Position numbers and translations under genes: made by a program
Shown: piece by piece, positions 1 to 64,000 of the stretch
How the letters are laid out: every line of letters starts with the position of its first letter
Numbering within the stretch: the first letter of the stretch is position 1
Origin: Sphingopyxis indica
Lineage (GTDB): Bacteria > Pseudomonadota > Alphaproteobacteria > Sphingomonadales > Sphingomonadaceae
Length of the DNA: 64,000 nt
NCBI RefSeq assembly: GCF_900188185.1
Contig: NZ_FZPA01000001.1
Span: 620,001 to 684,000 of the forward strand
Direction: 5' to 3'
Notes under the pieces: generated by a model
Seen by the model: the letters and a program-made list of their open reading frames with translations, nothing else
Databases searched by the model: none
Told to the model about the DNA's origin: nothing

Positions 1-851
1 AATAGCGCGCGCAAGCGCGTGTCGGGTTCGACACCGGTACGGCGCAGGGTGGCGATCGTCGCGCGCGCCATATCCTGATAGGGCTCCAGCTGCCGGGGGC
101 ATTCGCGTTCGAGCGCGCGCAAATGCTCTTGAACGGTCCTGGCGTCGCCCCGCAGCAGCGGCCCGGAAAGCGCCGAAAATCCTTCGACAAGGCTGTTTTC
201 GAGCGCTGCGCGCACGAGCGGCGCGACCAATTCACGCGGGTTGTCCGCGCCCGCCATGTCCAGCATATCGAAAGCCCCATCGAGCAGGGTGACGAGGTGG
301 TTGGCAGCATGGCATAGGGCCGCATGATAGAGCGCGCGGTGTCGTTCCGCTATTTGCGTCGTTCGCCCCCCAAGCATATCCACGACCTCACCCGCCCGCT
401 TCACGGCCTCGTCGCTCGAACCGGTAATCGCAAACCAGGCGCCGGCCATTCTTTCGACCTCGCGCGCAGCGTCGCCGGTAAAGGTCATCGCCGGATGGAT
501 CGCCGCGGTAGTGGCACCGGCCTCCCGGAGCGGATCGAGGATAGCGGCGCCGCTGCGCCCGCTGACGTGAAAAATGAACGGGGATGCGGCGCCGATGCTT
601 GGCGCCATGCTCGTCACAAGACTTCCGAGGGCGTCGTCCGAAACGGCGATCGCGATCAGATCGCATCGTTCCGGAACCTCTGCGACGTCGCTTGCGGCAG
701 TCGCCCGCCCGATGGTCGCGATCGCTTCCCGTGCGCGGTCGTCCGATCGACCCCAGAGCAGCAAGGGCTTGTCCGAAAAGCGTGCGAGGGCAAGGCCGAG
801 CGCGCGTGCCACGCGTCCCGATCCGACGATGCCGATCTGTCGATACGTCAT
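1..851 (-). CDS. DUF2520 / Rossmann-fold NAD(P)-binding protein, partial
   Basis: Open on the minus strand from an ATG at 851 to the left edge with no stop, about 283 codons. The N-terminus reads MTYRQIGIVGSGRVARALGL, a Rossmann nucleotide-binding loop (GSGRVA) directly after the start. The later part (HAALCHAANHLVTLLDGA, then a helical region) matches the organisation of Rossmann-like/DUF2520 proteins, which resemble ketopantoate or pyrroline-5-carboxylate reductases and have no well-established substrate. The C-terminus is outside the window. The tRNA-Lys att fragment lies only 66 bp upstream, so the island insertion separated this gene from whatever preceded it. Family assignment is from memory of the family pattern. 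Confidence 0.75.
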   Translation of the reverse strand, partial: MTYRQIGIVGSGRVARALGLALARFSDKPLLLWGRSDDRAREAIATIGRATAASDVAEVPERCDLIAIAVSDDALGSLVTSMAPSIGAASPFIFHVSGRSGAAILDPLREAGATTAAIHPAMTFTGDAAREVERMAGAWFAITGSSDEAVKRAGEVVDMLGGRTTQIAERHRALYHAALCHAANHLVTLLDGAFDMLDMAGADNPRELVAPLVRAALENSLVEGFSALSGPLLRGDARTVQEHLRALERECPRQLEPYQDMARATIATLRRTGVEPDTRLRAL

Positions 852-916
852 ACCAGCCGCATAGGAGCGCGATCGCACGGGCGATAGCCGAAACATGCCG
901 GATACCATATAGGGAG

Positions 917-939
917 ATGGTGAGCCCTGCTGGGTTCGA
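917..939 (-). repeat. attL: 23-bp copy of the tRNA-Lys 3' end
   Basis: The 23 bases 917-939 are identical to 10863-10885, the T-loop and 3' acceptor strand plus CCA of the tRNA-Lys gene. The match stops at 940, although a shifted ccagc follows on both sides. Nothing else of a tRNA is present here, so this is the displaced chromosomal 3' end left by integration. The integrase starts about 100 bp to the right. Confidence 0.85.
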
Positions 940-1043
940 TGCCAGCAGAATCTTCCGGCTCAGAATTCATTTAATCTTGTAGATTCAGTGATCTTTGTCT
1001 TCATAGTGTGATACATTGCTGAGATACAAGGTGAGATTCTTTC

Positions 1044-2783
1044 ATGGCGCAAGTGCAGCATCTGTCGATCCGGCAGGGAGTATATTATTATGCTCGTCGG
1101 GTTCCTAGTGAGGTGCTCGATCGGCCCACAATGCACGACGCGATTTTCGACGGGAAGGCGATGTATCGCGTTTCGTTGAGGACCAAGGACCGCTCTCTGG
1201 CGCTTCAACGATTCCAGCAGGAAGACGCAAAATTTTGCGCCAAGGTTGCCCTTGTGATCGGTAGTCGCGTCAGCGAACCAGTGATTTCGAGCGAGGTGGG
1301 ACCAAGAGGCGTGCCTAGACAGTTGACCGCCGGCATCCTCAATCAAGTCGAAGCGGACTTGGCAGAGTCCTCGTTCCGGCGGTGGCGGCGCCTCCATGCG
1401 GTCGCCGAACTCGGCGAGCGCGAGCGAGAGGAGTTTCAGCGTGAGATGGATCTTCGGGAGCAGGAGGCCGAGAGCATTCGCGCAATCCTCATCGACGGTG
1501 AGGTGTCGCGCGACCCTAGGCTCCCAGACATTGCTGACGCCGCTGCCCGTATCGCGATAGAGAATAATCTGGACGTCAATAGTGCCGGCGCAATGGCGGC
1601 GCTGCGTTCAGCCGTTCGCAAGGGCATGTTGGCGGGCGAACGCAGGGTCGATGAACTGTTACGAAACGGTGCCGGGTCATTGGTGCAGTCCGAAGAGCAG
1701 GCTAGCTTCCCCAAATTGCAGGAGGTGATCGATGTCTACATGGCCAGTAAGGATCGGCCACGCACGATCGCCGAGATTCGCGAAGTCGGAAGCGCGTTAG
1801 TGGCGCTGGTTGGCAATGTGTCCGTGGCAGATGTCAAGTCGAGCCACATACGAAATTTTCTTAAAGGACAGGCGGCCCGGCAAGTCGGTGGGAAAGACCC
1901 GCAGAGCGTAGTGCGTCCACTGTCGCGAGCGACCTTGCAGAAGAAGCTGGCGCTTATTCGTGCCGCATTCGCCTACTCCATTGAGAGAGACGAATTGCAG
2001 ATTGCCAATCCTGCCAGCGGTATCGACGTCACTGTCTTCGCACAAACAGCGTCGACCGCGGCGATGCCTGACAAGCGGCCGTTTAGCTTGGGCGAGCTGC
2101 AAAAGATTTTTGCCCACCCTTGGTTCACAGGGTGCGCGAGCGTCCGCGACATATACGCGCCGGGCTCCCACCGGCTCGATGGGATGCACTACTGGGTTCC
2201 AGTCGTAGCAGCTCTGACTGGCATGCGAGCAGGAGAGCTCGGCGGGCTAAGAGTTGATGAGGTCGCCTTTGACGACCAGTATCCCCACATCGTTGTGCAA
2301 TCAAACGAGTTTCGCCCAACCAAGACCGGAAAGTCGCGGCGAGTTCCGATTCTGGATGCGTTGGCAGAAATCGGGTTTTGTGACTGGGTTGAGAACGCAC
2401 GGAGGTCTGGCCGTGCAAGGCTGTTCGACGATTGGTTGCCGCCAAGAAAGGCAGCGTCGACGACTGGCGAGGCTTCCTGGTCGAACGGAGCGGTCATTCG
2501 AGCGTTTAACCGTAACGTGGTGCCCACCACACTCCAGAAGGCCGCTGACGGACGAGCTCGTCTCGACGTGACGTTTCATAGCTTTCGTGGAGCGTTCAAG
2601 TCGATGCTGGGGCTTCAGCGGCACGCCTTGCCGTCGAACTTCATTAACGAGGTCATCGGGCATGCAAAGAGCGCACTAGACGAACGGTATGTAGGGGTGA
2701 TCCCGATTGACGAAACGTATCCAGCCATGAAGGCTTGTGCCTACTCTGGCCTTACGCTTCCGCGCCTACCCACGGTCGCTTGA
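1044..2783 (+). CDS. Tyrosine-type site-specific recombinase (island integrase)
   Basis: This 579-aa integrase would catalyse recombination between the element and the tRNA-Lys 3' end. The N-terminal region (YYYARRVPSEV) resembles the DUF6538-type head of phage-like integrases. A SAM-like core-binding domain follows at about 230-330, and the catalytic domain at about 340-570. Visible catalytic residues are R395 (TGMRAGEL), the beta-hairpin Lys in TKTGKSRRVP, H512 and R515 (HSFR), H540 (IGHAKS) and nucleophile Y549 (ERYVG). All are in order, so the enzyme looks intact. AGGTGAG precedes the ATG at a suitable distance. It lies about 100 bp from the left att copy, supporting its role as the element's own integrase. 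Confidence 0.93.
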   Translation: MAQVQHLSIRQGVYYYARRVPSEVLDRPTMHDAIFDGKAMYRVSLRTKDRSLALQRFQQEDAKFCAKVALVIGSRVSEPVISSEVGPRGVPRQLTAGILNQVEADLAESSFRRWRRLHAVAELGEREREEFQREMDLREQEAESIRAILIDGEVSRDPRLPDIADAAARIAIENNLDVNSAGAMAALRSAVRKGMLAGERRVDELLRNGAGSLVQSEEQASFPKLQEVIDVYMASKDRPRTIAEIREVGSALVALVGNVSVADVKSSHIRNFLKGQAARQVGGKDPQSVVRPLSRATLQKKLALIRAAFAYSIERDELQIANPASGIDVTVFAQTASTAAMPDKRPFSLGELQKIFAHPWFTGCASVRDIYAPGSHRLDGMHYWVPVVAALTGMRAGELGGLRVDEVAFDDQYPHIVVQSNEFRPTKTGKSRRVPILDALAEIGFCDWVENARRSGRARLFDDWLPPRKAASTTGEASWSNGAVIRAFNRNVVPTTLQKAADGRARLDVTFHSFRGAFKSMLGLQRHALPSNFINEVIGHAKSALDERYVGVIPIDETYPAMKACAYSGLTLPRLPTVA

Positions 2784-3055
2784 AAGTTGCGCCCTGGAAC
2801 GGTGCTAGATTCTGCTGAATGACGACGGTTCGGGCCAGCTTGGGATAATCGGTGCGCTAGAGGCGCCGGCGATCGAATACAGGTGAGCGAGACCGAGCCG
2901 CACCGCGAGGCTCGGCCTGATTGGCTCGGCGCTGGCGCTGTCGGCAGTATCAGCGAGAATCGATAGAGTGAGATAGACGAGGCCGGCGCGAGGCGATTGC
3001 ATTGTGTCATGAGAACCGATAGAGAACATTCAAGTCTCAAAGATTCCCCGGACGT

Positions 3056-3391
3056 CTACCGTCGTCGATACGGCTCGCAGGCAATGCCGTCGTTGTCCCG
3101 ATCCAATCCGCGACGATAGCCCGGCTCCCCTCGATAGATCGGCGCCGTGCCCGCTGCGCGCGCATCATCGCACCGGCTCCAATAGTCGCCTTCCCGTGGT
3201 TCGCGTTTGCGCTTGCCGACGGCTGCGTCGGCGACGTGCTTCGCGGTAACGATGAGCGCGGCGCGCCCTTCCGAGGTCGTGGCGATCGACCCGGCGCCGA
3301 CGGCAGCGCCGACAACGCCGGCACCTACCAGCACATTGAGTGCCGATGCTTTTGACCGGCGATACCTACGGGGTTTCCTTCTTCGCGCCAT
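3056..3391 (-). CDS. Excalibur calcium-binding domain protein
   Basis: A 111-aa protein. It has a very basic N-terminus (RRRKPRRYRRSK), a hydrophobic glycine/alanine-rich stretch at about 17-40 that could be one membrane segment, and a C-terminal Excalibur motif. The motif is GYRRGLDRDNDGIACE, whose D-x-D-N-D-G-x-x-C-E pattern is the extracellular EF-hand-like calcium loop. The paired Cys is the earlier WSRCDDARAAG. Excalibur domains are usually surface or secreted and are often attached to nucleases, but no nuclease domain is visible here. It is the first cargo gene facing the integrase. Function unknown beyond predicted calcium binding at the cell surface. Confidence 0.7.
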   Translation of the reverse strand: MARRRKPRRYRRSKASALNVLVGAGVVGAAVGAGSIATTSEGRAALIVTAKHVADAAVGKRKREPREGDYWSRCDDARAAGTAPIYRGEPGYRRGLDRDNDGIACEPYRRR

Positions 3392-3434
3392 TCAATCGTG
3401 TTACGCGAGAACGGTAAACGATCGGTTTGAGGGA

Positions 3435-3668
3435 TCATAGCGTCGTAGCGATCAATTGGAGCGCGAACGCAAACGCGAGCATCCCCAAACCCAGATTCCC
3501 AAGCAGGCGATATCGGGAAATTCTGTGTCTTTCATTGAGGTTGACCGCGTCGGTGATGATGAAGGTCGCCCCTTCGTTGTCTACCTGTCGCGGGACGCCA
3601 AAAAAGAAAATGAGGACCGAACCGATAAACCCTGATGATAACCCCGCTACGTTGAGCCAATATTCCAT
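3435..3668 (-). CDS. Small membrane protein, unknown function
   Basis: A 77-aa product starting at ATG 3668 (MEYWLNVAGL), preceded by GAGGTGG. An in-frame TTG at 3728 would add 20 residues but lacks a ribosome binding site. Two hydrophobic helices are evident: about residues 5-26 (LSSGFIGSVLIFFFGVP) and the C-terminal 20 residues (LGNLGLGMLAFAFALQLI). A charged loop between them contains NERHRISRYR. The layout resembles small two-helix membrane proteins found in prophages and islands. It is divergent from the gene at 3743, so both probably share the 3669-3742 promoter region. Confidence 0.55.
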   Translation of the reverse strand: MEYWLNVAGLSSGFIGSVLIFFFGVPRQVDNEGATFIITDAVNLNERHRISRYRLLGNLGLGMLAFAFALQLIATTL

Positions 3669-3742
3669 ACCATCCACCTCGCTGCGAGCCGATTGCTGGA
3701 CGAGCGCCACGCTAGTAGATTCGTGCAATCGAAAGGATCAAG

Positions 3743-4348
3743 ATGAACCAAGTTGAGATTGCGCGAGCCAAATTGCTCATAGCTCTTTTCGTGGACAGCC
3801 ATCGCCCTGACAAGCGCTCGCTCTCCCGCGAGCAGATTGAGTCCGAATATTTTACGCGCCTGGACACGCCGTTATTCAATAGCTTGGTAACGGAATTCAG
3901 ACGGTCTGGATTGGTAAAGGCATATCCAGACCGCGCGACATATTTCGTGCGGCTGCGGACAGACGCTCACGCGACAGCCCTCAACCACATCCTCAATTCG
4001 CTCGATGCCAAAACATTCGATGTCAACTGGCAGGGGCAGCGAATTGGAACAGATGCCGACGCGGAGTTGGCGAACGAACTACTTGCGGCAATTCCCGACG
4101 GGTGGCTGTTGATGACGTATGAAAAGAACGATCCCATAGCGCCCAAAACACCTTCAGCCCCATCTCAGGTAACCGCGGGCGGCGATTTCATCTGGGTTGG
4201 CGGGGACGTGCATCAATCCTCGATTGCGGGTCGTCCTCATGATTCAGACGGGTGGACCAGGGCCAGCACTTTGTTCACTGGACTTGGCGTAATCGTTGCA
4301 ATCGTCGCCATTGGGGCGGCATGGTATTTTTGGGCGTATCGCCCTTAG
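3743..4348 (+). CDS. Unknown protein: predicted helical N-domain plus C-terminal membrane anchor
   Basis: 201 aa. Residues 1-75 (RAKLLIALFVDSHRPDKRSL onward to TYFVRLR) look like a winged-helix-type helical domain, with a predicted recognition segment LFNSLVTEFRRSGLVKAY. The middle part is polar, with a low-complexity proline/threonine stretch (PKTPSAPSQ). The last 30 residues form one transmembrane helix (LFTGLGVIVAIVAIGAAWYF). It may therefore be a tail-anchored protein with its soluble domain in the cytoplasm. No family was recognised. It sits in the low-GC part of the island between two membrane-protein genes. Confidence 0.55.
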   Translation: MNQVEIARAKLLIALFVDSHRPDKRSLSREQIESEYFTRLDTPLFNSLVTEFRRSGLVKAYPDRATYFVRLRTDAHATALNHILNSLDAKTFDVNWQGQRIGTDADAELANELLAAIPDGWLLMTYEKNDPIAPKTPSAPSQVTAGGDFIWVGGDVHQSSIAGRPHDSDGWTRASTLFTGLGVIVAIVAIGAAWYFWAYRP

Positions 4349-4402
4349 CCCCACGAGCATCGCTCCTATGTTGCTTACATACCCCGAGCTCTTGCCCCCG
4401 CC

Positions 4403-4942
4403 TCAGTCGCTCGAATCTTGAGTAATAATGGCCTTCGACGGATAATCTCGCATTTCCCGGCGCAAGAGGCGCTGCTCGGCCAGATGCGCCAACCATGCAC
4501 TCAAGAGACGTGCACCCACGAACAGGGCAACGAGGAAAACTAGATTCCCTAGAACAACCCACGTTCCCGAGAAAATCGCGGCCAGTGCGCACGTCAACAC
4601 GACTCCGACGCCGAAAATCACAACCCCGAAGAGAACCCCTACCATTCCCCATTCAATGTAGGTGAACGCCAATGCGTATAGCCATACACATACGCCAAAA
4701 ATTAAGGAGACAAGCGCAAACAGGTTAGCGGCAATGCCTCTGGTTGCTGGTATGAGCGCCAAGGGCACTAGAACTAGGCAAATCAGCGTAGAAACCCCGA
4801 GCGCCGCGGGAATCCAATCAAGAACCCAAATACTAAACTTGGCTGCGCCCATTAATAACATGATTGGAATTACGAGGAACGCCAGCAAAACGATGAACCC
4901 GCCGGCGGCACCGCCGACAAATGTTAGCTTCGACATCGACAT
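4403..4942 (-). CDS. Multi-pass membrane protein, unknown function
   Basis: 179 aa with about five hydrophobic segments covering residues 8-32, 38-66, 70-95, 98-120 and 122-146. A charged cytoplasmic-type tail follows (AEQRLLRREMRDYPSKAI). No transporter or enzyme motif was seen. The ATG at 4942 is preceded by GGGAGGA. It converges on the membrane-anchored gene at 3743-4348, with only about 50 bp between stops. Function is not inferable from sequence alone. Confidence 0.55.
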   Translation of the reverse strand: MSMSKLTFVGGAAGGFIVLLAFLVIPIMLLMGAAKFSIWVLDWIPAALGVSTLICLVLVPLALIPATRGIAANLFALVSLIFGVCVWLYALAFTYIEWGMVGVLFGVVIFGVGVVLTCALAAIFSGTWVVLGNLVFLVALFVGARLLSAWLAHLAEQRLLRREMRDYPSKAIITQDSSD

Positions 4943-5131
4943 ATCCTCCCTCCCATCTTTCTAATATCCGTCATCACCTTCGAGAGAGCAAGTGCGTAGG
5001 GTGATCTCGCTTGTCAGCGTCCAAAAATCACCCGTGTGTCGTTTGACCTACACCGGGTTCATGCCCTTATGAGTATGCCCGATCGTTGGGACTCGCCGCC
5101 TGCGTGTGAGTGACGATTGGAGTAGAACAGC

Positions 5132-5320
5132 ATGAAAAATATCAATTTGGCGCCGCATGAAACCAAGTTCCTCGACGCGCTCGCCGAGTTCCTGGTGTTC
5201 GCCGGCGCGGACCGTGCGGCCGATGCGATCTATGAGGCTATCGGCGCAGAGCCCGAGGATGATTGCCCCGCGCCCGTGTCGGCGCCAGCGGGTGAATGGG
5301 GCGAGGTTTTCGCGGATTAG
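5132..5320 (+). CDS. Small acidic protein, unknown function
   Basis: 62 aa (MKNINLAPHETKFLDALAEF onward). Predicted mostly helical in the first 40 residues, with a proline/alanine-rich acidic tail (EDDCPAPVSAPAGEWG). Its start is preceded by GGAG, and a clear hairpin terminator follows at 5350-5378, which together argue that it is a real transcription unit. No homologue was recognised. Candidate roles (regulator, antitoxin, anti-restriction) are guesses and I do not assign one. Confidence 0.45.
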   Translation: MKNINLAPHETKFLDALAEFLVFAGADRAADAIYEAIGAEPEDDCPAPVSAPAGEWGEVFAD

Positions 5321-5349
5321 GTCTAACTGGATTTTCCTTGAATTGATCG

Positions 5350-5378
5350 AAACGGCCGCCAGTATTGAGCGGCCGTTT
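5350..5378 (+). terminator. Hairpin terminator after the 62-aa gene
   Basis: Perfect 10-bp stem AAACGGCCGC (5350-5359) with GCGGCCGTTT (5369-5378) around a 9-base loop, ending in TTTCT. Position 30 bp after a stop codon fits a Rho-independent terminator. The symmetric A/T ends mean it could work in both directions. Confidence 0.7.
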
Positions 5379-5413
5379 CTATTGTGGAATCGGGGTCTTT
5401 GGGGGCATGTGAA

Positions 5414-5755
5414 GTGAAAAGAGTAGGGATATTGATCGTGGTGACCGCAATGTGTGTCCCCGTGAATGCAGAAAGCCTAAAGGAAATGTGGTCTAACCCA
5501 GCCCGAGATACCTATGAGAGTGAAAAAACGTCGCTAGAGCTAGAAACCTGCTTGGGCGAGGAATTGTCCGAGCACGGAATACCATTCGTGCTGCACGGCG
5601 AGCAATATAATACGGTGTCTCTCTATCATGCATATTCGAGATCGCTACAATTGAGCGTTAGGATTTTTGACCACGGATCGACGCGCCTGCTTCAAGTTAA
5701 TGGAGGGCGTGCCACCGATGACAGCACAAAGGCAATCATGGGGCGGTGCCTCTAG
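5414..5755 (+). CDS. Secreted or periplasmic protein, unknown function
   Basis: The GTG at 5414 gives a 113-aa protein with a good signal peptide: KR, then hydrophobic VGILIVVTAMCVPVNA, with cleavage likely before ES. An upstream GTG at 5384 would put ten extra residues before the signal sequence and is less likely. The mature part (about 95 aa) has two conserved-looking cysteines (LETCLGEE and the C-terminal MGRCL) that could form a disulfide. It ends in GRCL. No domain recognised. Codon use is less GC-biased than chromosomal neighbours, as elsewhere in the island. Confidence 0.5.
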   Translation: MKRVGILIVVTAMCVPVNAESLKEMWSNPARDTYESEKTSLELETCLGEELSEHGIPFVLHGEQYNTVSLYHAYSRSLQLSVRIFDHGSTRLLQVNGGRATDDSTKAIMGRCL

Positions 5756-5887
5756 CGTCGAACATAAACGGGGATTGCGAATCGTTCGCAATTATTTGCC
5801 AAGAGACATTCGCTAAAATATGCCTATGTGAATTGACTCCTCGGCCGAATCGTTCGGTTGAGCTTTTAAGCTAGAGGAGTAAATCAC

Positions 5888-6382
5888 ATGAATATTACCC
5901 ATGATATCGCTGCCGTTCGCAAGATTCGCCGCGCTCGGAATCAGCGCAACTATCGCGAGCGCCTGCGCGCCGACTTCGAACTCGAATGCCGTGCCCACGA
6001 CATTATATGGTCGATCGTCGGGTGTCCCGCGCCGGCGAAACCGCGCAACCGCCACGATCCCGCTTGGTGGGGCTTTCACCTGTCGCTGGAAATTACTCAA
6101 GCGATCGAGAATGCCGCTCAGGTTTTCTATGAACTTGACCCTGCCGAGGGTGAAAGGTTCGGCAAGTGGCTTTGGCAGCGTGTCAACGATGACTTTATGG
6201 GCTTCATGGAACAAATGAATCAGAGGTTTCATGCGGCGATCCAAGAAGGTGGCCTTTCCGAGACTGATATGGATATCATCGCTGAGTTTCGTGCTCGCCT
6301 TCCTCGCATTCGTCGAGCAGCGGGCGCGAGGATACGAAATGGCATCTTGCCGCCGCTGCTAGACCCGCGCCTTGCGGCATAA
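5888..6382 (+). CDS. Helical protein of unknown function
   Basis: 164 aa with a strong ribosome binding site (GAGGAG, 8 bp before ATG). The N-terminus is basic (RKIRRARNQRNYRERLR), followed by an aromatic segment HDPAWWGFHLSLEIT and helices containing GERFGKWLWQRVNDDFMGFM. The C-terminus is arginine-rich. No catalytic motif or membrane segment seen. Two hairpins follow the stop, so it appears to be a monocistronic island gene. A small palindrome CCGAA-TCG-TTCGG lies in its leader about 45 bp before the start. Confidence 0.5.
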   Translation: MNITHDIAAVRKIRRARNQRNYRERLRADFELECRAHDIIWSIVGCPAPAKPRNRHDPAWWGFHLSLEITQAIENAAQVFYELDPAEGERFGKWLWQRVNDDFMGFMEQMNQRFHAAIQEGGLSETDMDIIAEFRARLPRIRRAAGARIRNGILPPLLDPRLAA

Positions 6383-6422
6383 GACATAAAGGAGCGCCAC
6401 CCATTTCCGGGGCGCTAGGGGT

Positions 6423-6460
6423 GGGCCGGCCACACAATCTCAAATTGAGGTCGGCCCCTC
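6423..6460 (+). terminator. Terminator after the 164-aa gene
   Basis: GGGCCGGCC (6423-6431) pairs with GGTCGGCCC (6449-6457) with one G-T wobble, and CTCAAATTGAG extends the stem inside. CTCTTTCT follows. A smaller stem AGCGCC/GGCGCT (6393-6398 / 6411-6416) precedes it. The remaining bases up to the Fic stop at 6667 hold no recognisable feature. Confidence 0.65.
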
Positions 6461-6666
6461 TTTCTGCTAGCCTCCCCGCAGCTTAGTCGGCGACCTGTGT
6501 CTAGGATTCACAAGGCTCAAAATTCACCGCGCGCAAACTTAGACACGATCTCCGTTCGATCGACGATCATTGTTCGCTCGAACATTTCACGATGATCGCA
6601 ATCAATGCTGCCTGATCGCTGGGGGCACCCAAAAGGCGCCGAACAGAGCGCCGAAGCTCAAGCTGC

Positions 6667-7767
6667 TTATTGCACCGCCAGCGAATAGCTGGTGCTGCGT
6701 CCGCCGGCGGGATCCTTCACAAGAATACCTCGCTGGACCAAATCGTTGATGTCGCGCAAGGCGGTGTCGGACGACGCCTTGGTAATCGCCGCCCATTTGG
6801 CATTGGTCAGCTTGCCCTCGAACCCGTCCAGAAGCCGGTTCAGGACCTTGCGCTGGCGTTCGTTCAGCGACTGCCCCGCGACCGATTCCCAGAACCGCGC
6901 CTTGCGCATGACGCTGGCAAGGATGGTTTCGGCGCCGTCGAACGCGCGATCGAGGCAGCCGATGAACCACAACAGCCAGGGCGTAATGTCCAAGTCGCCC
7001 TTCTGCGTCGATTCCAGCTTGTCGTAATAGGTTTTGCGCTCGGTGCGGATTTGCGCGGACATGCTGTAGAAGCGCTGCGCGGTTCCTTCCGCGCGTGCCA
7101 GGGCAAGATCGGCGATAGCGCGGGCGATGCGCCCGTTGCCGTCATCGAAGGGGTGGATGGTGACGAACCACAAATGCGCGATTCCGGCCTTCAGAACGGG
7201 ATCGGGCGCTGCTGTTTCGAACCAATCGAGAAAGCGCGCCATTTCCGCGGCGAGCCGCTCCGACGCCGGCGCTTCGTAGTGGACACGCTCGCGGCCCATC
7301 GGTCCCGAGACGACCTGCATCGGCCCGCTTTCGGCGGTGCGCCATGCGCCCACGGTGATGCGGCTCATGCCGCTGCGGCCCATGGGGAACAGCGCCGCGT
7401 GCCAGCCGAACAGCCGTTCGGCAGTCAGCGGCCGGGCATAGTTCTGTGTGGCGTCCAGCATCATTTCCACGACGCCTTCGACGTCGCGATCGGCTTCGAC
7501 CAGGCCGCCGATGTCCATGCCGAGACGGCGAGCGATCGAGGAGCGCACCTGCTCCCGGTCCAGCACCTCGCCCTCGATCTCGCTGGATTTCAGGACATCT
7601 TCGGTCAGCGCGTAAAGCACGGCCTCTTCACGCAACGGGAAGCCAAGCGCCTCCATATGGCCAATCAATCGCCCCTGCCGGTGCCGCACGGCAGCAAGCG
7701 GCTGTGCAAGCTGCGCATCGCTCCAGCGTAGATTGGGCCAGTCCGTCAGTTCATGAATATATGTCAT
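6667..7767 (-). CDS. Fic-domain protein (DUF4172 N-domain, winged-helix C-domain)
   Basis: The ATG at 7767 gives 366 aa; a GTG two codons earlier is also open. Fic enzymes transfer AMP or related groups to target-protein hydroxyls. The active-site loop HPFDDGNGR starts at H205, with the expected N and R following. The auto-inhibitory motif S-x-x-x-E-G is present at 61-66 (SSEIEG), placing it in the class with an N-terminal inhibitory helix. Residues 290-366 (LNERQRKVLNRLLDGFEGKL, ALRDINDLVQRGIL) look like a winged helix. The architecture is that of stand-alone Fic/DUF4172 proteins rather than Fic-toxin/antitoxin pairs. Its start lies inside the first of several repeated boxes (7767-7867), which suggests autoregulation by the C-terminal DNA-binding domain. 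Confidence 0.9.
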   Translation of the reverse strand: MTYIHELTDWPNLRWSDAQLAQPLAAVRHRQGRLIGHMEALGFPLREEAVLYALTEDVLKSSEIEGEVLDREQVRSSIARRLGMDIGGLVEADRDVEGVVEMMLDATQNYARPLTAERLFGWHAALFPMGRSGMSRITVGAWRTAESGPMQVVSGPMGRERVHYEAPASERLAAEMARFLDWFETAAPDPVLKAGIAHLWFVTIHPFDDGNGRIARAIADLALARAEGTAQRFYSMSAQIRTERKTYYDKLESTQKGDLDITPWLLWFIGCLDRAFDGAETILASVMRKARFWESVAGQSLNERQRKVLNRLLDGFEGKLTNAKWAAITKASSDTALRDINDLVQRGILVKDPAGGRSTSYSLAVQ

Positions 7768-7867
7768 AATCACCGCATCCTTAGCGGCGATTATATGGAT
7801 TAATCACCGCAAGAGCAAGGGCATTCGCTGCATTAAATGCGGTGATTAAGGTGGCTAATCACCGCAT
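7767..7867. promoter_or_regulatory. Operator-like array of TAATCACCGCA boxes upstream of fic
   Basis: Four exact 11-bp copies of TAATCACCGCA occur within 101 bp: direct at 7767-7777, 7801-7811 and 7856-7866, inverted at 7838-7848. A fifth inverted copy with two mismatches (AGCGGCGATTA) lies at 7783-7793. The orientations alternate, making paired inverted repeats. The first copy overlaps the fic start codon and the last overlaps the broken helicase gene's 3' end. This is typical of a multi-site repressor operator; the binding protein is unknown but the Fic winged helix is the obvious candidate. Confidence 0.7.
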
Positions 7868-8727
7868 TTGGCGCGGCCGAGAAGGTTGGGGGCGGAGTTT
7901 GGCGACAATTGATGCTCTTCCTGCCAAGCAGGAGCGCGCGTGATGACTACATCGCGCGCGACCATCCAGCACGCGGCGGCGCAAACATCGCGATTAACTG
8001 ATCGTCTAGCGCATGGAGGCCGACAAGGTTGTTCGGCGATCTCATTGCCCGATACGCTCAACCGTGAGTGAGCAATCAACATTGCTGACAGAGCCCTTGG
8101 CATAGCCGTGTCGACAGCCACATTTGTTGGCCCCACGACTAGAATCCGGCCTTTAGAGAACCGCCGCAAAAGATATGAGGTCATCGCGCCGATCGTGTAG
8201 CTTTTACCAGTTCCCGGTGGGCCGATCATGATCGAGGATCGATAGACCGTGCTTTGCACTGCCAGAACCTGTCTTTCTCGCAGTTCATGATAATCGTTCG
8301 GGAGCAGCTTGACCGGCTGGAGGGGTTCTACATCGTCCTTCGATTGTTGCAGACGCTTTGCGGCCAGCCCCGCCATCGGGCCATTCCACATGTCGATCAG
8401 TGGGCCAAGGAAATCATTCTGGAACACCCAGGCGGTCGCTCCAGGCGTCGGCATTCGCCCTTCAAGAATCTGGACCACCAATCGCTCTTTGTCGGGGTCG
8501 ACCATCTTGATAAGGCCGCCTTCAACGAGGTCCGCGCCCCAACGGATGCGAGCGCCCTCAATTGACTCGTCGATGGGGAGTTTGATGCGAGATTTTGCCG
8601 GCCTTACCGGCAGAATGATTAGATCGGCCTCCCACTCGGCAGTTCCCACCTCAAAGGGCGCGCCTTGCAGGTTGATCGCTCGCTCGCTGGCAAGCGCATC
8701 GACTATGTCCTGACGGGTCAGCGCCAT
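7855..8727 (-). pseudogene. Truncated superfamily I (DNA2/UPF1-like) helicase, N-terminal part
   Basis: Reading from ATG 8727 (another ATG abuts at 8730), about 290 codons. Residues 1-130 form an uncharacterised N-domain. The Walker A motif GPPGTGKS follows at about 165-175, and motif Ia is the segment GRILVVGPTNVAVDTAM. Known relatives continue for hundreds of residues with Walker B (DEA/DEAS) and the second RecA domain. Here the sequence after NVAVDTAMPRALSAM loses helicase character and becomes cysteine/arginine-rich before a stop inside the repeat array. I read this as a 3' truncation by deletion, possibly with a frameshift near 8060. Not expected to be an active helicase. Confidence 0.65.
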
Positions 8728-8820
8728 CATCTCCCCTCAAAATCGGCTGATCTGTGTTCGGGCTGCGAATTTATTTCTGCACGAGACATTGATCATAGAG
8801 TCGCCCAATGAACCAAAGTG

Positions 8821-9576
8821 TCAGGGTGAACTGAAGCCGATGATAGATGTGAGATCGTCAAGAAATTCCGATCCCGGCTCCACCCCGGTCAACAGCAGGC
8901 GATCACGCGCGCGCGTCGCTGCGACGTAAAGGAGGTGACGCTCGGTATCCTGAATGGCCTCCAAATCGGCTACATCGCCGATCCCTGCCAGTCGTTCCGG
9001 GTCCGGCAGCACATCCTCGTCGAGTGCCATCACGCCGACCGCTCGAAATTCCAGCCCCTTGGCTTCGTGCATCGTCAGCACGGTGCAAGCCGATCCGCTG
9101 GCGTCGACAGCTGCCATGGCACGTGCGATCTGGTTCGTCCCGCGGACGAGCAAGGCAATCTCGCGGTCGGTGAGCCCTTCGGCTGCGCGATCCTTCAGCC
9201 AGGCCGCGACCCCCGCGATCTCCGCGTCCTCGTCAGGAAAGAGCTGCACCCGAGGATCGGGGCCGTCGAAGACCGACACCGTCCCCCGCCGCGTCTCTTC
9301 GATTCCATCCTGATCGACGATTTCGTTGGACAGGAGGTGATCGGCCGCGCGGCGAATCTGATGCGACGTTCGGTAGCAGACCTTGAGGATCTGGGCGCGT
9401 CCACGCACGTCGATGCCCAGCTTCGCCCATGAGAATGGCAGATGAAATATGCGTTGCCCGAGGTCGCCGGCGAAGAATAACGCATCGGCGCCCCCAGAGC
9501 GCCCCACGGAAGCGAGGAAACGTGCCTGCGCCACGGACAGATCCTGCGCTTCGTCGACGACGACATGCGAATATAC
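8821..9576 (-). pseudogene. UvrD/Rep-type helicase, C-terminal fragment
   Basis: The reading frame begins without a start at about 9576 (YSHVVVDEAQDLS, the Walker B DEAQ box at 9541-9555) and continues to the TGA at 8821. Motifs visible in order: DEAQ, FFAGDLGQRIF (motif III-like), LKVCYRTSHQIRR (motif IV), CTVLTMHEAKGLEFRAVGVM (motif V) and LLYVAATRARDRLLL (motif VI). The ATP-binding Walker A half is missing. Its sequence joins straight onto methyltransferase sequence, so the N-terminal half was removed by the same deletion. Without Walker A it cannot be a working helicase. Confidence 0.75.
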
Positions 9577-10535
9577 ATGTCGACCCCGGCGACCTCGATG
9601 CTGATGCAGCCGTCACCCTCGTCATGCACCTGGATGTCGGGCTCGCCGAACACGGTGAACAGATTACCCGCGCCGGTGCTGGCGAGGTCGGGCATGTGGA
9701 GATCGGGGTTGATCCGCGCCTGCAACACGGTCAGCGCCCCCATGCGGTCGAACTCCGATGCATGCGCGTCGAAGTTGAACGACGCGGCGATCAGCAGGTC
9801 GAAACCCGCCTCCATCGCCTCGCGCGCGGCGGCGGTCAGGTCGGCGCGCGCGACGGTGCCATATTCGGGGCCGACGAAGATTGCGGCGCGGCGCGTTGGC
9901 GCGCCTGGGGGTGTCGGCGGGGACGCTGCGCGTGACCTCGCCCTCCTTCACCTGCCCCTCGCGGCTGTCGGCGAGCAGATACCACGGATAGCGAGCGCCC
10001 ATGATCCGCGCGCGGGCCATCCTCTTCCTCCATAGGGCGGGTCGATATAGATGCACTGCACCTGTCCCTTCAGCCCCTCGCGCTCGGCGAGGCTGGCCAT
10101 GACTTTCAGCCCGTCGCCCAGGATCATCCGGTTCGACCAATGCTGGTCATGCTCGTAAAATTCGGTGCGCTGTTCGGGTTCGATGCCGTTGAAGTCGGCG
10201 AACAGGTCGGGCGCCTCCTCGGGCTCGGCGCGGCGCGCGCTGGCGCGCTTCAGATCCTCGACCAGCGCCTTGGGGTGGATCTTTTCCTGGATATAGAGCG
10301 GCGGCGCCTCGACGATCAGGTCGGACCAGTCGGCGACATCCTTGCCGCGCCACACCAGCTGCGGGTCGAGATCGGGATTGCGCCGTTCATAGGCGGCAAG
10401 GATCGGCGCCTTGACGTCCTCGGGCACAAACGCCTCGAGCTCGGCCGTCGGCGCATTCCGCCGCGACGCCTCGTCATGGGTACTCCCCCTTGCTCGTGCT
10501 GCATAAAAGGGAAAGATCTTCCCCGAGTCTAGCAC
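9577..10535 (-). pseudogene. Decayed type III (Mod-like) adenine DNA methyltransferase
   Basis: Mod pieces lie in order but in different frames. 10535-10026 has the N-domain (DLDPQLVWRGKD, EHDQHWSNRMILGDGLKVMA) ending at the catalytic DPPY box (CIYIDPPYG). The usual central region is missing. About 10026-9910 carries MARARIMGARYPWYLLADSR. About 9905-9577 carries RAAIFVGPEYGTVARADL, GFDLLIAASFNFDAHASEF and NLFTVFGEPDIQVHDEGDGC. At about 9577 Mod sequence stops and helicase sequence begins. At least one internal deletion, one frame change and one fusion junction are visible. In type III systems Mod pairs with a Res helicase-nuclease; no res gene remains. Confidence 0.75.
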
Positions 10536-10862
10536 CCGCCTTTGGATGAACCTCAGGCCAAGTGTCCGACGGTCTACACATTTAAGGCTAGAAATTCGCT
10601 AACAGACCCGAATTGAAGCTTTGCACGAGCACCAGAATATATTTGGCCAGCCGTTCGGGGCTGTTTCAAGAATTGGAAGGCGTTTCTTATAATGTCTGAG
10701 CACTCGGGAAACAGCGGCAGCGCGGGAGGGATTCTGAGATCGACGAACCGCAAGCTATGTTGCAATGACCGGGACAACGGTTCAACCGACGGTAAACAAA
10801 CTGTGACACAGCGCTGTGAAACAGCGACACATATTCACGTCTAAGTCATTGAAAACACGACA
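10536..10862. other. Non-coding stretch between the mod remnant and tRNA-Lys
   Basis: About 327 bp inside the right end of the island. A 67-codon minus-strand frame (10574-10777) exists but has no convincing start site or domain, and I do not call it. Base composition is lower in GC than the chromosome to the right. No repeat other than the att copy was noticed. Confidence 0.5.
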
Positions 10863-10863
10863 A

Positions 10864-10939
10864 TGGTGAGCCCTGCTGGGTTCGAACCAGCGACCTACTG
10901 ATTAAAAGTCAGTTGCTCTACCGACTGAGCTAAGGGCCC
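10864..10939 (-). tRNA. tRNA-Lys (anticodon TTT)
   Basis: 76 bases including an encoded CCA. The acceptor stem GGGCCCT pairs with AGGGCTC, followed by A and CCA. The D-arm contains AGCTCAGTCGGTAGAGCA. The anticodon stem-loop is ACTGACTTTTAATCAGT (anticodon TTT), and the T-arm contains GGTTCGAACC. Its 3' end faces the island and doubles as the right att site, so the island supplied or restored the 3' 23 bases and the tRNA remains functional. Confidence 0.96.
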
Positions 10940-10983
10940 ATCGCGGCGACCCGAAGGGCGCCTTGCGACCGTGCGCCGTCGCC

Positions 10984-11505
10984 CTAGAGCGCCGGGGCGG
11001 CGCGGTCAACCGGCTTTGCCGCGGCAAGGCGCGCGGCGAGCTGGCGCACGGTGAGGCGGGTGAGCGGATGACGCCAGTTCGGGGCGATGGCGCGCAGCGG
11101 ATCGAGGACGAAGCGGCGGATCGTCATCGCCGGATGCGGGACGGTGAGGCGCTCGTCCGCCCACGCGCCGCCCGACCAGAGCAATATGTCGAGGTCGAGC
11201 GTGCGCTCGCCCCAGCGCCGGCCGCGCCGCCGCCCGAAATCGGCCTCGATCGCCTTTAGCCGCGCGAGCATGTCGGGCGGCGCGAGCGGCGACGCGACGA
11301 GCGCGACCGCATTGGCAAAGCGCCGCCGCGACGGGCCGAGCGGTGCGCTGGCGATGATCGGGCTCGCATCGACGGGTTCGATATCGTCGCTCTCGAGCGC
11401 GGCGAGCGCTGCCATGAGCACATGCCGCGGATCGCCGAAACGCGCATGGCGGCGATTCGAGCCGAGCCCGATGACATAGAGAGGCAGGGGTGTTGCATCG
11501 TCCAT
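10984..11505 (-). CDS. folK: 2-amino-4-hydroxy-6-hydroxymethyldihydropteridine diphosphokinase
   Basis: 173 aa from ATG 11505 (MDDATPLPLYVIGLGSN). FolK transfers pyrophosphate from ATP to 6-hydroxymethyl-dihydropterin in folate synthesis. Signature segments: the N-terminal GLGSNRRHARFGDP, the ATP/pterin-binding region RRRFANAVALV, and the metal-binding RTLDLDILLW followed by LTVPHPAMTIRRFVLDPL. Length is normal for the family. A longer in-frame start at 11535 would overlap the divergent uracil-DNA glycosylase gene. Starts of the two genes are only 23 bp apart if 11505 and 11529 are right, so each promoter must lie inside the other gene. Confidence 0.93.
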   Translation of the reverse strand: MDDATPLPLYVIGLGSNRRHARFGDPRHVLMAALAALESDDIEPVDASPIIASAPLGPSRRRFANAVALVASPLAPPDMLARLKAIEADFGRRRGRRWGERTLDLDILLWSGGAWADERLTVPHPAMTIRRFVLDPLRAIAPNWRHPLTRLTVRQLAARLAAAKPVDRAAPAL

Positions 11506-11528
11506 GCCGCGGCGCCTATCGCAGCCGC

Positions 11529-12218
11529 GTGCCAATATCCAGCCCGCTTGCCGCCACCGAACCGCCGCGCGATTGCCCGCGCTGCCCGCGGCTCGTCGCG
11601 CTGCGCCGCAAATGCCGCGCCGAGCATCCCGATTGGTGGAACGCGCCGGTCCATGCCTTTGGCGATCCCGACGCGTGGCTTGTGCTCGTCGGCCTTGCGC
11701 CGGGGAAGCATGGCGCGAACCGCACGGGGCGCCCCTTCACCGGCGATTATGCGGGCGACCTGCTCTTCGCGACGCTCGCCGAATTCGGCTTGAGCAACGG
11801 GCGCTATGCCAGCCGGATCGACGACGGGCTGCGGCTCGACGGCGCGATCATCGTCAACAGCGTCAAATGCCTCCCGCCGCAGAACAAGCCGACGCCAAAG
11901 GAAATCGCGACCTGCCGGTCCTTTTTCGAGGCGCAGATGCGGGTGCTGCCCAAGGTTCGCGTGATGATCGCACTGGGGCGGATCGCGCACGATGCCGCGG
12001 TGCGTGCCGCCGGCGAACGGCTCGCGGCCTGTCGCTTTGCCCATGGCGCCGTCCATCGGCTGCCCGACGGGCGGGTGCTGGTCGATAGCTATCACTGCTC
12101 GCGCTACAACACGAATACGGGTCGGTTGACGCCCGAAATGTTCGCCGATGTGTTCCGCACGGCGCTGGCGCTGAGGGATCAGACCAGCGGGCCGAACTCC
12201 TCGACCAGCCCGCGATAG
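11529..12218 (+). CDS. Uracil-DNA glycosylase, family 5 (UDGb-like)
   Basis: Starts at GTG 11529 (VPISSPLAATEPPRDC), 229 aa; an earlier GTG at 11490 would overlap folK. The enzyme removes uracil from DNA in base excision repair. Family features: N-terminal CPRCPRLVALRRKC cysteines that ligate a 4Fe-4S cluster, motif GLAPGKHGANRTGRPFTGD characteristic of family 5, NSVKCLPPQNKPTP with further cluster cysteines, and the C-terminal SYHCSRYNTNTGRLT. The 3' end overlaps rppH on the opposite strand by 40 bp (12179-12218), a tail-to-tail overlap. Confidence 0.88.
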   Translation: MPISSPLAATEPPRDCPRCPRLVALRRKCRAEHPDWWNAPVHAFGDPDAWLVLVGLAPGKHGANRTGRPFTGDYAGDLLFATLAEFGLSNGRYASRIDDGLRLDGAIIVNSVKCLPPQNKPTPKEIATCRSFFEAQMRVLPKVRVMIALGRIAHDAAVRAAGERLAACRFAHGAVHRLPDGRVLVDSYHCSRYNTNTGRLTPEMFADVFRTALALRDQTSGPNSSTSPR

Positions 12219-12655
12219 AGCGCGCGCTTGAAGGGGACGATGAGCTTTTCGAGCTCGTCGAGATCGGCCCAGCGCCACGCGCGGAATTCCTGATGTTCGG
12301 TGTGGATATTGACGTCCTCGTCGCCCCCCATGAAGCGCATCAGGAACCAGCGCTGGCGCTGGCCGCGATATTGGCCGCCCCACATCTTGCCGACCAGATG
12401 GTCGGGCAGGTCATAGAAATATTCTTCGCGGCTGCGCGCGATGATGTCGACGAGCCCGCCATGGACTCCCGTTTCCTCGCCGAGTTCGCGGATCGCGGCC
12501 TCTTCGGCGTCCTCGCCCGCGTCGATCCCGCCCTGCGGCATCTGCCACGCCTCGCTCGTCGTATCGAGCCGCTGGCCGACGAAGACGCGGCCGTCGCGGT
12601 TCGCGAGCATCACGCCGGCGCAGGGGCGATAGGGAAGGTGGCTGTGGTCGGTCAT
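12179..12655 (-). CDS. rppH: RNA pyrophosphohydrolase (Nudix)
   Basis: 158 aa. RppH removes pyrophosphate from triphosphorylated mRNA 5' ends, starting decay. The N-terminus LPYRPCAGVMLANRDGRVFV and the Nudix box GGIDAGEDAEEAAIRELGEE (ending in TGV) are complete, including the REx2EE core. The downstream signature YDLPDHLVGKMWGGQYRGQR is typical of RppH rather than other Nudix enzymes. The start (12655) overlaps the stop of the upstream esterase by 4 bases (ATGA), so the two are probably co-translated. Confidence 0.93.
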   Translation of the reverse strand: MTDHSHLPYRPCAGVMLANRDGRVFVGQRLDTTSEAWQMPQGGIDAGEDAEEAAIRELGEETGVHGGLVDIIARSREEYFYDLPDHLVGKMWGGQYRGQRQRWFLMRFMGGDEDVNIHTEHQEFRAWRWADLDELEKLIVPFKRALYRGLVEEFGPLV

Positions 12656-13593
12656 GCGGTCGCTTCGCTAATGATCGCCTTGAGCAGGGTCAAATTGCCC
12701 CGGATATCCTGTCCGGCGCTCGGGATGCCCTGCGCGAGGCAGATATAGCCGTGGATCGTGCCCTTCGCCTCGCGATAAGTCGTCGGCACGCCCGCTTCGA
12801 TCAGCTTCGCGGCATAGGCGCGTCCCTGATCGCGCAGCGGATCGAGGCTCGCCGTGACGAGCAACGTCGGCGGCAGGCCTTCGGCGGGGAAATCGATCGG
12901 CGACGCTCGATAGTCCGCAGGGTCGGCGGCATAATGATCGCTGAACCAGTTCATCCCGCTCGCCGTCAGCAGATGACCTTCGCCGAAATCGCGATAGCTC
13001 TGCCAGTCGTAGTGCGTGGTGACCGCGGGATAGATCGGGTGGATCGCGATCACCGGCTTCGACGCGGGCTTGTCGCGCAAGGTCAGTGCAGTCGCGATCG
13101 TCAGATTGCCGCCCGCACTGTCCCCCGACAGGACAAGGCCGGTGCAGGGGACATTGTCGGCGACCCAGCGCGTCGCCGCCTCGCAGTCCTCGGGCGCGGC
13201 AGGGAAGGGGTGTTCGGGGGCGAGGCGATAGTCGACCGCGATCACCGGCATGTCGAGCTGCCGCGCCGCCTCGGCGCAATAGGGATCGTGCGTTTCGAGG
13301 TCGCCGATCACCCAGCCGCCGCCGTGATAGAAGACCATCACCGGTCCCGCCGCGCGGTCGGGGCGGTTGTCATAGATACGGATCGGAATATCCCCCGCCG
13401 GTCCCGGAATCCTGCGGTCCTCGACATGCGCGATGTCGCCGCGCGGCACATCGGCGAGCTGGCCCATCGCGCGCATCATCTCGCGCGCCGCGGCGGGCGG
13501 CAGCTCTTCCATCTTCGGACCTTCCTGCGCGTTGAGGAAGGCGAGAAAGCCCGCCACGTCGGGGCGGACAAAGGGGGGCGTGCCGTCGGTCAT
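12652..13593 (-). CDS. Alpha/beta hydrolase, HSL family esterase
   Basis: 313 aa. Family IV (hormone-sensitive-lipase-like) carboxylesterase. The oxyanion-hole HGGG is in VMVFYHGGGWVIGDLETHD, the nucleophile elbow GDSAGG in LVLSGDSAGGNLTIATAL, the Asp in SLDPLRDQGRAYA and the His in GTIHGYICLAQG. No signal peptide, so cytoplasmic. First gene of a two-gene unit with rppH (4-base overlap). Natural substrate unknown; these enzymes usually take short-chain acyl esters. Confidence 0.9.
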   Translation of the reverse strand: MTDGTPPFVRPDVAGFLAFLNAQEGPKMEELPPAAAREMMRAMGQLADVPRGDIAHVEDRRIPGPAGDIPIRIYDNRPDRAAGPVMVFYHGGGWVIGDLETHDPYCAEAARQLDMPVIAVDYRLAPEHPFPAAPEDCEAATRWVADNVPCTGLVLSGDSAGGNLTIATALTLRDKPASKPVIAIHPIYPAVTTHYDWQSYRDFGEGHLLTASGMNWFSDHYAADPADYRASPIDFPAEGLPPTLLVTASLDPLRDQGRAYAAKLIEAGVPTTYREAKGTIHGYICLAQGIPSAGQDIRGNLTLLKAIISEATA

Positions 13594-13793
13594 CCTGGAT
13601 CATCCCTTGCAAGTTGTGCGTTGTTCTTGTCGGCGCAGCTATTCGGCATCGCTGCGGCATAATCAATCGCAAATCGAAACCGATCGGGTCGTTTCGCTTT
13701 GCGGCGCACAATTTTTTCTGAATTGCGGCTTGTCCCCGACAGGCCTAGGCCCATGTCACAGGTTCGCAAAGATTACGTAAGGCGGAATATAGA

Positions 13794-15656
13794 ATGGCGA
13801 CAGCGGTAGTGGACGAGGCGAAGACGCCCGACGTCCCCCTTTCGGATGCGGTGGTGGTGCGATTTGCCGGCGATTCCGGCGACGGGATGCAGCTGACCGG
13901 CGGTCAGTTCACGCTTTCGTCGGCCCTCGCGGGCAACGACTTTGCGACCTTCCCCGATTTTCCCGCGGAAATCCGCGCGCCGCAAGGGACGCTGTTCGGC
14001 GTCTCGGCGTTCCAGATCAATTTCGGGTCGAGCGAGATCGACACCGCGGGCGATGCCCCCGACGTGCTCGTCGCAATGAACCCCGCCGCGCTCAAGACCA
14101 ATGTGCCGTCGCTCAAGACCGGCGGGCTCATCATTGCCGACGAGGGCGAGTTCAACGACCGCAATCTCGCCAAGGCGAAATATGAGTCGAACCCGCTCGA
14201 GGATGGCAGCCTCGCCAAATGGCAGCTCTTGAAGCTCAACATCAGCCAGGCGACGCTCGACGCGGTCAAGCCCTTCGGGCTCGGCAACAAGGAAGCGCTG
14301 CGCTGCAAGAATATGTGGACGCTGGGGCTCGCGCTCTGGATGTTCGACCGCGACCGCCAGCCGCTGATCGACTGGCTGAAGGCCAAGTTCGCCAAGGCGC
14401 CCGAGCTGGCTGACGCGAATATCGCGGCGCTCAACGCGGGCCATGCCTACGGCGAAACGGCCGAGCTCGCGGGGCCGCTCAAGCAGCATCATGTCGCGCC
14501 GGCGCCCGCCGAACCCGGCCTCTATCGCACGCTCACCGGCGCCGAAGCGATCGCACTCGGCCTCGTCGCGGGCGCGCAGCTCGCCGAGCTGCCGATGTTC
14601 TTCGGCGGCTATCCGATCACGCCGGCGTCGGCGATCCTGCATCATCTGTCGCGGCTCAAGGAATATGACGTCACGACTTTCCAGGCCGAGGACGAGATTG
14701 CCGCAATCTGCGCCGCGATCGGCGCGAGCTATGGCGGTTCGCTCGGCGTGACCAGCTCGTCGGGTCCGGGCATCGCGCTCAAGGGCGAGGCGATGGGCCT
14801 CGCGATCATGACCGAACTGCCGCTCGTCATCGTCAATTCGCAGCGCGGCGGCCCGTCGACCGGCCTGCCGACCAAGACCGAGCAGTCGGATCTCTATCAG
14901 GCGGTCTATGGCCGCAACGGCGACGCGCCGATGCCCGTGATCGCCGCGCGCTCGCCCGCCGATGCGTTCGAATGCGCGATCGAGGCGTGCCGCATCGCGG
15001 TGCAATATATGACCCCGGTGATGCTGCTCACCGACGGCTATATCGCCAACGCCGCCGAGCCGTGGCATGTGCCCGACCTGACCGCCTATGAACGCTTCCC
15101 CGTTCAGTTCCTGACCGAAGTGCCCGAAGGCGGCTTCAAGCCCTATGGCCGCGACGAAAAGCTCGCGCGTCCGTGGGTCAAGCCCGGCACGCCCGGCCTG
15201 CTCCACCGCATCGGCGGCATCGAGAAGGAAGTCGACACCGGACACATCAACTATGCGCCCGCCAACCACCAGGCGATGACCGACATCCGCAAGGCGAAGA
15301 TCGACGGCGTCAAGGTTCCCGACCAGACCGTCGAACTCGGCGCCGAGGGCGGCAGGCTCGCGATCGTCGGCTGGGGCTCGACCTTCGGCCCGATCCACCA
15401 GGCGGTGCGCCGCAAGCGTGCCGAGGGCAAGGACGTCAGCCACGTCCATATCCGCCACATCTGGCCGCTGCCCGCCAACCTTGGTGAGCTGCTCAAGAGC
15501 TATGACAAGGTGATCGTGCCCGAGATGAACACCGGGCAATTGAAGACGGTGCTGCGCGATCAGTATCTGGTCGACGCAAAGCCGCTCAACAAAGTGTCGG
15601 GCCAGCCCTTCACCATCGCCGAAATCGAAGCCGCCATCGAGGAGGCCTTCCAGTGA
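13794..15656 (+). CDS. korA: 2-oxoacid:acceptor oxidoreductase, fused gamma/alpha subunit
   Basis: 620 aa. The enzyme oxidises 2-oxoglutarate or another 2-oxoacid to its CoA ester with ferredoxin as acceptor. An N-terminal gamma domain (about 15-200, VVVRFAGDSGDGMQLTGGQF) is fused to the alpha domain (about 235-615), which has FFGGYPITPASAILHHLSRL and TSSSGPGIALKGEAMGLA. The stop overlaps the start of the beta-subunit gene by 4 bases. The gene follows a 200-bp intergenic region. The Kor name is the usual annotation in this bacterial group; substrate choice between 2-oxoglutarate and other oxoacids cannot be read from sequence. Confidence 0.88.
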   Translation: MATAVVDEAKTPDVPLSDAVVVRFAGDSGDGMQLTGGQFTLSSALAGNDFATFPDFPAEIRAPQGTLFGVSAFQINFGSSEIDTAGDAPDVLVAMNPAALKTNVPSLKTGGLIIADEGEFNDRNLAKAKYESNPLEDGSLAKWQLLKLNISQATLDAVKPFGLGNKEALRCKNMWTLGLALWMFDRDRQPLIDWLKAKFAKAPELADANIAALNAGHAYGETAELAGPLKQHHVAPAPAEPGLYRTLTGAEAIALGLVAGAQLAELPMFFGGYPITPASAILHHLSRLKEYDVTTFQAEDEIAAICAAIGASYGGSLGVTSSSGPGIALKGEAMGLAIMTELPLVIVNSQRGGPSTGLPTKTEQSDLYQAVYGRNGDAPMPVIAARSPADAFECAIEACRIAVQYMTPVMLLTDGYIANAAEPWHVPDLTAYERFPVQFLTEVPEGGFKPYGRDEKLARPWVKPGTPGLLHRIGGIEKEVDTGHINYAPANHQAMTDIRKAKIDGVKVPDQTVELGAEGGRLAIVGWGSTFGPIHQAVRRKRAEGKDVSHVHIRHIWPLPANLGELLKSYDKVIVPEMNTGQLKTVLRDQYLVDAKPLNKVSGQPFTIAEIEAAIEEAFQ

Positions 15657-16699
15657 ACGAGATGACCACCATCGCCAAGACGACGCTCAAGGACTGGGAA
15701 AGCGACCAGGAGGTCCGCTGGTGCCCCGGCTGCGGCGATTATGCGATCCTCAAAGCCGTGCAGCGCACCATGCCCGACATCGGCACCGCGCCCGAAAACA
15801 CCGTGTTCATCAGCGGCATCGGCTGCTCGTCGCGCTTTCCCTATTATATGGAGACCTATGGCTTCCACACGATCCACGGCCGCGCGCCGGCGTTCGCGAC
15901 GGGGTTGAAGCTCGCCAATCCCGATCTCGACATCTGGATCGTCACCGGCGACGGCGACGGGCTGTCGATCGGCGGCAACCACACGATGCACCTGCTGCGT
16001 CGCAATCTCGATTGCCAGATCATGCTGTTCAACAACGAGATCTATGGCCTTACGAAAGGGCAATATTCGCCGACGAGCCGCGTCGGGACGACGACCCCCT
16101 CGACCCCCTATGGCTCGGTCGACCGTCCGGCGCAGCCTTGCGCCTTTGCGCTCGGCGCCGGCGCGCGTTTCGTCGCGCGCGGCTTCGACGTGTCGAAGGA
16201 ATTGCCGAACGTGCTCAAGGCGGCGCACGCGCACAAGGGCGCGGCGTTCGTCGAGATTTTCCAGAACTGCATCGTCTATAACAAGGACGTGTTTCAGGAC
16301 TTCGCCGCGCCGAAGGGCGCCGAGGACCGTCAGCTCTGGCTCCGGAACGGCGAGCCGATGCTGTTCGGTAGCGAGAAGTCGGGGGGCACCAAGGGCATCA
16401 CGCTCGACAAGGATGCGCTCGAACTCAAGGTCGTCGATGTGGTCGATGGCGACTGGCAGGCGGCGGGCGTGATCGTCCATGACGTCACCAACCGCAGCGT
16501 CGCGCACATGCTCGTCGAGATGCGCTTCGGCGAATTCCCGATGGCGCTCGGCGTCCTCTACGACGATCCGCGGCCGAGCTTCGAAGCCGACGTCGTGCGT
16601 CAGAACGCCGCGGCGCGCGAGGGCAAGACCGCCGACCTGCAAGGCCTGCTCAAGAAGGGGCAGACCTGGACGGTGAAGGAAGGCGGGCCGGAGCTTTAG
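15653..16699 (+). CDS. korB: 2-oxoacid:ferredoxin oxidoreductase, beta subunit
   Basis: 348 aa from GTG 15653 (GTGA overlap with korA). It carries the thiamine diphosphate and part of the Fe-S cluster site: WCPGCGDYAIL with C24 and C27, GIGCSSRFPYYM, and the TPP/Mg motif TGDGDGLSIGGNH followed by LLFNNEIYGLTKGQYSPTS-type residues. There is no separate ferredoxin gene next door. The stop at 16699 is followed within 8 bp by the left arm of the GxxExxY inverted repeat, so an original intergenic region has been interrupted or replaced. Confidence 0.9.
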   Translation: MNEMTTIAKTTLKDWESDQEVRWCPGCGDYAILKAVQRTMPDIGTAPENTVFISGIGCSSRFPYYMETYGFHTIHGRAPAFATGLKLANPDLDIWIVTGDGDGLSIGGNHTMHLLRRNLDCQIMLFNNEIYGLTKGQYSPTSRVGTTTPSTPYGSVDRPAQPCAFALGAGARFVARGFDVSKELPNVLKAAHAHKGAAFVEIFQNCIVYNKDVFQDFAAPKGAEDRQLWLRNGEPMLFGSEKSGGTKGITLDKDALELKVVDVVDGDWQAAGVIVHDVTNRSVAHMLVEMRFGEFPMALGVLYDDPRPSFEADVVRQNAAAREGKTADLQGLLKKGQTWTVKEGGPEL

Positions 16700-16706
16700 A
16701 TTTTCG

Positions 16707-17178
16707 ACTCGCACAAAGACACGAAGCCACAAAGGGGGATATGTTGGCAGGCGATGTCGAAGAATTGGCAAGCATTGCAATCGACTGCGGACTCTCACTC
16801 CACAAGGAGTTGGGACCAGGTTTGCTCGAAACCGTATATGAACTGCTGCTCTTCGAACTCATATGCGACCGCGGACTGCTGGTAGAACGGCAGAAGGTCG
16901 TTCCGATCCGGTTCCGGGGGCGTCTGCTCGACGAATGTTTTCGTATCGACCTGCTGGTGGAGGGGCGTCTGCTGATCGAATTGAAATCGACCGAACGGCA
17001 TGCGCCTGTGCACGCCAAACAGGTTCTGACCTATTTGCGATTGATGGATTTGCCGCTCGGCCTGTTGATGAACTTTGGCGCACCGACTTACAAGGAAGGG
17101 GTCAAGCGCCTCGCCAACGATTATTATCGACCATTTCATTCATAGGCCGTCTTTGTGGCTTCGTGTCTTTGTGCGAGT
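16707..17178. mobile_element. Single-gene GxxExxY cassette bounded by 28-bp perfect inverted repeats
   Basis: Bases 16707-16734 are the exact reverse complement of 17151-17178 (28 bp, within ACTCGCACAAAGACACGAAG and continuing to CACAAAG). A further TCGA lies just outside each arm. The only gene inside begins 6 bp after the left arm and stops 5 bp before the right arm. The left arm's end forms part of the ribosome binding site (AAAGGGGGAT then ATG). No transposase and no target duplication were found. Confidence 0.7.
16741..17145 (+). CDS. GxxExxY protein
   Basis: 134 aa. The family signature is at GPGLLETVYELLLFELICDR (G-x-x-E-x-x-Y). The following DECFRIDLLVEGRLLIELKS carries the D...E-x-K spacing of a PD-(D/E)XK nuclease-like fold (candidate catalytic D, E and K), and the C-terminus has HAKQVLTYLRLMDLPLGLLMNFG. 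GxxExxY proteins are widespread and small, related to the PDDEXK_3 family, and of unknown biological role. This copy is sealed inside a 28-bp inverted repeat directly after korB. Biochemical nuclease activity is inferred from fold only. Confidence 0.88.
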   Translation: MLAGDVEELASIAIDCGLSLHKELGPGLLETVYELLLFELICDRGLLVERQKVVPIRFRGRLLDECFRIDLLVEGRLLIELKSTERHAPVHAKQVLTYLRLMDLPLGLLMNFGAPTYKEGVKRLANDYYRPFHS

Positions 17179-17202
17179 ATCGAATGACCGAACAAAACCG
17201 TC

Positions 17203-18150
17203 GTGGATAATCTGACCCACAGCCTTGTCGGCGCGGTGCTTGGCCAGATGGGGCTCAAGCGCAAGACCGGCCTGGCGATGCCGACGCTGATCCTTGCAGC
17301 GAACCTGCCCGATATCGACGCGGGCTGTGCGATTTATGGCGTCGAGTCGCTCGCGATGCGGCGTGGGATAACGCACGGGCCGATAGCCCTGCTGGTCCTG
17401 CCGCTGCTGCTCTGGGCGGCGATGCTTGCCTTCGATGCATGGCAGGCGCGGCGCGGCAAAAGGCCCGCGGCACGCCTGCCCTTGCACAAGGGGTGGCTGC
17501 TCGCGCTCGCCTATGTCGGTTGCCTCAGCCATCCCGCGCTCGACTGGCTCAACAATTACGGCATCCGGCTGCTCGAGCCGTTCAGCCATCGCTGGTTCTA
17601 TGGCGACACGCTGTTCATCATCGACCTGTGGATATGGATCGCGCTGGGAGCGTCGGTCTGGCTGTCGCTGCGGCGAGAGCGCGGCGGCTCGGCGGACTGG
17701 ACGCGCCCCGCGTGGATCGGATTTGCCGGGGTTTGCGCCTATATTTTCGCCAATGGCCTGATCACGGGACGCGCCGAAGCGCAGGCGGCCGAGCTGTTGC
17801 GCCGTGCAGGACAGGACAGGGCATTGGTCGTGGCGAGCCCGCCGCCCTTTGAGTTCTGGAGACGCGATATTTTCTGGCGCGGCAGCGGCTATTACGGCAG
17901 CGGCGTCTTCGTGCTTGGTGCGGGCGCGACCGTCGAGCCGGGACGTCCGACCGGGATGGGCGACATGCGGCTCCGCCTGTGGGCGAAGGCCGATCCCGCC
18001 GCGCGCGCCTTTCTCTTCTGGGCACGGATGCCGGTCGCGACGCCCGACGGCGATGCGATCGTGCTGACCGACCAGCGTTTCGCGCAACCTTTGACGCGGG
18101 GCAGCTTTATGGTGCGGGTGACGGCGCCGCAAAATCCCCGCTCCGAATGA
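17203..18150 (+). CDS. YdjM/DUF457-type membrane-bound metal-dependent hydrolase
   Basis: 315 aa. N-terminal half has four to five membrane helices with histidine/aspartate motifs of the family: NLTHSLVGAVLG (H), AANLPDID (D-x-D), RRGITHGPIALL (H) and CLSHPALDWLNNYG (H...D). The C-terminal third (about 200-315) is soluble, presumably periplasmic. The start GTG 17203 reads MDNLTHSLVG, matching the family's conserved N-terminus. E. coli YdjM is LexA-regulated; I saw no LexA box here. Substrate unknown. Confidence 0.8.
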   Translation: MDNLTHSLVGAVLGQMGLKRKTGLAMPTLILAANLPDIDAGCAIYGVESLAMRRGITHGPIALLVLPLLLWAAMLAFDAWQARRGKRPAARLPLHKGWLLALAYVGCLSHPALDWLNNYGIRLLEPFSHRWFYGDTLFIIDLWIWIALGASVWLSLRRERGGSADWTRPAWIGFAGVCAYIFANGLITGRAEAQAAELLRRAGQDRALVVASPPPFEFWRRDIFWRGSGYYGSGVFVLGAGATVEPGRPTGMGDMRLRLWAKADPAARAFLFWARMPVATPDGDAIVLTDQRFAQPLTRGSFMVRVTAPQNPRSE

Positions 18151-18236
18151 CGGCGCCGCGCGGCTTGCGGGCATGACGCCATGACACCGCGCGACAGGTG
18201 ATTGTCACGTCGAAAGCTTTGCGGCAGGAAGGCAAT

Positions 18237-19517
18237 ATGAACACGCATGTCAGTCCGAAACGCGGCAAGGGCTTGCTGCGCGCCGACCGGGCGTTCCGTT
18301 CGGGCGGCGGGTTCGCGTGGCTGATGAAACATGCGCCGAGCGGGCTTTTTCACCGCATGCTCGACCGCATCGACGCCGGCCTCGATTCGGGGACGATCGA
18401 GGGGCATTTGCCCGACGGCAGCGTCCGCCTGCTCGGGGGCCGTGGCAAAGGCCCGGTCGCGATCGTGCATCTTCACAGCTGGGCGGCGCTCGTGCGCCTT
18501 GCCCTGTCGGGATCGGTGGGATGGTATCGCGCGTGGGACAAGGGCGAATGGTCGTCGCCCGACCCGGTGCCGCTGTTCGACCTGTTCATGCGCAACGGCG
18601 AAGCGCTCGGCGAATCGGGACGCGCGCGCGGGCCGTGGCGCTGGATGAACCGCCTCGCGCACCGGCTCAATCGCAACGATCGCCGCGGGGCGAAGCGGAA
18701 CATTCACGCTCATTATGATCTGGGCAATGATTTCTATCGCTTGTGGCTCGACGCGGGGATGAATTATTCGAGCGCGCGCTTTGCGGCGCCCGATCAGACG
18801 CTCGAAGAGGCGCAGGCCGCGAAGGTCGATGCCATCCTCGACCGGCTCGACCTCAGATCGGGCAGCCGGCTGCTCGAAATCGGTTGTGGCTGGGGCGCGC
18901 TCGCCGAGCGTGCGGTCGAGCGCCACGATGTGCTCTATACGGGTATCACCCTTTCGCCCGCGCAGGCGGAGATCGCCGCAGCGCGATTGCAGGCGGTCGA
19001 TCTTGGCGGGCGTTCGCGGATCGAGCTTTGCGACTATCGCGATGCCCAAGGACCCTATGACGCGATCGCGAGCGTCGAAATGGTCGAAGCGGTGGGCCAG
19101 GGCTATTGGCCCGCCTATCTCGACGCGATCGCGCGCCTGCTGCGCCCGGGGGGCAAAGCGGCGATCCAGTATATCCTGATCGACGACGCGCTGTTCGAGC
19201 GCTACGCGCTGAGCAGCGACTTCATCCAGGCCTATATTTTTCCGGGCGGCTGCCTGATTTCGGAAAGCCGGTTTCGCGCGCTCGCCGAAGCGCGCGGCCT
19301 CAAGTGGCGCAACGTGCGGCGTTTCGGCGGCGACTATGCGGAAACGCTGCGCCAATGGCGCGAGCGTTTCGACGCCGCCGTCGCGGGCAATCAGCTGCCC
19401 GCGGGTTTCGACGAGCGCTTCGTGCGGCTCTGGCGCTATTATCTGCAATATTGCGAGGGCGGCTTTCGCGGCGGCGGCATCGACGTCGCGCAGGTCACGC
19501 TCGAAAAGACGGGCTGA
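18237..19517 (+). CDS. cfa: Cyclopropane-fatty-acyl-phospholipid synthase
   Basis: ATG 18237 (preceded by AGGAAGG) gives 426 aa; an upstream in-frame start at 18198 is less likely. The enzyme adds a methylene from S-adenosylmethionine to unsaturated membrane lipids. Visible motifs: NIHAHYDLGNDFYRLWLDAG and MNYSSARF of the CFA family, then the SAM-binding loop LLEIGCGWGALAE, and SVEMVEAVGQGYWPAY. The gene is followed 19 bp later by a serine hydrolase gene and probably shares its transcript. Confidence 0.92.
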   Translation: MNTHVSPKRGKGLLRADRAFRSGGGFAWLMKHAPSGLFHRMLDRIDAGLDSGTIEGHLPDGSVRLLGGRGKGPVAIVHLHSWAALVRLALSGSVGWYRAWDKGEWSSPDPVPLFDLFMRNGEALGESGRARGPWRWMNRLAHRLNRNDRRGAKRNIHAHYDLGNDFYRLWLDAGMNYSSARFAAPDQTLEEAQAAKVDAILDRLDLRSGSRLLEIGCGWGALAERAVERHDVLYTGITLSPAQAEIAAARLQAVDLGGRSRIELCDYRDAQGPYDAIASVEMVEAVGQGYWPAYLDAIARLLRPGGKAAIQYILIDDALFERYALSSDFIQAYIFPGGCLISESRFRALAEARGLKWRNVRRFGGDYAETLRQWRERFDAAVAGNQLPAGFDERFVRLWRYYLQYCEGGFRGGGIDVAQVTLEKTG

Positions 19518-19536
19518 AGCAGCAGGGGAGAGGATA

Positions 19537-20709
19537 GTGCGACGAATTTTGGCGGCGGCGCTTCTGTGCGCGGCGGCGGCGGGCGGTTCTGACCCCGCCT
19601 ACACCCAGACGAACGATAAATTACCGGAGGATCTGAACGTGCTGTTTTGGAGCCAGGATCAACGCGACGCCGCTTTCCGCACGATGGAGAGCGTGCCGAA
19701 GGTGGTCGTCCATACCATCAAGGCGGGCGGCAACGCCTATCCGATGCCGCAGGGCGCGCCGATCGACCTCGGTGTCGATGTCGATGCCTATATGGCGAGC
19801 CAGCGCAACGCCGGGCTGATCATCGTTCAGGACGGGAAGATCCGGCTGGAAAAATATGCGCTCGGCTATGGGCCGGAAGGGCGCTGGACGAGCTTTTCGG
19901 TCGCGAAGAGCTTCACCTCGACGCTCGTCGGCGCGGCGGTGAAGGACGGCTATATCAAGAGCCTCGACGACAAGGTTTCGGCCTATATTCCGGGGCTTGA
20001 GGGTTCGGCCTATGACGATGTCAGCGTGCGCCAGCTGCTGACCATGACCTCGGGCGTCAAGTGGAACGAGGATTATACCGATCCCAAATCCGACGTCGCG
20101 CAGTTCAACCTGCAAAAGCCCGTGCCCGGCGAAGACATAACGGTCAGCTATATGAAGAGCTTGCCGCGCGAAGCTCCGGCAGGGTCGAAATGGGTTTACA
20201 AGACCGGCGAGACCAATTTGATCGGGGTGCTCGTGTCGAGCGCGACCGGCAAGACGCTGTCCGATTATCTGTCCGAAAAGGTGTGGAAGCCGTTCGGGAT
20301 GGAACAGGACGCGGTGTGGATGCTCGGCGCCACGGGGCACGAGATCAGCGGCTGCTGCATGTCGGCACGCCTGAAGGATTATGCGCGTTTCGGCCTGTTC
20401 ATCCTCGGCGGCGGCGTCGCGGGCGGCGAGAAGGTACTGCCCGACGGCTGGCTCGCGGCGGCGACCACCAAGCAGGCCGATATCGACCAGCCGGGGCGCG
20501 GTTATGGCTATCAATGGTGGACCAACGACGACGGCAGCTTCGCCGCGCAGGGGATTTTCGGCCAGGGCATTTTCATCGACCCCAAGCGCCGGCTGGTGAT
20601 CGCGTCGAACGGCAACTGGTCGACCGCGACCGATCCCGAGGGCGTCGGATCGGCGCGCGAGGCCTTTTACAAGGCGGTGCAGGCGGCGGTCGACGCGGAA
20701 GCGCGATAG
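19537..20709 (+). CDS. Beta-lactamase-related serine hydrolase (class C-like), secreted
   Basis: GTG 19537 gives 390 aa with a signal peptide (RRILAAALLCAAAAGGSDPA). The Ser/Lys pair is in WTSFSVAKSFTSTL (S-x-x-K), a Tyr-type motif is likely in the YKTGETN region, and the third-strand motif is replaced by AAQGIFGQGIFIDP. Such proteins are typically periplasmic esterases or peptidases rather than true beta-lactamases. An earlier start at 19336 would lie inside cfa and is rejected. Confidence 0.85.
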   Translation: MRRILAAALLCAAAAGGSDPAYTQTNDKLPEDLNVLFWSQDQRDAAFRTMESVPKVVVHTIKAGGNAYPMPQGAPIDLGVDVDAYMASQRNAGLIIVQDGKIRLEKYALGYGPEGRWTSFSVAKSFTSTLVGAAVKDGYIKSLDDKVSAYIPGLEGSAYDDVSVRQLLTMTSGVKWNEDYTDPKSDVAQFNLQKPVPGEDITVSYMKSLPREAPAGSKWVYKTGETNLIGVLVSSATGKTLSDYLSEKVWKPFGMEQDAVWMLGATGHEISGCCMSARLKDYARFGLFILGGGVAGGEKVLPDGWLAAATTKQADIDQPGRGYGYQWWTNDDGSFAAQGIFGQGIFIDPKRRLVIASNGNWSTATDPEGVGSAREAFYKAVQAAVDAEAR

Positions 20710-20748
20710 TTTCCATTCGTAGCCCCAGCTTTCGCCGGGGCGACGAGT

Positions 20749-21141
20749 TCAGGCGGTCGCCGGCACCGTCGCCGATACGCGCTGTGCCATCCACGCGGCG
20801 GCCAGCGGGACGATCACGCCCAGCGCAATCATCCACCATGTGTCGCCCAGCGTGGCGGCGCGGTAGAGGCCCGCGCCGATCACCGCGCCGGCGACGATCC
20901 AGCCCGCGCCGGGGTTCGCCGAGGCGCGCATCGCGAGCCAGCCGCCGGCGAAGGTGCCGGCGAACCAGCCGACAAGCAGCGCGACCGTCGCGCCCGCCGG
21001 GATCAATATTTCGCCGGTTTCGACGTCATAGACCTCGGGCGAAATCTCGCCCCCCGCATATTGCGCGATCCAGATCAGCGCGAAGGCGACGAAAATGCCG
21101 ACGATCGTCGCGACGAGGAAACGCAGGAAGGTGCGGGCCAT
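20749..21141 (-). CDS. Four-helix membrane protein, unknown function
   Basis: 130 aa with hydrophobic stretches at about 5-27, 48-68, 78-97 and 102-118. The loop between the first two contains YAGGEISPEVYDVETGEILI. No enzyme signature. It converges on the serine hydrolase gene; the 39-bp gap holds a small hairpin (GCCCC 20722-20726 with GGGGC 20737-20741). SDR and purF lie upstream on the same strand, about 60 bp away, so transcription from them is possible. Confidence 0.6.
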   Translation of the reverse strand: MARTFLRFLVATIVGIFVAFALIWIAQYAGGEISPEVYDVETGEILIPAGATVALLVGWFAGTFAGGWLAMRASANPGAGWIVAGAVIGAGLYRAATLGDTWWMIALGVIVPLAAAWMAQRVSATVPATA

Positions 21142-21204
21142 GGCTGAAATCCTTGCTGAAACGCGTTTGTGCGGCTCGCCTAACGCGGGAAGGCAAAGAT
21201 CGCG

Positions 21205-21930
21205 TTAAGCCTCTTCCATCACCTTGGGAAGCTCGTGGAAATCGGTGCTGTCGAAACCTTCGATCATCAGCTTCGCGACGAACGCACCGACCGTCTCCGG
21301 GTCCTTGATGCTCTGCGGGTCCTCGCCCGGATAGGCGCGCGCGCGCATCTGGGTGCGCGTCGCGCCGGGGTTGAGGATCGCGGTGCGGACGTTCGAGATG
21401 TTGCGCATCTCGGCGCCATAGCTCGTCACCAGCGCCTCGAGCGCCGCCTTCGACGCCCCATAGGCGCCCCAATAGGCGCGTGGGGCACGCGCGACGCTGC
21501 TCGACAGCGCGAGCAGGCGGCCGTGCGCGGCGCGGCGGAGCAGCGGGTCGAAGTTGGCAATCAGCGCCTGCTGCGCCACGACATTGAGCGTCAACAGCCT
21601 GTTGAACTCCTTGCCGTCGATCGCTCCGACCGGCGTGAGCGTGCCGAGCATCGCGGCGTTGAGCACTAGCATGTCGAGCTGCTGCCAGCGCTCGGCCATC
21701 GCGCTGGCGAGCCGCGCGATGCTGTCGCCGTCGGTCAGGTCGAGCGGGGCGATCGTCGCGCTGCCGCCCGCCGCGTGGATGCGATCCTCGAGCTCTTCGA
21801 GTCCGCCCGCCGTGCGCGCGGTGATCACGACATGCGCGCCGCGCGCCGCGAGCGAATAGGCGATCGCGGCGCCGATGCCGCGGCTCGCGCCGGTGACGAG
21901 CGCGACCTGGCCGGCCAGTTCTTCAGACAT
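21205..21930 (-). CDS. SDR-family NAD(P)-dependent oxidoreductase
   Basis: From ATG 21930 (MSEELAGQVALVTGASRGIG), 241 aa; ATG 21939 is an equally readable alternative. The cofactor motif TGASRGIG is at the N-terminus, NAAMLG replaces the usual NNAG, and the catalytic triad is Ser (LALSSSVARAPRAYWG), Tyr (YWGAYGASKAAL) and Lys. Follows purF by 4-13 bp on the same strand, so it is in one operon with it. Substrate unknown. Confidence 0.9.
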   Translation of the reverse strand: MSEELAGQVALVTGASRGIGAAIAYSLAARGAHVVITARTAGGLEELEDRIHAAGGSATIAPLDLTDGDSIARLASAMAERWQQLDMLVLNAAMLGTLTPVGAIDGKEFNRLLTLNVVAQQALIANFDPLLRRAAHGRLLALSSSVARAPRAYWGAYGASKAALEALVTSYGAEMRNISNVRTAILNPGATRTQMRARAYPGEDPQSIKDPETVGAFVAKLMIEGFDSTDFHELPKVMEEA

Positions 21931-21943
21931 TTTGGTCATTTGG

Positions 21944-23401
21944 TCAGACAACCCGTTCGGCAAGCAGCGAAAATTGATCCTCGAGCGCATGTTCCTCGAA
22001 ATCGGTCAGCGTCGTCGGATAATCGCCGGTGAAACAGGCGTCGCAATATTGCGGGCAGCGTTCCTGGCGCTTGCTTTCGCCGAGCGCGCGGTAGAGGCCG
22101 TCGATGGTCAGGAAGGACAGGCTGTCGGCGTTGATGAAATTCGCCATCTGGCCGACGGTCATCTGCGCCGCGAGCAGCTTCGCGCGTTCGGGCGTGTCGA
22201 CACCGTAGAAGCAGCTGTGCGACGTCGGCGGGCTTGCGATGCGCATATGCACTTCGGCGGCGCCGGCTTCGCGCATCATCTGCACGATCTTGAGGCTGGT
22301 GGTGCCGCGCACGATCGAATCGTCGATCAGCACGATCCGCTTGCCCGCGATCAGCGCGCGGTTGGCGTTGTGCTTCAGCTTGACGCCAAGGTGGCGGACC
22401 TTGTCGCCGGGCTGGATGAAGGTTCGCCCCACATAATGCGAGCGGATGATGCCGAGTTCGAACGGGATGCCCGATTCCTGCGCATAGCCGATCGCCGCGG
22501 GCGTGCCCGAATCCGGAACCGGGATGACGAGGTCGGCCTCGACCGGGTTTTCGCGCGCCAGCTCGGCGCCGATCGCCTTGCGCACCGAATAGACGCTTGT
22601 GCCGTCGACGATCGAATCGGGGCGCGAGAAATAGACATATTCAAAGATGCACGGCCGCGCCGGGCGCTCGGCAAAAGGATGATGCGAGGTCAGTTGTCCG
22701 TCGCGGATGATGACGAGCTCGCCGGGTTCGACCGAGCGCACGAATTCGGCGCCGACGACGTCGAGCGCGACGGTTTCGGAGGCGAGAATATGCGCATCGT
22801 TCAGCTTGCCGATGACGAGCGGGCGGATGCCGAGCGGGTCGCGGCAGCCGATCATGCCCTCGGCGGTCAGGCAGATCAGCGAATAGGCGCCCTCGACCTG
22901 TTTCAGCGCGTCGATGAAGCGGTCGATCAGCGTGCGATAGCTCGACGTCGCGACGAGGTGGATGATCACCTCGGTATCGCTGGTCGATTGGAAGATCGAG
23001 CCGCGACGGACCAGAATCTTGCGCAGCGCCGCGGCGTTCGAGATATTGCCGTTATGCGCGACCGCGAACCCGCCGGTCGCGAGGTCGGCGAACAGCGGCT
23101 GGACGTTGCGCAGCGCGGTCTCGCCCGTCGTCGAATAGCGGACATGGCCGATCGCCGCGGCGCCGGCGAGCTGCCGCATGATGTCGTCGCGGTCGAAATT
23201 GCCCGCGACATGACCCATCGCGCGGTGCGTGTGGAATTCCTTGCCGTCGAAGGCGGTGATGCCGGCGGCCTCCTGACCGCGATGCTGGAGCGCGTGGAGG
23301 CCGAGCGCGACCACCGCGGCGGCGCTGTCGGCGCCATGGATACCAAAGACGCCGCACTCCTCACGGAGCTTGTCGTCGTCGAAAGGGTGGGTCGTCAGCA
23401 T
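21944..23401 (-). CDS. purF: Amidophosphoribosyltransferase
   Basis: From ATG 23401, 485 aa; the open frame reaches further upstream to 23695 but that part has no homology-like pattern. The first committed step of purine synthesis: PRPP plus glutamine to phosphoribosylamine. A propeptide (MLTTHPFDDDKLREE) precedes the catalytic Cys16 (CGVFGI), the glutamine amidotransferase nucleophile after cleavage. The PRPP-binding loop is VLIDDSIVRGTTS. Cysteines SHSCFYGVD and CPQYCDACFTGDYP suggest the Fe-S containing form. Divergent from hisI, with 145 bp between. Confidence 0.95.
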   Translation of the reverse strand: MLTTHPFDDDKLREECGVFGIHGADSAAAVVALGLHALQHRGQEAAGITAFDGKEFHTHRAMGHVAGNFDRDDIMRQLAGAAAIGHVRYSTTGETALRNVQPLFADLATGGFAVAHNGNISNAAALRKILVRRGSIFQSTSDTEVIIHLVATSSYRTLIDRFIDALKQVEGAYSLICLTAEGMIGCRDPLGIRPLVIGKLNDAHILASETVALDVVGAEFVRSVEPGELVIIRDGQLTSHHPFAERPARPCIFEYVYFSRPDSIVDGTSVYSVRKAIGAELARENPVEADLVIPVPDSGTPAAIGYAQESGIPFELGIIRSHYVGRTFIQPGDKVRHLGVKLKHNANRALIAGKRIVLIDDSIVRGTTSLKIVQMMREAGAAEVHMRIASPPTSHSCFYGVDTPERAKLLAAQMTVGQMANFINADSLSFLTIDGLYRALGESKRQERCPQYCDACFTGDYPTTLTDFEEHALEDQFSLLAERVV

Positions 23402-23546
23402 GTCGATCCAGAATATGTTGGGGGCGGCAACTGCCGCGCATATAGGAGCGCCGAGGCCAAATGTCGCCCCCCCAATTTGGACTCTTTGATGACAGGCGCG
23501 ATGCGAGGGGTGACAGCACCGCCATTGGTGCCGTAAAGCCGCGCGC

Positions 23547-23927
23547 ATGGAGCAGAATAGGGACAGCACCGACCGTTTCCTGCCGCGCTTCGATGCCGCG
23601 GGTCTCGTCACCGCGATCGTCGTCGATGCGGATACGCGCGCGCTGTTGATGGTCGCGCATATGAACGCCGAGGCGATCGAGCGGACGCGCGCCACCGGTC
23701 AGGCGCATTTCTGGTCGCGATCGCGCCGGGCGCTGTGGCGCAAGGGCGAGACGTCGGGCAACGGGCTCAATGTGGCCGAAATGCGCGTCGATTGCGATCA
23801 GGACGCGCTGTTGCTCGTCGTGCATCCCGCGGGCCCTGCCTGCCACACGGGGCGCCGGTCCTGCTTCTATCGCCGGATCGACGCGGACGGGGGCCTGACC
23901 TTCCTCGACGACGATGTGCAGGGCTAG
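23547..23927 (+). CDS. hisI: Phosphoribosyl-AMP cyclohydrolase
   Basis: 126 aa. Opens the purine ring of phosphoribosyl-AMP in histidine synthesis. Family motifs: [38 protein letters not shown] and the metal-binding cysteines [11 protein letters not shown] and [15 protein letters not shown]. This is the stand-alone HisI form without the fused HisE pyrophosphatase. Its last 14 bases overlap the start of the next gene. Confidence 0.93.
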
Positions 23928-24453
23928 CCTGCCGTTTTTGGCTGCGGTGTTCCTGCTCGGCGGCTGCGACCGGGCTTCGACTGCGGATCGAGAAAAGGCG
24001 GTCGACGCGCGCAGTCCGCTGGAAATCGCGGCGCGCGAGCGCGGCGTCGTTCAGCCCGAGTCCGAGGAGCTTACGGGCGTTTTCGAGCGCGCCCACGATC
24101 TCGGCCGCGATGCGATGTGCGTCGTGCCCGACGGCGAGGGGAGGTGGCGCTTCGCACTGACCGCAGCTTTCGGCTCGCGCCTTGCGTGCCGGGCACATGG
24201 GGACGTCACGCGCGACGGCGACGAATGGCGCCTGAGCTTTGCCGGCGTCGACGATTGTGCGGTGACGCTGCGCGAGGACGACGACGAGTTGCGATTGCCC
24301 GGACGCCTGCCCTCTCAGTGCGACAGCCTCTGTCCCGGGCGCACCACGCTTGCCGGGTTGCGTCTGCCGCGCGCGAGTTGGTCGGCCGCCGATGCGAGGG
24401 GCTTGCGGATGCGCGATGGACAGGGCAATATCGTGCAACCCTGTGCCGACTGA
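23914..24453 (+). CDS. Predicted lipoprotein, unknown function
   Basis: 179 aa beginning [20 protein letters not shown], a signal peptide with lipobox LGGC; the protein is predicted to be lipid-anchored. The remainder is acidic and contains several cysteines ([31 protein letters not shown]). These may form disulfides outside the cytoplasm. Start overlaps the end of hisI by 14 bp. No domain recognised. Confidence 0.7.
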
Positions 24454-24484
24454 GCCGCGGCATTTCCCTTCATCCCTGCGAGCC

Positions 24485-24500
24485 TTGACGTTCACGTCAA
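24485..24500. promoter_or_regulatory. LiuR-like palindromic operator before the MerR gene
   Basis: TTGACGTTCACGTCAA is an exact 7-bp inverted repeat around TC. It has the form of operators for LiuR-type MerR regulators of branched-chain amino acid and acyl-CoA catabolism. It is 15 bp before the MerR gene start and also supplies a -35-like TTGACG. Autoregulation is the simplest reading. Confidence 0.6.
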
Positions 24501-24515
24501 CGGAAACTAATCCTG

Positions 24516-24953
24516 ATGCTTATGACCGAAGAATACGGCCACGCTCATATCGACACGCCCGATCATCTGGGACGCGAGCAGTACAGCATCACCGACCTGT
24601 CGACCGAATTCGGTGTCACGGCCCGGGCGCTGCGCTTCTATGAGGACGAAGGGCTGATCAGCCCGTCGCGCAAGGGGCTGTCGCGCATCTATTCGAAACG
24701 CGACCGCGCGCGGCTCGCGTGGATATTGCGCGCCAAGCGCACCGGTTTCAGCCTGGCCGACATTCGCGAGATGATCGACCTTTACGATGTCGGCGACAAT
24801 CGCAAGCTGCAGCGGCAGGTGACAATCGAGAAATGCCAGGAGCGCATCGCGCTGCTGCGCCGCCAACGCGACGACATCGACAGTGCGGTCGAGGAATTGA
24901 CGCGGTTCATCGAAACGGTGAAAAAGGTCGAGGCAAAGAGCCTGAAGCCATGA
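24516..24953 (+). CDS. MerR-family regulator (LiuR-like)
   Basis: 145 aa (or 143 from the second Met). Residues 22-90 form the MerR winged helix: YSITDLSTEFGVTARALRFY, EDEGLISPSRKG, then YSKRDRARLAWILRAKRTGF. A coiled-coil dimerisation region follows (LQRQVTIEKCQERIALLRRQ). The effector domain is short and lacks metal-binding cysteine pairs, matching LiuR-type regulators of catabolic acyl-CoA genes. The acyl-CoA dehydrogenase downstream and leucine genes nearby fit. Its last codons lie in the inverted-repeat element 24937-25205. Confidence 0.88.
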   Translation: MLMTEEYGHAHIDTPDHLGREQYSITDLSTEFGVTARALRFYEDEGLISPSRKGLSRIYSKRDRARLAWILRAKRTGFSLADIREMIDLYDVGDNRKLQRQVTIEKCQERIALLRRQRDDIDSAVEELTRFIETVKKVEAKSLKP

Positions 24954-25205
24954 GTTTGAACTACCTTGACGGAGCCGATTTTAGCCCAGTGCAAGGCGCG
25001 AGGAGAGGTGCGATGCGGCCCATCGTGCCCGACGAGCAACGCAGCAATGGGCCAAAAGCGGCCCGCCCCTCCGGGGTTGCACTGCGAAGCCCGCCGGACG
25101 TCGTCGCGGGTCTTGCACGGGCTCCCGGCCCGCGCGGCGCCCCGCTCCTCGCCGGCGGGCTTCGCAGTGCAATCAAGGTAGTTCAAACTCATGGCTTCAG
25201 GCTCT
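24937..25205. repeat. 269-bp element with 33-bp perfect inverted repeats
   Basis: 24937-24969 is the exact reverse complement of 25173-25205 (33 bp, containing GAAGCCATGAGTTTGAACTA). A second perfect inverted repeat of 21 bp is nested inside (25077-25097 and 25152-25172) and abuts the right outer arm. The left arm contains the last five codons and stop of the MerR gene. The interior also has GGCCCAT...ATGGGCC pairs. No ORF in it is credible. It is either a MITE-like insertion that supplied the gene's end, or an inverted duplication of that end. Confidence 0.75.
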
Positions 25206-25287
25206 AAACAAAAGGCCGGCTGACCCCGGACCCTCCCCGGGCAAGAAAAGCGCACCCTATCCATCTGATTTATCGGAAAGATTTTTC

Positions 25288-27087
25288 ATGCCCGTCTATC
25301 GCGCTCCCGTCAAAGACACGCTCTTTCTGTTGAACGAAGTGCTCGGCATCGAGCGCTATGCGAACCTCCCGGGTTTCGCCAATGCGACCCCCGACATGGT
25401 CGAGGCGGTGCTGACCGAGGCGGCGAAATTCTGTGAGGAAGTGCTGTTTCCGCTCAACTATTCGGGCGACCAGCAAGGCTGCACGCGCCACGACGACGGT
25501 TCGGTGACGACCCCCGAAGGGTTCAAACAGGCCTATAAGGCCTATTGCGAGGCCGGCTGGCCGCTGCTCAACCAGCCCGAGGCTTTCGGCGGGCAGGCGC
25601 TGCCGCACGTCGTCGGCTTTCCGGTCGAGGAATATCGGATGGCGGCGAATCAGGCCTTCGCCATGTATCCGGGGCTGACGCAGGCGGCAGTGTCGGCGCT
25701 GCTCGTCAAGGGATCGGACGAGCAAAAGGCCAAATATGTGCCGAAGATGGTGTCGGGCGAGTGGGGCGGGACGATGAACCTGACCGAGCCGCAGTGCGGC
25801 ACCGACCTCGGCCTGATCCGCACCCGCGCCGAGCCGCAGGCCGACGGCAGCTATGCGATCAGCGGCACCAAGATCTTCATCTCGTCGGGCGAGCACGACC
25901 TCACCGACAATATCATCCACCTCGTGCTGGCGAAAACGCCGGGGGCACCCGACAGTTCGAAGGGGATTTCGCTGTTCATCGTGCCCAAGTTCCTGGTGAA
26001 CGACGATGGTTCGCTCGGCGCGCGCAATGGCGTGTCGTGCGGGTCGATCGAGCACAAGATGGGCATCCACGCCAACGCGACCTGCGTGATGAACTACGAC
26101 GGCGCGACCGGCTGGCTCGTCGGCGACGAGAATAAGGGGCTCGCCGCGATGTTCATCATGATGAACGCGGCGCGGCTCGGCGTCGGCATCCAGGGGCTGG
26201 GTCAGGCCGACATCGCCTTTCAGAACGCGGTGCAATATGCGCAGGACCGCCGCCAGGGCCGCGCGCTGACCGGGCCGCAGGACCCCGAAGCCAAAGCCGA
26301 CCCGCTGTTCGTCCATCCCGACGTGCGCCGCATGTTGATGGACGGCAAGGCGGTGGTCGAAGGGCTGCGCGCGCTTTGCCTGTGGGGCGCGTTGCAGGTC
26401 GATCTGTCGCATATGGCCGAGAGCGAGGAGGAGCGGCAGCAGGCCGACGACCTCGTCAGCCTGCTGACCCCGGTGATCAAGGGCTATGGCACCGACAAGG
26501 GCTATGAGGTCGCCACCAACGCGCAGCAGGTGTTCGGCGGCCACGGCTACATCGAAGAGCAGGGGATGAGCCAATATGTCCGCGATGCCCGCATCACGAT
26601 GATCTATGAAGGCGCGAACGGCGTTCAGGCGATGGATCTCGTCGGGCGCAAGCTCGCGCAGAATGGCGGGCGGGCGGTTCAGGCGCTGTTCGGACAAGTC
26701 GATGCCGAATGCGCCGCGGCAAAGGACGGTGCGCTCGGCGACTTCGCGACCCGGCTCGAAAAGGCGAATGGCGAGCTCAAGGCCGCGACGATGTGGTTCA
26801 TGCAGAACGGCATGACGAACCCGAACAACGTCGGCGCCGGCGCGCATCACTATATGCACATCATGGGCATCGTCGCGCTGGGCCTGATGTGGCTGCGCAT
26901 GGCCGAAGCCGCGCAGAAGGCGATTGCCGAGGGCCGCGGCGACAAGGCCTTCCTCGAAGCGAAGCTGATGACCGCGCGGCATTTCGCCGAACGCTTCATG
27001 CCCGACGCGGGCGCGCTGCGCCGCAAGATCGAGGCGGGCAGCGAGGCGATGATGGAATTGGCGCCCGAGCAATTCTTCGCCGCCTGA
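25288..27087 (+). CDS. Acyl-CoA dehydrogenase (DmdC-like large form)
   Basis: 599 aa, longer than typical short-chain enzymes, with an added C-terminal domain as in 3-methylmercaptopropionyl-CoA dehydrogenase-like proteins. FAD/substrate motifs: MNLTEPQCGTDLGLIRTRAE, ISGTKIFISSGEHDLT, and the Glu-bearing segment MIYEGANGVQAMDLVGRKL. It transfers electrons from the acyl-CoA alpha/beta carbons to an electron-transfer flavoprotein. True substrate not identifiable. A LiuR-like regulator gene lies upstream, separated by the inverted-repeat element. Confidence 0.9.
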   Translation: MPVYRAPVKDTLFLLNEVLGIERYANLPGFANATPDMVEAVLTEAAKFCEEVLFPLNYSGDQQGCTRHDDGSVTTPEGFKQAYKAYCEAGWPLLNQPEAFGGQALPHVVGFPVEEYRMAANQAFAMYPGLTQAAVSALLVKGSDEQKAKYVPKMVSGEWGGTMNLTEPQCGTDLGLIRTRAEPQADGSYAISGTKIFISSGEHDLTDNIIHLVLAKTPGAPDSSKGISLFIVPKFLVNDDGSLGARNGVSCGSIEHKMGIHANATCVMNYDGATGWLVGDENKGLAAMFIMMNAARLGVGIQGLGQADIAFQNAVQYAQDRRQGRALTGPQDPEAKADPLFVHPDVRRMLMDGKAVVEGLRALCLWGALQVDLSHMAESEEERQQADDLVSLLTPVIKGYGTDKGYEVATNAQQVFGGHGYIEEQGMSQYVRDARITMIYEGANGVQAMDLVGRKLAQNGGRAVQALFGQVDAECAAAKDGALGDFATRLEKANGELKAATMWFMQNGMTNPNNVGAGAHHYMHIMGIVALGLMWLRMAEAAQKAIAEGRGDKAFLEAKLMTARHFAERFMPDAGALRRKIEAGSEAMMELAPEQFFAA

Positions 27088-27133
27088 GCCGTTTTTCACG
27101 CAACCATCGCCGCCGCCATGCGTGGCGTCGGCG

Positions 27134-28630
27134 ATGAGCGAGGCCGAACTCTCCCCCATTGTCGAAGCGGGGCGTAATTGCTGGCGGATCGAGCGCGCGA
27201 GCAAGGCGCGGATGATCGTCGATGCCGCCGACTATTATGCGCTGCTCGCGCGGCTGATGGCGGGCGCGAAGGAGCGCATCCTGCTTATCGGCTGGGATTT
27301 CGACCCGCGCATCGCGCTGACCCCCGATGCCGACGGCGGCGGCGAGGCGCTCGGCCATTATATGCTGCGGCTCGCGAAAAGCCGCCCCGACCGCGACATC
27401 GACATTCTCCGCTGGAATTTCGGCGGGCTGAAGCAACTCGCCATGCCGAGTATCGTCGCGCTGATCCTGCGCTGGAAGATGACGCGCTCGATCAGCTTCC
27501 GCCTCGATAGCGCGCATCCGGCGGGGTGCAGCCATCACCAGAAGGTCGCGGTGTTCGACGATCATCTCGCGGTGTGCGGCGGGATCGACGTCGGCTTGCG
27601 GCGCTGGGACACGCGCGAGCACAAGGACGACGACCCGTGCCGCGTCGCGCCCGACGGCAAGCGCTATATGCCGTGGCACGATTCGACGATGATCCTTGCG
27701 GGGCCGGTGGGCGAAGCGCTCGCCGAACTCGGCAACGAGCGCTGGCAGCGCGCGACGAACAAGCGGCTGCGCGACCTGAGCGGCACCGGCGAGAATTGGC
27801 CCGACGAACTCGATCCCGATTTCCGCGATGTCGACGTCGCCATTTCGCGCACGCGCGCCGAATATGACGGCTATGGCGAAATCCGCGAGATAGAAAAGCT
27901 CTACCTCGACCTCATAGCGGGCGCCAAGCGTTTCATCTATTTCGAGAATCAATATTTCACATGTGCAAAGATCGCTGCGGCGATCGGCGAGCGGCTGAAC
28001 GAGGACGACCCGCCCGAATTCGTGCTGGTGATGCCCAGGACCGCCGACGGCTGGCTCGAGCAGATGGCCATGGACGCCGCGCGCGTCGAACTGGTGCGCG
28101 AGATAGCCAAGGCGCGGCACGGCGACCGGCTGCGTGTCTATGTACCGCTTACCGCGGGCGGCGATCCGATTTACGTTCATTCCAAGACCGCGATCGTCGA
28201 CGATCGGCTGATCCGCGTCGGATCGGCCAATCTCAACAACCGCTCGATGGGACTCGACAGCGAATGCGATGTGACGATCGACGCCGCGCTATCGGCCAAT
28301 CGCGGTGTCGAACCGACGATCCGCAAGCTGCGCGAGTCGCTGATCGCCGAGCATCTGGGGGTCGAGCCCGACGCGGTCGCGCGCCATTTCGACCGCACGG
28401 GGTCGCTGATCGACACGATCGAGGCGCTGCGGGGCGACGGCCGTTCGCTCGAACTGCTCGACCTGATCGCGCCGGGGCCGTTCGACGAATTCATCGCCGA
28501 GAATGAATTGCTCGACCCGACGCGCCCCAATGCGATGTTCGAGGGGATCGCCGGGCGCGGCCTCAAGAAAAGCTGGCACCGCGGCAAGGCATGGATGACG
28601 CGGCACCGGCCGTTCCGGCGGCGCGGCTGA
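27134..28630 (+). CDS. Phospholipase D-family protein
   Basis: 498 aa from ATG 27134 (GTG 27122 is also possible). Two HKD motifs are visible: HHQKVAVFDDHLAVCGGIDV and VHSKTAIVDDRLIRVGSANL. There is one motif in each half, as in true PLD-family enzymes, and NNRSMG follows the second. No signal peptide. Likely hydrolyses or transfers phosphatidyl groups; could instead be a cardiolipin-synthase-like enzyme. The preceding gene ends 47 bp upstream. Confidence 0.88.
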   Translation: MSEAELSPIVEAGRNCWRIERASKARMIVDAADYYALLARLMAGAKERILLIGWDFDPRIALTPDADGGGEALGHYMLRLAKSRPDRDIDILRWNFGGLKQLAMPSIVALILRWKMTRSISFRLDSAHPAGCSHHQKVAVFDDHLAVCGGIDVGLRRWDTREHKDDDPCRVAPDGKRYMPWHDSTMILAGPVGEALAELGNERWQRATNKRLRDLSGTGENWPDELDPDFRDVDVAISRTRAEYDGYGEIREIEKLYLDLIAGAKRFIYFENQYFTCAKIAAAIGERLNEDDPPEFVLVMPRTADGWLEQMAMDAARVELVREIAKARHGDRLRVYVPLTAGGDPIYVHSKTAIVDDRLIRVGSANLNNRSMGLDSECDVTIDAALSANRGVEPTIRKLRESLIAEHLGVEPDAVARHFDRTGSLIDTIEALRGDGRSLELLDLIAPGPFDEFIAENELLDPTRPNAMFEGIAGRGLKKSWHRGKAWMTRHRPFRRRG

Positions 28631-28648
28631 CATTTCCCCGAAGGCCGC

Positions 28649-29500
28649 TCAGTCCGCCAGCGACAGGATATGCCGTGCCTGCTTGAGGTGCGGCGCGTCG
28701 ATCATCTTGCCGTCGATCTGCAGCACGCCGGCGCCGGGATTGGCGGCAAAGGCATCGACGATCGCCTGCGCTCGCGCCACTTCGTCGGCGGACGGAGTGA
28801 AGGCGGCGTTGATCGGCGCGACCTGCGATGGGTGGATCGCCATCATCCCGGTGAAGCCGTCGCGCCGCGCGCGCGCCGCATAGGCGGAAAGCCCGCCCTC
28901 GTCCTTGATCGCCGGAAAGACGGTGTCGATCGCCGCGACCCCCGCGCCGTGCGCGGCGAACAGGGTCAGCGCGCGCGCGACCCGATAGGGTTCGGTATAG
29001 CTGCCGTCGGCCTCGCGGCTCGTCGCCGCGCCGATCGCGGCGGGCAGGTCCTCGGCGCCCCAGGTCAGCCCGACGAGCCGCTCGCGCGCCTCGCGATAGC
29101 TGCCGAGGGTGAAGATTGCCGCCGGGGTTTCGGTCGCGATCGGCAGGATGGGGGGCAGATGCCCCGCGTCGCCGCCCTCGCTGCGCAATATCGTGTCGAG
29201 CTGCGCGATGCTCGGCGCGCCTTCGGCCTTGGGCAGCATGATCGCGTCGGGGGCCGCGGCGGCCACCGCGGCGACGTCGGCGGCGGTCATGTGCCCGTCG
29301 AGCGGGTTGACGCGCACCAGCGTGATGACCTCGCGCGTGCCGGCAAGGTAATCGGCGACGGCTTCGCGCGCCATGTCCTTATTGGCGGGCGACACCGAAT
29401 CCTCGAGATCGAGGATGATCGCGTCGGCGCCCGATGCCGCGGCTTTGGCAAAGCGTTCGGGGCGGTCGCCGGGGACGAAGAGGAGGGAACGAAGTCGCAT
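28649..29500 (-). CDS. CoA-ester lyase (HpcH/HpaI, citrate-lyase beta-like)
   Basis: 283 aa from ATG 29500 ([20 protein letters not shown]). Family of malyl-, citramalyl- and methylmalyl-CoA lyases. Motifs: LFVPGDRPERF, DAIILDLEDSVSP (metal-binding E/D), VNPLDGH, AIMLPKAEG, LTWGAEDL, GMMAIHPSQVAPIN. ATG 29500 overlaps the upstream stop by one base (TGATG). Together with the MaoC hydratase it could handle a C4/C5 hydroxyacyl-CoA, but the substrate is inference. Confidence 0.87.
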   Translation of the reverse strand: MRLRSLLFVPGDRPERFAKAAASGADAIILDLEDSVSPANKDMAREAVADYLAGTREVITLVRVNPLDGHMTAADVAAVAAAAPDAIMLPKAEGAPSIAQLDTILRSEGGDAGHLPPILPIATETPAAIFTLGSYREARERLVGLTWGAEDLPAAIGAATSREADGSYTEPYRVARALTLFAAHGAGVAAIDTVFPAIKDEGGLSAYAARARRDGFTGMMAIHPSQVAPINAAFTPSADEVARAQAIVDAFAANPGAGVLQIDGKMIDAPHLKQARHILSLAD

Positions 29501-29952
29501 CAGCCGGCCTTTCGCTTGATAAGGGCCGAACGCTCGCACTGGCAGACGAGTTCATCGCGCTGGTTGAGGCAGCGATGCAGAAAGGTGACGATCCCCGCGT
29601 TCGGCCGCGATTTCGATTCCTTGAGCGCGATGACTTTGCTCTCCGCGCGCAGCGTGTCCCCTAGGAACACCGGTTTCGGCATTACCAGCTTGTCGTAGCC
29701 CAGATTGGCGACGAGCGTGCCGAGCGTCGTGTCGCCGACCGACAGCCCGACCATCAGGCTGAAGGTGAAGGTGCCGTTGACCAGGATTTGCCCGAACTCC
29801 GACGCCTTCGCCGCTTCGATGTCGAGGTGCAGCGGCTGCGGATTGTGCGTCATCGTCGTGAAGAGCAGATTGTCGGTCTCGGTCACCGTGCGGCGGATGT
29901 CGTGCGCGACGCGCTCGCCGACCTGCCATTCGTCGAAGTATTTTCCTGCCAT
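29500..29952 (-). CDS. MaoC-family dehydratase (hot-dog fold)
   Basis: 150 aa. MaoC/enoyl-CoA hydratase type with the catalytic Asp/His pair in [11 protein letters not shown], then [20 protein letters not shown]. The N-terminus [20 protein letters not shown] is conserved in mesaconyl-CoA-hydratase-like members. Last but one gene of the minus-strand operon. A 161-bp palindromic repeat element lies between it and the biotin-carboxylase gene upstream. Confidence 0.87.
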
Positions 29953-29956
29953 TTAT

Positions 29957-30117
29957 CCCTCTCCCTCGGGGAGAGGGTTGCGAAGACTTGCCGGCTTGCC
30001 GGCCAGTCGCAGCTGGGTGAGGGGCTTGGCCCTCACGATAGCTCGCAACCCCTCATCCAACTCCGCCTGGCCGCTGAAGCGGCAAGGCTCCAAATCCTTC
30101 TCCCTCGGGGGAGAAGG
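29957..30117. repeat. 161-bp palindromic repeat element between operon genes
   Basis: Each end is a hairpin (CCCTCTCCCTCGGGGAGAGG at 29957-29976; CCTTCTCCCTCGGGGGAGAA at 30096-30115). The two halves are imperfect inverted copies of each other over about 50 bp, including GGGTGAGGGG versus CCCCTCATCC. This resembles dispersed palindromic elements of sphingomonads. It would fold into a large hairpin in the operon mRNA between the biotin-carboxylase and MaoC genes. Confidence 0.65.
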
Positions 30118-30121
30118 GGTG

Positions 30122-31960
30122 TTACTCCGCCGCTTCGATCCGCACCAGCAGCGCTTCGACCTGCACCTGCGCCCCCGCTTGCGCGTTGAGTTCGGCGACC
30201 GTGCCGTCGAACGGCGCGGTCAGACTGTGTTCCATCTTCATCGCCTCGAGCGTCAGCAACTTCTGACCCTTGGTGACGGCATCGCCCGCAGAAACGTCGA
30301 CCGCGATGATCTTGCCCGGCATGGGGGAGAGGATCGCGCCGTCGCCCGCCGCGCCGCTCGCGCCGCCCGCCGCGCGCCACGGCGCGAGCTGCCATACCGA
30401 GCCGCGCTCGGCGACGAGCATCGCCGGGGCGGGATCGTCGGTGCCGGGGCCGTGCAGTGCGATGTCGACGCGCTTGCCGTCGAGCAGGAACGGCGCCGAA
30501 CGGACGTCGGGCGCGTTGAGGCGAAACCCCGAGAGAAGCGAGCGCGGCACCATCGCCATCGCCGCATTGGTAAGCGCCTGCGGTGAAGGTTCGGGCGCGG
30601 CGGTCATCGCCTCGCCGTCGCGGCCGATCAGCCCGGTATCGACCGCGCCGGCGACGAAATCGGGATGGTCGAGCGCGTTGATGAGGAAGGCCGAATTACT
30701 CTTCACCGGCCACACCGCGCTGTCTTCGAGCATTTCGGACAGCGTCTCGCGCGCTTCCTCGCGGGTATCGCCGTGCGCGATCAGCTTGGCGATCATCGGA
30801 TCATAGAAGGGCGAGACCTCGGCGCCTTCATAGACGCCGGTGTCGACGCGGCCGATATGCTCGGGGAGCTGAAACAGTTCGAGCGGGCCGGTCGAGGGGA
30901 GGAAGCCCTTCGCCGGGTCCTCGGCATAGAGGCGCGCCTCCATCGCCCAGCCGTCGATCGTGAGTTCGTCCTGCGTCAGCGGGATCGGCTCGCCCGACGC
31001 GACGCGCAGCTGCCATTCGACAAGGTCGACGCCGGTGATCTCCTCGGTCACCGGATGCTCGACCTGCAGCCGCGTGTTCATTTCCATGAACCAGATGCGG
31101 TCGGCGCGCAGGCCCTCCGACGCGTCGGCGATGAACTCGATCGTCCCTGCACCGACATAATCGACCGCCTTCGCGGCGCGCACCGCGGCGGCGCAGAGCT
31201 CGGCGCGCGTGGCTTCGTCCATGCCTGGGGCGGGGGCTTCCTCGATCACCTTCTGGTGGCGGCGCTGGAGCGAGCAGTCGCGCTCGAACAGGTGGACGAC
31301 GTTGCCGTGACTGTCGCCGAATATCTGCACCTCGATATGGCGCGGGGTCAGGATATATTTCTCGATCAGCACATGCTCGTTGCCGAACGAGGCGGCCGCT
31401 TCGCGCTGGCACGAGGCGAGCGCGTCGGCGAAGTCCGCCGGAGCATCGACCTTGCGCATCCCCTTGCCGCCGCCGCCCGCGACTGCCTTGATGAGCACCG
31501 GATAGCCGATCATGGCGGCTTGTTCGGCGAGGAAGATGGGGTCCTGATTTTCGCCCATATAGCCGGGCGTCACCGGCACCCCCGCCTCGGCCATCAGCCT
31601 CTTGGCGGCGTCCTTCAGGCCCATCGCGGTGATCGACGAGGGGTTGGGTCCGACCCACACCAGCCCGGCATCGGTCACGGCCTGCGCGAACTCGGCATTT
31701 TCGGAGAGGAAGCCATAACCCGGATGGATCGCCTCGGCCCCGGTCTCCTTGGCGGCAGCGATGATCTTCTCGCCGATCAGATAGGATTCGCGCGCGGGCG
31801 ACGGTCCGATATGCACGGCTTCGTTGGCCTCGCGCACATGCAGCGCCTTGGCATCGGCATCTGAGTAGACCGCAACGGTCCTGATACCCATTTCGCGCGC
31901 GGTGCGGATGATACGACAGGCGATCTCGCCGCGATTGGCGATGAGGAGGGAGGTGATCAC
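30122..31960 (-). CDS. liuD: Acyl-CoA carboxylase biotin-containing subunit (methylcrotonyl-CoA type)
   Basis: From GTG 31960 (VITSLLIANRGEIACRIIRT), 612 aa. Biotin carboxylase N-domain, ATP-grasp (GGGGKGMR), carboxylase C-domain (EMNTRLQVEHPVTE) and a C-terminal biotinyl domain with the carrier lysine in LEAMKMEHS. Partner of the carboxyltransferase gene; with ivd nearby it most likely belongs to leucine degradation (3-methylcrotonyl-CoA carboxylase alpha). The GTG overlaps the DUF559 stop (GTGA), and its ribosome binding site (GGGGAGGA) lies in the repeat of the cassette. An acetyl- or propionyl-CoA specificity is possible but less likely. Confidence 0.87.
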   Translation of the reverse strand: MITSLLIANRGEIACRIIRTAREMGIRTVAVYSDADAKALHVREANEAVHIGPSPARESYLIGEKIIAAAKETGAEAIHPGYGFLSENAEFAQAVTDAGLVWVGPNPSSITAMGLKDAAKRLMAEAGVPVTPGYMGENQDPIFLAEQAAMIGYPVLIKAVAGGGGKGMRKVDAPADFADALASCQREAAASFGNEHVLIEKYILTPRHIEVQIFGDSHGNVVHLFERDCSLQRRHQKVIEEAPAPGMDEATRAELCAAAVRAAKAVDYVGAGTIEFIADASEGLRADRIWFMEMNTRLQVEHPVTEEITGVDLVEWQLRVASGEPIPLTQDELTIDGWAMEARLYAEDPAKGFLPSTGPLELFQLPEHIGRVDTGVYEGAEVSPFYDPMIAKLIAHGDTREEARETLSEMLEDSAVWPVKSNSAFLINALDHPDFVAGAVDTGLIGRDGEAMTAAPEPSPQALTNAAMAMVPRSLLSGFRLNAPDVRSAPFLLDGKRVDIALHGPGTDDPAPAMLVAERGSVWQLAPWRAAGGASGAAGDGAILSPMPGKIIAVDVSAGDAVTKGQKLLTLEAMKMEHSLTAPFDGTVAELNAQAGAQVQVEALLVRIEAAE

Positions 31961-32421
31961 AGCCGATCCTCCCCAGCCTGTCCTCGCGAAGGCGGGGAGG
32001 GAGGGGGACCATCCGAAGGATGGTGGAGGGGCACAGGCGGTTTGCCTTGCCGTTGCCTGATCTTCACCATGCGCTCCTCGCAAACCTCGACGATTCTCGC
32101 CACGACTGTCTCCAAATCCTTCATGATCGCCGGCGCGGGAATGCGCAGGGTCGCAACATGTTGCGACCGCAGAAAATCCGACCGCGCTTCATCGCTCTTT
32201 GCCGCAGCGGCTCCGTCATGTGTTCGCCCATCGACCTCAATAGCGAGATGCACGGCAGCGCAGTAGAAATCGAGAATATAGATACCCGCTGGGTGCTGTC
32301 GCCGATATTTGAACCCGCCGGGGCGTTGCCTAAGCCTGCGCCAGAGCATCGTTTCTGGCAGGTTCATTTCGCTTCGCAGCTTGCGGGCGTGTTTGAGTGT
32401 ATCGCGGGGGCCGGTGATCAT
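31957..32421 (-). CDS. DUF559 (VSR/PD-(D/E)XK-like) protein
   Basis: 154 aa starting at ATG 32421. The core (RSEMNLPETMLWRRLRQRPG, FKYRRQHPAGIYILDFYCAA, LAIEVDGRTHDG) has the D/E-x-D pattern of very-short-patch-repair-like and DUF559 endonuclease folds. The last 30 residues (PPVPLHHPSDGPPPSPPSRG to the stop) are encoded by the left inverted repeat itself. The gene reads through that repeat to the start codon of the biotin-carboxylase gene. No known role. It lies between the two subunit genes of one acyl-CoA carboxylase, an unusual place. Confidence 0.85.
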   Translation of the reverse strand: MITGPRDTLKHARKLRSEMNLPETMLWRRLRQRPGGFKYRRQHPAGIYILDFYCAAVHLAIEVDGRTHDGAAAAKSDEARSDFLRSQHVATLRIPAPAIMKDLETVVARIVEVCEERMVKIRQRQGKPPVPLHHPSDGPPPSPPSRGQAGEDRL

Positions 32422-32476
32422 CTCCCGTGCCCCTCCACCATCCTGCGGATGGTCCCCCTCCCCGTTCCGGGGAGGA
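31967..32476. mobile_element. Inverted-repeat-flanked DUF559 cassette in the carboxylase operon
   Basis: 31999-32034 and 32427-32462 are inverted copies of each other with one mismatch in 36 (around CCTCCACCATCCTGCGGATG). Farther out both arms end in GGGGAGGA or its complement (31967-31974 and 32469-32476). The whole unit is about 510 bp with one gene. It sits 24 bp after the carboxyltransferase stop and directly before the biotin-carboxylase start. Its arms supply a ribosome binding site to the next gene. No transposase is present. Confidence 0.65.
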
Positions 32477-32499
32477 CTATATTGCGCGCCGCCATCAGA

Positions 32500-34098
32500 T
32501 CACATCCTGAACACACCGAAGCCGCGCTCCTCGACCGGGGCGTTCAGCGTCGCCGCAAAAGCCAGTCCCAGCACGTCGCGCGTCTGCGCGGGGTCGATGA
32601 TGCCATCGTCCCAGAGGCGCGCGGTCGCGTGATAGGGATTGCCTTCATCCTCATATTTCTGGCGGATCGGCGCCTTGAAGGCTTCGGCCTCTTCCGCCGT
32701 CCATGTGTCGGCGTCGCGGTGAACCGTCGCCAGCACGCTTGCCGCTTGCTCGCCGCCCATCACGCTGATCCGCGCATTGGGCCAGGTGAAGAGGAAACGC
32801 GGGGAGTAAGCGCGCCCGCACATGCCGTAATTGCCCGCGCCGAAGCTGCCGCCGATCAGCACCGTGATTTTCGGCACCGTCGCCGTCGCGACCGCGGTCA
32901 CCAGCTTTGCCCCATGTTTCGCAATGCCTTCGGCCTCATATTTCCCACCGACCATGAAGCCAGAGATGTTCTGGAGGAAGAGCAGGGGGATGCGCCGCTG
33001 CTGTGCCAGTTCGATGAAATGCGCGCCCTTGACCGCGCTTTCGCTGAACAGCACGCCGTTGTTGGCGAGGATCGCCACCGGGATGCCCCAGATATGAGCA
33101 AAGCCGCAGACGAGCGTGCTGCCATAATGCGCCTTGAATTCGTGGAATTCGCTGCCGTCGACGATGCGCGCGATGACTTCGTGGACGTCATAGGGCGCGC
33201 GGACGTCCTGCGGGATGATGCCGTATAGCTCCTCGGCGTCATATTTCGGCGGGCGCGGGTCTTTTATCGCTACTTCGAAGCCGTCATCGCCCCCGAAGGT
33301 CGAGACGATATCGCGCACGATCGTCAGCGCATGTTCGTCATTCTCGGCCAGATGGTCGACGACGCCCGACTTCTTCGCGTGGAGGTCGCCGCCGCCGAGG
33401 TCCTCGGCGCTGATCTCCTCGCCCGTCGCCGCCTTCACCAGCGGCGGGCCGGCGAGGAAAATCGTGCCCTGACCCCGCACGATCACCGTCTCGTCGCTCA
33501 TCGCGGGAACATAGGCGCCGCCGGCGGTGCAGCTTCCCATCACGCAGGCGATCTGCGGGATGCGTTTGGCACTCATATTCGCCTGGTTGAAGAAGATGCG
33601 GCCGAAATGGTCGCGGTCGGGGAAGACTTCGGCCTGGTGCGGCAGATTGGCGCCGCCCGAGTCGACGAGGTAGATGCAGGGCAGGCGGTTCGCCTCGGCA
33701 ATCTCCTGCGCGCGGAGATGCTTCTTCACCGTCATGGGATAATAGGTGCCGCCCTTCACCGTCGCGTCGTTGCAGACGATCATCGCCTGCCTGCCCGACA
33801 CATGGCCGATACCCGCGATCATCCCCGCGCCCGGCACTTCACCCCCATACATGTCGCACGCCGCGAGCTGGCCGATTTCGAGGAAAGGCGAGCCGGGGTC
33901 CAGCAGCCGTTCGACGCGCTCGCGCGGGAGCAGCTTGCCGCGGTTCATGTGCCGCTCGCGCGCTTTCTCGCTGCCGCCGCGCGCCGCTTCGGCGACGCGC
34001 GCCCATAACTCGTCCTTCAGCGCGCGGTTGTGCGCGGCGTTGCTGCGAAAGGCCTCGCTCTCCGGCTGGACCATGGTTTGCAGGACCGGTGCGCTCAC
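32500..34098 (-). CDS. liuB: Acyl-CoA carboxylase carboxyltransferase subunit (methylcrotonyl-CoA type)
   Basis: From GTG 34098 (good AGGAGA site), 532 aa; the open frame reaches back to 34326 but that start would add a non-conserved head. Carboxyltransferase domain with [66 protein letters not shown] and the C-terminal [21 protein letters not shown], which fits 3-methylcrotonyl-CoA carboxylase beta better than acetyl-CoA carboxylase. First gene of the minus-strand operon that continues through DUF559, biotin carboxylase, MaoC and CoA lyase. Confidence 0.88.
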
Positions 34099-34240
34099 TT
34101 GGCTGTCTCTCCTCGCTGGTTGCCTAGTTGGTCGCTCGTCGAATGAAAAGCGCCGCAGGCCGAAATTGGTTGGCATTGAAACCGGGCGGTCACAGGCGTA
34201 TCCCCCCTTCACATTCCCCCGAAGTCGAGGTTGCAAACCC

Positions 34241-36331
34241 ATGAAGAAGAAGATTTTCGCCGTCCTCTTGTCTACCGCCGCGGTGCTCGCCGGCCCGGTC
34301 GCCTGCTCGGGCGGCGGCGAGGACAAGGCGGCCGCGAGCTACTCGATCGGGACCGAGATCGGCATCAACAAGGCCGCAATGGACACGAGCGTCAATCCGG
34401 GCGACGATTTCTATGCCTATGCGAACGGTAACTGGCAGAAAACGACCGAGATTCCCGCCGACCGCTCGTCGACCGGCGCCTTTTACACCGCCTTCCTCGA
34501 GACCGAGAAGCGTAACCGCGAGCTGATCGACGCGATCGTCAAGGGGCCGGTCGAGAAGGGCACCGACCAGGCGCGGATCGCCAATTTCTACAAGGCCTAT
34601 ATCGACACGCCGTCGATCGACAAGGCGGGCATGAAGCCCGTCGAGCCCGACCTCGCGCGCTTCGCCGCGATCACCGACAAGGCCGAGCTGTCGAAGATAT
34701 TGGGCGAGGAAGTCCGCGCCGACGTCGACCCGCTCAACGCGACCGACTTCAACACCGAAAACCTGTTCGGCGTCTTCGTGACGCAGGGCCTCGCGACGCC
34801 GGGCGAAGTGATCCCCTATCTGCTGCAGGGTGGCCTCGGCATGCCCGAGCGCGAATATTATCTGTCGCCCGACCCGAAGATGGCGAGCATCCGCACCGCC
34901 TATCAGGCCTATATCGCCACGCTTCTGACCGCGGCGGGCGTTGCCGACGCCGATGCGAAGGCGAAGCGCATCTTCGATCTCGAAACGAAGATCGCCAGGG
35001 CGCATGCCAGCCGCGAAGAGAGTGAGGATTTCACCAAATCGGCCGATGTCTGGACCAAGGCCGATTTCGCGAAAAAGGCGCCCGGCATCGACTGGCCGGC
35101 TTTCTTTTCCGCGGCGCAGCTCGACGGCGCGGACAAGTTCGGCGCCTACCATGCCAAGGCGATCACGGGCCTGTCGGCGCTCGTCGCCTCGCAACCGCTC
35201 GAAGCCTGGAAAGACTGGCTGGCCTTCCACCAGATCAACAGCCACGCCGACGTGCTGCCGAGCGCGATCGACAATGCGCATTTCGCCTTTTACGGCACCA
35301 TTCTGTCGGGAACGCCCGAGCAGCGCAGCCGCGACAAGCGCGCGATCGCGGCGGTGAACCAGTATCTCGGCGATGCGGTCGGCCGCGTCTATGCGGAGAA
35401 ATATTTCCCCGCCTCGGCGAAGGCCGAAGTCAGCGACATGGTCGATGGCATCAAGGCCGCCTTTGCGAAGCGGGTGCAGGCGATCGACTGGATGGCGCCC
35501 GAGACCAAGAAGGAAGCGCTGAAGAAGGTCGAAACGATCCAGGTCGGCGTCGGCTATCCCGAGACGTGGCGCGACTATGGCAGCTATCAGGTCAGCGCCG
35601 ATGCCGCCTATGCCAACGAAGTCGCGGGCGAAAAGGCCGAATATGCGCATCAGCTCGCCAAGATCGGCAAGCCTTTCGACAAGGGCGAATGGTGGATGAC
35701 CCCGCAGACGGTCAATGCGGTGAACCTGCCGGTGCAGAATGCGCTCAACTTCCCCGCCGCGATCCTGCAGCCGCCCTTCTTCGACCCCAAGGCCGATCCC
35801 GCCTATAATTACGGCGCGATCGGCGCGGTGATCGGGCACGAGATCAGCCACAGCTTCGACAATAATGGCGCGGCGTTCGATTCGACCGGCGCGCTGCGCA
35901 ACTGGTGGACCGACGCGGACCTCAAGAAGTTCGAGGAAGCCGGAAAGGCGCTCGCCGAGCAATATGACCAGTATAAGCCGTTCCCCGACCTGGCGGTGAA
36001 CGGCAAGCTGACGCTGGGCGAGAATATCGCCGACGTGGCGGGGCTGCAGGCGGCCTACGATGCCTATCGGGCGTCGCTGAAGGGCAAGGAAGCGCCGGTG
36101 ATCGACGGTTTTACCGGCGACCAGCGCTTTTTCATCGCCTATGCGCAGACGTGGGCGACGAAGATGCGCGACGAAGCGCTGCGCGCGCGGATCGCGACCG
36201 ACGGCCACGCGCCGGGCATGTATCGCGCGCTGACCGTGCGCAACCTCGACGCGTGGTACAAGGCGTTCGACGTCAAGCCGACCGACAAGCTGTACCTGCC
36301 GCCCGAAAAGCGCGTGCGCGTCTGGGGTTGA
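34241..36331 (+). CDS. M13-family zinc metallopeptidase (neprilysin/PepO-like)
   Basis: From ATG 34241, 696 aa with an N-terminal signal sequence ([20 protein letters not shown]) and a cysteine at 23-24 that could be a weak lipobox. The zinc site is H533-E-I-S-H537 with the third ligand E594 (ENIADVAG). The family [23 protein letters not shown] segment ([20 protein letters not shown]) precedes it. Residues 50-500 hold the M13 N-domain. It is likely extracytoplasmic and cleaves small peptides. It lies between two minus-strand catabolic operons, divergent from the carboxyltransferase gene. Confidence 0.9.
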
Positions 36332-36353
36332 TTGGGGAAGCATGGCGGGGCGG

Positions 36354-36443
36354 TCAGTCCGTCCCGCCGCCGTTCGGCGCAGCGGCAGACGTCGGGGCGC
36401 CCGCGCCATAATATTGCAGTGCGTCGAGGGCGAACTCGCTCAT
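36354..36443 (-). CDS. 29-aa ORF, translationally coupled to the VOC gene
   Basis: ATG 36443 to stop at 36354 (MSEFALDALQYYGAGAPTSA then AAPNGGGTD). The start overlaps the stop of the VOC gene by 4 bases (ATGA), the same pattern as the other genes of this operon. Possibly a conserved small protein or merely a chance coupling. No domain can be expected at this length. Confidence 0.35.
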   Translation of the reverse strand: MSEFALDALQYYGAGAPTSAAAPNGGGTD

Positions 36444-36838
36444 CGCGCCGCCACGATATTGCTCACTTCGACCAGATTGCCGTCGGGGTCGTGGAAATAG
36501 AGCGAGTCGATCGTTCCGGTGGCGCCGTCGCGGTGCCCGCTGTCGATGATTTCTACACCTTGCTCGGCCAGATGGCCGCGCCACTCGGCCACCGGAACAT
36601 CGCTGAGCAGGCAGAAATTGCCGCTGCCGGGCACGGTGTCGCGCGCGATCGAGGGGGCGGTGCGGGCGTCCTGCAGGCTGATCTTGTGGGCGCCGAACTG
36701 CAGCGACCATTTGCCGGGCCGCTCCTCGCGCGAGGTCATGCCGAGGACGCGCTCGTAAAAGGCGCGCGTCGCATTGACGTCGTTCACGCAGAGGACGATG
36801 TGGTCGAGGGCGGTGACCGAAAAGCGCGTGTCGCTCAT
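36440..36838 (-). CDS. VOC-family (glyoxalase fold) protein
   Basis: 132 aa from ATG 36838 ([20 protein letters not shown]). Vicinal-oxygen-chelate fold with the characteristic LDHIVLCVNDVNATRAFYER and, near the end, YFHDPDGNLVEVSN, which bears the metal-binding E and H positions. Function within the family (glyoxalase, dioxygenase, resistance) unassigned. Overlaps the upstream membrane-protein gene by 4 bases and the 29-aa ORF downstream by 4. Confidence 0.85.
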   Translation of the reverse strand: MSDTRFSVTALDHIVLCVNDVNATRAFYERVLGMTSREERPGKWSLQFGAHKISLQDARTAPSIARDTVPGSGNFCLLSDVPVAEWRGHLAEQGVEIIDSGHRDGATGTIDSLYFHDPDGNLVEVSNIVAAR

Positions 36839-37185
36839 GCAAAGACCCCGATCAGTGCAAGCGCACCCGCGGTGCTCAGGAACAGCCACATGATATGGCG
36901 GCCGCTCAGATAGGCTGCGTTGACAAGGCCGGTTGCCAGCCAGCCGCCGCCGATGATCGCGACGACCGCGCGCGGCGTTCCGGGCCAGGCGACGGTGACG
37001 GCGCTCAGCAGCATCAGCACCGACGTCGCGTGCCAGGCGAAACGGATGATCCGGCGGATGCGTGGATCGGTGGTCACGCCCGCGTTCAGCGCGAGCAGGG
37101 GGCGCACCATCCGCCTTTCGCCGAGCCGCGAATGGAAGAAGGCCGTCGCTGCCATCGCGGCGGCCGACAGCCACAGCCAGGTCAC
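36835..37185 (-). CDS. Small four-helix membrane protein
   Basis: 116 aa from GTG 37185 (GTGA overlap with the ivd stop). Four hydrophobic helices at about 2-18, 44-62, 66-84 and 96-115, with one internal WHATS segment. The N-terminus [20 protein letters not shown] suggests an uncleaved first helix. No domain recognised. Part of the tightly overlapped ivd operon. Confidence 0.6.
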
Positions 37186-38351
37186 GCGCCGGCGCCGATA
37201 AGCTCGCGGCCGATCAGCATCCGGCGGATCTCGTTGGTCCCCGCGCCGATGTCGAGCAACTTGGCGTCGCGCCAATAGCGCTCGACCGGCCAGTCCTTGG
37301 TATAGCCCGCGCCGCCCAGCGCCTGGATCGCCTCGCCCGCGACCTTCACCGCGCTCTCGCTCGCGAGCAGGATCGCGCCCGCGGCGTCGAAACGCGTCGT
37401 CTGCCCCGCGTCGCATGCCCTGGCGACATTATAGACATAGGAGCGCGCCGAATTGAGCGCGACATACATGTCGGCGACCTTCGCCTGCATCAGCTGGAAC
37501 GAGCCGATCGGCTTGCCGAACTGCTTGCGCTCGCGCACGTAAGGAATGACGGTGTCGAGACACGCCTGCATGATGCCGAGCTGAAGCCCCGCGAGCACCA
37601 CGCGCTCATAATCGAGCCCCGACATCAGCACGCCGACGCCTCCGTTCTCCGGCCCCATCACCTGTTCTTCACTGACTTCGCAATCGGTGAAGACGAGTTC
37701 GGCGGTCGGGGAGCCGCGCATCCCGACCTTGTCGATCTTTTGCCCGATGCTGAACCCCGGCATGTCCTTTTCGATCAGGAAGGCGGTGATGCCGCGCGAT
37801 CCCGCCTCGGGCGAGGTCTTGGCATAGACGACGAGCGTGTCGGCGTGGCTCGCGTTGGTGATCCAGAACTTCGTGCCGTTGAGGACATAGCCGCCCTGAA
37901 CCTTCTCGGCCTTGAGCTTCATCGAGACGACGTCGCTGCCCGCGCCGGCTTCGGACATGGCGAGGCTTCCGACATGCTCGCCCGAGATCAGCCTGGGCAG
38001 ATATTTGCGCTTCTGCTCGTCATTGCCCCAGCGGCGGATCTGGTTGACGCAGAGGTTCGAGTGCGCCCCGTAGGAGAGGCCGATCGCACCCGACGCGCGC
38101 GATACCTCCTCGACCGCGATCACATGCTGAAGATAGCCGAGCCCCAGCCCGCCCCATTCTTCCTCGACGGTGATGCCGTGAAGTCCGAGCTCTCCCATCT
38201 GCGTCCACAGTTCGTCGCGCGGGAACCAGTCTTCGGCGTCGGCCTTGGCGGCGAGCGGCGCGATCTGTTCGTCGGCGAAGCGGGCGGTGGTCTCGCGGAT
38301 CATGTCGGCGGTCTCGCCGAGCGCGAAATCGAAGTCGGGGGTGGCGCGCAT
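37182..38351 (-). CDS. liuA: Isovaleryl-CoA dehydrogenase
   Basis: From ATG 38351, 389 aa; the open frame extends upstream of 38351 but contains no family sequence. FAD acyl-CoA dehydrogenase with [39 protein letters not shown] and the C-terminal [20 protein letters not shown]. The catalytic Glu is in [14 protein letters not shown], the arrangement of isovaleryl-CoA dehydrogenases. First enzyme of leucine breakdown after transamination; the methylcrotonyl-CoA carboxylase subunits follow in the next operon downstream. Divergent from a LysR regulator. Starts a run of 4-base overlaps with three small genes. Confidence 0.9.
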
Positions 38352-38438
38352 GGTCAGCCTTTCGCAGTCCGGGCGGTGAGGATGTCCCACTCTTGCACGA
38401 AAGTCGAACCATATGAAAATTGAAATCCGATGCGATAG

Positions 38439-38459
38439 ATCATAAGAAAAATTTATGAT
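38439..38459. promoter_or_regulatory. LysR-type binding site between liuA and the LysR gene
   Basis: ATCATAA (38439-38445) and TTATGAT (38453-38459) form a 7-bp inverted repeat around 7 bases. It contains the T-N11-A arrangement of LysR-type boxes. It overlaps the LysR start codon and lies about 88 bp from the liuA start on the opposite strand, suiting divergent control. Confidence 0.5.
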
Positions 38460-39357
38460 AAAGCGCGCGCATATCCGGCAGTTTCTCGCGGTCGTCGATG
38501 CGGGCAGCTTCACCCAGGCGGCGCAGCAGATCCGCGTGACGCAGCCGGCCTTGTCGACCGGCGTCGCCGAACTCGAGCGGCTCGTCGGGGCACAGCTCTT
38601 CATAAGAAACCGGCGCAAGATCCGCCTGACCGAAGCGGGCGGGCGCTTCCTCCCCATCGCGCGCGAGCTCGAACGCGCCTTTCGCGCCGCCGATGGCTTC
38701 GGCCGCGACGAAACGGCGACCGCGCCCCTGCTGCGGATCGGTGCGATCCGGTCGGCGCCGGGCGAATTTCTCCAGCGGATCGTCGCCGAGTTCGCCCGAT
38801 CCTTCTCGATCGAGATCGTCGAAGGAAGCGATTCCGATCTGCGCACCGCGCTCGCGAGCGGCCGTATCCAGATCGCGCTCGTTCCGCTCAAGGCCGGGGA
38901 AGGTGAGGGCGAGGCGCTGGCGCTTTATGAAGAGCCCTTGGTCATGCTGGTTCCGCAGGATCATCCGCTGGCGTCGCGAGGCGAAGTGTCGCCCGAGGAA
39001 CTGGCGCCCGAAACGATGATCGCGCGGCGCTCGTGCGAATTTCTCGACGCAACGAGCCGCTTCTTTACCCGCCACGGCGTTCGTCCCCGCTTTTCGCTGC
39101 GCAGCGACAGCGACGATCGCTGCATCCGGATGGTCGCCGCCGGGATCGGCATCACCACGGCGCCGCTGTCGCTGGCCGGCGAGGACACGGTGGCGCTGCG
39201 CGTCACCGGCTATGATTTTCGCCGCGAGCTGGGATTGCTGTTCGCATCGGACTGGAGCGGGCTTCCCGACATCGCCCGGCGGCTGGAGGCGCCGCTCAAG
39301 GCGATCGACGCGATCGCACGCGACTGGCAGCGCGCGAGGGTTGCGATGATCGCCTGA
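38455..39357 (+). CDS. LysR-family transcriptional regulator
   Basis: 300 aa. N-terminal winged helix ([40 protein letters not shown]) and a C-terminal periplasmic-binding-like effector domain ([20 protein letters not shown] onwards). Divergent from the isovaleryl-CoA dehydrogenase gene with 103 bp between, so a regulator of that operon is plausible. Effector unknown. Only about 75 bp separate it from cysD. Confidence 0.9.
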
Positions 39358-39433
39358 CCCTGCAAGTCTGGCTTGGCAGGGCAAAAGGCCATACAGTTTG
39401 CCTGTTGCGGGCGGTGGCGGCAATGGCGGGGAC

Positions 39434-40339
39434 ATGACGAAGACGCTTACCCATCTGGACCGATTGGAGGCTGAGAGCCTTCATATCATGCGTGAGGTGA
39501 TGGCGGACGCGGCGCGGCCTGTGATGCTTTACAGTGTGGGGAAGGACAGCGCGGTGATGCTGCATCTGGCGCGCAAGGCCTTTTATCCTTCGCCGCCGCC
39601 GTTTCCGCTGCTGCATGTCGATACGACATGGAAGTTCCGCGCGATGTACGAAATGCGCGACCGCATGGCCGAAGAGGCGGGGATGGAGCTGATCGTGCAC
39701 CAGAACCCCGAGGCGCAGGCGCGCGGGATCAACCCGTTCGACCATGGCGCGCTGCACACCGACATGTGGAAGACCGAGGGGCTGAAGCAGGCGCTCGACA
39801 AATATGGCTTCGACGTCGCCTTCGGCGGCGCGCGGCGGGACGAGGAGAAGAGCCGGGCGAAGGAACGCATCTTCTCCTTCCGCACCCAGTCGCACGGCTG
39901 GGACCCGAAGAAGCAGCGGCCCGAGCTTTGGAACCTTTACAATGCGAAGAAGGCGAAGGGCGAGAGCATCCGCGTCTTTCCGCTGTCGAACTGGACCGAG
40001 CTCGACATCTGGCAATATATCGCGCGCGAGACTATTCCGATCGTGCCGCTCTATTTTGCGGCGCCGCGGCCGACGGTGGAGCGCGACGGGCTGTTGCTGA
40101 TGGTCGACGACGACCGCTTTCCGCTCAAGGACGGCGAGGTTCCTGCCCTTCGCTCGATCCGCTTTCGCACCCTCGGCTGCTATCCGCTGACCGGTGCGGT
40201 CGAAAGCACCGCTGCGACCCTGAGCGAGGTCATCCAGGAAATGCTGCTGACGACGACGAGCGAGCGGCAGGGGCGCGCGATCGACAAGGATGGCGGCGAT
40301 GCGTCGATGGAGAAGAAGAAGCAGGAGGGGTATTTTTGA
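39434..40339 (+). CDS. cysD: Sulfate adenylyltransferase, small subunit
   Basis: From ATG 39434, 301 aa; an earlier start at 39398 lacks conserved residues. Adenylates sulfate with CysN in assimilation. PP-loop ATP motif [16 protein letters not shown], then [14 protein letters not shown] and the [17 protein letters not shown] segment. Forms a complex with CysNC, encoded 118 bp downstream across a hairpin-rich spacer. Confidence 0.95.
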
Positions 40340-40346
40340 CCCGCCG

Positions 40347-40440
40347 CGTCAATCTTCAGATTGACGAAGGGTCAACCCCCGCGAAGGCGGGGGTCTCTTT
40401 CGGAGCCAATGAGCGAAGCGGGATACCCGCTTTCGCGGGA
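40347..40440. repeat. Hairpin cluster between cysD and cysNC
   Basis: Three perfect stems in 94 bp: CGTCAATC/GATTGACG (40347-40366), ACCCCC...GGGGGT around GCGAAG (40375-40394), and CCCG/CGGG around CTTTCG (40426-40439). The GCGAAGGCGG motif recurs elsewhere in the window. It lies inside the operon and could attenuate or stabilise the mRNA, or be a mobile REP-like repeat. Confidence 0.55.
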
Positions 40441-40457
40441 AAGACGAAATTAAAGCC

Positions 40458-42359
40458 ATGACCGACCCCGTCTATGTCACCGATGCGCTGATTGCCGAGG
40501 ATATCGACGCCTATCTGGCCAGCCATGAGCAGAAGTCGCTGCTGCGCTTCATCACCTGCGGCAGCGTCGACGACGGCAAGTCGACCTTGATCGGGCGGCT
40601 GCTCTACGACAGCAAGATGATTTTCGAGGACCAGCTCGCCGCGCTCGAGGCGGACTCGAAGCGGGTGGGCACGCAAGGTGGCGAGATCGACTTCGCGCTG
40701 CTCGTCGACGGCCTCGCCGCCGAGCGCGAGCAGGGGATCACGATCGACGTCGCCTATCGCTTCTTCACCACCGGGAAGCGCAAGTTCATCGTCGCCGACA
40801 CGCCGGGGCACGAGCAATATACGCGCAACATGGTCACCGGCGCCTCGACCGCCGACCTTGCGGTGATCCTGATCGACGCGCGCAAGGGGGTGCTCACCCA
40901 GACGCGGCGGCACAGCTTCCTCGCGCATCTGCTCGGCATTCGGCATATCGTGCTCGCGGTGAACAAGATGGACCTCGTCGGTTACGACAAGGGCGTGTTC
41001 GAGCGCATCCTGCTCGCCTATCGCGCCTTTGCGAGCGAGATCGGCATCACGGACTTCACGGCGATACCGATCTCGGGGTTCAAGGGCGACAATATCACCG
41101 CGCTGTCGCCGAATACGCCGTGGTTCAAGGGCCCGGCGCTGATCGAGCATCTCGAGACCGTCGACCTCGGCGCGCGCGTCGAGGAGGCCAAGCCCTTCCG
41201 CATGCCGGTGCAGTGGGTCAACCGCCCGAATCTCGACTTCCGCGGCTTCTCGGGCCAGGTCGCGGGCGGGCGGATCGCACCGGGCGATGCGGTGCGCATC
41301 CTGCCGAGCGGCAAGACCACCACCGTCGGCCGCATCGTGACGATGGATGGCGACCTGGACGAAGCGGTCGCGGGCCAGTCGGTGACGCTGACGCTCGCCG
41401 ACGAGGTCGACTGCTCGCGCGGCGACGTGATCGCGGCGGCCGACGCGCCGCCAGAGGCCGCCGACCAGTTCGAGGCGACGCTGGTGTGGATGGCCGACGA
41501 GGCGATGATCCCGGGGCGCGCCTATTGGCTCAAGCTGGGGGCGCAGAGCGTCTCGGCGACGGTGCAGGCCCCGAAATACGAGATCAACGTCAACACGCTC
41601 GACCATCTCGCGGCGAAGACGCTCGACTTGAATGGCATCGGCGTCGTCGAGCTATCGACCGACAGGCCGATCGTGTTCGAAGCCTATGCCGAGAACCGCG
41701 CGCTCGGCGGCTTCATCCTGATCGACAAGCTGACCAATGCGACCGTCGGCGCGGGGATGCTGCACTTCAGCCTGCGCCGCGCGCAGAATGTCCATTGGCA
41801 GGCGAGCGACATCAGCCGCGAGGCGCGCGCCGATTTGAAGAACCAGAAAGCCGCGCTGCTGTGGTTCACCGGCCTCTCCGGCTCGGGCAAGTCGACGATC
41901 GCCAACCTCGTCGAAAAGAAGCTCTTTCGGATGAACCGCCACAGCTTCCTGCTCGACGGCGACAATGTCCGCCACGGGCTCAACAAGGATCTCGGCTTCA
42001 CCGAGGCCGACCGGATCGAGAATATCCGCCGCGTCGGCGAGGTTGCGAAGCTGATGACCGACGCCGGGCTGATCGTCATCACCGCCTTCATCTCGCCCTT
42101 CAAGGCCGAGCGCGAGATGGTGCGCGCGATGCTGCCGGAGGGCGAGTTCCTCGAAATCTTCATCGACACCCCGCTCGAAGAGGCCGAACGGCGCGACGTG
42201 AAGGGCCTCTACAAGAAGGCGCGCAGCGGCCAGCTCAAGAATTTTACCGGGATCGACAGCCCCTATGAGGCGCCCGAAAATCCCGAGATCCGCATCGACA
42301 CGACGACGATGACGGCAGAAGCCGCGGCCGACCTGATCATCGACCGGCTGCTCGGCTAG
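40458..42359 (+). CDS. cysNC: Bifunctional sulfate adenylyltransferase subunit 1 / adenylylsulfate kinase
   Basis: 633 aa. Residues about 1-440 are CysN, a GTPase related to elongation factors (FITCGSVDDGKSTLIGRLLY, DTPGHEQYTRNMVTGA, VNKMDL), which drives adenylylation by CysD. Residues about 450-633 are CysC, APS kinase (ALLWFTGLSGSGKSTIANLV, then DGDNVRHGLNKDLGF), producing PAPS. The fusion is typical of alphaproteobacterial assimilation operons. Stop is followed immediately by the next start (TAG ATG). Confidence 0.95.
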   Translation: MTDPVYVTDALIAEDIDAYLASHEQKSLLRFITCGSVDDGKSTLIGRLLYDSKMIFEDQLAALEADSKRVGTQGGEIDFALLVDGLAAEREQGITIDVAYRFFTTGKRKFIVADTPGHEQYTRNMVTGASTADLAVILIDARKGVLTQTRRHSFLAHLLGIRHIVLAVNKMDLVGYDKGVFERILLAYRAFASEIGITDFTAIPISGFKGDNITALSPNTPWFKGPALIEHLETVDLGARVEEAKPFRMPVQWVNRPNLDFRGFSGQVAGGRIAPGDAVRILPSGKTTTVGRIVTMDGDLDEAVAGQSVTLTLADEVDCSRGDVIAAADAPPEAADQFEATLVWMADEAMIPGRAYWLKLGAQSVSATVQAPKYEINVNTLDHLAAKTLDLNGIGVVELSTDRPIVFEAYAENRALGGFILIDKLTNATVGAGMLHFSLRRAQNVHWQASDISREARADLKNQKAALLWFTGLSGSGKSTIANLVEKKLFRMNRHSFLLDGDNVRHGLNKDLGFTEADRIENIRRVGEVAKLMTDAGLIVITAFISPFKAEREMVRAMLPEGEFLEIFIDTPLEEAERRDVKGLYKKARSGQLKNFTGIDSPYEAPENPEIRIDTTTMTAEAAADLIIDRLLG

Positions 42360-42635
42360 ATGCTGCTGTTCCGGGGGAGGGAGGCGCATAGCCGGTCGCT
42401 CTTGAAGGCGATCAGCTGGCGCGTCCTCGGCAGCATCGACACCTTCCTGTTGAGCTATCTCTTTACGGCGAATGTGAAGGCGGCGAGCGCGATCGCGAGC
42501 ACCGAGGTGCTCACCAAGATGCTGCTCTATTATCTCCACGAGCGCGCCTGGGCGCGGGTCGGCTGGGGCCTGCACAAACGCAAGCCGCCGGACGGCAAAA
42601 TCGAGAAAGAGGGGCTGGTTCGCGATCATGGCTGA
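42360..42635 (+). CDS. DUF2061 membrane protein
   Basis: 91 aa. Two hydrophobic helices (ISWRVLGSIDTFLLSYLFTA and ASTEVLTKMLLYYLHER) fit DUF2061, a small membrane family frequently located with sulfate assimilation genes. Start directly adjoins the cysNC stop; its last 8 bases overlap cysQ. Role unknown; a membrane-linked function in sulfate/sulfonate metabolism is inference from context only. Confidence 0.85.
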   Translation: MLLFRGREAHSRSLLKAISWRVLGSIDTFLLSYLFTANVKAASAIASTEVLTKMLLYYLHERAWARVGWGLHKRKPPDGKIEKEGLVRDHG

Positions 42636-43374
42636 AACGGACGGGGAGCTTGCCGCGCGGCTGGCGGCGGCGGCGGGCGATATCTTGCTGAACCTGCGAC
42701 AGGCGGGCGCGTTCGAAGGCAAGGCGCTCGGGCAGGCGGGCGACGAGGCCGCCAATGCGATGCTGTGCCGGGAAATCCGCGCCGCGCGCCCCGGCGACGG
42801 GCTGCTCTCCGAGGAGGAAAGCGATAATGTCGCCCGCCTCGACCAGTCGCGCGTGTGGATCGTCGATCCGCTCGACGGCACCCGCGAATATGGCGAGGGG
42901 CGCAGCGACTGGGCGGTGCATGTCGCGCTCGCCGTCGACGGCGTCGCGGCGGTCGGCGCGGTCGCGCTGCCCGGCCTCGGGCTGACCTTGACCTCCGACG
43001 CGCCCATCCCGCTCGCTCCCGCCAACGCGCCGCCCAGGATGCTCGTCAGCCGCACCCGCCCGGCCGCCGAAGCCGTGTTCGTCGCCGAGCGCCTCGGCGC
43101 CGAACTGCTCGCCATGGGCTCGGCAGGCGCCAAGGCGATGGCCGTCGTGCGCGGCGAAGCCGACATCTACCTCCACACCGGCGGCCAATATGAATGGGAC
43201 AATTGCGCCCCCGCCGCCGTCGCCATCGCAGCAGGACTCCACGTCAGCCGCGCCGACGGATCGCCCCTGCGCTACAACAATCCCGACACCTACCTCCCAG
43301 ACCTCCTGATCTGCCGAAAAGAACTCGCCAGCGACGCGCTCAGGTATGCGGGAGAATTTGTGGCCAATCCCTGA
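42628..43374 (+). CDS. cysQ: 3'(2'),5'-bisphosphate nucleotidase
   Basis: 248 aa. Inositol-monophosphatase fold: metal-binding EEESD (Glu pair) and DPLDGTREYGEGRSDWAVHV, with the C-terminal TGGQYEWDNCAPAAVAIAAG. Removes the 3'-phosphate of PAP generated when PAPS is used, and closes the sulfate operon. Overlaps the DUF2061 gene by 8 bp. Confidence 0.93.
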   Translation: MAETDGELAARLAAAAGDILLNLRQAGAFEGKALGQAGDEAANAMLCREIRAARPGDGLLSEEESDNVARLDQSRVWIVDPLDGTREYGEGRSDWAVHVALAVDGVAAVGAVALPGLGLTLTSDAPIPLAPANAPPRMLVSRTRPAAEAVFVAERLGAELLAMGSAGAKAMAVVRGEADIYLHTGGQYEWDNCAPAAVAIAAGLHVSRADGSPLRYNNPDTYLPDLLICRKELASDALRYAGEFVANP

Positions 43375-43425
43375 TTGGGTGATTGGGACGAATGACTGGA
43401 ATCGGGCGGGAGGGGACTTAATAAG

Positions 43426-43447
43426 CCCCTCCTCTGAAGAGGAGGGG
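43426..43447. terminator. Hairpin after cysQ
   Basis: Palindrome CCCCTCCTCTGAAGAGGAGG (with GG completing it), 22 bp, followed by TTT. Located 50 bp after the cysQ stop. It may act as a terminator for the cys operon; palindromes of this type also occur as dispersed repeats, so either role is possible. Confidence 0.5.
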
Positions 43448-43581
43448 TTTGGACGAACGACAGCTAACCACCCCAAAGCCGACCCCTGGGTTTCGATATT
43501 TCGCGCGCTTCACGATTGCCAGCGCCGCCTGCTCTCCCTATTTCGGTTTCATCGAAAAACCAATTGCATGGGAGACCCGCG

Positions 43582-44718
43582 ATGACCGACCTGCCCGATA
43601 CCAATCTGACGATGCTCACGCTGGTCAAGCCCGAGGGCGAGCTCGAAGTCTTCTTCGAGCGGCGGCCGATGCCCGAACCCGCGCCGCATGAGGTGCTGGT
43701 GAGAATCCTCGCGACCCCGATCAACCCGTCGGACCTTGGCCTGCTGTTCGGCGCCGCCGATATGGCAAGCGCGCGCGCGTCGGAGCGCGACGGCCTGCCC
43801 GTCGTGACGGCCGACATTCCCGCGCCGGGGATGCGCGCCATGGCGCCGCGCGTCGGGCAGGCGCTGCCGATCGGCAACGAGGGCTGCGGCCTCGTCGTCA
43901 AAGCGGGCGCGTCGCCCGAGGCGCAGGCTTTGCTCGGCAAGACCGTCGCGGTACTCGGCGGCGAAATCTATGCGGAATATCGCTGCCTGCCCGCGCAGAT
44001 GTGCATGGAACTGCCCGAAGGCACCGACCCGAAGGACGGCGCCTCCTGCTTCGTCAATCCGCTCACCAGCCTCGCCTTTACCGAAACGATGCGGATGGAG
44101 GGGCATAGCGCGCTCGTCCACACCGCGGCGGCGTCGAACCTCGGCCAGATGCTCGTCAAGATCTGCGCCAAGGATGATATTCCGCTCGTCAACATCGTGC
44201 GCAGCGAGGCGCAGGCCGAGTTGTTGAAAGCGATCGGCGCCACGCATGTCGTCAACAGCAGCGATGAGGATTTCCTCGACCGGTTGACCGCCGCGCTCGT
44301 CGAGACAGGCGCGACCTGCGGCTTCGACGCGATCGGCGGCGGCAAGCTCGCGGGGCAGATCCTCGCGTGCATGGAGGCCGCGGCGGTCAGGCGGATGACG
44401 AGCTATAGCCGCTATGGGTCGGATACCTTCAAGCAGGTCTATATCTACGGCGCGCTCGACGTCGGACCGACCGTGCTCAACCGCAGCTTCGGTTTTTCCT
44501 GGTCGCTTTCGGGCTTCCTGCTCACACCCTTCCTGCAAAAGGCGGGCGCCGACGTCGTCGGCCGGATGCGCGCGCGCGTGGTCGACGAGCTGACGACGAC
44601 CTTCAAGAGCCACTACAGCCACGAAATCTCGCTGACCGATGCCCTCTCGCTCGACACGATCGCAAATTACAATGCGAAGCGCACGGGCGAGAAATATCTG
44701 ATCCGGCCGAACGGTTGA
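43582..44718 (+). CDS. MDR-superfamily NAD(P)-dependent zinc-binding dehydrogenase-like protein
   Basis: From ATG 43582, 378 aa. GroES-like N-domain (EVLVRILATPINPSDLGLLF) and a Rossmann C-domain (HSALVHTAAASNLGQMLVKI). The usual zinc-ligand cysteines and the GHE motif are not obvious, so it may be a quinone-reductase-type member. The later part is helical (GSDTFKQVYIYGALDVGPTV). Substrate unknown. Flanked by the post-cysQ hairpin and an HD-GYP gene. Confidence 0.8.
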   Translation: MTDLPDTNLTMLTLVKPEGELEVFFERRPMPEPAPHEVLVRILATPINPSDLGLLFGAADMASARASERDGLPVVTADIPAPGMRAMAPRVGQALPIGNEGCGLVVKAGASPEAQALLGKTVAVLGGEIYAEYRCLPAQMCMELPEGTDPKDGASCFVNPLTSLAFTETMRMEGHSALVHTAAASNLGQMLVKICAKDDIPLVNIVRSEAQAELLKAIGATHVVNSSDEDFLDRLTAALVETGATCGFDAIGGGKLAGQILACMEAAAVRRMTSYSRYGSDTFKQVYIYGALDVGPTVLNRSFGFSWSLSGFLLTPFLQKAGADVVGRMRARVVDELTTTFKSHYSHEISLTDALSLDTIANYNAKRTGEKYLIRPNG

Positions 44719-44826
44719 AGTGCCGGCCGCCGAGCCGCTAGCCGTGCGACGCCGCGATTTAATCTCGTCTTTCCCGTGCCGTTAACGCTCTTCAGTGGTT
44801 GATCGCGCGCACGGGGCCAACAGTGC

Positions 44827-46188
44827 ATGCTGCTTAGGATAAGTCCGGACGAAGTTGAGATCGGTATGTTCATCCACACCTTTGAGGGGCGGTGGATCGA
44901 TCATCCCTTTTGGCGCAGTCGCTTCCTGGTCGAAACCTCCGAACAGCTGGAAAGGATCCGGCAATCGCGCGTCGAGGCGCTGGTGATCGACCCAAGCCGC
45001 AGCGTCGTCATGCCGGTGATCGACGAGGGCGCGGCGACCGATGACGGCCCCGCGGAGAAAGAGCCGCCAGCGTCTGGCCCAGCGGTCCCTGCCGCCGCCC
45101 GTGCAGAAGCGATCGATCGTCCGCCGGTCCACACCATCGCCACGCCATGGCCGGTGGCGGCACGCCCGCAGCCGCTGTTCGCGCCCGAGCGCGCGCGCGA
45201 CGTCCGGCGTGCCCGGAAAAGCTATGGTCCCGAGCGCCGGCGTGCGCTGCGGGTGATCGACAAATCGCGCCGTGCGATGGTCGACGTGTTCGAATCGGCT
45301 CGCCTCGGGCGCGCGATCGAGGTCAAGTCGCTCGTCCTTCTGACGCAGGAAGTGGCCGATTCGATCCACCGCGATCCGCGCGCACTGCTCAATCTCGTCC
45401 GGCTGAAGAACAAGGACGAGTATAGCTATCTTCACTCAGTTGCGGTCTGCGCGCTGATGATCAATTTCGCGCGGCACCTGCAACTGGACGAGGCGACGGT
45501 ACAGGATTTGGGGGTCGCCGGCCTGCTGCACGACATCGGCAAGATTGCGATTTCGGACGACATATTGCTGAAGCCCGGCGCGCTCGACAGCCGCGAGCGT
45601 CAGGCGGTCGAGGAACATCCCGTAGCCGGGCACAAGCTGTTGGCGCAGTCCCCCTCCATTCCACCGGCCGCGCTCGATGTCTGCCTGCGACATCATGAAA
45701 AATTCGACGGCACGGGTTATCCCGACGGGCTGAGCGGCGAGAAGCTCTCGCTCTTCGCGCGAATGGCGGCAATCTGTGACGTCTATGACGCCGTGACCTC
45801 CGACCGTGCCTATAGAGCGGCGTGGGCACCGTGCGAAACATTAACCGAAATGCAGAGCTGGCCGGGACATTTCGATCCGAAACTGCTCGAACGCTTCGCC
45901 GACAGTCTGGGCATATTTCCGATCGGAACGCTGGTCCGGATTTCGAACGGGTTGCTGGGTATCGTCTCGGGCAATTGCGGCACGCTCGACGAGGACGTCA
46001 CGGTCCGCGCCTTTTTCGACAGCGACCGGCTCGAAGACATCGAGCCCTATGATTGCACCATCTCGCCGGGCGCGGACGATCCGCGGATCATCTGCCGCGA
46101 CAGCCCGACCTTCTGGCGCTTCGACGATTGGGACGCGATGCGGATGCGGGTCATGGCCACGCGCGTCGGCCGCCCCGAAAAGGCCTGA
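44827..46188 (+). CDS. HD-GYP domain c-di-GMP phosphodiesterase
   Basis: 453 aa. N-terminal DUF3391-like region (about 1-115, LRISPDEVEIGMFIHTFEGR), then the HD-GYP domain at about 180-400. Key residues: GLLHDIGKIAISDDILLKPG (HD), EEHPVAGHKLL and the HHEKFDGTGYPDG signature (H-H-E...G-Y-P). Degrades cyclic di-GMP and typically regulates motility or biofilm. The N-terminal domain presumably senses a signal. Gene is monocistronic by spacing. Confidence 0.92.
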   Translation: MLLRISPDEVEIGMFIHTFEGRWIDHPFWRSRFLVETSEQLERIRQSRVEALVIDPSRSVVMPVIDEGAATDDGPAEKEPPASGPAVPAAARAEAIDRPPVHTIATPWPVAARPQPLFAPERARDVRRARKSYGPERRRALRVIDKSRRAMVDVFESARLGRAIEVKSLVLLTQEVADSIHRDPRALLNLVRLKNKDEYSYLHSVAVCALMINFARHLQLDEATVQDLGVAGLLHDIGKIAISDDILLKPGALDSRERQAVEEHPVAGHKLLAQSPSIPPAALDVCLRHHEKFDGTGYPDGLSGEKLSLFARMAAICDVYDAVTSDRAYRAAWAPCETLTEMQSWPGHFDPKLLERFADSLGIFPIGTLVRISNGLLGIVSGNCGTLDEDVTVRAFFDSDRLEDIEPYDCTISPGADDPRIICRDSPTFWRFDDWDAMRMRVMATRVGRPEKA

Positions 46189-46311
46189 GCGCCCGCGACA
46201 TATTCCAAGCGAAGACGAGCCGGCTCCAGGGGCGGCCAGGCAAGTGTAAAATTAACCGACAGTTGACGCCTGCCGCGCTATAGACCCGAGCGAAAGGGCG
46301 CTGCGTCTTCG

Positions 46312-47700
46312 ATGTTCAGACTGTTCAAACATTATGTTCCGCACGCGGTCGTCTGGCTGGCGCTGATCGAGTTTGCCGTGGTGCTGCTGTCGGCCGAGGC
46401 GGCGTGGCACCTCTATGCGCATCAGGCCGATTTCGACGCGGGGGGGCTCGGTGAGCGCTGGCTGCCGCTTTTGACCTTTGCGCTTTCCAATTCGCTCGCG
46501 ATGATGGCGGTCGGCATGTACGGGACCGAGGCGCTGCGCTGGCTGGGTTTCGCGACCGCGCGGCTGATCGCGGCGATTTCGCTCGGCGTGATTTTTCTGT
46601 CGTTGCTCCGCTTCCTGTTGCCCGGCGCGACGCTGTGGCGCGCGAACAGCCTCTATGCGATCGTCTTTGTGATCGCCGGTATCTTCCTCGTCCGTTTCGC
46701 GGTGACACAGCTTGGTGGAACCGAAGCCTTTCGCCGCCGCATCCTCGTGCTCGGTGCCGGACCGCGCGCGGCGCGGCTCGCGGCGCTCGCGGCGCGGCCG
46801 GGGAGCGGGCTCAGCATCGTCGGCCATATCGCGATGGCCGGCAACGAGCGCGCGGTCGCGGGAGCGCTGCCGCGCGGCGCGGTCGCCAACCTGGCCGAAC
46901 ATGCGGTGACGCTGGGCGCCGGCGAAGTCGTATTGGCGATGGAGGAGCGGCGCGGGGCGCTGCCACTCGCCGCATTATTGCGGGTCAAGACGACCGGGGT
47001 TCATGTCAACGATATTGCGAGCTTCATCGAGCGCGAGACGGGGCGCATCGACCTGGCGACGACCAATCCGAGCGGACTGATTTTCTCGGACGGATTTTCG
47101 GCGGGCCAGCGGATTTCGAAGGTCGGCAAGCGCTTGTTCGACATTATGGCGAGCCTGGTCGTGCTGATCGTAGGCCTGCCGCTGATCCTGGTCGCAGCGA
47201 TCGCGGTCAAGCTCGACAGCAAGGGACCGGTTTTCTATCGCCAGCAACGCGTCGGCCTGTTCGGCGAGCCCTATGACATCGTCAAGATCCGCTCGATGCG
47301 CACCGACGCCGAAGCCGCGGGCAAGGCAGTGTGGGCGAGCGAAAACGACCCGCGAATCACGCGCGTCGGCCGCATCATCCGCCAGCTCAGGATCGACGAG
47401 CTGCCGCAGCTCTGGTGCGTGCTGAAGGGCGAGATGAGCTTCGTCGGGCCGCGGCCCGAGCGCCCCGCCTTTGTCGAGGAGCTGACGCGCGAGCTGCCCT
47501 TTTACGCCGAGCGCCACATGGTGAAGCCGGGTCTCACCGGCTGGGCGCAGATCAACTATCCCTATGGCGCGTCGATCGAGGATGCGCGCGCGAAGCTCGA
47601 ATACGACCTCTATTATGCGAAAAATTATTCGCCCTTCCTCGACCTGTTGATCCTGCTGCAGACGGTGCGCGTCGTGCTGTGGCCCGAAGGGGCGCGGTGA
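46312..47700 (+). CDS. XrtA/PEP-CTERM system sugar-phosphate transferase (TIGR03013-like)
   Basis: 462 aa. N-terminal half has four membrane helices; the C-terminal third is a bacterial sugar transferase domain ([60 protein letters not shown]). It initiates exopolysaccharide synthesis on a lipid carrier. The presence of PrsK, PrsR and PrsT genes directly downstream identifies the XrtA-associated type. Its stop is 3 bp before prsK. Confidence 0.9.
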
Positions 47701-47702
47701 CG

Positions 47703-49799
47703 ATGCTCGCGGCGCTGTCGCACCTGCTCGCGGGCGCTGCGCTCGCAGGATTCGCCGGCGTCACCCTGTGGTTGCTCAGCCGGCCGCGCGCCCGGATGGC
47801 GGCGCTGATGCCGGCACCGAAATGGCTGGTCGCCGCCGCCGTGGCGACCGCGCTCTGGTGCCTGCCGGTCTATGCCTTCGGACCGGGTTCGGCCGAGGGT
47901 CTCGTCGGCCGCGCGCTTCGCAATGTCGCCTGGCTCGGCTGGCTCGGCGCAAGCTTCTGGTCGCACGATGCGCCGATGTCGCGGCCGCAGAAACTGATTC
48001 AGCGTCTGCTCATCGCGATTTCGCTGGTCGCGGCGGTAGTGGCGGGGGCGACGCTGCTGCGCACCGGACAATCCTCGCTGCCGTGGATCGGGCTGAGCCT
48101 CTCGCTGACCGCGATGATCACCGCCTCGGGCGGGTTGCTGCTCGTCGACAGCGGCGTGCGGCACGGCGGATCGGGTCTGCGGATGCCGATCGTGGCGGTG
48201 GCGGGTGCTTTCGCGATGCTCTGGGCCTACGAGCTCAACGTCCAGCTGATCGGCGCCCTGACCGGAAAGCCGGCCTCGACCCTGATGCTGCTGGCCCCCG
48301 CCGTCGCGCTGCTGATGCTGCCGACTTTCGTGCTCGCCGCGATGGACGTCGGGCGCGAGCGCATCCGATTGTCGCGCCCTGCCGCGATGCGGACGATCGC
48401 GCTGCTCGGCGCCGCGGCCTATCTGGTGCTGATCGGGCTCGCGGGGGCGGTCGCGCGGCTCGGCGGCGGCGATTATGGCGAGCTGGCGCAGGGGTTGTTC
48501 CTGATCGTCGCGCTGGGGGCGGGCGGCCTGCTGCTCGCCTCGCCGCGGTCGCGTGCGTGGCTCTCGGTGACGATCTCGAAGCATTTTTTCGAGCATCGCT
48601 ATGATTATCGCACCGAATGGATGCGGTTCACCGCGACGCTGGGGCAGAGCGACGAAGGCGACAGCAACCTTTACCGCCGCGTTGCCAAGGCACTCGCCGA
48701 ATTGACGGGAAGCCCGGCGGCGCTGCTGATGCTGCCCGACGTGCAGGGCTGTTTTCGCATCGCCGACCAGTGGCGCTGGCCGGCGCGCATCGACGATGAG
48801 CTTTCGCTTTCCTTGCGCTGCGCCTTCACCTTGCAGGAGGCGCAGCACATCGTCGACCTCGACGCCGTCCGGCACGGCGTTGCTGTCGAGCCCGATCTGG
48901 CCATTCCCGAGTGGATGATCGCCGACACGCGCGCGTGGGTCGTCGTTCCGGTGCTGCATTTCGGCCGCATGATCGCGCTCGCCGTGCTGCATCGCCCCAC
49001 CGTGTCGCGCGCGCTCGATTGGGAAGACCTCGACGTGCTGCGCATCGCGGGGCAGCAGGCGGCGAGCTATCTCGCCGAATCGCAGAGCCAGGCGGCGCTA
49101 TCCGAAGCGAAGCGCTTCGATGAGTTCAACCGCCGCTTCGCCTTCATCATGCACGACATCAAGAATCTCGCGAGTCAGCTGTCGCTGCTCGCGCGCAATG
49201 CCGAGCGTCATGCCGACAAGCCGGAGTTTCGCGCCGATATGATCGAGACGCTCAAACTCTCCGCAGGCCGACTGAGCGATTTGCTCGCGCGCCTGTCGCC
49301 CCGCGACCGCAACCGGGCGAGCGAGGCGGCGCGTACGCTGGTCGAACCGCTTCTCTCCGACATCGCCGCGCAGATGCGCCCGCGCCGCAACATCTTCGTG
49401 GGCTGCACGACCGGCCTTGCGGCGTGGGCCGATGCGGCTTCGGTGCGGCAGATCCTCGAACAACTCGCGACCAATGCGATCGACGCCTCGCCCGAGGGAA
49501 GCCCGGTGCAGATCATCGCGGCGAAGGAAGCGGGGCGCGTGCGCATCGACGTGCTCGACCAGGGCTGCGGGATGAGCCGCGACTTCATCCGCGAGGAGCT
49601 GTTCAAGCCCTTCGTCTCGACGAAGGAAGGCGGTTTCGGGCTCGGGGCCTTCGAGGCGCTGGGACTCGCGCAGGCGATGAACGGCACGATCGAAGTGCTG
49701 AGCGAGCCGGGCGAGGGGAGCTGCTTCACGCTGTGGCTGCCCGCGGCGGGAGAGAATGGCGCCGATGGCGGCGAAGAGTGGATGAAGGTGGCATCATGA
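47703..49799 (+). CDS. prsK: XrtA/PEP-CTERM system histidine kinase PrsK
   Basis: From ATG 47703, 698 aa. About eight N-terminal membrane helices (residues 5-290), a GAF-like region (about 330-460), then the kinase core. The phosphoacceptor is in FNRRFAFIMHDIKNLASQLS (H of MHDIKN). ATP-binding motifs are LATNAIDAS (N-box), DVLDQGCGMS (G1), and FKPFVSTKEGGFGLGAFEAL (F and G2 boxes). Pairs with PrsR to control PEP-CTERM/exopolysaccharide genes. Overlaps prsR by 4 bases. Confidence 0.92.
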   Translation: MLAALSHLLAGAALAGFAGVTLWLLSRPRARMAALMPAPKWLVAAAVATALWCLPVYAFGPGSAEGLVGRALRNVAWLGWLGASFWSHDAPMSRPQKLIQRLLIAISLVAAVVAGATLLRTGQSSLPWIGLSLSLTAMITASGGLLLVDSGVRHGGSGLRMPIVAVAGAFAMLWAYELNVQLIGALTGKPASTLMLLAPAVALLMLPTFVLAAMDVGRERIRLSRPAAMRTIALLGAAAYLVLIGLAGAVARLGGGDYGELAQGLFLIVALGAGGLLLASPRSRAWLSVTISKHFFEHRYDYRTEWMRFTATLGQSDEGDSNLYRRVAKALAELTGSPAALLMLPDVQGCFRIADQWRWPARIDDELSLSLRCAFTLQEAQHIVDLDAVRHGVAVEPDLAIPEWMIADTRAWVVVPVLHFGRMIALAVLHRPTVSRALDWEDLDVLRIAGQQAASYLAESQSQAALSEAKRFDEFNRRFAFIMHDIKNLASQLSLLARNAERHADKPEFRADMIETLKLSAGRLSDLLARLSPRDRNRASEAARTLVEPLLSDIAAQMRPRRNIFVGCTTGLAAWADAASVRQILEQLATNAIDASPEGSPVQIIAAKEAGRVRIDVLDQGCGMSRDFIREELFKPFVSTKEGGFGLGAFEALGLAQAMNGTIEVLSEPGEGSCFTLWLPAAGENGADGGEEWMKVAS

Positions 49800-51178
49800 C
49801 CAAGGGAGCGGCCGCGACGCCGCGCAAGCTGCTCGTCGTCGAGGACGACGCCGGGCTCCAGACGCAGCTCAAATGGGCCTATGACGATTATGAGGTGCTG
49901 ATCGCGGGCGACCATGACGCGGCGCTCGACCTGCTGCGCGCCGAGGAGCCCGCAGTGGTGACGCTCGACCTCGGCCTGCCGCCCGATCCCGACGGAACCC
50001 GCGAGGGTTTCCGCGTGCTGAGGGCGATTCTCGAAATGAAGCCCGATACCAAGGTGGTCGTCGTGTCGGGGCACGGCGAACGCGCGAGCGCGCTCACCGC
50101 GATCGCGAGCGGGGCATGGGATTTCTATCAGAAACCGATCGACATCGAGGAACTCGGGCTGATCGTGCGCCGCGCCTTTCACGTCCGCGACCTCGAGGTC
50201 GAGAATGCGCGGCTTGCCGAAGCGGGAGCGAGCGACAATCGCGTGCTCGGCGGGATGATCACCGGCGCGCCCGAGATGCTGAAAGTCGCGCGCACGATCG
50301 AGCGCGTCGCGAATCTCGACGTGTCGGTGATGCTGCTCGGTGCGAGCGGGACGGGGAAGGAACTGCTCGCGCGCGCCCTGCACGAGGCGAGCGCGCGGCG
50401 CGACGGCGCGTTCGTCGCGATCAACTGCGCCGCGATCCCCGAGAATCTGCTCGAAAGCGAGCTGTTCGGGCATGAGAAGGGGGCGTTCACCGGCGCGGTC
50501 AAGACGACCGAGGGGAAGATCGAGCTCGCGCACGACGGGACCTTGTTCCTCGACGAGGTCGGCGACATTCCGCTGCCGCTGCAGGTCAAATTGCTGCGCT
50601 TTTTGCAGGAGCGGACGATCGAGCGGATCGGTGGGCGCAAGGCCATCGCCGTCAACACGCGCATCGTCTGTGCGACGCACCGCGACCTCGATGCGATGAT
50701 CGCCGCGGGCAGCTTTCGCGACGATCTTTACTACCGGCTCGCGGAGATGGTGGTGAAGATCCCTTCGCTCGCCGAGCGGCCGGGCGACGCGGTGCTGCTC
50801 GCGCGGCATTTCCTTCACCAATATGCGCCCGAGATGAACCCCGCGGTGCGCGGTTTCGCATCCGACGCCTTGCAGGCGATCGACGAGGCGCGCTGGCCGG
50901 GCAATGTCCGCGAGCTCGAAAACCGGATCAAGCGCGCGGTCATCATGGCCGACGGCAAGCTTGTAACGAAGGACGACCTCGATCTGGCGGCGGGCACGGG
51001 CGACGCGGACGAGGCGGCATGGCTCAATCTGCGCAGCGCGCGCGAGGCGGCCGACCGCGTCGCGATCCGCCGCGCGATGGCGCAGAGCGAGGGTAATATT
51101 TCGGCGGCGGCGAAACTGCTCGGGATCAGCCGCCCGACGCTCTATGATCTCTTGAAGCAATATCGGATGCATGGCTGA
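49796..51178 (+). CDS. prsR: PEP-CTERM-box response regulator transcription factor PrsR
   Basis: From ATG 49796, 460 aa. NtrC-type: receiver domain (LLVVEDDAGLQTQLKW, phospho-Asp in TLDLGLPPDPDGT), sigma-54 AAA+ domain (LGASGTGKELLARALHEAS, GAFTGAVKTTEGKIELAHDG, LFLDEVGDI), and a C-terminal Fis-type helix-turn-helix (GNISAAAKLLGISRPTLYDL). Activates sigma-54 promoters carrying a PEP-CTERM box. Overlaps prsT by 8 bp. Confidence 0.93.
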   Translation: MTKGAAATPRKLLVVEDDAGLQTQLKWAYDDYEVLIAGDHDAALDLLRAEEPAVVTLDLGLPPDPDGTREGFRVLRAILEMKPDTKVVVVSGHGERASALTAIASGAWDFYQKPIDIEELGLIVRRAFHVRDLEVENARLAEAGASDNRVLGGMITGAPEMLKVARTIERVANLDVSVMLLGASGTGKELLARALHEASARRDGAFVAINCAAIPENLLESELFGHEKGAFTGAVKTTEGKIELAHDGTLFLDEVGDIPLPLQVKLLRFLQERTIERIGGRKAIAVNTRIVCATHRDLDAMIAAGSFRDDLYYRLAEMVVKIPSLAERPGDAVLLARHFLHQYAPEMNPAVRGFASDALQAIDEARWPGNVRELENRIKRAVIMADGKLVTKDDLDLAAGTGDADEAAWLNLRSAREAADRVAIRRAMAQSEGNISAAAKLLGISRPTLYDLLKQYRMHG

Positions 51179-53024
51179 CATGACGTCGGGGCGGCTTCGG
51201 ACCGGCGCGCTGCTCGCGGCGCTGCTGCTCGCCGGCTGCGGTGGGCGCGAGGCCGAGGCGCCGCGCGCGGCGCTCGAGCGTCAGCGCGCCGAATTGACGC
51301 GCTATGTCGCCGATCACCCCGAAGCGGTGCGCGAGCGCGCCGCGCTGGCGCGCGTCGCCATGCGGCTCGGCGACAGCGTGACGGCCGAAGCGGCGGTCGA
51401 GGAGGCGATCGCGGCGGGCGGCGCGGGCGAGGTGCTGCGTCCGCTGCTCGCGCGCGCCTATGCGATGCAGGGCGAGGGCGACCGGGCGATCGCGACGCTC
51501 GATGCGGGGCCGATCGCACCCGAAATGCTCGGCGAAGCGGCGTGGGTCGAAGCCAATGTCCGCCTCGACCGCGGCGACCTGGAGGGCGCGCGCAAGGCCT
51601 TTGACCTCGCGCTCCGCGAGCGGCCGCGCGAGGCGGGGCTGTGGGCCGACGTCGCGCGCTTTCGTGCCGCCAACGCCGACGCGCGCGGCGCACGCCAGGC
51701 GGTCGACCATGCGATCGAGCTCGACGCCGGAAATGGTGCGGCGCTCGCGCTCAAGGCCGATCTGGTGCGCGATCAGCAGGGACTGGCGCCCGCGCTTGCA
51801 TGGTATGACAGGGCCCTCGCCGCCGACCCCGGCAATGCCGATGCGTGGATCGAGCGCGCTGCGACGCTCGGCGATCTCGGCCGCTATCGCGAAATGCTCG
51901 CGTCGCTGCGCCGTGCCGCCACGTTGACGCCGGGCGAGCCGCGCCTTTTCTATCTGCAAGCCGTGCTCGCCGCGCGCGCGGGCAACTACCGCCTCGCGCG
52001 CAGCCTGCTCCAGCGCACGCGCGGGCAGCTCGACGACGAGCCGGGATTCATGCTGGTCAGCGCAATCGCCGAATTGCAGCTCGGCGGGCAGGCGCTCGCC
52101 GCGACCTGGGCCGAACGGCTGGTCGAGGTGCAGCCGCATAATTTTACCGTCCGCCGCCTCCTTGCCGCGGCGAACTGGGCCGATGCCGACGATGAGGGCG
52201 CGGCAGCGGCGCTGGCCCCGATCGTCGCGCGCGCCGACGCCGACAGCTGGTCGCTGCTGCTCGCGGCGCGCGTCGCGGCCGAGCAGGGCGACGGGAAGGG
52301 CTCGGCGGCCTATCAGGACCGCGCGGCGCGCCTGGCCCGCGGCGCGGCGGCGCCCTTCACGGTCGATGATGATCCGCTGCTCGTCGCGATGGCGGCCGAA
52401 GCCGCGCCGCTCGATCCGTCGAAGGTGATTCCGGCGATCGCGGCCGACGTAATGCAGGGCAACGGTGCGCGCGCGCTCGAACGTGCGGCGCGGCTGCGCG
52501 ACGCCAATCCCGGGGTCGCCGACGCGCACCGGCTGTTCGGCGATGCCGCGCTGGCGGAAGGGCGCCTGGACCTTGCAGTCGCCGCCTTTCGCAAGGCGCG
52601 CAACCTCGATGCAGGCGAAGGTGCGGCATTGCGCCTTGCCGACGCGCTGCTTCGCAGCGGCGATTCCGCGGGAGCCGCCGCGGCGGTCGCTGCGCTACGC
52701 GAAAGCGACCCCTCGAGCATCGCCGCCGACCGGTTCGCCGGCCGCCTGGCGCTCGATCGCCGCCGCTGGGATGCGGCGATCGCGGCGTTCGAGCGCGTGC
52801 GCCGCCGCCTCGGCGACCGCGACGCGGTGATCCTGCGCGACCTGGCGCACGCGTGGGCGGGGAAGGGCGAAGCGAAGCGCGCGCTGCCGCTGGCGGCGCG
52901 CGCCTATCGACTGCAACCGCTCAATTGCGGCATCATGCTGCTCTATGCCGATCTGCTCGAAGCGCAGGGCGATGCGGCGAATGCCGCCGCGCTGCGCGAC
53001 AAGGCGGCGCAGGCCGGTCGGTAG
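51171..53024 (+). CDS. prsT: XrtA/PEP-CTERM system TPR lipoprotein PrsT
   Basis: 617 aa. Signal peptide with lipobox (LAALLLAGCGG) and helical TPR repeats throughout (for example MLASLRRAATLTPGEPRLFY, AAAVAALRESDPSSIAADRF). Alanine- and arginine-rich. Typical of the exopolysaccharide-linked PrsT proteins that follow PrsR. The exosortase itself (XrtA) and PEP-CTERM substrates are not in the window, so they must be elsewhere or the cluster is split. Confidence 0.85.
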   Translation: MADMTSGRLRTGALLAALLLAGCGGREAEAPRAALERQRAELTRYVADHPEAVRERAALARVAMRLGDSVTAEAAVEEAIAAGGAGEVLRPLLARAYAMQGEGDRAIATLDAGPIAPEMLGEAAWVEANVRLDRGDLEGARKAFDLALRERPREAGLWADVARFRAANADARGARQAVDHAIELDAGNGAALALKADLVRDQQGLAPALAWYDRALAADPGNADAWIERAATLGDLGRYREMLASLRRAATLTPGEPRLFYLQAVLAARAGNYRLARSLLQRTRGQLDDEPGFMLVSAIAELQLGGQALAATWAERLVEVQPHNFTVRRLLAAANWADADDEGAAAALAPIVARADADSWSLLLAARVAAEQGDGKGSAAYQDRAARLARGAAAPFTVDDDPLLVAMAAEAAPLDPSKVIPAIAADVMQGNGARALERAARLRDANPGVADAHRLFGDAALAEGRLDLAVAAFRKARNLDAGEGAALRLADALLRSGDSAGAAAAVAALRESDPSSIAADRFAGRLALDRRRWDAAIAAFERVRRRLGDRDAVILRDLAHAWAGKGEAKRALPLAARAYRLQPLNCGIMLLYADLLEAQGDAANAAALRDKAAQAGR

Positions 53025-53025
53025 C

Positions 53026-53373
53026 TCAGGCGTCGCTGAGGTCGAGCAGGGTGCGCGCGTCGAGGCCGATGCGGCGCATCTGCTGCGCGACGGGCGGCCA
53101 GACGTTGGTCAGGAAATCGTCGCGCATCAGTTCGCGCAGCCGCTCGGTCGCGCCGTCGGCGACGAACATGCCGACCCCGCGCTTGACCGTCACCAGCCCC
53201 TCGTCCTGAAAGGTCTGATAGGCCTTTGCCACGGTGAGCGGATTCGCGCCCTCCTCGGCCGCGAGCGAGCGCACCGACGGCAGCATGTCGCCGTCGCCAT
53301 AGGCGCCGTCGAGGATCGCGTTGGCGATGACGTCGCGCAGGCGCTGATACACGGGCTTGGACTGATCGAGCAT
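53026..53373 (-). CDS. GntR-family (YtrA-like) regulator
   Basis: 115 aa. Short winged-helix regulator with YQRLRDVIANAILDGAYGDG, MLPSVRSLAAEEGANPLTVA and KAYQTFQDEGLVTVKRGVGM, then a brief C-terminal helical extension. This fits the YtrA subfamily, which lacks a full effector domain. Usually encoded next to an ABC transporter, which is not seen here. Faces prsT end to end, with 1 bp between stops. Target unknown. Confidence 0.88.
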   Translation of the reverse strand: MLDQSKPVYQRLRDVIANAILDGAYGDGDMLPSVRSLAAEEGANPLTVAKAYQTFQDEGLVTVKRGVGMFVADGATERLRELMRDDFLTNVWPPVAQQMRRIGLDARTLLDLSDA

Positions 53374-53443
53374 GCCGCCTTAATGCCATAAGACAGCAGG
53401 ACAGTCAAATCGCCCACTTGCTCGACCGGTCCAGTTTTTGAAA

Positions 53444-54025
53444 CTAAATGTCCCAGTCGCCTACCACGTCATCATAATCTGGCCGCGGCCGTTCGGACAG
53501 CTCGGCGCCGGGGGTTCCGAAAAAGAAGAATCCCACGATCGTGTCGCCGTGGCGCGCACCAAAGGCGGCCGCGACGTCGCGGTTATAGGCCGCCCAACCG
53601 GTAAGCCAGCTCCCCACGAAACCGTGCGCATGTGCGGCGTGGAGCAGGTTCATGCCTACTGCGCCCGCCGACATCTGCTGTTCCCAGACCGGGATCTTGC
53701 TGTCCTGCACCGGCGTCGAGAGGAGCAGGAGCAGCGTCGGCGCCTGATGCGCGAACTGGTCGAGCGCCGAGAGGTCGAGTCCCTCTGCCCCCGGATGCTC
53801 GGCGATCCAGGCGCGTTTGAGCAAGTCGGCGAGCCTGCCGCGCTGGTCGCCCGCGACGGTGACGATGCGCCACGGTGCGAGCTTGCCATGGTCGGGCGTG
53901 CGCAAGGCGAGCGCGACGATGTCGCGCAGCGTGTCGGCATCGGGGCCGGGCGCGATCATGTCGCGCGCCTTGCCCGAACGGCGGGTGGCGAGGTGCGAGC
54001 GGAGCGAGGAGATGTCGTTGAACAT
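53444..54025 (-). CDS. Nitroreductase-family protein
   Basis: From ATG 54025, 193 aa. FMN-binding fold (SLRSHLATRRSGKARDMI, TLRDIVALALRTPDHGKLAP, GAVGMNLLHAAHAHGFVGSW). These reduce nitro, quinone or flavin substrates with NAD(P)H; here the substrate is unknown. Upstream divergent gene is the POT transporter, about 170 bp away. Confidence 0.9.
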   Translation of the reverse strand: MFNDISSLRSHLATRRSGKARDMIAPGPDADTLRDIVALALRTPDHGKLAPWRIVTVAGDQRGRLADLLKRAWIAEHPGAEGLDLSALDQFAHQAPTLLLLLSTPVQDSKIPVWEQQMSAGAVGMNLLHAAHAHGFVGSWLTGWAAYNRDVAAAFGARHGDTIVGFFFFGTPGAELSERPRPDYDDVVGDWDI

Positions 54026-54192
54026 GGCGGGGCATGTGGCCCTTTTGCGAGGCTTTCGCAAGAGCGTCGCGGCGCCTTCATTGGTTTCACGCGCAATTAG
54101 ATTCTTTCAATCCGCCATTTTCGCGCTAGGTTGCGCGCCATCGCGCGGCAAAAGCCGCAGCAAAATCAAACGGGGACAAGGGACGCACACGC

Positions 54193-56058
54193 ATGAAAGA
54201 GATGAGCCTTTGGGACGGGGGCGATTGGACGTTCGTCATAGCGCTGGTGTTGTTAGGGGCGTTTCTGACCGTCGGGGCGTTGATCGCGGCGAGCAAGAAA
54301 CCCGAGTTCGCCGGCCACCCTCGCGGCCTCTACATGCTCTTCTTTGCCGAGATGTGGGAGCGCTTTTCCTACTACGGCATGCGCGCGCTGCTGATTCTGT
54401 ACCTTACCCAGCATTGGCTGTTCAGCGACGGCAAGTCGAACCTGATCTATGGTGCCTATACCAGCCTTGTCTATATTACCCCGGTGCTCGGCGGCTATCT
54501 GGCCGATCGCTATCTGGGACAACGCAAGGCGGTGCTGTTCGGGGGCGTGCTGCTTGCTTTCGGCCATTTGTTCATGGCGTTCGAGGGCGACTATGGCATT
54601 ACCGAGGCTGCGGTGAAGCAGGCCGATCCGGCGATCAACATCTTCTGGCTCGCGCTGGCGCTCATCATTGTCGGCTCGGGTTTCCTGAAGGCCAATATCT
54701 CAGTGATGGTGGGGCAACTCTATCGCCTGACTGACATGCGCCGCGATGCCGCCTACACCATTTTCTACATGGGCATTAATTCGGGGGCGGCGATCGGCAC
54801 CATCCTCGTCGGTTATCTGGGCCAGAAGATTGGCTGGTCATACGGTTTCGGCTTGGCGGGGATTGGCATGGTCGCCGGTCTTATCGTTTTTGTGCTCGGC
54901 AAGAATGTACTGCTAGGCGCTGGCGAAGCACCTGCACCGCTCTCGAAAAAGAAGGAATGGACGCTGTACGGCACCGGCCTGATCGCCGTTCTCGTGATGT
55001 GGGGGCTCATCCAATATCAGGATGTCATCCAGAATTTGCTGCTGATCTCGGGTACGCTGCTGCTCGTCTATGTCGCTGCGGTCGCGGCGCTGCAACTACC
55101 CTATGGCAAGATAGCGAGCGCGCCCAGCGACAGCCGGGTCGTGCTTCTTGCCGGTACGCTGGCAATGCTGTTCCTGCCGCTTTCGAACGCGCTCGGCCTC
55201 GGGACGTCGGACGAAGGCGTCAAGATAGTCGGACTGACCGCCGCGCAGATCGTCTATTTCGTCGGCATGATCGTCGTGCTGTTCGGCCTTGGGATCGAGA
55301 AATTCCGGGTCGAGAACCACGCGCGCGACCGCATCTATGCGATTTTGTTCCTGATCGCCTTGAACCCGTTGTTCTGGGGGCTTTTCGAACAGGCAGGGGG
55401 CAGTCTCAACCTCTATACCGATCGTTATGTCGCGATCGGCGATGTCCCGGCGTCGCTGTTCCAGTCGATCAATCCGATCTACATCATCATCTTCGCGCCC
55501 TTCTTTGCCGCGCTGTGGCAATGGCTGGGCAAGAGGGGGCTCGAGCCTTCGGCGCCCGCCAAGTTCGCACTGGCGCTCGCGCAGGTCGGGCTCGGCTTCC
55601 TTGTCTTCGTCTGGGGTGCGAACAGCGTAGGGCCCGAAGCGATGACCCCGGTGATTTTCGTCTTCCTGCTCTATCTGCTTCACACCACGGGCGAGCTTTG
55701 CCTGTCGCCGGTAGGGCTCAGCGCGATGAACCGGCTCGCACCCTCGTTCATGGCATCGCTGATCATGGGTGCCTGGTTCTATATGACCGCGGTCGGCAAT
55801 TTCGTCGCCGGCAAGATCGGGGAAGCGACCGGCGGCGAAAGCGGCGCGATGACCAAGGAGGCGACGCTCGCCATCTATTGGGAGATCGGTCTTGTTGCCA
55901 TCGGGGTCAGTGTCATCGTCCTTGCGCTGTCGCCGATCGTCAAGCGCTGGATGCACCTCGACACGCTGCGCGACCGTCCGTCCGATGTCGCGGGCGCCGA
56001 GGAACTGGGCGAGGCACAGGCTGCCGGCGTCCACCCCGAACCCAAGCCGGCGAGCTGA
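54193..56058 (+). CDS. POT-family proton-coupled peptide transporter
   Basis: 621 aa. Major-facilitator member of the PTR2/POT group. The signature MLFFAEMWERFSYYGMRALL and LYLTQHWLF, and GVLLAFGHLFMAFEGDYGIT, are visible, with 12-14 hydrophobic helices. Imports di- and tripeptides. Followed 2 bp later by two amidohydrolase genes, so it likely supplies or works with them in peptide use. A second Met (54202) is an alternative start. Confidence 0.9.
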   Translation: MKEMSLWDGGDWTFVIALVLLGAFLTVGALIAASKKPEFAGHPRGLYMLFFAEMWERFSYYGMRALLILYLTQHWLFSDGKSNLIYGAYTSLVYITPVLGGYLADRYLGQRKAVLFGGVLLAFGHLFMAFEGDYGITEAAVKQADPAINIFWLALALIIVGSGFLKANISVMVGQLYRLTDMRRDAAYTIFYMGINSGAAIGTILVGYLGQKIGWSYGFGLAGIGMVAGLIVFVLGKNVLLGAGEAPAPLSKKKEWTLYGTGLIAVLVMWGLIQYQDVIQNLLLISGTLLLVYVAAVAALQLPYGKIASAPSDSRVVLLAGTLAMLFLPLSNALGLGTSDEGVKIVGLTAAQIVYFVGMIVVLFGLGIEKFRVENHARDRIYAILFLIALNPLFWGLFEQAGGSLNLYTDRYVAIGDVPASLFQSINPIYIIIFAPFFAALWQWLGKRGLEPSAPAKFALALAQVGLGFLVFVWGANSVGPEAMTPVIFVFLLYLLHTTGELCLSPVGLSAMNRLAPSFMASLIMGAWFYMTAVGNFVAGKIGEATGGESGAMTKEATLAIYWEIGLVAIGVSVIVLALSPIVKRWMHLDTLRDRPSDVAGAEELGEAQAAGVHPEPKPAS

Positions 56059-56060
56059 TC

Positions 56061-57479
56061 ATGGTCCGGGGCATGAAGAGCGGCCTTCTGGCCGCGGCGA
56101 CGCTGGTGTTCGCAGGATGCGCGGCGACCGACGCGCAGCCGCAGGCGGCGGGGAGCGACGCCGCGCCGGCGGCGACCGGCGCGAAGGCCGAACGGTTCGA
56201 CAAGAACCCCTATCCCTCGACCTATCACGCCTATCCGGGCCGCGTGACCGCGGTGACGGGCGTGACGATTTTCGACGGCGAGGGCGGGCGGATCGACGGC
56301 GGCACGGTGGTGCTGGCGGAGGGCAAGGTCGCGAGCATCGGCGGCGCCGATACAGCAATCCCCGCCGACGCGCTGGTGATCGACGGGCGCGGCAAGTTCG
56401 TCACGCCGGGGGTGATCGACGTCCACAGCCACCTCGGCGTCTATCCGTCGCCCGGCGTCGACGCGCATAGCGACGGCAATGAGATGACGAGCCCGACGAC
56501 GCCCGAGGTCTGGGCCGAGCATAGCGTCTGGCCGCAGGACCCGGGCTTTTCGCGTGCGCTCGCCAACGGCGGGGTGACGACCTTGCAGATACTGCCGGGC
56601 AGCGCGAACCTGATCGGCGGGCGTTCGGTGACGCTGAAGAATGTGCCGTCGCGCACCGTGCAGGGCATGAAGTTCCCCGGCGCGCCTTATGGCATGAAGA
56701 TGGCGTGCGGCGAGAATCCGAAGCGCGTCTATGGCGGCAAGGGGCGGATGCCCTCGACCCGCATGGGCAATTTCGCGGTCGACCGCCAGACCTGGGCGAA
56801 GGCCGCAGCCTATAAGAAGAAGCTCGATGAGGGCAAGACGGTCGATCGCGACCTCGCGATGGAAACGCTCGCGGGCGTGCTGTCGGGCGAAATCCTCGTC
56901 CACAATCACTGCTACCGCGCCGACGAAATGGCGCAGGTCATCGATATGAGCCACGAGTTCGGCTACAAGGTCACCGCGTTCCACCACGCGGTCGAGGCCT
57001 ACAAGGTCGCCGACCTGCTCAGGAAGGAAGGCATTTGCGCCGCGCTGTGGGCCGACTGGTGGGGATTCAAGATGGAAGCCTATGATTCGGTGCCCGAAAA
57101 TCTGCCGATGGTCGAGCAGGCGGGGGCGTGCGCGATCGTCCATTCGGACGATGCGAACCAGATCCAGCGGCTCAATCAGGAGGCGGCAAAGGCGCTCGCC
57201 GCGGGGCGCCGCATGGGGCTGACGATCAGCGACGAGCGCGCGTGGCGCTGGCTCGCGATCAACCCCGCGACCGCGCTCGGCATCGCCGACAAGACGGGCA
57301 GCCTGAAGCCCGGCAAGATGGCCGACGTCGTGCTGTGGAACGGCAATCCGTTCAGCGTCTATACGCGCCCCGAAAAGGTGTGGATCGACGGCGCGCTGCT
57401 GTACGACGCCGATGATCCGAAGCGGCGGCCGGTGAGCGATTTCGAGCTGGGCCAGCCCGGCGAGGGAGATGTGAAATGA
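56061..57479 (+). CDS. Amidohydrolase, predicted lipoprotein
   Basis: From ATG 56061, 472 aa. Signal peptide with lipobox (LVFAGCAATD), so probably outside the cytoplasm. Amidohydrolase superfamily metal ligands are present: H-x-H in DVHSHLGVY, later His in AFHHAVEAYK and Asp in VHSDDANQ, with GSLKPGKMADVVLWNGNPFS near the C-terminus. Substrate unknown; genes with this architecture are linked to peptide or cyclic-amide cleavage. Overlaps the next gene by 4 bases. Confidence 0.88.
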   Translation: MVRGMKSGLLAAATLVFAGCAATDAQPQAAGSDAAPAATGAKAERFDKNPYPSTYHAYPGRVTAVTGVTIFDGEGGRIDGGTVVLAEGKVASIGGADTAIPADALVIDGRGKFVTPGVIDVHSHLGVYPSPGVDAHSDGNEMTSPTTPEVWAEHSVWPQDPGFSRALANGGVTTLQILPGSANLIGGRSVTLKNVPSRTVQGMKFPGAPYGMKMACGENPKRVYGGKGRMPSTRMGNFAVDRQTWAKAAAYKKKLDEGKTVDRDLAMETLAGVLSGEILVHNHCYRADEMAQVIDMSHEFGYKVTAFHHAVEAYKVADLLRKEGICAALWADWWGFKMEAYDSVPENLPMVEQAGACAIVHSDDANQIQRLNQEAAKALAAGRRMGLTISDERAWRWLAINPATALGIADKTGSLKPGKMADVVLWNGNPFSVYTRPEKVWIDGALLYDADDPKRRPVSDFELGQPGEGDVK

Positions 57480-58777
57480 TCCGCGCTCTCCTGCTTTCCG
57501 CCGCCGCGCTGCTCGCGCTTCCCGCTGCGGCGCAAGACGTTGCGATCACCAATGCGAAGCTCGTCATCGGCGACGGCAGCGCGCCGGTCGAAGGCGGCAC
57601 TGTCGTCGTGCGCGGCGGCAAGGTCGTCGCGGCGGGTGCGGGCGTTGCGGTGCCCGCGGGGATCGAAACGGTCGATGCCGGCGGCCATTATGTGACGCCG
57701 GGGATCGTCGCGGCGTTCAGCCGCGTCGGGCTGACCGAAGTCGATGCGGTCTCCGGCACCAACGATCGCAGCGCGCCGCGCACGCGCTTTTCCGCCGGGC
57801 TCGACATTGCGCCGGCGCTCAACCCGATGGGCTCGCCGGTCGCGGTGAACCGCGCCGCGGGCGTCACGCGCGCAGTTGTGGCGCCGGGGGGCAGCAGCAA
57901 TTTGTTCGCAGGTCAGGGCGCGGTCGTCGATCTGGGCGACGACATGGCCATGGTCACGCGCCCGCGCGCGCTGCAATATGTCGCCTTTGGCGAGGATGGC
58001 GCGTCGAAGGCGGGCGGCAGCCGCGCCGCGACCTTCCTGCTCTTTCGCGAACAATTGCTCGCGGCGCGCAGCTATGCCCGCGGGGCCGCGACGCTCGCCG
58101 AATGGGGCAATGACGCGATGATCCAGCGCGCCGACGCCGACGCGCTGGTGCGCGTGATCGACGGCACGACGCCGCTGTTCGTGCGCGTCGACCGCGCCGC
58201 CGACATATTGAACGTCGTCAAGCTGAAGCAGGATTTTCCCGCGATGAAGCTGGTGCTCGTCGGGGCGACCGAAGGCTGGCTGGTGGCGCCGCAGATCGCG
58301 GCGGCGCGCGTGCCGGTGATCGTCTCGCCGCTCACCGACCTGCCGAACAGCTTCGAACAGCTCGGCGCGACGCAGTCGAACGCCGGGCGGCTCGAAGCCG
58401 CGGGGGTGACGGTCGCGGTCGGCGTGTTCGACGACGACGATGCGCACAAGATGGGCTATGCGACGCAATATGCCGGCAATCTGGTCGCGCTGACCAAAAT
58501 GCCGGGCACGAGCGGGTTGAGCTGGGATCAGGCCTTTGCCGCGATCAGCAGCGGCCCCGCGCGCGCGGTGGGCATGGACGATCGCATCGGCTCGCTGAAG
58601 CCGGGGCGCGTCGGCGATGTGGTGATCTGGGATCGCGATCCGCTCGAGCTGGGCAGCCGCCCGACCGCGATCTGGATCGACGGCAAGCGCCAGTCGCTGA
58701 CGACGCGGCAGGACCGGCTGCGCGACCGCTATGCCGATCCGGCCGAGGGCGCGCTGCCCAACGCCTATGATTGGTAG
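57476..58777 (+). CDS. Amidohydrolase-like protein lacking the usual metal ligands
   Basis: 433 aa, signal peptide (IRALLLSAAALLALPAAAQD). It shares the beta-sandwich and C-terminal GSLKPGRVGDVVIWDRDPLE segments of the preceding gene. However, the position of H-x-H reads TPGIVAAFSRVGLTEVD (F-S-R instead of H-S-H), and no His/Asp metal ligands were found in the later segments. Probably a pseudoenzyme or partner of the upstream amidohydrolase. Expected together: both are in one operon behind a peptide transporter. Confidence 0.8.
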   Translation: MIRALLLSAAALLALPAAAQDVAITNAKLVIGDGSAPVEGGTVVVRGGKVVAAGAGVAVPAGIETVDAGGHYVTPGIVAAFSRVGLTEVDAVSGTNDRSAPRTRFSAGLDIAPALNPMGSPVAVNRAAGVTRAVVAPGGSSNLFAGQGAVVDLGDDMAMVTRPRALQYVAFGEDGASKAGGSRAATFLLFREQLLAARSYARGAATLAEWGNDAMIQRADADALVRVIDGTTPLFVRVDRAADILNVVKLKQDFPAMKLVLVGATEGWLVAPQIAAARVPVIVSPLTDLPNSFEQLGATQSNAGRLEAAGVTVAVGVFDDDDAHKMGYATQYAGNLVALTKMPGTSGLSWDQAFAAISSGPARAVGMDDRIGSLKPGRVGDVVIWDRDPLELGSRPTAIWIDGKRQSLTTRQDRLRDRYADPAEGALPNAYDW

Positions 58778-58822
58778 CTGCCGCGCCTGAACCGACGCGG
58801 CCATGATGAAAGGAAGAGGGCC

Positions 58823-59521
58823 GTGGAACCGATGTCGTTGCTGATCGTCACCTGCGCGCTGTTCGTCGGCTCGCACCTGATCCTGTCGCACCCGCTGCGC
58901 GAGCCGCTCGCGGGGCGGATGGGCGAGCGAGCCTTTCAGATCGTCTATTCGGTGGTCGCGATCGCGACGCTGGTCATGGTGGTGCAGGCGTGGCGGTCGA
59001 TGCCGCCCGAACCGCCGCTCTGGGCGGTCGACGATCCGCTGTGGGCGCTCGCATCGCTGATCGTCCTCGTGGCGAGCATCTTGTTCATGGGCTCGCTCGT
59101 CGGTAATCCCGCGCTTCCCGCCCCCGGCGCCGCCGCCACCGCGCAAAGGGCGCCGCGCGGCGTCTTTGCGATCACCCGCCATCCGATGATGTGGGGCTTT
59201 GCGCTGTGGGCGCTCGCGCATGCGCTCGTCATGCCGACGCCGGCGCAGCTCGTCCTGTCGGCAACGATCGCCTTCCTCGCGCTCGTCGGGGCGGCGGGGC
59301 AGGATGTGAAGAAGGCGAAGCAGATGGGCGATGCGTGGCGCCACTGGACGGCGCGGACGAGCTATCTGCCCTTCGCCCGCCAGTTCGGTGGCGCAGCGCC
59401 GTGGGGCGACACGATCCCGCGCGGTCACGCGCTGTGGGGCGGGATCGTCGTCTGGCTGATCGCCACCTGGGCACATGGCGCGCTCGGCTATATCGCCGCG
59501 GGGATCTGGCGCTGGATCTGA
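58823..59521 (+). CDS. NnrU-family membrane protein
   Basis: 232 aa (GTG 58823, or ATG 58832). Six hydrophobic helices; family sequences SHLILSHPLREPLAGRMGER and RGVFAITRHPMMWGFALWAL. NnrU is membrane-bound and linked to nitrogen-oxide respiration or methylation-type reactions in some bacteria; function otherwise unclear. No nitric oxide reductase gene is nearby. Confidence 0.85.
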   Translation: MEPMSLLIVTCALFVGSHLILSHPLREPLAGRMGERAFQIVYSVVAIATLVMVVQAWRSMPPEPPLWAVDDPLWALASLIVLVASILFMGSLVGNPALPAPGAAATAQRAPRGVFAITRHPMMWGFALWALAHALVMPTPAQLVLSATIAFLALVGAAGQDVKKAKQMGDAWRHWTARTSYLPFARQFGGAAPWGDTIPRGHALWGGIVVWLIATWAHGALGYIAAGIWRWI

Positions 59522-59529
59522 GCGCCGCG

Positions 59530-59631
59530 ATGGCCGCCGCCGACGCGCATCTGTCGGATATGGCGCTGCGGCTGCACCACAAACTCGACGTGCTCGCCGA
59601 GGCGGTGAACGAGATCAAGGGGCGGGGGTGA
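59530..59631 (+). CDS. 33-aa ORF after nnrU
   Basis: MAAADAHLSDMALRLHHKLD then VLAEAVNEIKGRG: amphipathic helix of alternating alanine/leucine and charged residues. Starts 9 bp after the nnrU stop in another frame and is followed by a hairpin. Such short helices often accompany membrane genes, but conservation could not be tested. Confidence 0.35.
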   Translation: MAAADAHLSDMALRLHHKLDVLAEAVNEIKGRG

Positions 59632-59671
59632 GCGTTTCCGCCCTTCAAGATGGATTTGCCAAAGTTCGTGT

Positions 59672-59775
59672 GTCCCCGCGGAGCCGAAGGCGGCGCGTAG
59701 CGCCAACGCGGGGACCCATCACCGGTCGTTTTCCAATGGCGCCGGCAGGAGATGGGCTCCCGCCTTCGCGGGAGC
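59672..59775. repeat. Pair of hairpins between convergent genes
   Basis: GTCCCCGCG (59672-59680) with CGCGGGGAC (59707-59715), and GCTCCCGC (59756-59763) with GCGGGAGC (59768-59775). Both are perfect stems in the 166-bp gap between the 33-aa ORF and the aldo/keto reductase, and can serve as bidirectional terminators. They share the dispersed CCGC...TTCGCGG motif. Confidence 0.6.
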
Positions 59776-59797
59776 ACACGCTATGTCCTACAATATC

Positions 59798-60793
59798 CTA
59801 CAGCCGCACCATCCGCATCCCCTGTTCGCCGTAGCGTGGGCCGCTTGTGGCGCCGACGGGTGCCGCCGCCGCGATCGCGACAAGGTCGTCGGCGTCGAGC
59901 TTCAGGTCGGCGGCGGCGACGCTGTCCTCCATCGTCGCGCGGCGCTTGGTGCCGGGGATCGGGACGATGTCGTCGCCCTGCGCGAGCAGCCAGGCGAGCG
60001 CGACCTGCGCGTTCGAGACGCGATGCTTTGCCGCGACGTCCGCGATCGCATCGACGATGCGCAGGTTGGCGGCGAAATTCTCGTCCGACCAGCGCGGGTC
60101 ATTCCGCCGCCAGTCGTGCTCGGGCAGTTCGTCGCGGCTGCGCATCGTGCCGGTCAGGAACCCGCGGCCGAGCGGCGAATAGGGGACGAAGCCGATGCCA
60201 TGTTCGCGGCAGACGGGCAGGATTTCGGCCTCGACCTCGCGCTCCCAGACCGAATATTCGCTCTGCAGCGCGGTGATCGGCGCGGCCTTCGCCGCGCGGC
60301 GCAGCGTGTCGGGGCCGGCCTCGGAGAGCGCGATGTGGCGCACCTTGCCCTCCTTGACGAGCTCCATCATGCCGCCGACGGTATCCTCGATCGGGACGTT
60401 CGGGTCGACGCGGTGCTGGTAGAAGAGGTCGATCGTGTCGATGCCGAGCCGCTGGAGCGAGCCTTCGCACGCGCGGCGGGCGTTTTCGGGCGAGCCGTCG
60501 ACCCCGGTGATCGTCTTGCCTTCGAAGCGGAAGCCGAACTTGGTCGCGATGACGAGGCCCTCGCGCCGGCCCTTGATCGCCTGTCCGAGCAGTTCCTCGT
60601 TGCTGAACGGGCCATAGATTTGCGCGGTGTCGAAAAAGGTGACGCCAAGGTCGATCGCGCGGTGGATCGTGCGCGTCGCCTCGTCCATGTCGGCGGCTTC
60701 GCCATAGAGGATGTTGCCGCCCTTGATCATCGGCATACAGCCGATACCGATCGCGGACACTTCAAGGCCGTGGCCGAGGGTGCGATATTTCAT
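59798..60793 (-). CDS. Aldo/keto reductase
   Basis: From ATG 60793, 331 aa. The TIM-barrel AKR fold with the catalytic Tyr in TFFDTAQIYGPFSNEELLGQ (D...Y) and Lys in VIATKFGF, His in DLFYQHRVDPNVP, and the NADP-binding GTKRRATMEDSV. Reduces aldehydes or ketones; substrate unknown. Overlaps the symporter gene by 4 bases (ATGA). Confidence 0.92.
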   Translation of the reverse strand: MKYRTLGHGLEVSAIGIGCMPMIKGGNILYGEAADMDEATRTIHRAIDLGVTFFDTAQIYGPFSNEELLGQAIKGRREGLVIATKFGFRFEGKTITGVDGSPENARRACEGSLQRLGIDTIDLFYQHRVDPNVPIEDTVGGMMELVKEGKVRHIALSEAGPDTLRRAAKAAPITALQSEYSVWEREVEAEILPVCREHGIGFVPYSPLGRGFLTGTMRSRDELPEHDWRRNDPRWSDENFAANLRIVDAIADVAAKHRVSNAQVALAWLLAQGDDIVPIPGTKRRATMEDSVAAADLKLDADDLVAIAAAAPVGATSGPRYGEQGMRMVRL

Positions 60794-62043
60794 GCTCGCT
60801 CTCCATGATTGTCGTCGGGGGAGCCGCGCGCCGCGAATTTGGTTGCCGCGACGTCGGCGATGACATTGCCGACTGTACGCCAGATGTCGGGAAAAGTCTC
60901 GACCGCAACGAGCAGGCCGAGCGGGCCGACGGGAACGCCCATGGCCCCCGCGATCGGGGCGATCGACACGACATAGCTGATCGAGCCCGGCAGGCTGACC
61001 GAACTGAGCGCCGAGGCGACCGCGACGAGCAGCCCCATCACGACAGCCCAGATGCCGATATCGACGTGGAACAGCCACGCGATGTAGAGCACGACGGCGA
61101 GGTTCATCGCGGTGCTGGTGAAGCGAAACAGCGCGACCGCTAGCGGCAGCACGACGTCGGCCTTCTTCGGATCGACGCCGAGTTCTTCCGATGCCTCGAG
61201 CATCGCGGGCAGGCTGGCGAGCGAGCTTTGCGTGCTCACCGCAACCGCGAAGGTCGGGATCATCGCCCGGGCGAAGCGCAGCGGCGGCAGGCCGGCGAAA
61301 AGAAAGGCGAGCGCGAAGGCGAGGATCACGCAGCAGACGCCGATGCCCGACACGATCAGCACATAATGGACGAGCCCGCCGAACGCCGCGAGCCCTGCCT
61401 TGATCGCGAGCGCATAGCCGAGCGCGAAGACCCCGACGGGCGCGACGGCGAGCACCCAGCCGATGACGACGAGCATGGCGTCGCCCAGCGCCTTGAACAG
61501 CCCGGCGAGCGTCGCGCGCTGTTCGGGCGCTATGCGCGTGATCGCAAAGGCGAAGATCGTCGTGAAGACGATCAGCGGCAGCACCGCGGTCTCCGCCGCC
61601 GCGGCAATCGGGTTGGTCGGGACGAGGCCGAGGATGAAATCGGCGAAGCCGGGCGACGGCCCGGTCGCGGCTTCACCGCCGAGTCCGTGCCGCAGCGCCG
61701 CGGCGGCATCGGCCGACAGCGGAAATAGCCGCAGCAAAAGCGGGGTCATCACGAAGGACATCGCGCCCGAGATCATGATCGCGGCGATGAAGGTCGCGAC
61801 GGCGCGCGCCGCGAGCCTGCCCGCGCGCGCCGCGTCGGCGGTCGCGGTGATGCCGGTGATGAGCAGCGCGACGATCAGCGGCACGATCGTCATCTTGAGC
61901 GCGTTGAGCCAGAGCTGCCCGATCGGCTCGATGATCGGCAGCGCGCGCGCCGCGACGTCGGGCGCGAGCGCTTCGGCGCCGAGCCCCAGCAGCATCCCGG
62001 CGATCAGCGCCGAGAGAATGATCCATGCCGATTTCAAGCTCAA
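60790..62043 (-). CDS. Dicarboxylate/amino-acid:cation symporter (DAACS)
   Basis: 417 aa with eight to ten helices. Family motifs: IEPIGQLWLNALKMTIVPLI near the start, serine-rich VAVSTQSSLASLPAMLEASE loop and the C-terminal AVALFRFTSTAMNLAVVLYI with the cation/substrate residues. Transports glutamate, aspartate or C4-dicarboxylates with protons or sodium. First gene of a two-gene operon with the reductase. Confidence 0.9.
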   Translation of the reverse strand: MSLKSAWIILSALIAGMLLGLGAEALAPDVAARALPIIEPIGQLWLNALKMTIVPLIVALLITGITATADAARAGRLAARAVATFIAAIMISGAMSFVMTPLLLRLFPLSADAAAALRHGLGGEAATGPSPGFADFILGLVPTNPIAAAAETAVLPLIVFTTIFAFAITRIAPEQRATLAGLFKALGDAMLVVIGWVLAVAPVGVFALGYALAIKAGLAAFGGLVHYVLIVSGIGVCCVILAFALAFLFAGLPPLRFARAMIPTFAVAVSTQSSLASLPAMLEASEELGVDPKKADVVLPLAVALFRFTSTAMNLAVVLYIAWLFHVDIGIWAVVMGLLVAVASALSSVSLPGSISYVVSIAPIAGAMGVPVGPLGLLVAVETFPDIWRTVGNVIADVAATKFAARGSPDDNHGERA

Positions 62044-62143
62044 AGTCCCCCGCCAACTTGCAAAGAAAAAAGCGGTAACCTAGGGCCGGTGGAGACCGAC
62101 GGGACACCATGCTTCCGCCGAAGGATTAAGTAGCGGAGCGACC

Positions 62144-63481
<1,338 letters not shown>

Positions 63482-63493
63482 TATATCGAAAGG

Positions 63494-63513
63494 GCTCCGC
63501 CCGAGTGCGGAGC
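63494..63513 (+). other. Hairpin between glmM and the DUF1272 gene
   Basis: GCTCCGC (63494-63500) pairs with GCGGAGC (63507-63513) around a 6-base loop, 13 bp after the glmM stop. No U-tract follows. It may be a processing or stability element. Confidence 0.35.
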
Positions 63514-63530
63514 GAAGAAAGGTTTTGACC

Positions 63531-63764
63531 ATGCTGGAAATGCGTCCCGATTGCGAACGGTGCGGCCGCGACCTGCCCGCCGACAAGCACGGCGCCTTCA
63601 TCTGTTCGTTCGAATGCACCTTCTGCGCCGATTGCGCCGACAAGCTGGAGGAGCGCTGTCCCAATTGCGGCGGCGACCTGCTCGACCGGCCGATGCGCGA
63701 AGGCCCGGCGCTCGCGAAATTCCCCGCTTCGACCGAACGGCGCCATCCGGGAGCGCGGGGCTGA
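63531..63764 (+). CDS. DUF1272 zinc-ribbon-like protein
   Basis: 77 aa from ATG 63531. Four pairs of Cys: [29 protein letters not shown], consistent with one or two zinc sites, as in DUF1272 proteins. The C-terminus [17 protein letters not shown] is basic. Function unknown. Immediately precedes thiD (16 bp). Confidence 0.82.
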
Positions 63765-63780
63765 TCGTGCGGAGGGCGGC

Positions 63781-64000
63781 ATGACCGCGCGCGTTCTCAT
63801 CATTGCGGGGTCCGACAGCGGCGGCGGCGCCGGGATTCAGGCCGACATCAAGACGGTGACGATGCTCGGCAGCCACGCGATGACCGCGATCGCCGCGATC
63901 ACCGCGCAGAACACGCTCGGCGTGCAGGGCGTCCATGCGGTGCCGACCGAGATGGTGCTGATGCAGATCGACAGCGTCGTCGCCGACATCGGCGTCGACG
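63781..64000 (+). CDS. thiD: Hydroxymethylpyrimidine/phosphomethylpyrimidine kinase, partial
   Basis: 73 codons from ATG 63781 to the window edge. N-terminal ribokinase-fold ATP/HMP-binding segments: [40 protein letters not shown] and TLGVQGVH. Phosphorylates HMP and HMP-P in thiamine synthesis. The rest is outside the window. Confidence 0.92.

Follow-up and report, generated by a model that had tools for sequence, protein, structure and literature searches.

Many bacterial genomes are rich in short palindromic repeats, some classes of which have no known enzyme. Among the systems that have one, the closest to the elements described here are RAYT/REPIN systems (REPtrons), in which a small gene present in few copies lies between inverted repeats and is kept by selection, the same repeats are dispersed as gene-free inverted pairs, and the number of repeats is reported to be higher where the gene is present (PMC8049555, for RAYT). 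Insertion sequences and their MITEs also have terminal inverted repeats, with few coding and many short non-coding members, while free-standing homing endonucleases are small single-domain nuclease genes whose sites vary between relatives. CGTC REPs are made of a CGTC tag, a stem of 8-9 bp, a loop of 4-5 nt and a CCA tail; no dedicated transposase is apparent for them, and the study that describes them leaves their mover open (Di Nocera 2013, PMC3733652). Last, VsrA of Caulobacter carries a DUF559 domain with a PD-(D/E)XK fold, and flanking repeats go unmentioned in the accessible text of its description (PMC12907096).

We analysed a stretch of 64,000 nucleotides of the Sphingopyxis indica genome (4.15 Mb in 37 contigs), hereafter the window. 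It holds two cassettes that share with these systems the features listed above, namely small selected genes between inverted repeats, dispersed gene-free copies of the repeats and sites that vary between relatives. They differ from RAYT/REPIN in that the enzyme is a PD-(D/E)XK (or, in related loci, GIY-YIG) nuclease instead of an HUH tyrosine transposase, and in that the arms of the CRCRRAG type are tandem 8-bp units and not a GTAG-tagged hairpin. Indeed, no HUH (Y1) transposase gene lies between the cassette repeats, where the genes are PF13366 and PF04480, and inspection of the arms of the seven home-genome cassettes revealed no GTAG tag. In contrast to IS and MITEs there is no transposase, and the arms, mostly of 20-40 bp, stand directly beside a gene of 120-150 aa; in contrast to homing endonucleases, the cassettes have dispersed gene-free copies. 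We propose that they are the enzyme-coding members of dispersed inverted-repeat families, with a RAYT/REPIN-like organisation in which a nuclease replaces the transposase, and that the enzyme probably spreads or maintains its family.

Two nuclease cassettes in the window

A first-pass annotation, made from the letters alone, had described two nuclease-like genes in tight inverted arms. Both are present (Table 1), with arms of 28 bp and 100% complementarity in cassette 1 and of 39 bp and 95% complementarity in cassette 2. With 3 mismatches allowed, the arm motif of each cassette had no match in the window besides the two arms of that cassette, and shuffled sequences gave 0 matches.

Table 1. 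Positions in the window of the two cassettes, their neighbours and a further inverted-repeat element
Feature	Position	Strand	Remarks
2-oxoacid:acceptor oxidoreductase beta subunit-like gene ("korB")	15653..16699	+	host gene upstream of cassette 1
Left arm, cassette 1	16707..16734	+	three tandem 8-bp units, CRCRRAGN type
GxxExxY protein gene (PF13366, TIGR04256)	16741..17145	+	134 aa, profile match
Right arm, cassette 1	17151..17178	-	inverted copy of left arm
YdjM-like membrane protein gene	17203..18150	+	host gene downstream of cassette 1
Gene-free element	24937-25205		~270 bp
Biotin carboxylase gene	30122..31960	-	host gene after cassette 2; assumed GTG start overlaps DUF559 stop
DUF559 (Vsr-like) gene	31957..32421	-	154 aa, PF04480 profile match
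REP-like arm, cassette 2	31999..32037	+	inside 3' end of DUF559 reading frame
Other arm, cassette 2	32424..32462	-	inverted-repeat search
Outer hairpin, cassette 2	32457-32475		CCTCCCC..GGGGAGG
Carboxyltransferase gene (PF01039)	32500..34326	-	host gene before cassette 2

Profile searches identified the gene of cassette 1 as PF13366 (8.2e-33) and TIGR04256 (4.9e-33), with 114 bits against a curated cut-off of 35 for membership of the GxxExxY family, a PD-(D/E)XK-type nuclease according to its Pfam description. The gene of cassette 2 is PF04480 (2.2e-24; 85.9 bits against a curated cut-off of 20.6), that is, DUF559, also reported as a PD-(D/E)XK-type nuclease (PMC12907096). The two families had been called unrelated, which holds at the family level but not at the level of the nuclease type that both share. 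Insertion right after the stop codon of a host gene, another feature that they had been given in common, holds for cassette 1, which begins 7 nt downstream of the korB stop, and applies only loosely to cassette 2, where 78 nt that include a REP hairpin separate the carboxyltransferase stop from the start of the DUF559 gene. A ribosome-binding-like G run does lie at the arm edge of cassette 1 ('CACAAAGGGGGATATG'), as announced, and profile searches of both cassettes confirmed that neither contains a transposase. In cassette 2 each REP-like arm holds a palindrome; the outer hairpin and the arm next to it form the REP-like end of the cassette, while the distal arm is read through and translated as the C-terminal tail of the DUF559 protein.

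In an alignment of 69 GxxExxY sequences, residues E30, Y33, D70, E80 and K82 are invariant and Q94 and Y98 nearly so. A structure model built with these 69 sequences reached a pLDDT of 91.5. No relative was found in the PDB by sequence, and fold matches were weak, none with E <= 0.001: the best was SSO0001 (best E 7e-3, TM 0.40-0.55 over four chains), followed by human MGME1 (E 0.04) and, lower still, lambda exonuclease. The QxxxY motif and these fold neighbours presumably place GxxExxY in the RecB/Cas4-like branch, whose substrates are single strands or ends. Purifying selection acts on both cassette genes, with a median dN/dS of 0.054 for GxxExxY (79 non-independent pairs) and of 0.13 for DUF559 (15 pairs).

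Generality of the inverted-arm design

In the home genome, inverted arms scored above 100 shuffles at all three PF13366 and all four PF04480 matches, and each of the three resident GxxExxY genes has its own arm subtype. The same-genus survey yielded 65 GxxExxY matches in 40 of 80 genomes, from which two fragments, one further match and one broken copy were excluded. All 61 loci exceeded their own 50 shuffles, and 59 scored at least 18; these values use corrected gene boundaries, the profile boundaries, which wrongly run into the arms, having given 11 of 66. Arms compared across loci had a median score of 11.5 and a 95% value of 28.0 against a median of 27.5 for a locus's own arms, a null that is weakened by the likeness of arms between loci. 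Across phyla, 67 of 75 GxxExxY loci exceeded shuffles and eight did not, and 49 of the 75 had CRCnRA unit pairs on both sides, including loci from Cyanobacteria, Bacteroidota, Verrucomicrobia, Planctomycetes and Chloroflexi. This sample is the best 80 of 569 from one peptide pattern, less five skipped for short flanks, and is non-random, with many sphingomonads and a few loci that overlap the genus set.

For DUF559, 19 of 19 loci exceeded shuffles (L006 only just); they were drawn from 62 family matches and are mostly high-scoring. Over the whole phylum, in a set for which there is no usable null, the flanking inverted-repeat score was at least 16 in 15 of 30 loci and below 13, that is, with no clear arms, in the other 15. 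Hence the design is general for GxxExxY, while only part of DUF559 has it. Since about half of these phylum-wide loci (L097-L126) lack clear arms, the DUF559 family may include members without a link to repeats beside those that have one.

A background rate was obtained from 650 crude gene calls over 0.84 Mb of the home genome, of which two reached a score of 18: cassette 1 itself and murB, a gene with REPs around it. The gene caller missed the other cassettes, and the figure gauges background and not sensitivity. Set against these 2 of 650, the 61 of 61 GxxExxY and 19 of 19 DUF559 loci strongly support the suggestion that nuclease cassettes bounded by inverted repeats form a class, and the shuffles and the base rate together rule out a chance origin of the arms. 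In 860 kb scanned for inverted pairs there were 80, and each of the four whose arms enclose 250-600 bp is a nuclease cassette, two of GxxExxY and two of DUF559. Four longer pairs correspond to one IS (HTH_Tnp_1 and rve domains) and to three REP pairs, of which the first flanks an amidase gene, the second a 438-aa reading frame, and the third lies upstream of a DUF559 cassette.

The arrangement extends to a third kind of nuclease. Standalone GIY-YIG genes of the order lie between inverted palindromes that exceed shuffles at 26 of 33 loci; one more locus (L161) has no protein match and stands outside the 33. In the home genome, five of six GIY-YIG matches were tested: four exceeded shuffles and the fifth tied. 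By inspection, loci L145 and L198 have the features of CGTC REPs, the L145 arms reading CGTC-ATGCTGAA-CTTGT-TTCAGCAT-CCA, which fits their tag, stem, loop and tail, while other GIY-YIG loci have variant arms or untagged palindromes. CGTC REPs are reported to have no associated transposase (PMC3733652), whereas here standalone GIY-YIG genes stand between such repeats. At L139, L195-L198 and L135-L164 the palindromes are of differing subtype, several of them of the CGTC type.

Gene-free copies of the arms

The home genome has 102 copies of the CRCRRAG triple, against 3 of the reversed control. The 100 listed places reduce to 94 on merging and include 32 facing pairs. Three of the pairs enclose a GxxExxY gene and 29 have 24-165 bp inside, too short for the gene; in 21 of the 29 this length is 82-111 bp. 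The cassette-2 REP pattern was found at 30 places against 0 for its control. Three of these are overlapping duplicates, four are arms that belong to two DUF559 cassettes, and part of the remainder pair as gene-free inverted repeats. The first-pass annotation had held that gene-free arms, were they much commoner than arms with a gene, would refute a class of cassettes, and commoner they proved to be (29 against 3). By analogy with REPtron/REPIN and IS/MITE families, in which enzyme-coding members coexist with many non-coding ones, this excess is nevertheless compatible with such a class. The annotation had suggested a homing-like action; REPIN- or MITE-like spread fits the presence of gene-free copies at many sites better than classical homing does, and the earlier interpretation as a whole is partly supported.

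The exact CRCRRAG pattern also gives four outward-facing pairs and 22 unpaired sites. The outward-facing pairs (G000 C14:28603, C28:25686, C31:371144 and C31:373051, the last two in L204) have their triples only 17-19 bp apart, an arrangement that resembles two joined elements or a circle junction. In some gene-free elements of the GxxExxY type (L044, L065) the arms enclose a second inverted repeat, whose core is CTTCGACAAGC.

Association of each repeat family with its nuclease

The association of genes and repeats was assessed in 299 genomes of the phylum, the same for all comparisons, with stratification by family (CMH); the thresholds were set after the tables had been viewed. At least 2 CRCRRAG repeats were present in 35 of 37 genomes with GxxExxY and in 18 of 262 without it (35/2/18/244; OR 237), an association that was retained within families (CMH OR 84, p 1.6e-6, from 5 informative families only). 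Likewise, at least 10 CCCTCYCC hairpins were present in 66 of 86 genomes with a strong DUF559 match (E <= 1e-10) and in 11 of 213 without one (66/20/11/202; OR 61), 26 genomes with weaker matches being scored as without, and again the association was retained (CMH OR 62, p 9e-11, from 9 informative families only). Crossed pairs of nuclease and repeat were not significant in the 299 genomes (p 0.69 and 0.62; within families 0.45 and 0.60). For RAYT, the association with CRCRRAG repeats seen before stratification (OR 2.5, p 0.006) was not significant within families (p 0.29), and there was none with CCCTCYCC hairpins (p 0.064; within families 0.68). Our results show that each repeat family tracks its own nuclease, whereas within families it follows neither RAYT nor the other nuclease.

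Exceptions were found on both sides. Two of the 37 GxxExxY genomes have no repeats, and 20 of the 86 strong-DUF559 genomes have fewer than ten hairpins. One genome (G138) has 133 CRCRRAG repeats and no detected GxxExxY gene, for which gene loss, an incomplete assembly or another enzyme are alternative explanations.

Arms, proteins and insertion sites

Arm similarity follows protein identity among the 61 GxxExxY cassettes of the genus (Mantel r 0.46, 0 of 2000 permutations), also in the 1555 pairs below 75% identity (r 0.33, 0 of 2000). All 25 proteins with GAG as majority unit belong to one protein cluster and the 36 with AAG to others. The two unit classes can be told apart without error from protein positions 10 and 117; we do not take these as evidence of contact, since the separation follows the protein tree. 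Shared descent of whole cassettes may account for part of the covariation between arms and protein.

At the site between korB and the YdjM-like gene, one type of cassette was found in three genomes and another in five. Their proteins are 61-66% identical and both arms differ along with the gene, in flanks that are 79-89% identical to the window; from these sequences, replacement and joint divergence would both fit. The site of cassette 2 was surveyed in 18 hand-chosen genomes out of 60. It is empty in one (G322), with a 6-bp gap; five relatives have the orthologous cassette, and three have a different DUF559 gene, confirmed by Pfam, with like arms. Comparison by eye at the empty site revealed no clear target-site duplication. 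The remaining nine of the 18 relatives (L165-L182) have, by eye, other sequence without such arms and apparently with small genes in the gap between carboxyltransferase and biotin carboxylase (31960-32500), which seems to be an insertion-prone site in general.

Proposed origin and upkeep of the repeat families

In the organisation that we propose, the nuclease would bind the arms of its own family and would nick or cut them, probably while they are in hairpin, cruciform or single-stranded form in the course of replication. Host repair would then copy or re-join the element, and the enzyme may thereby spread or maintain the repeat family at a low rate. It counts against the proposal that joining of DNA is not a known activity of nuclease folds alone.

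The main rival is that homing-type nuclease genes invade pre-existing repeat pairs of other origin, the repeat being recognised by the enzyme and acting as a safe landing site. Arms far outnumber genes among facing pairs, REPs at gene ends are described as safe sites (PMC3733652), arm type tracks protein type and half of the phylum-wide DUF559 loci have no clear arms, all of which invasion would account for. We consider it rather unlikely nonetheless, because the repeats are found in nearly all genomes with the gene and in few without it, and because in one genome (G229) the only two sites with the exact pattern are the cassette's own arms: the gene comes with arms and no dispersed family was seen, although diverged copies could be missed. 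That a known transposase, RAYT or IS, moves the arms with the nuclease as mere cargo appears very improbable. REPs elsewhere are linked to RAYTs (PMC8266576, PMC8049555) and RAYT is associated with CRCRRAG repeats in the unstratified comparison, but within families it is associated with neither repeat family; moreover, Y1_Tnp is represented in the home genome by a single broken fragment and is absent from G183, and no larger gene lies inside any facing pair of neighbours among the 100 listed CRCRRAG sites (computed to 700 bp, with longer gaps by eye). Strong purifying selection on the nuclease genes also speaks against cargo. It agrees, in turn, with a regulatory role, in which the arms serve as terminators or stabilise mRNA and the nuclease, working on RNA or in repair, leaves the repeats unmoved. 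REPs lie mostly downstream of genes (PMC3733652) and VsrA of Caulobacter is tied to DNA damage (PMC12907096), as this would have it, yet the covariation of arms and protein, the joint difference of gene and both arms at the korB-YdjM site and the empty and filled sites of cassette 2 are left unexplained, and we give it equally little credence.

Returning to repeat families kept by their own nuclease, a wider generalisation can be offered tentatively: GxxExxY, DUF559 and GIY-YIG, at least three unrelated lines, may each be the dedicated enzyme of a major repeat class, CGTC REPs included, with transposase-free spread through cutting of hairpin or cruciform arms and host repair. Candidate enzymes are hereby named for three repeat classes. 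If the proposal is true, repeat upkeep or movement based on nucleases rather than on transposases would be widespread; a role would also be found for two large protein families to which none has been assigned. A search of the open-licence PMC literature, mostly in the form of titles and the beginnings of abstracts and hence no proof of absence, returned no report linking GxxExxY, DUF559 or GIY-YIG to such repeats. Nor is a link between nuclease and repeat reported in the available portions of PMC12306157, PMC12907096, PMC8934634, PMC8266576, PMC5082802 and PMC8049555, and a text search of a review on MITEs (PMC10969869) found the words nuclease, GIY-YIG, PDDEXK, REPIN and RAYT all absent.

Other observations

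Rfam gave no match between positions 14000 and 36000 of the window. In PADLOC, DUF559 had two weak matches and GxxExxY had none; PHROG gave one weak match, for DUF559. The sole Y1_Tnp (RAYT-like) match in the genome (G000 C31:11351-11569, L191) is partial and contains an internal stop.

The window holds a third inverted-repeat element, gene-free (Table 1), with perfect arms of 33 bp and a nested inverted repeat. We rejected it as part of the nuclease design, as it has no recognised gene and its arms are unrelated to those of the cassettes. It is not present at its site in the six relatives examined. Five other elements of this kind were aligned from the stretches scanned; they are similar in length and layout and fall into two sequence groups, and their arms differ between copies while remaining self-complementary.
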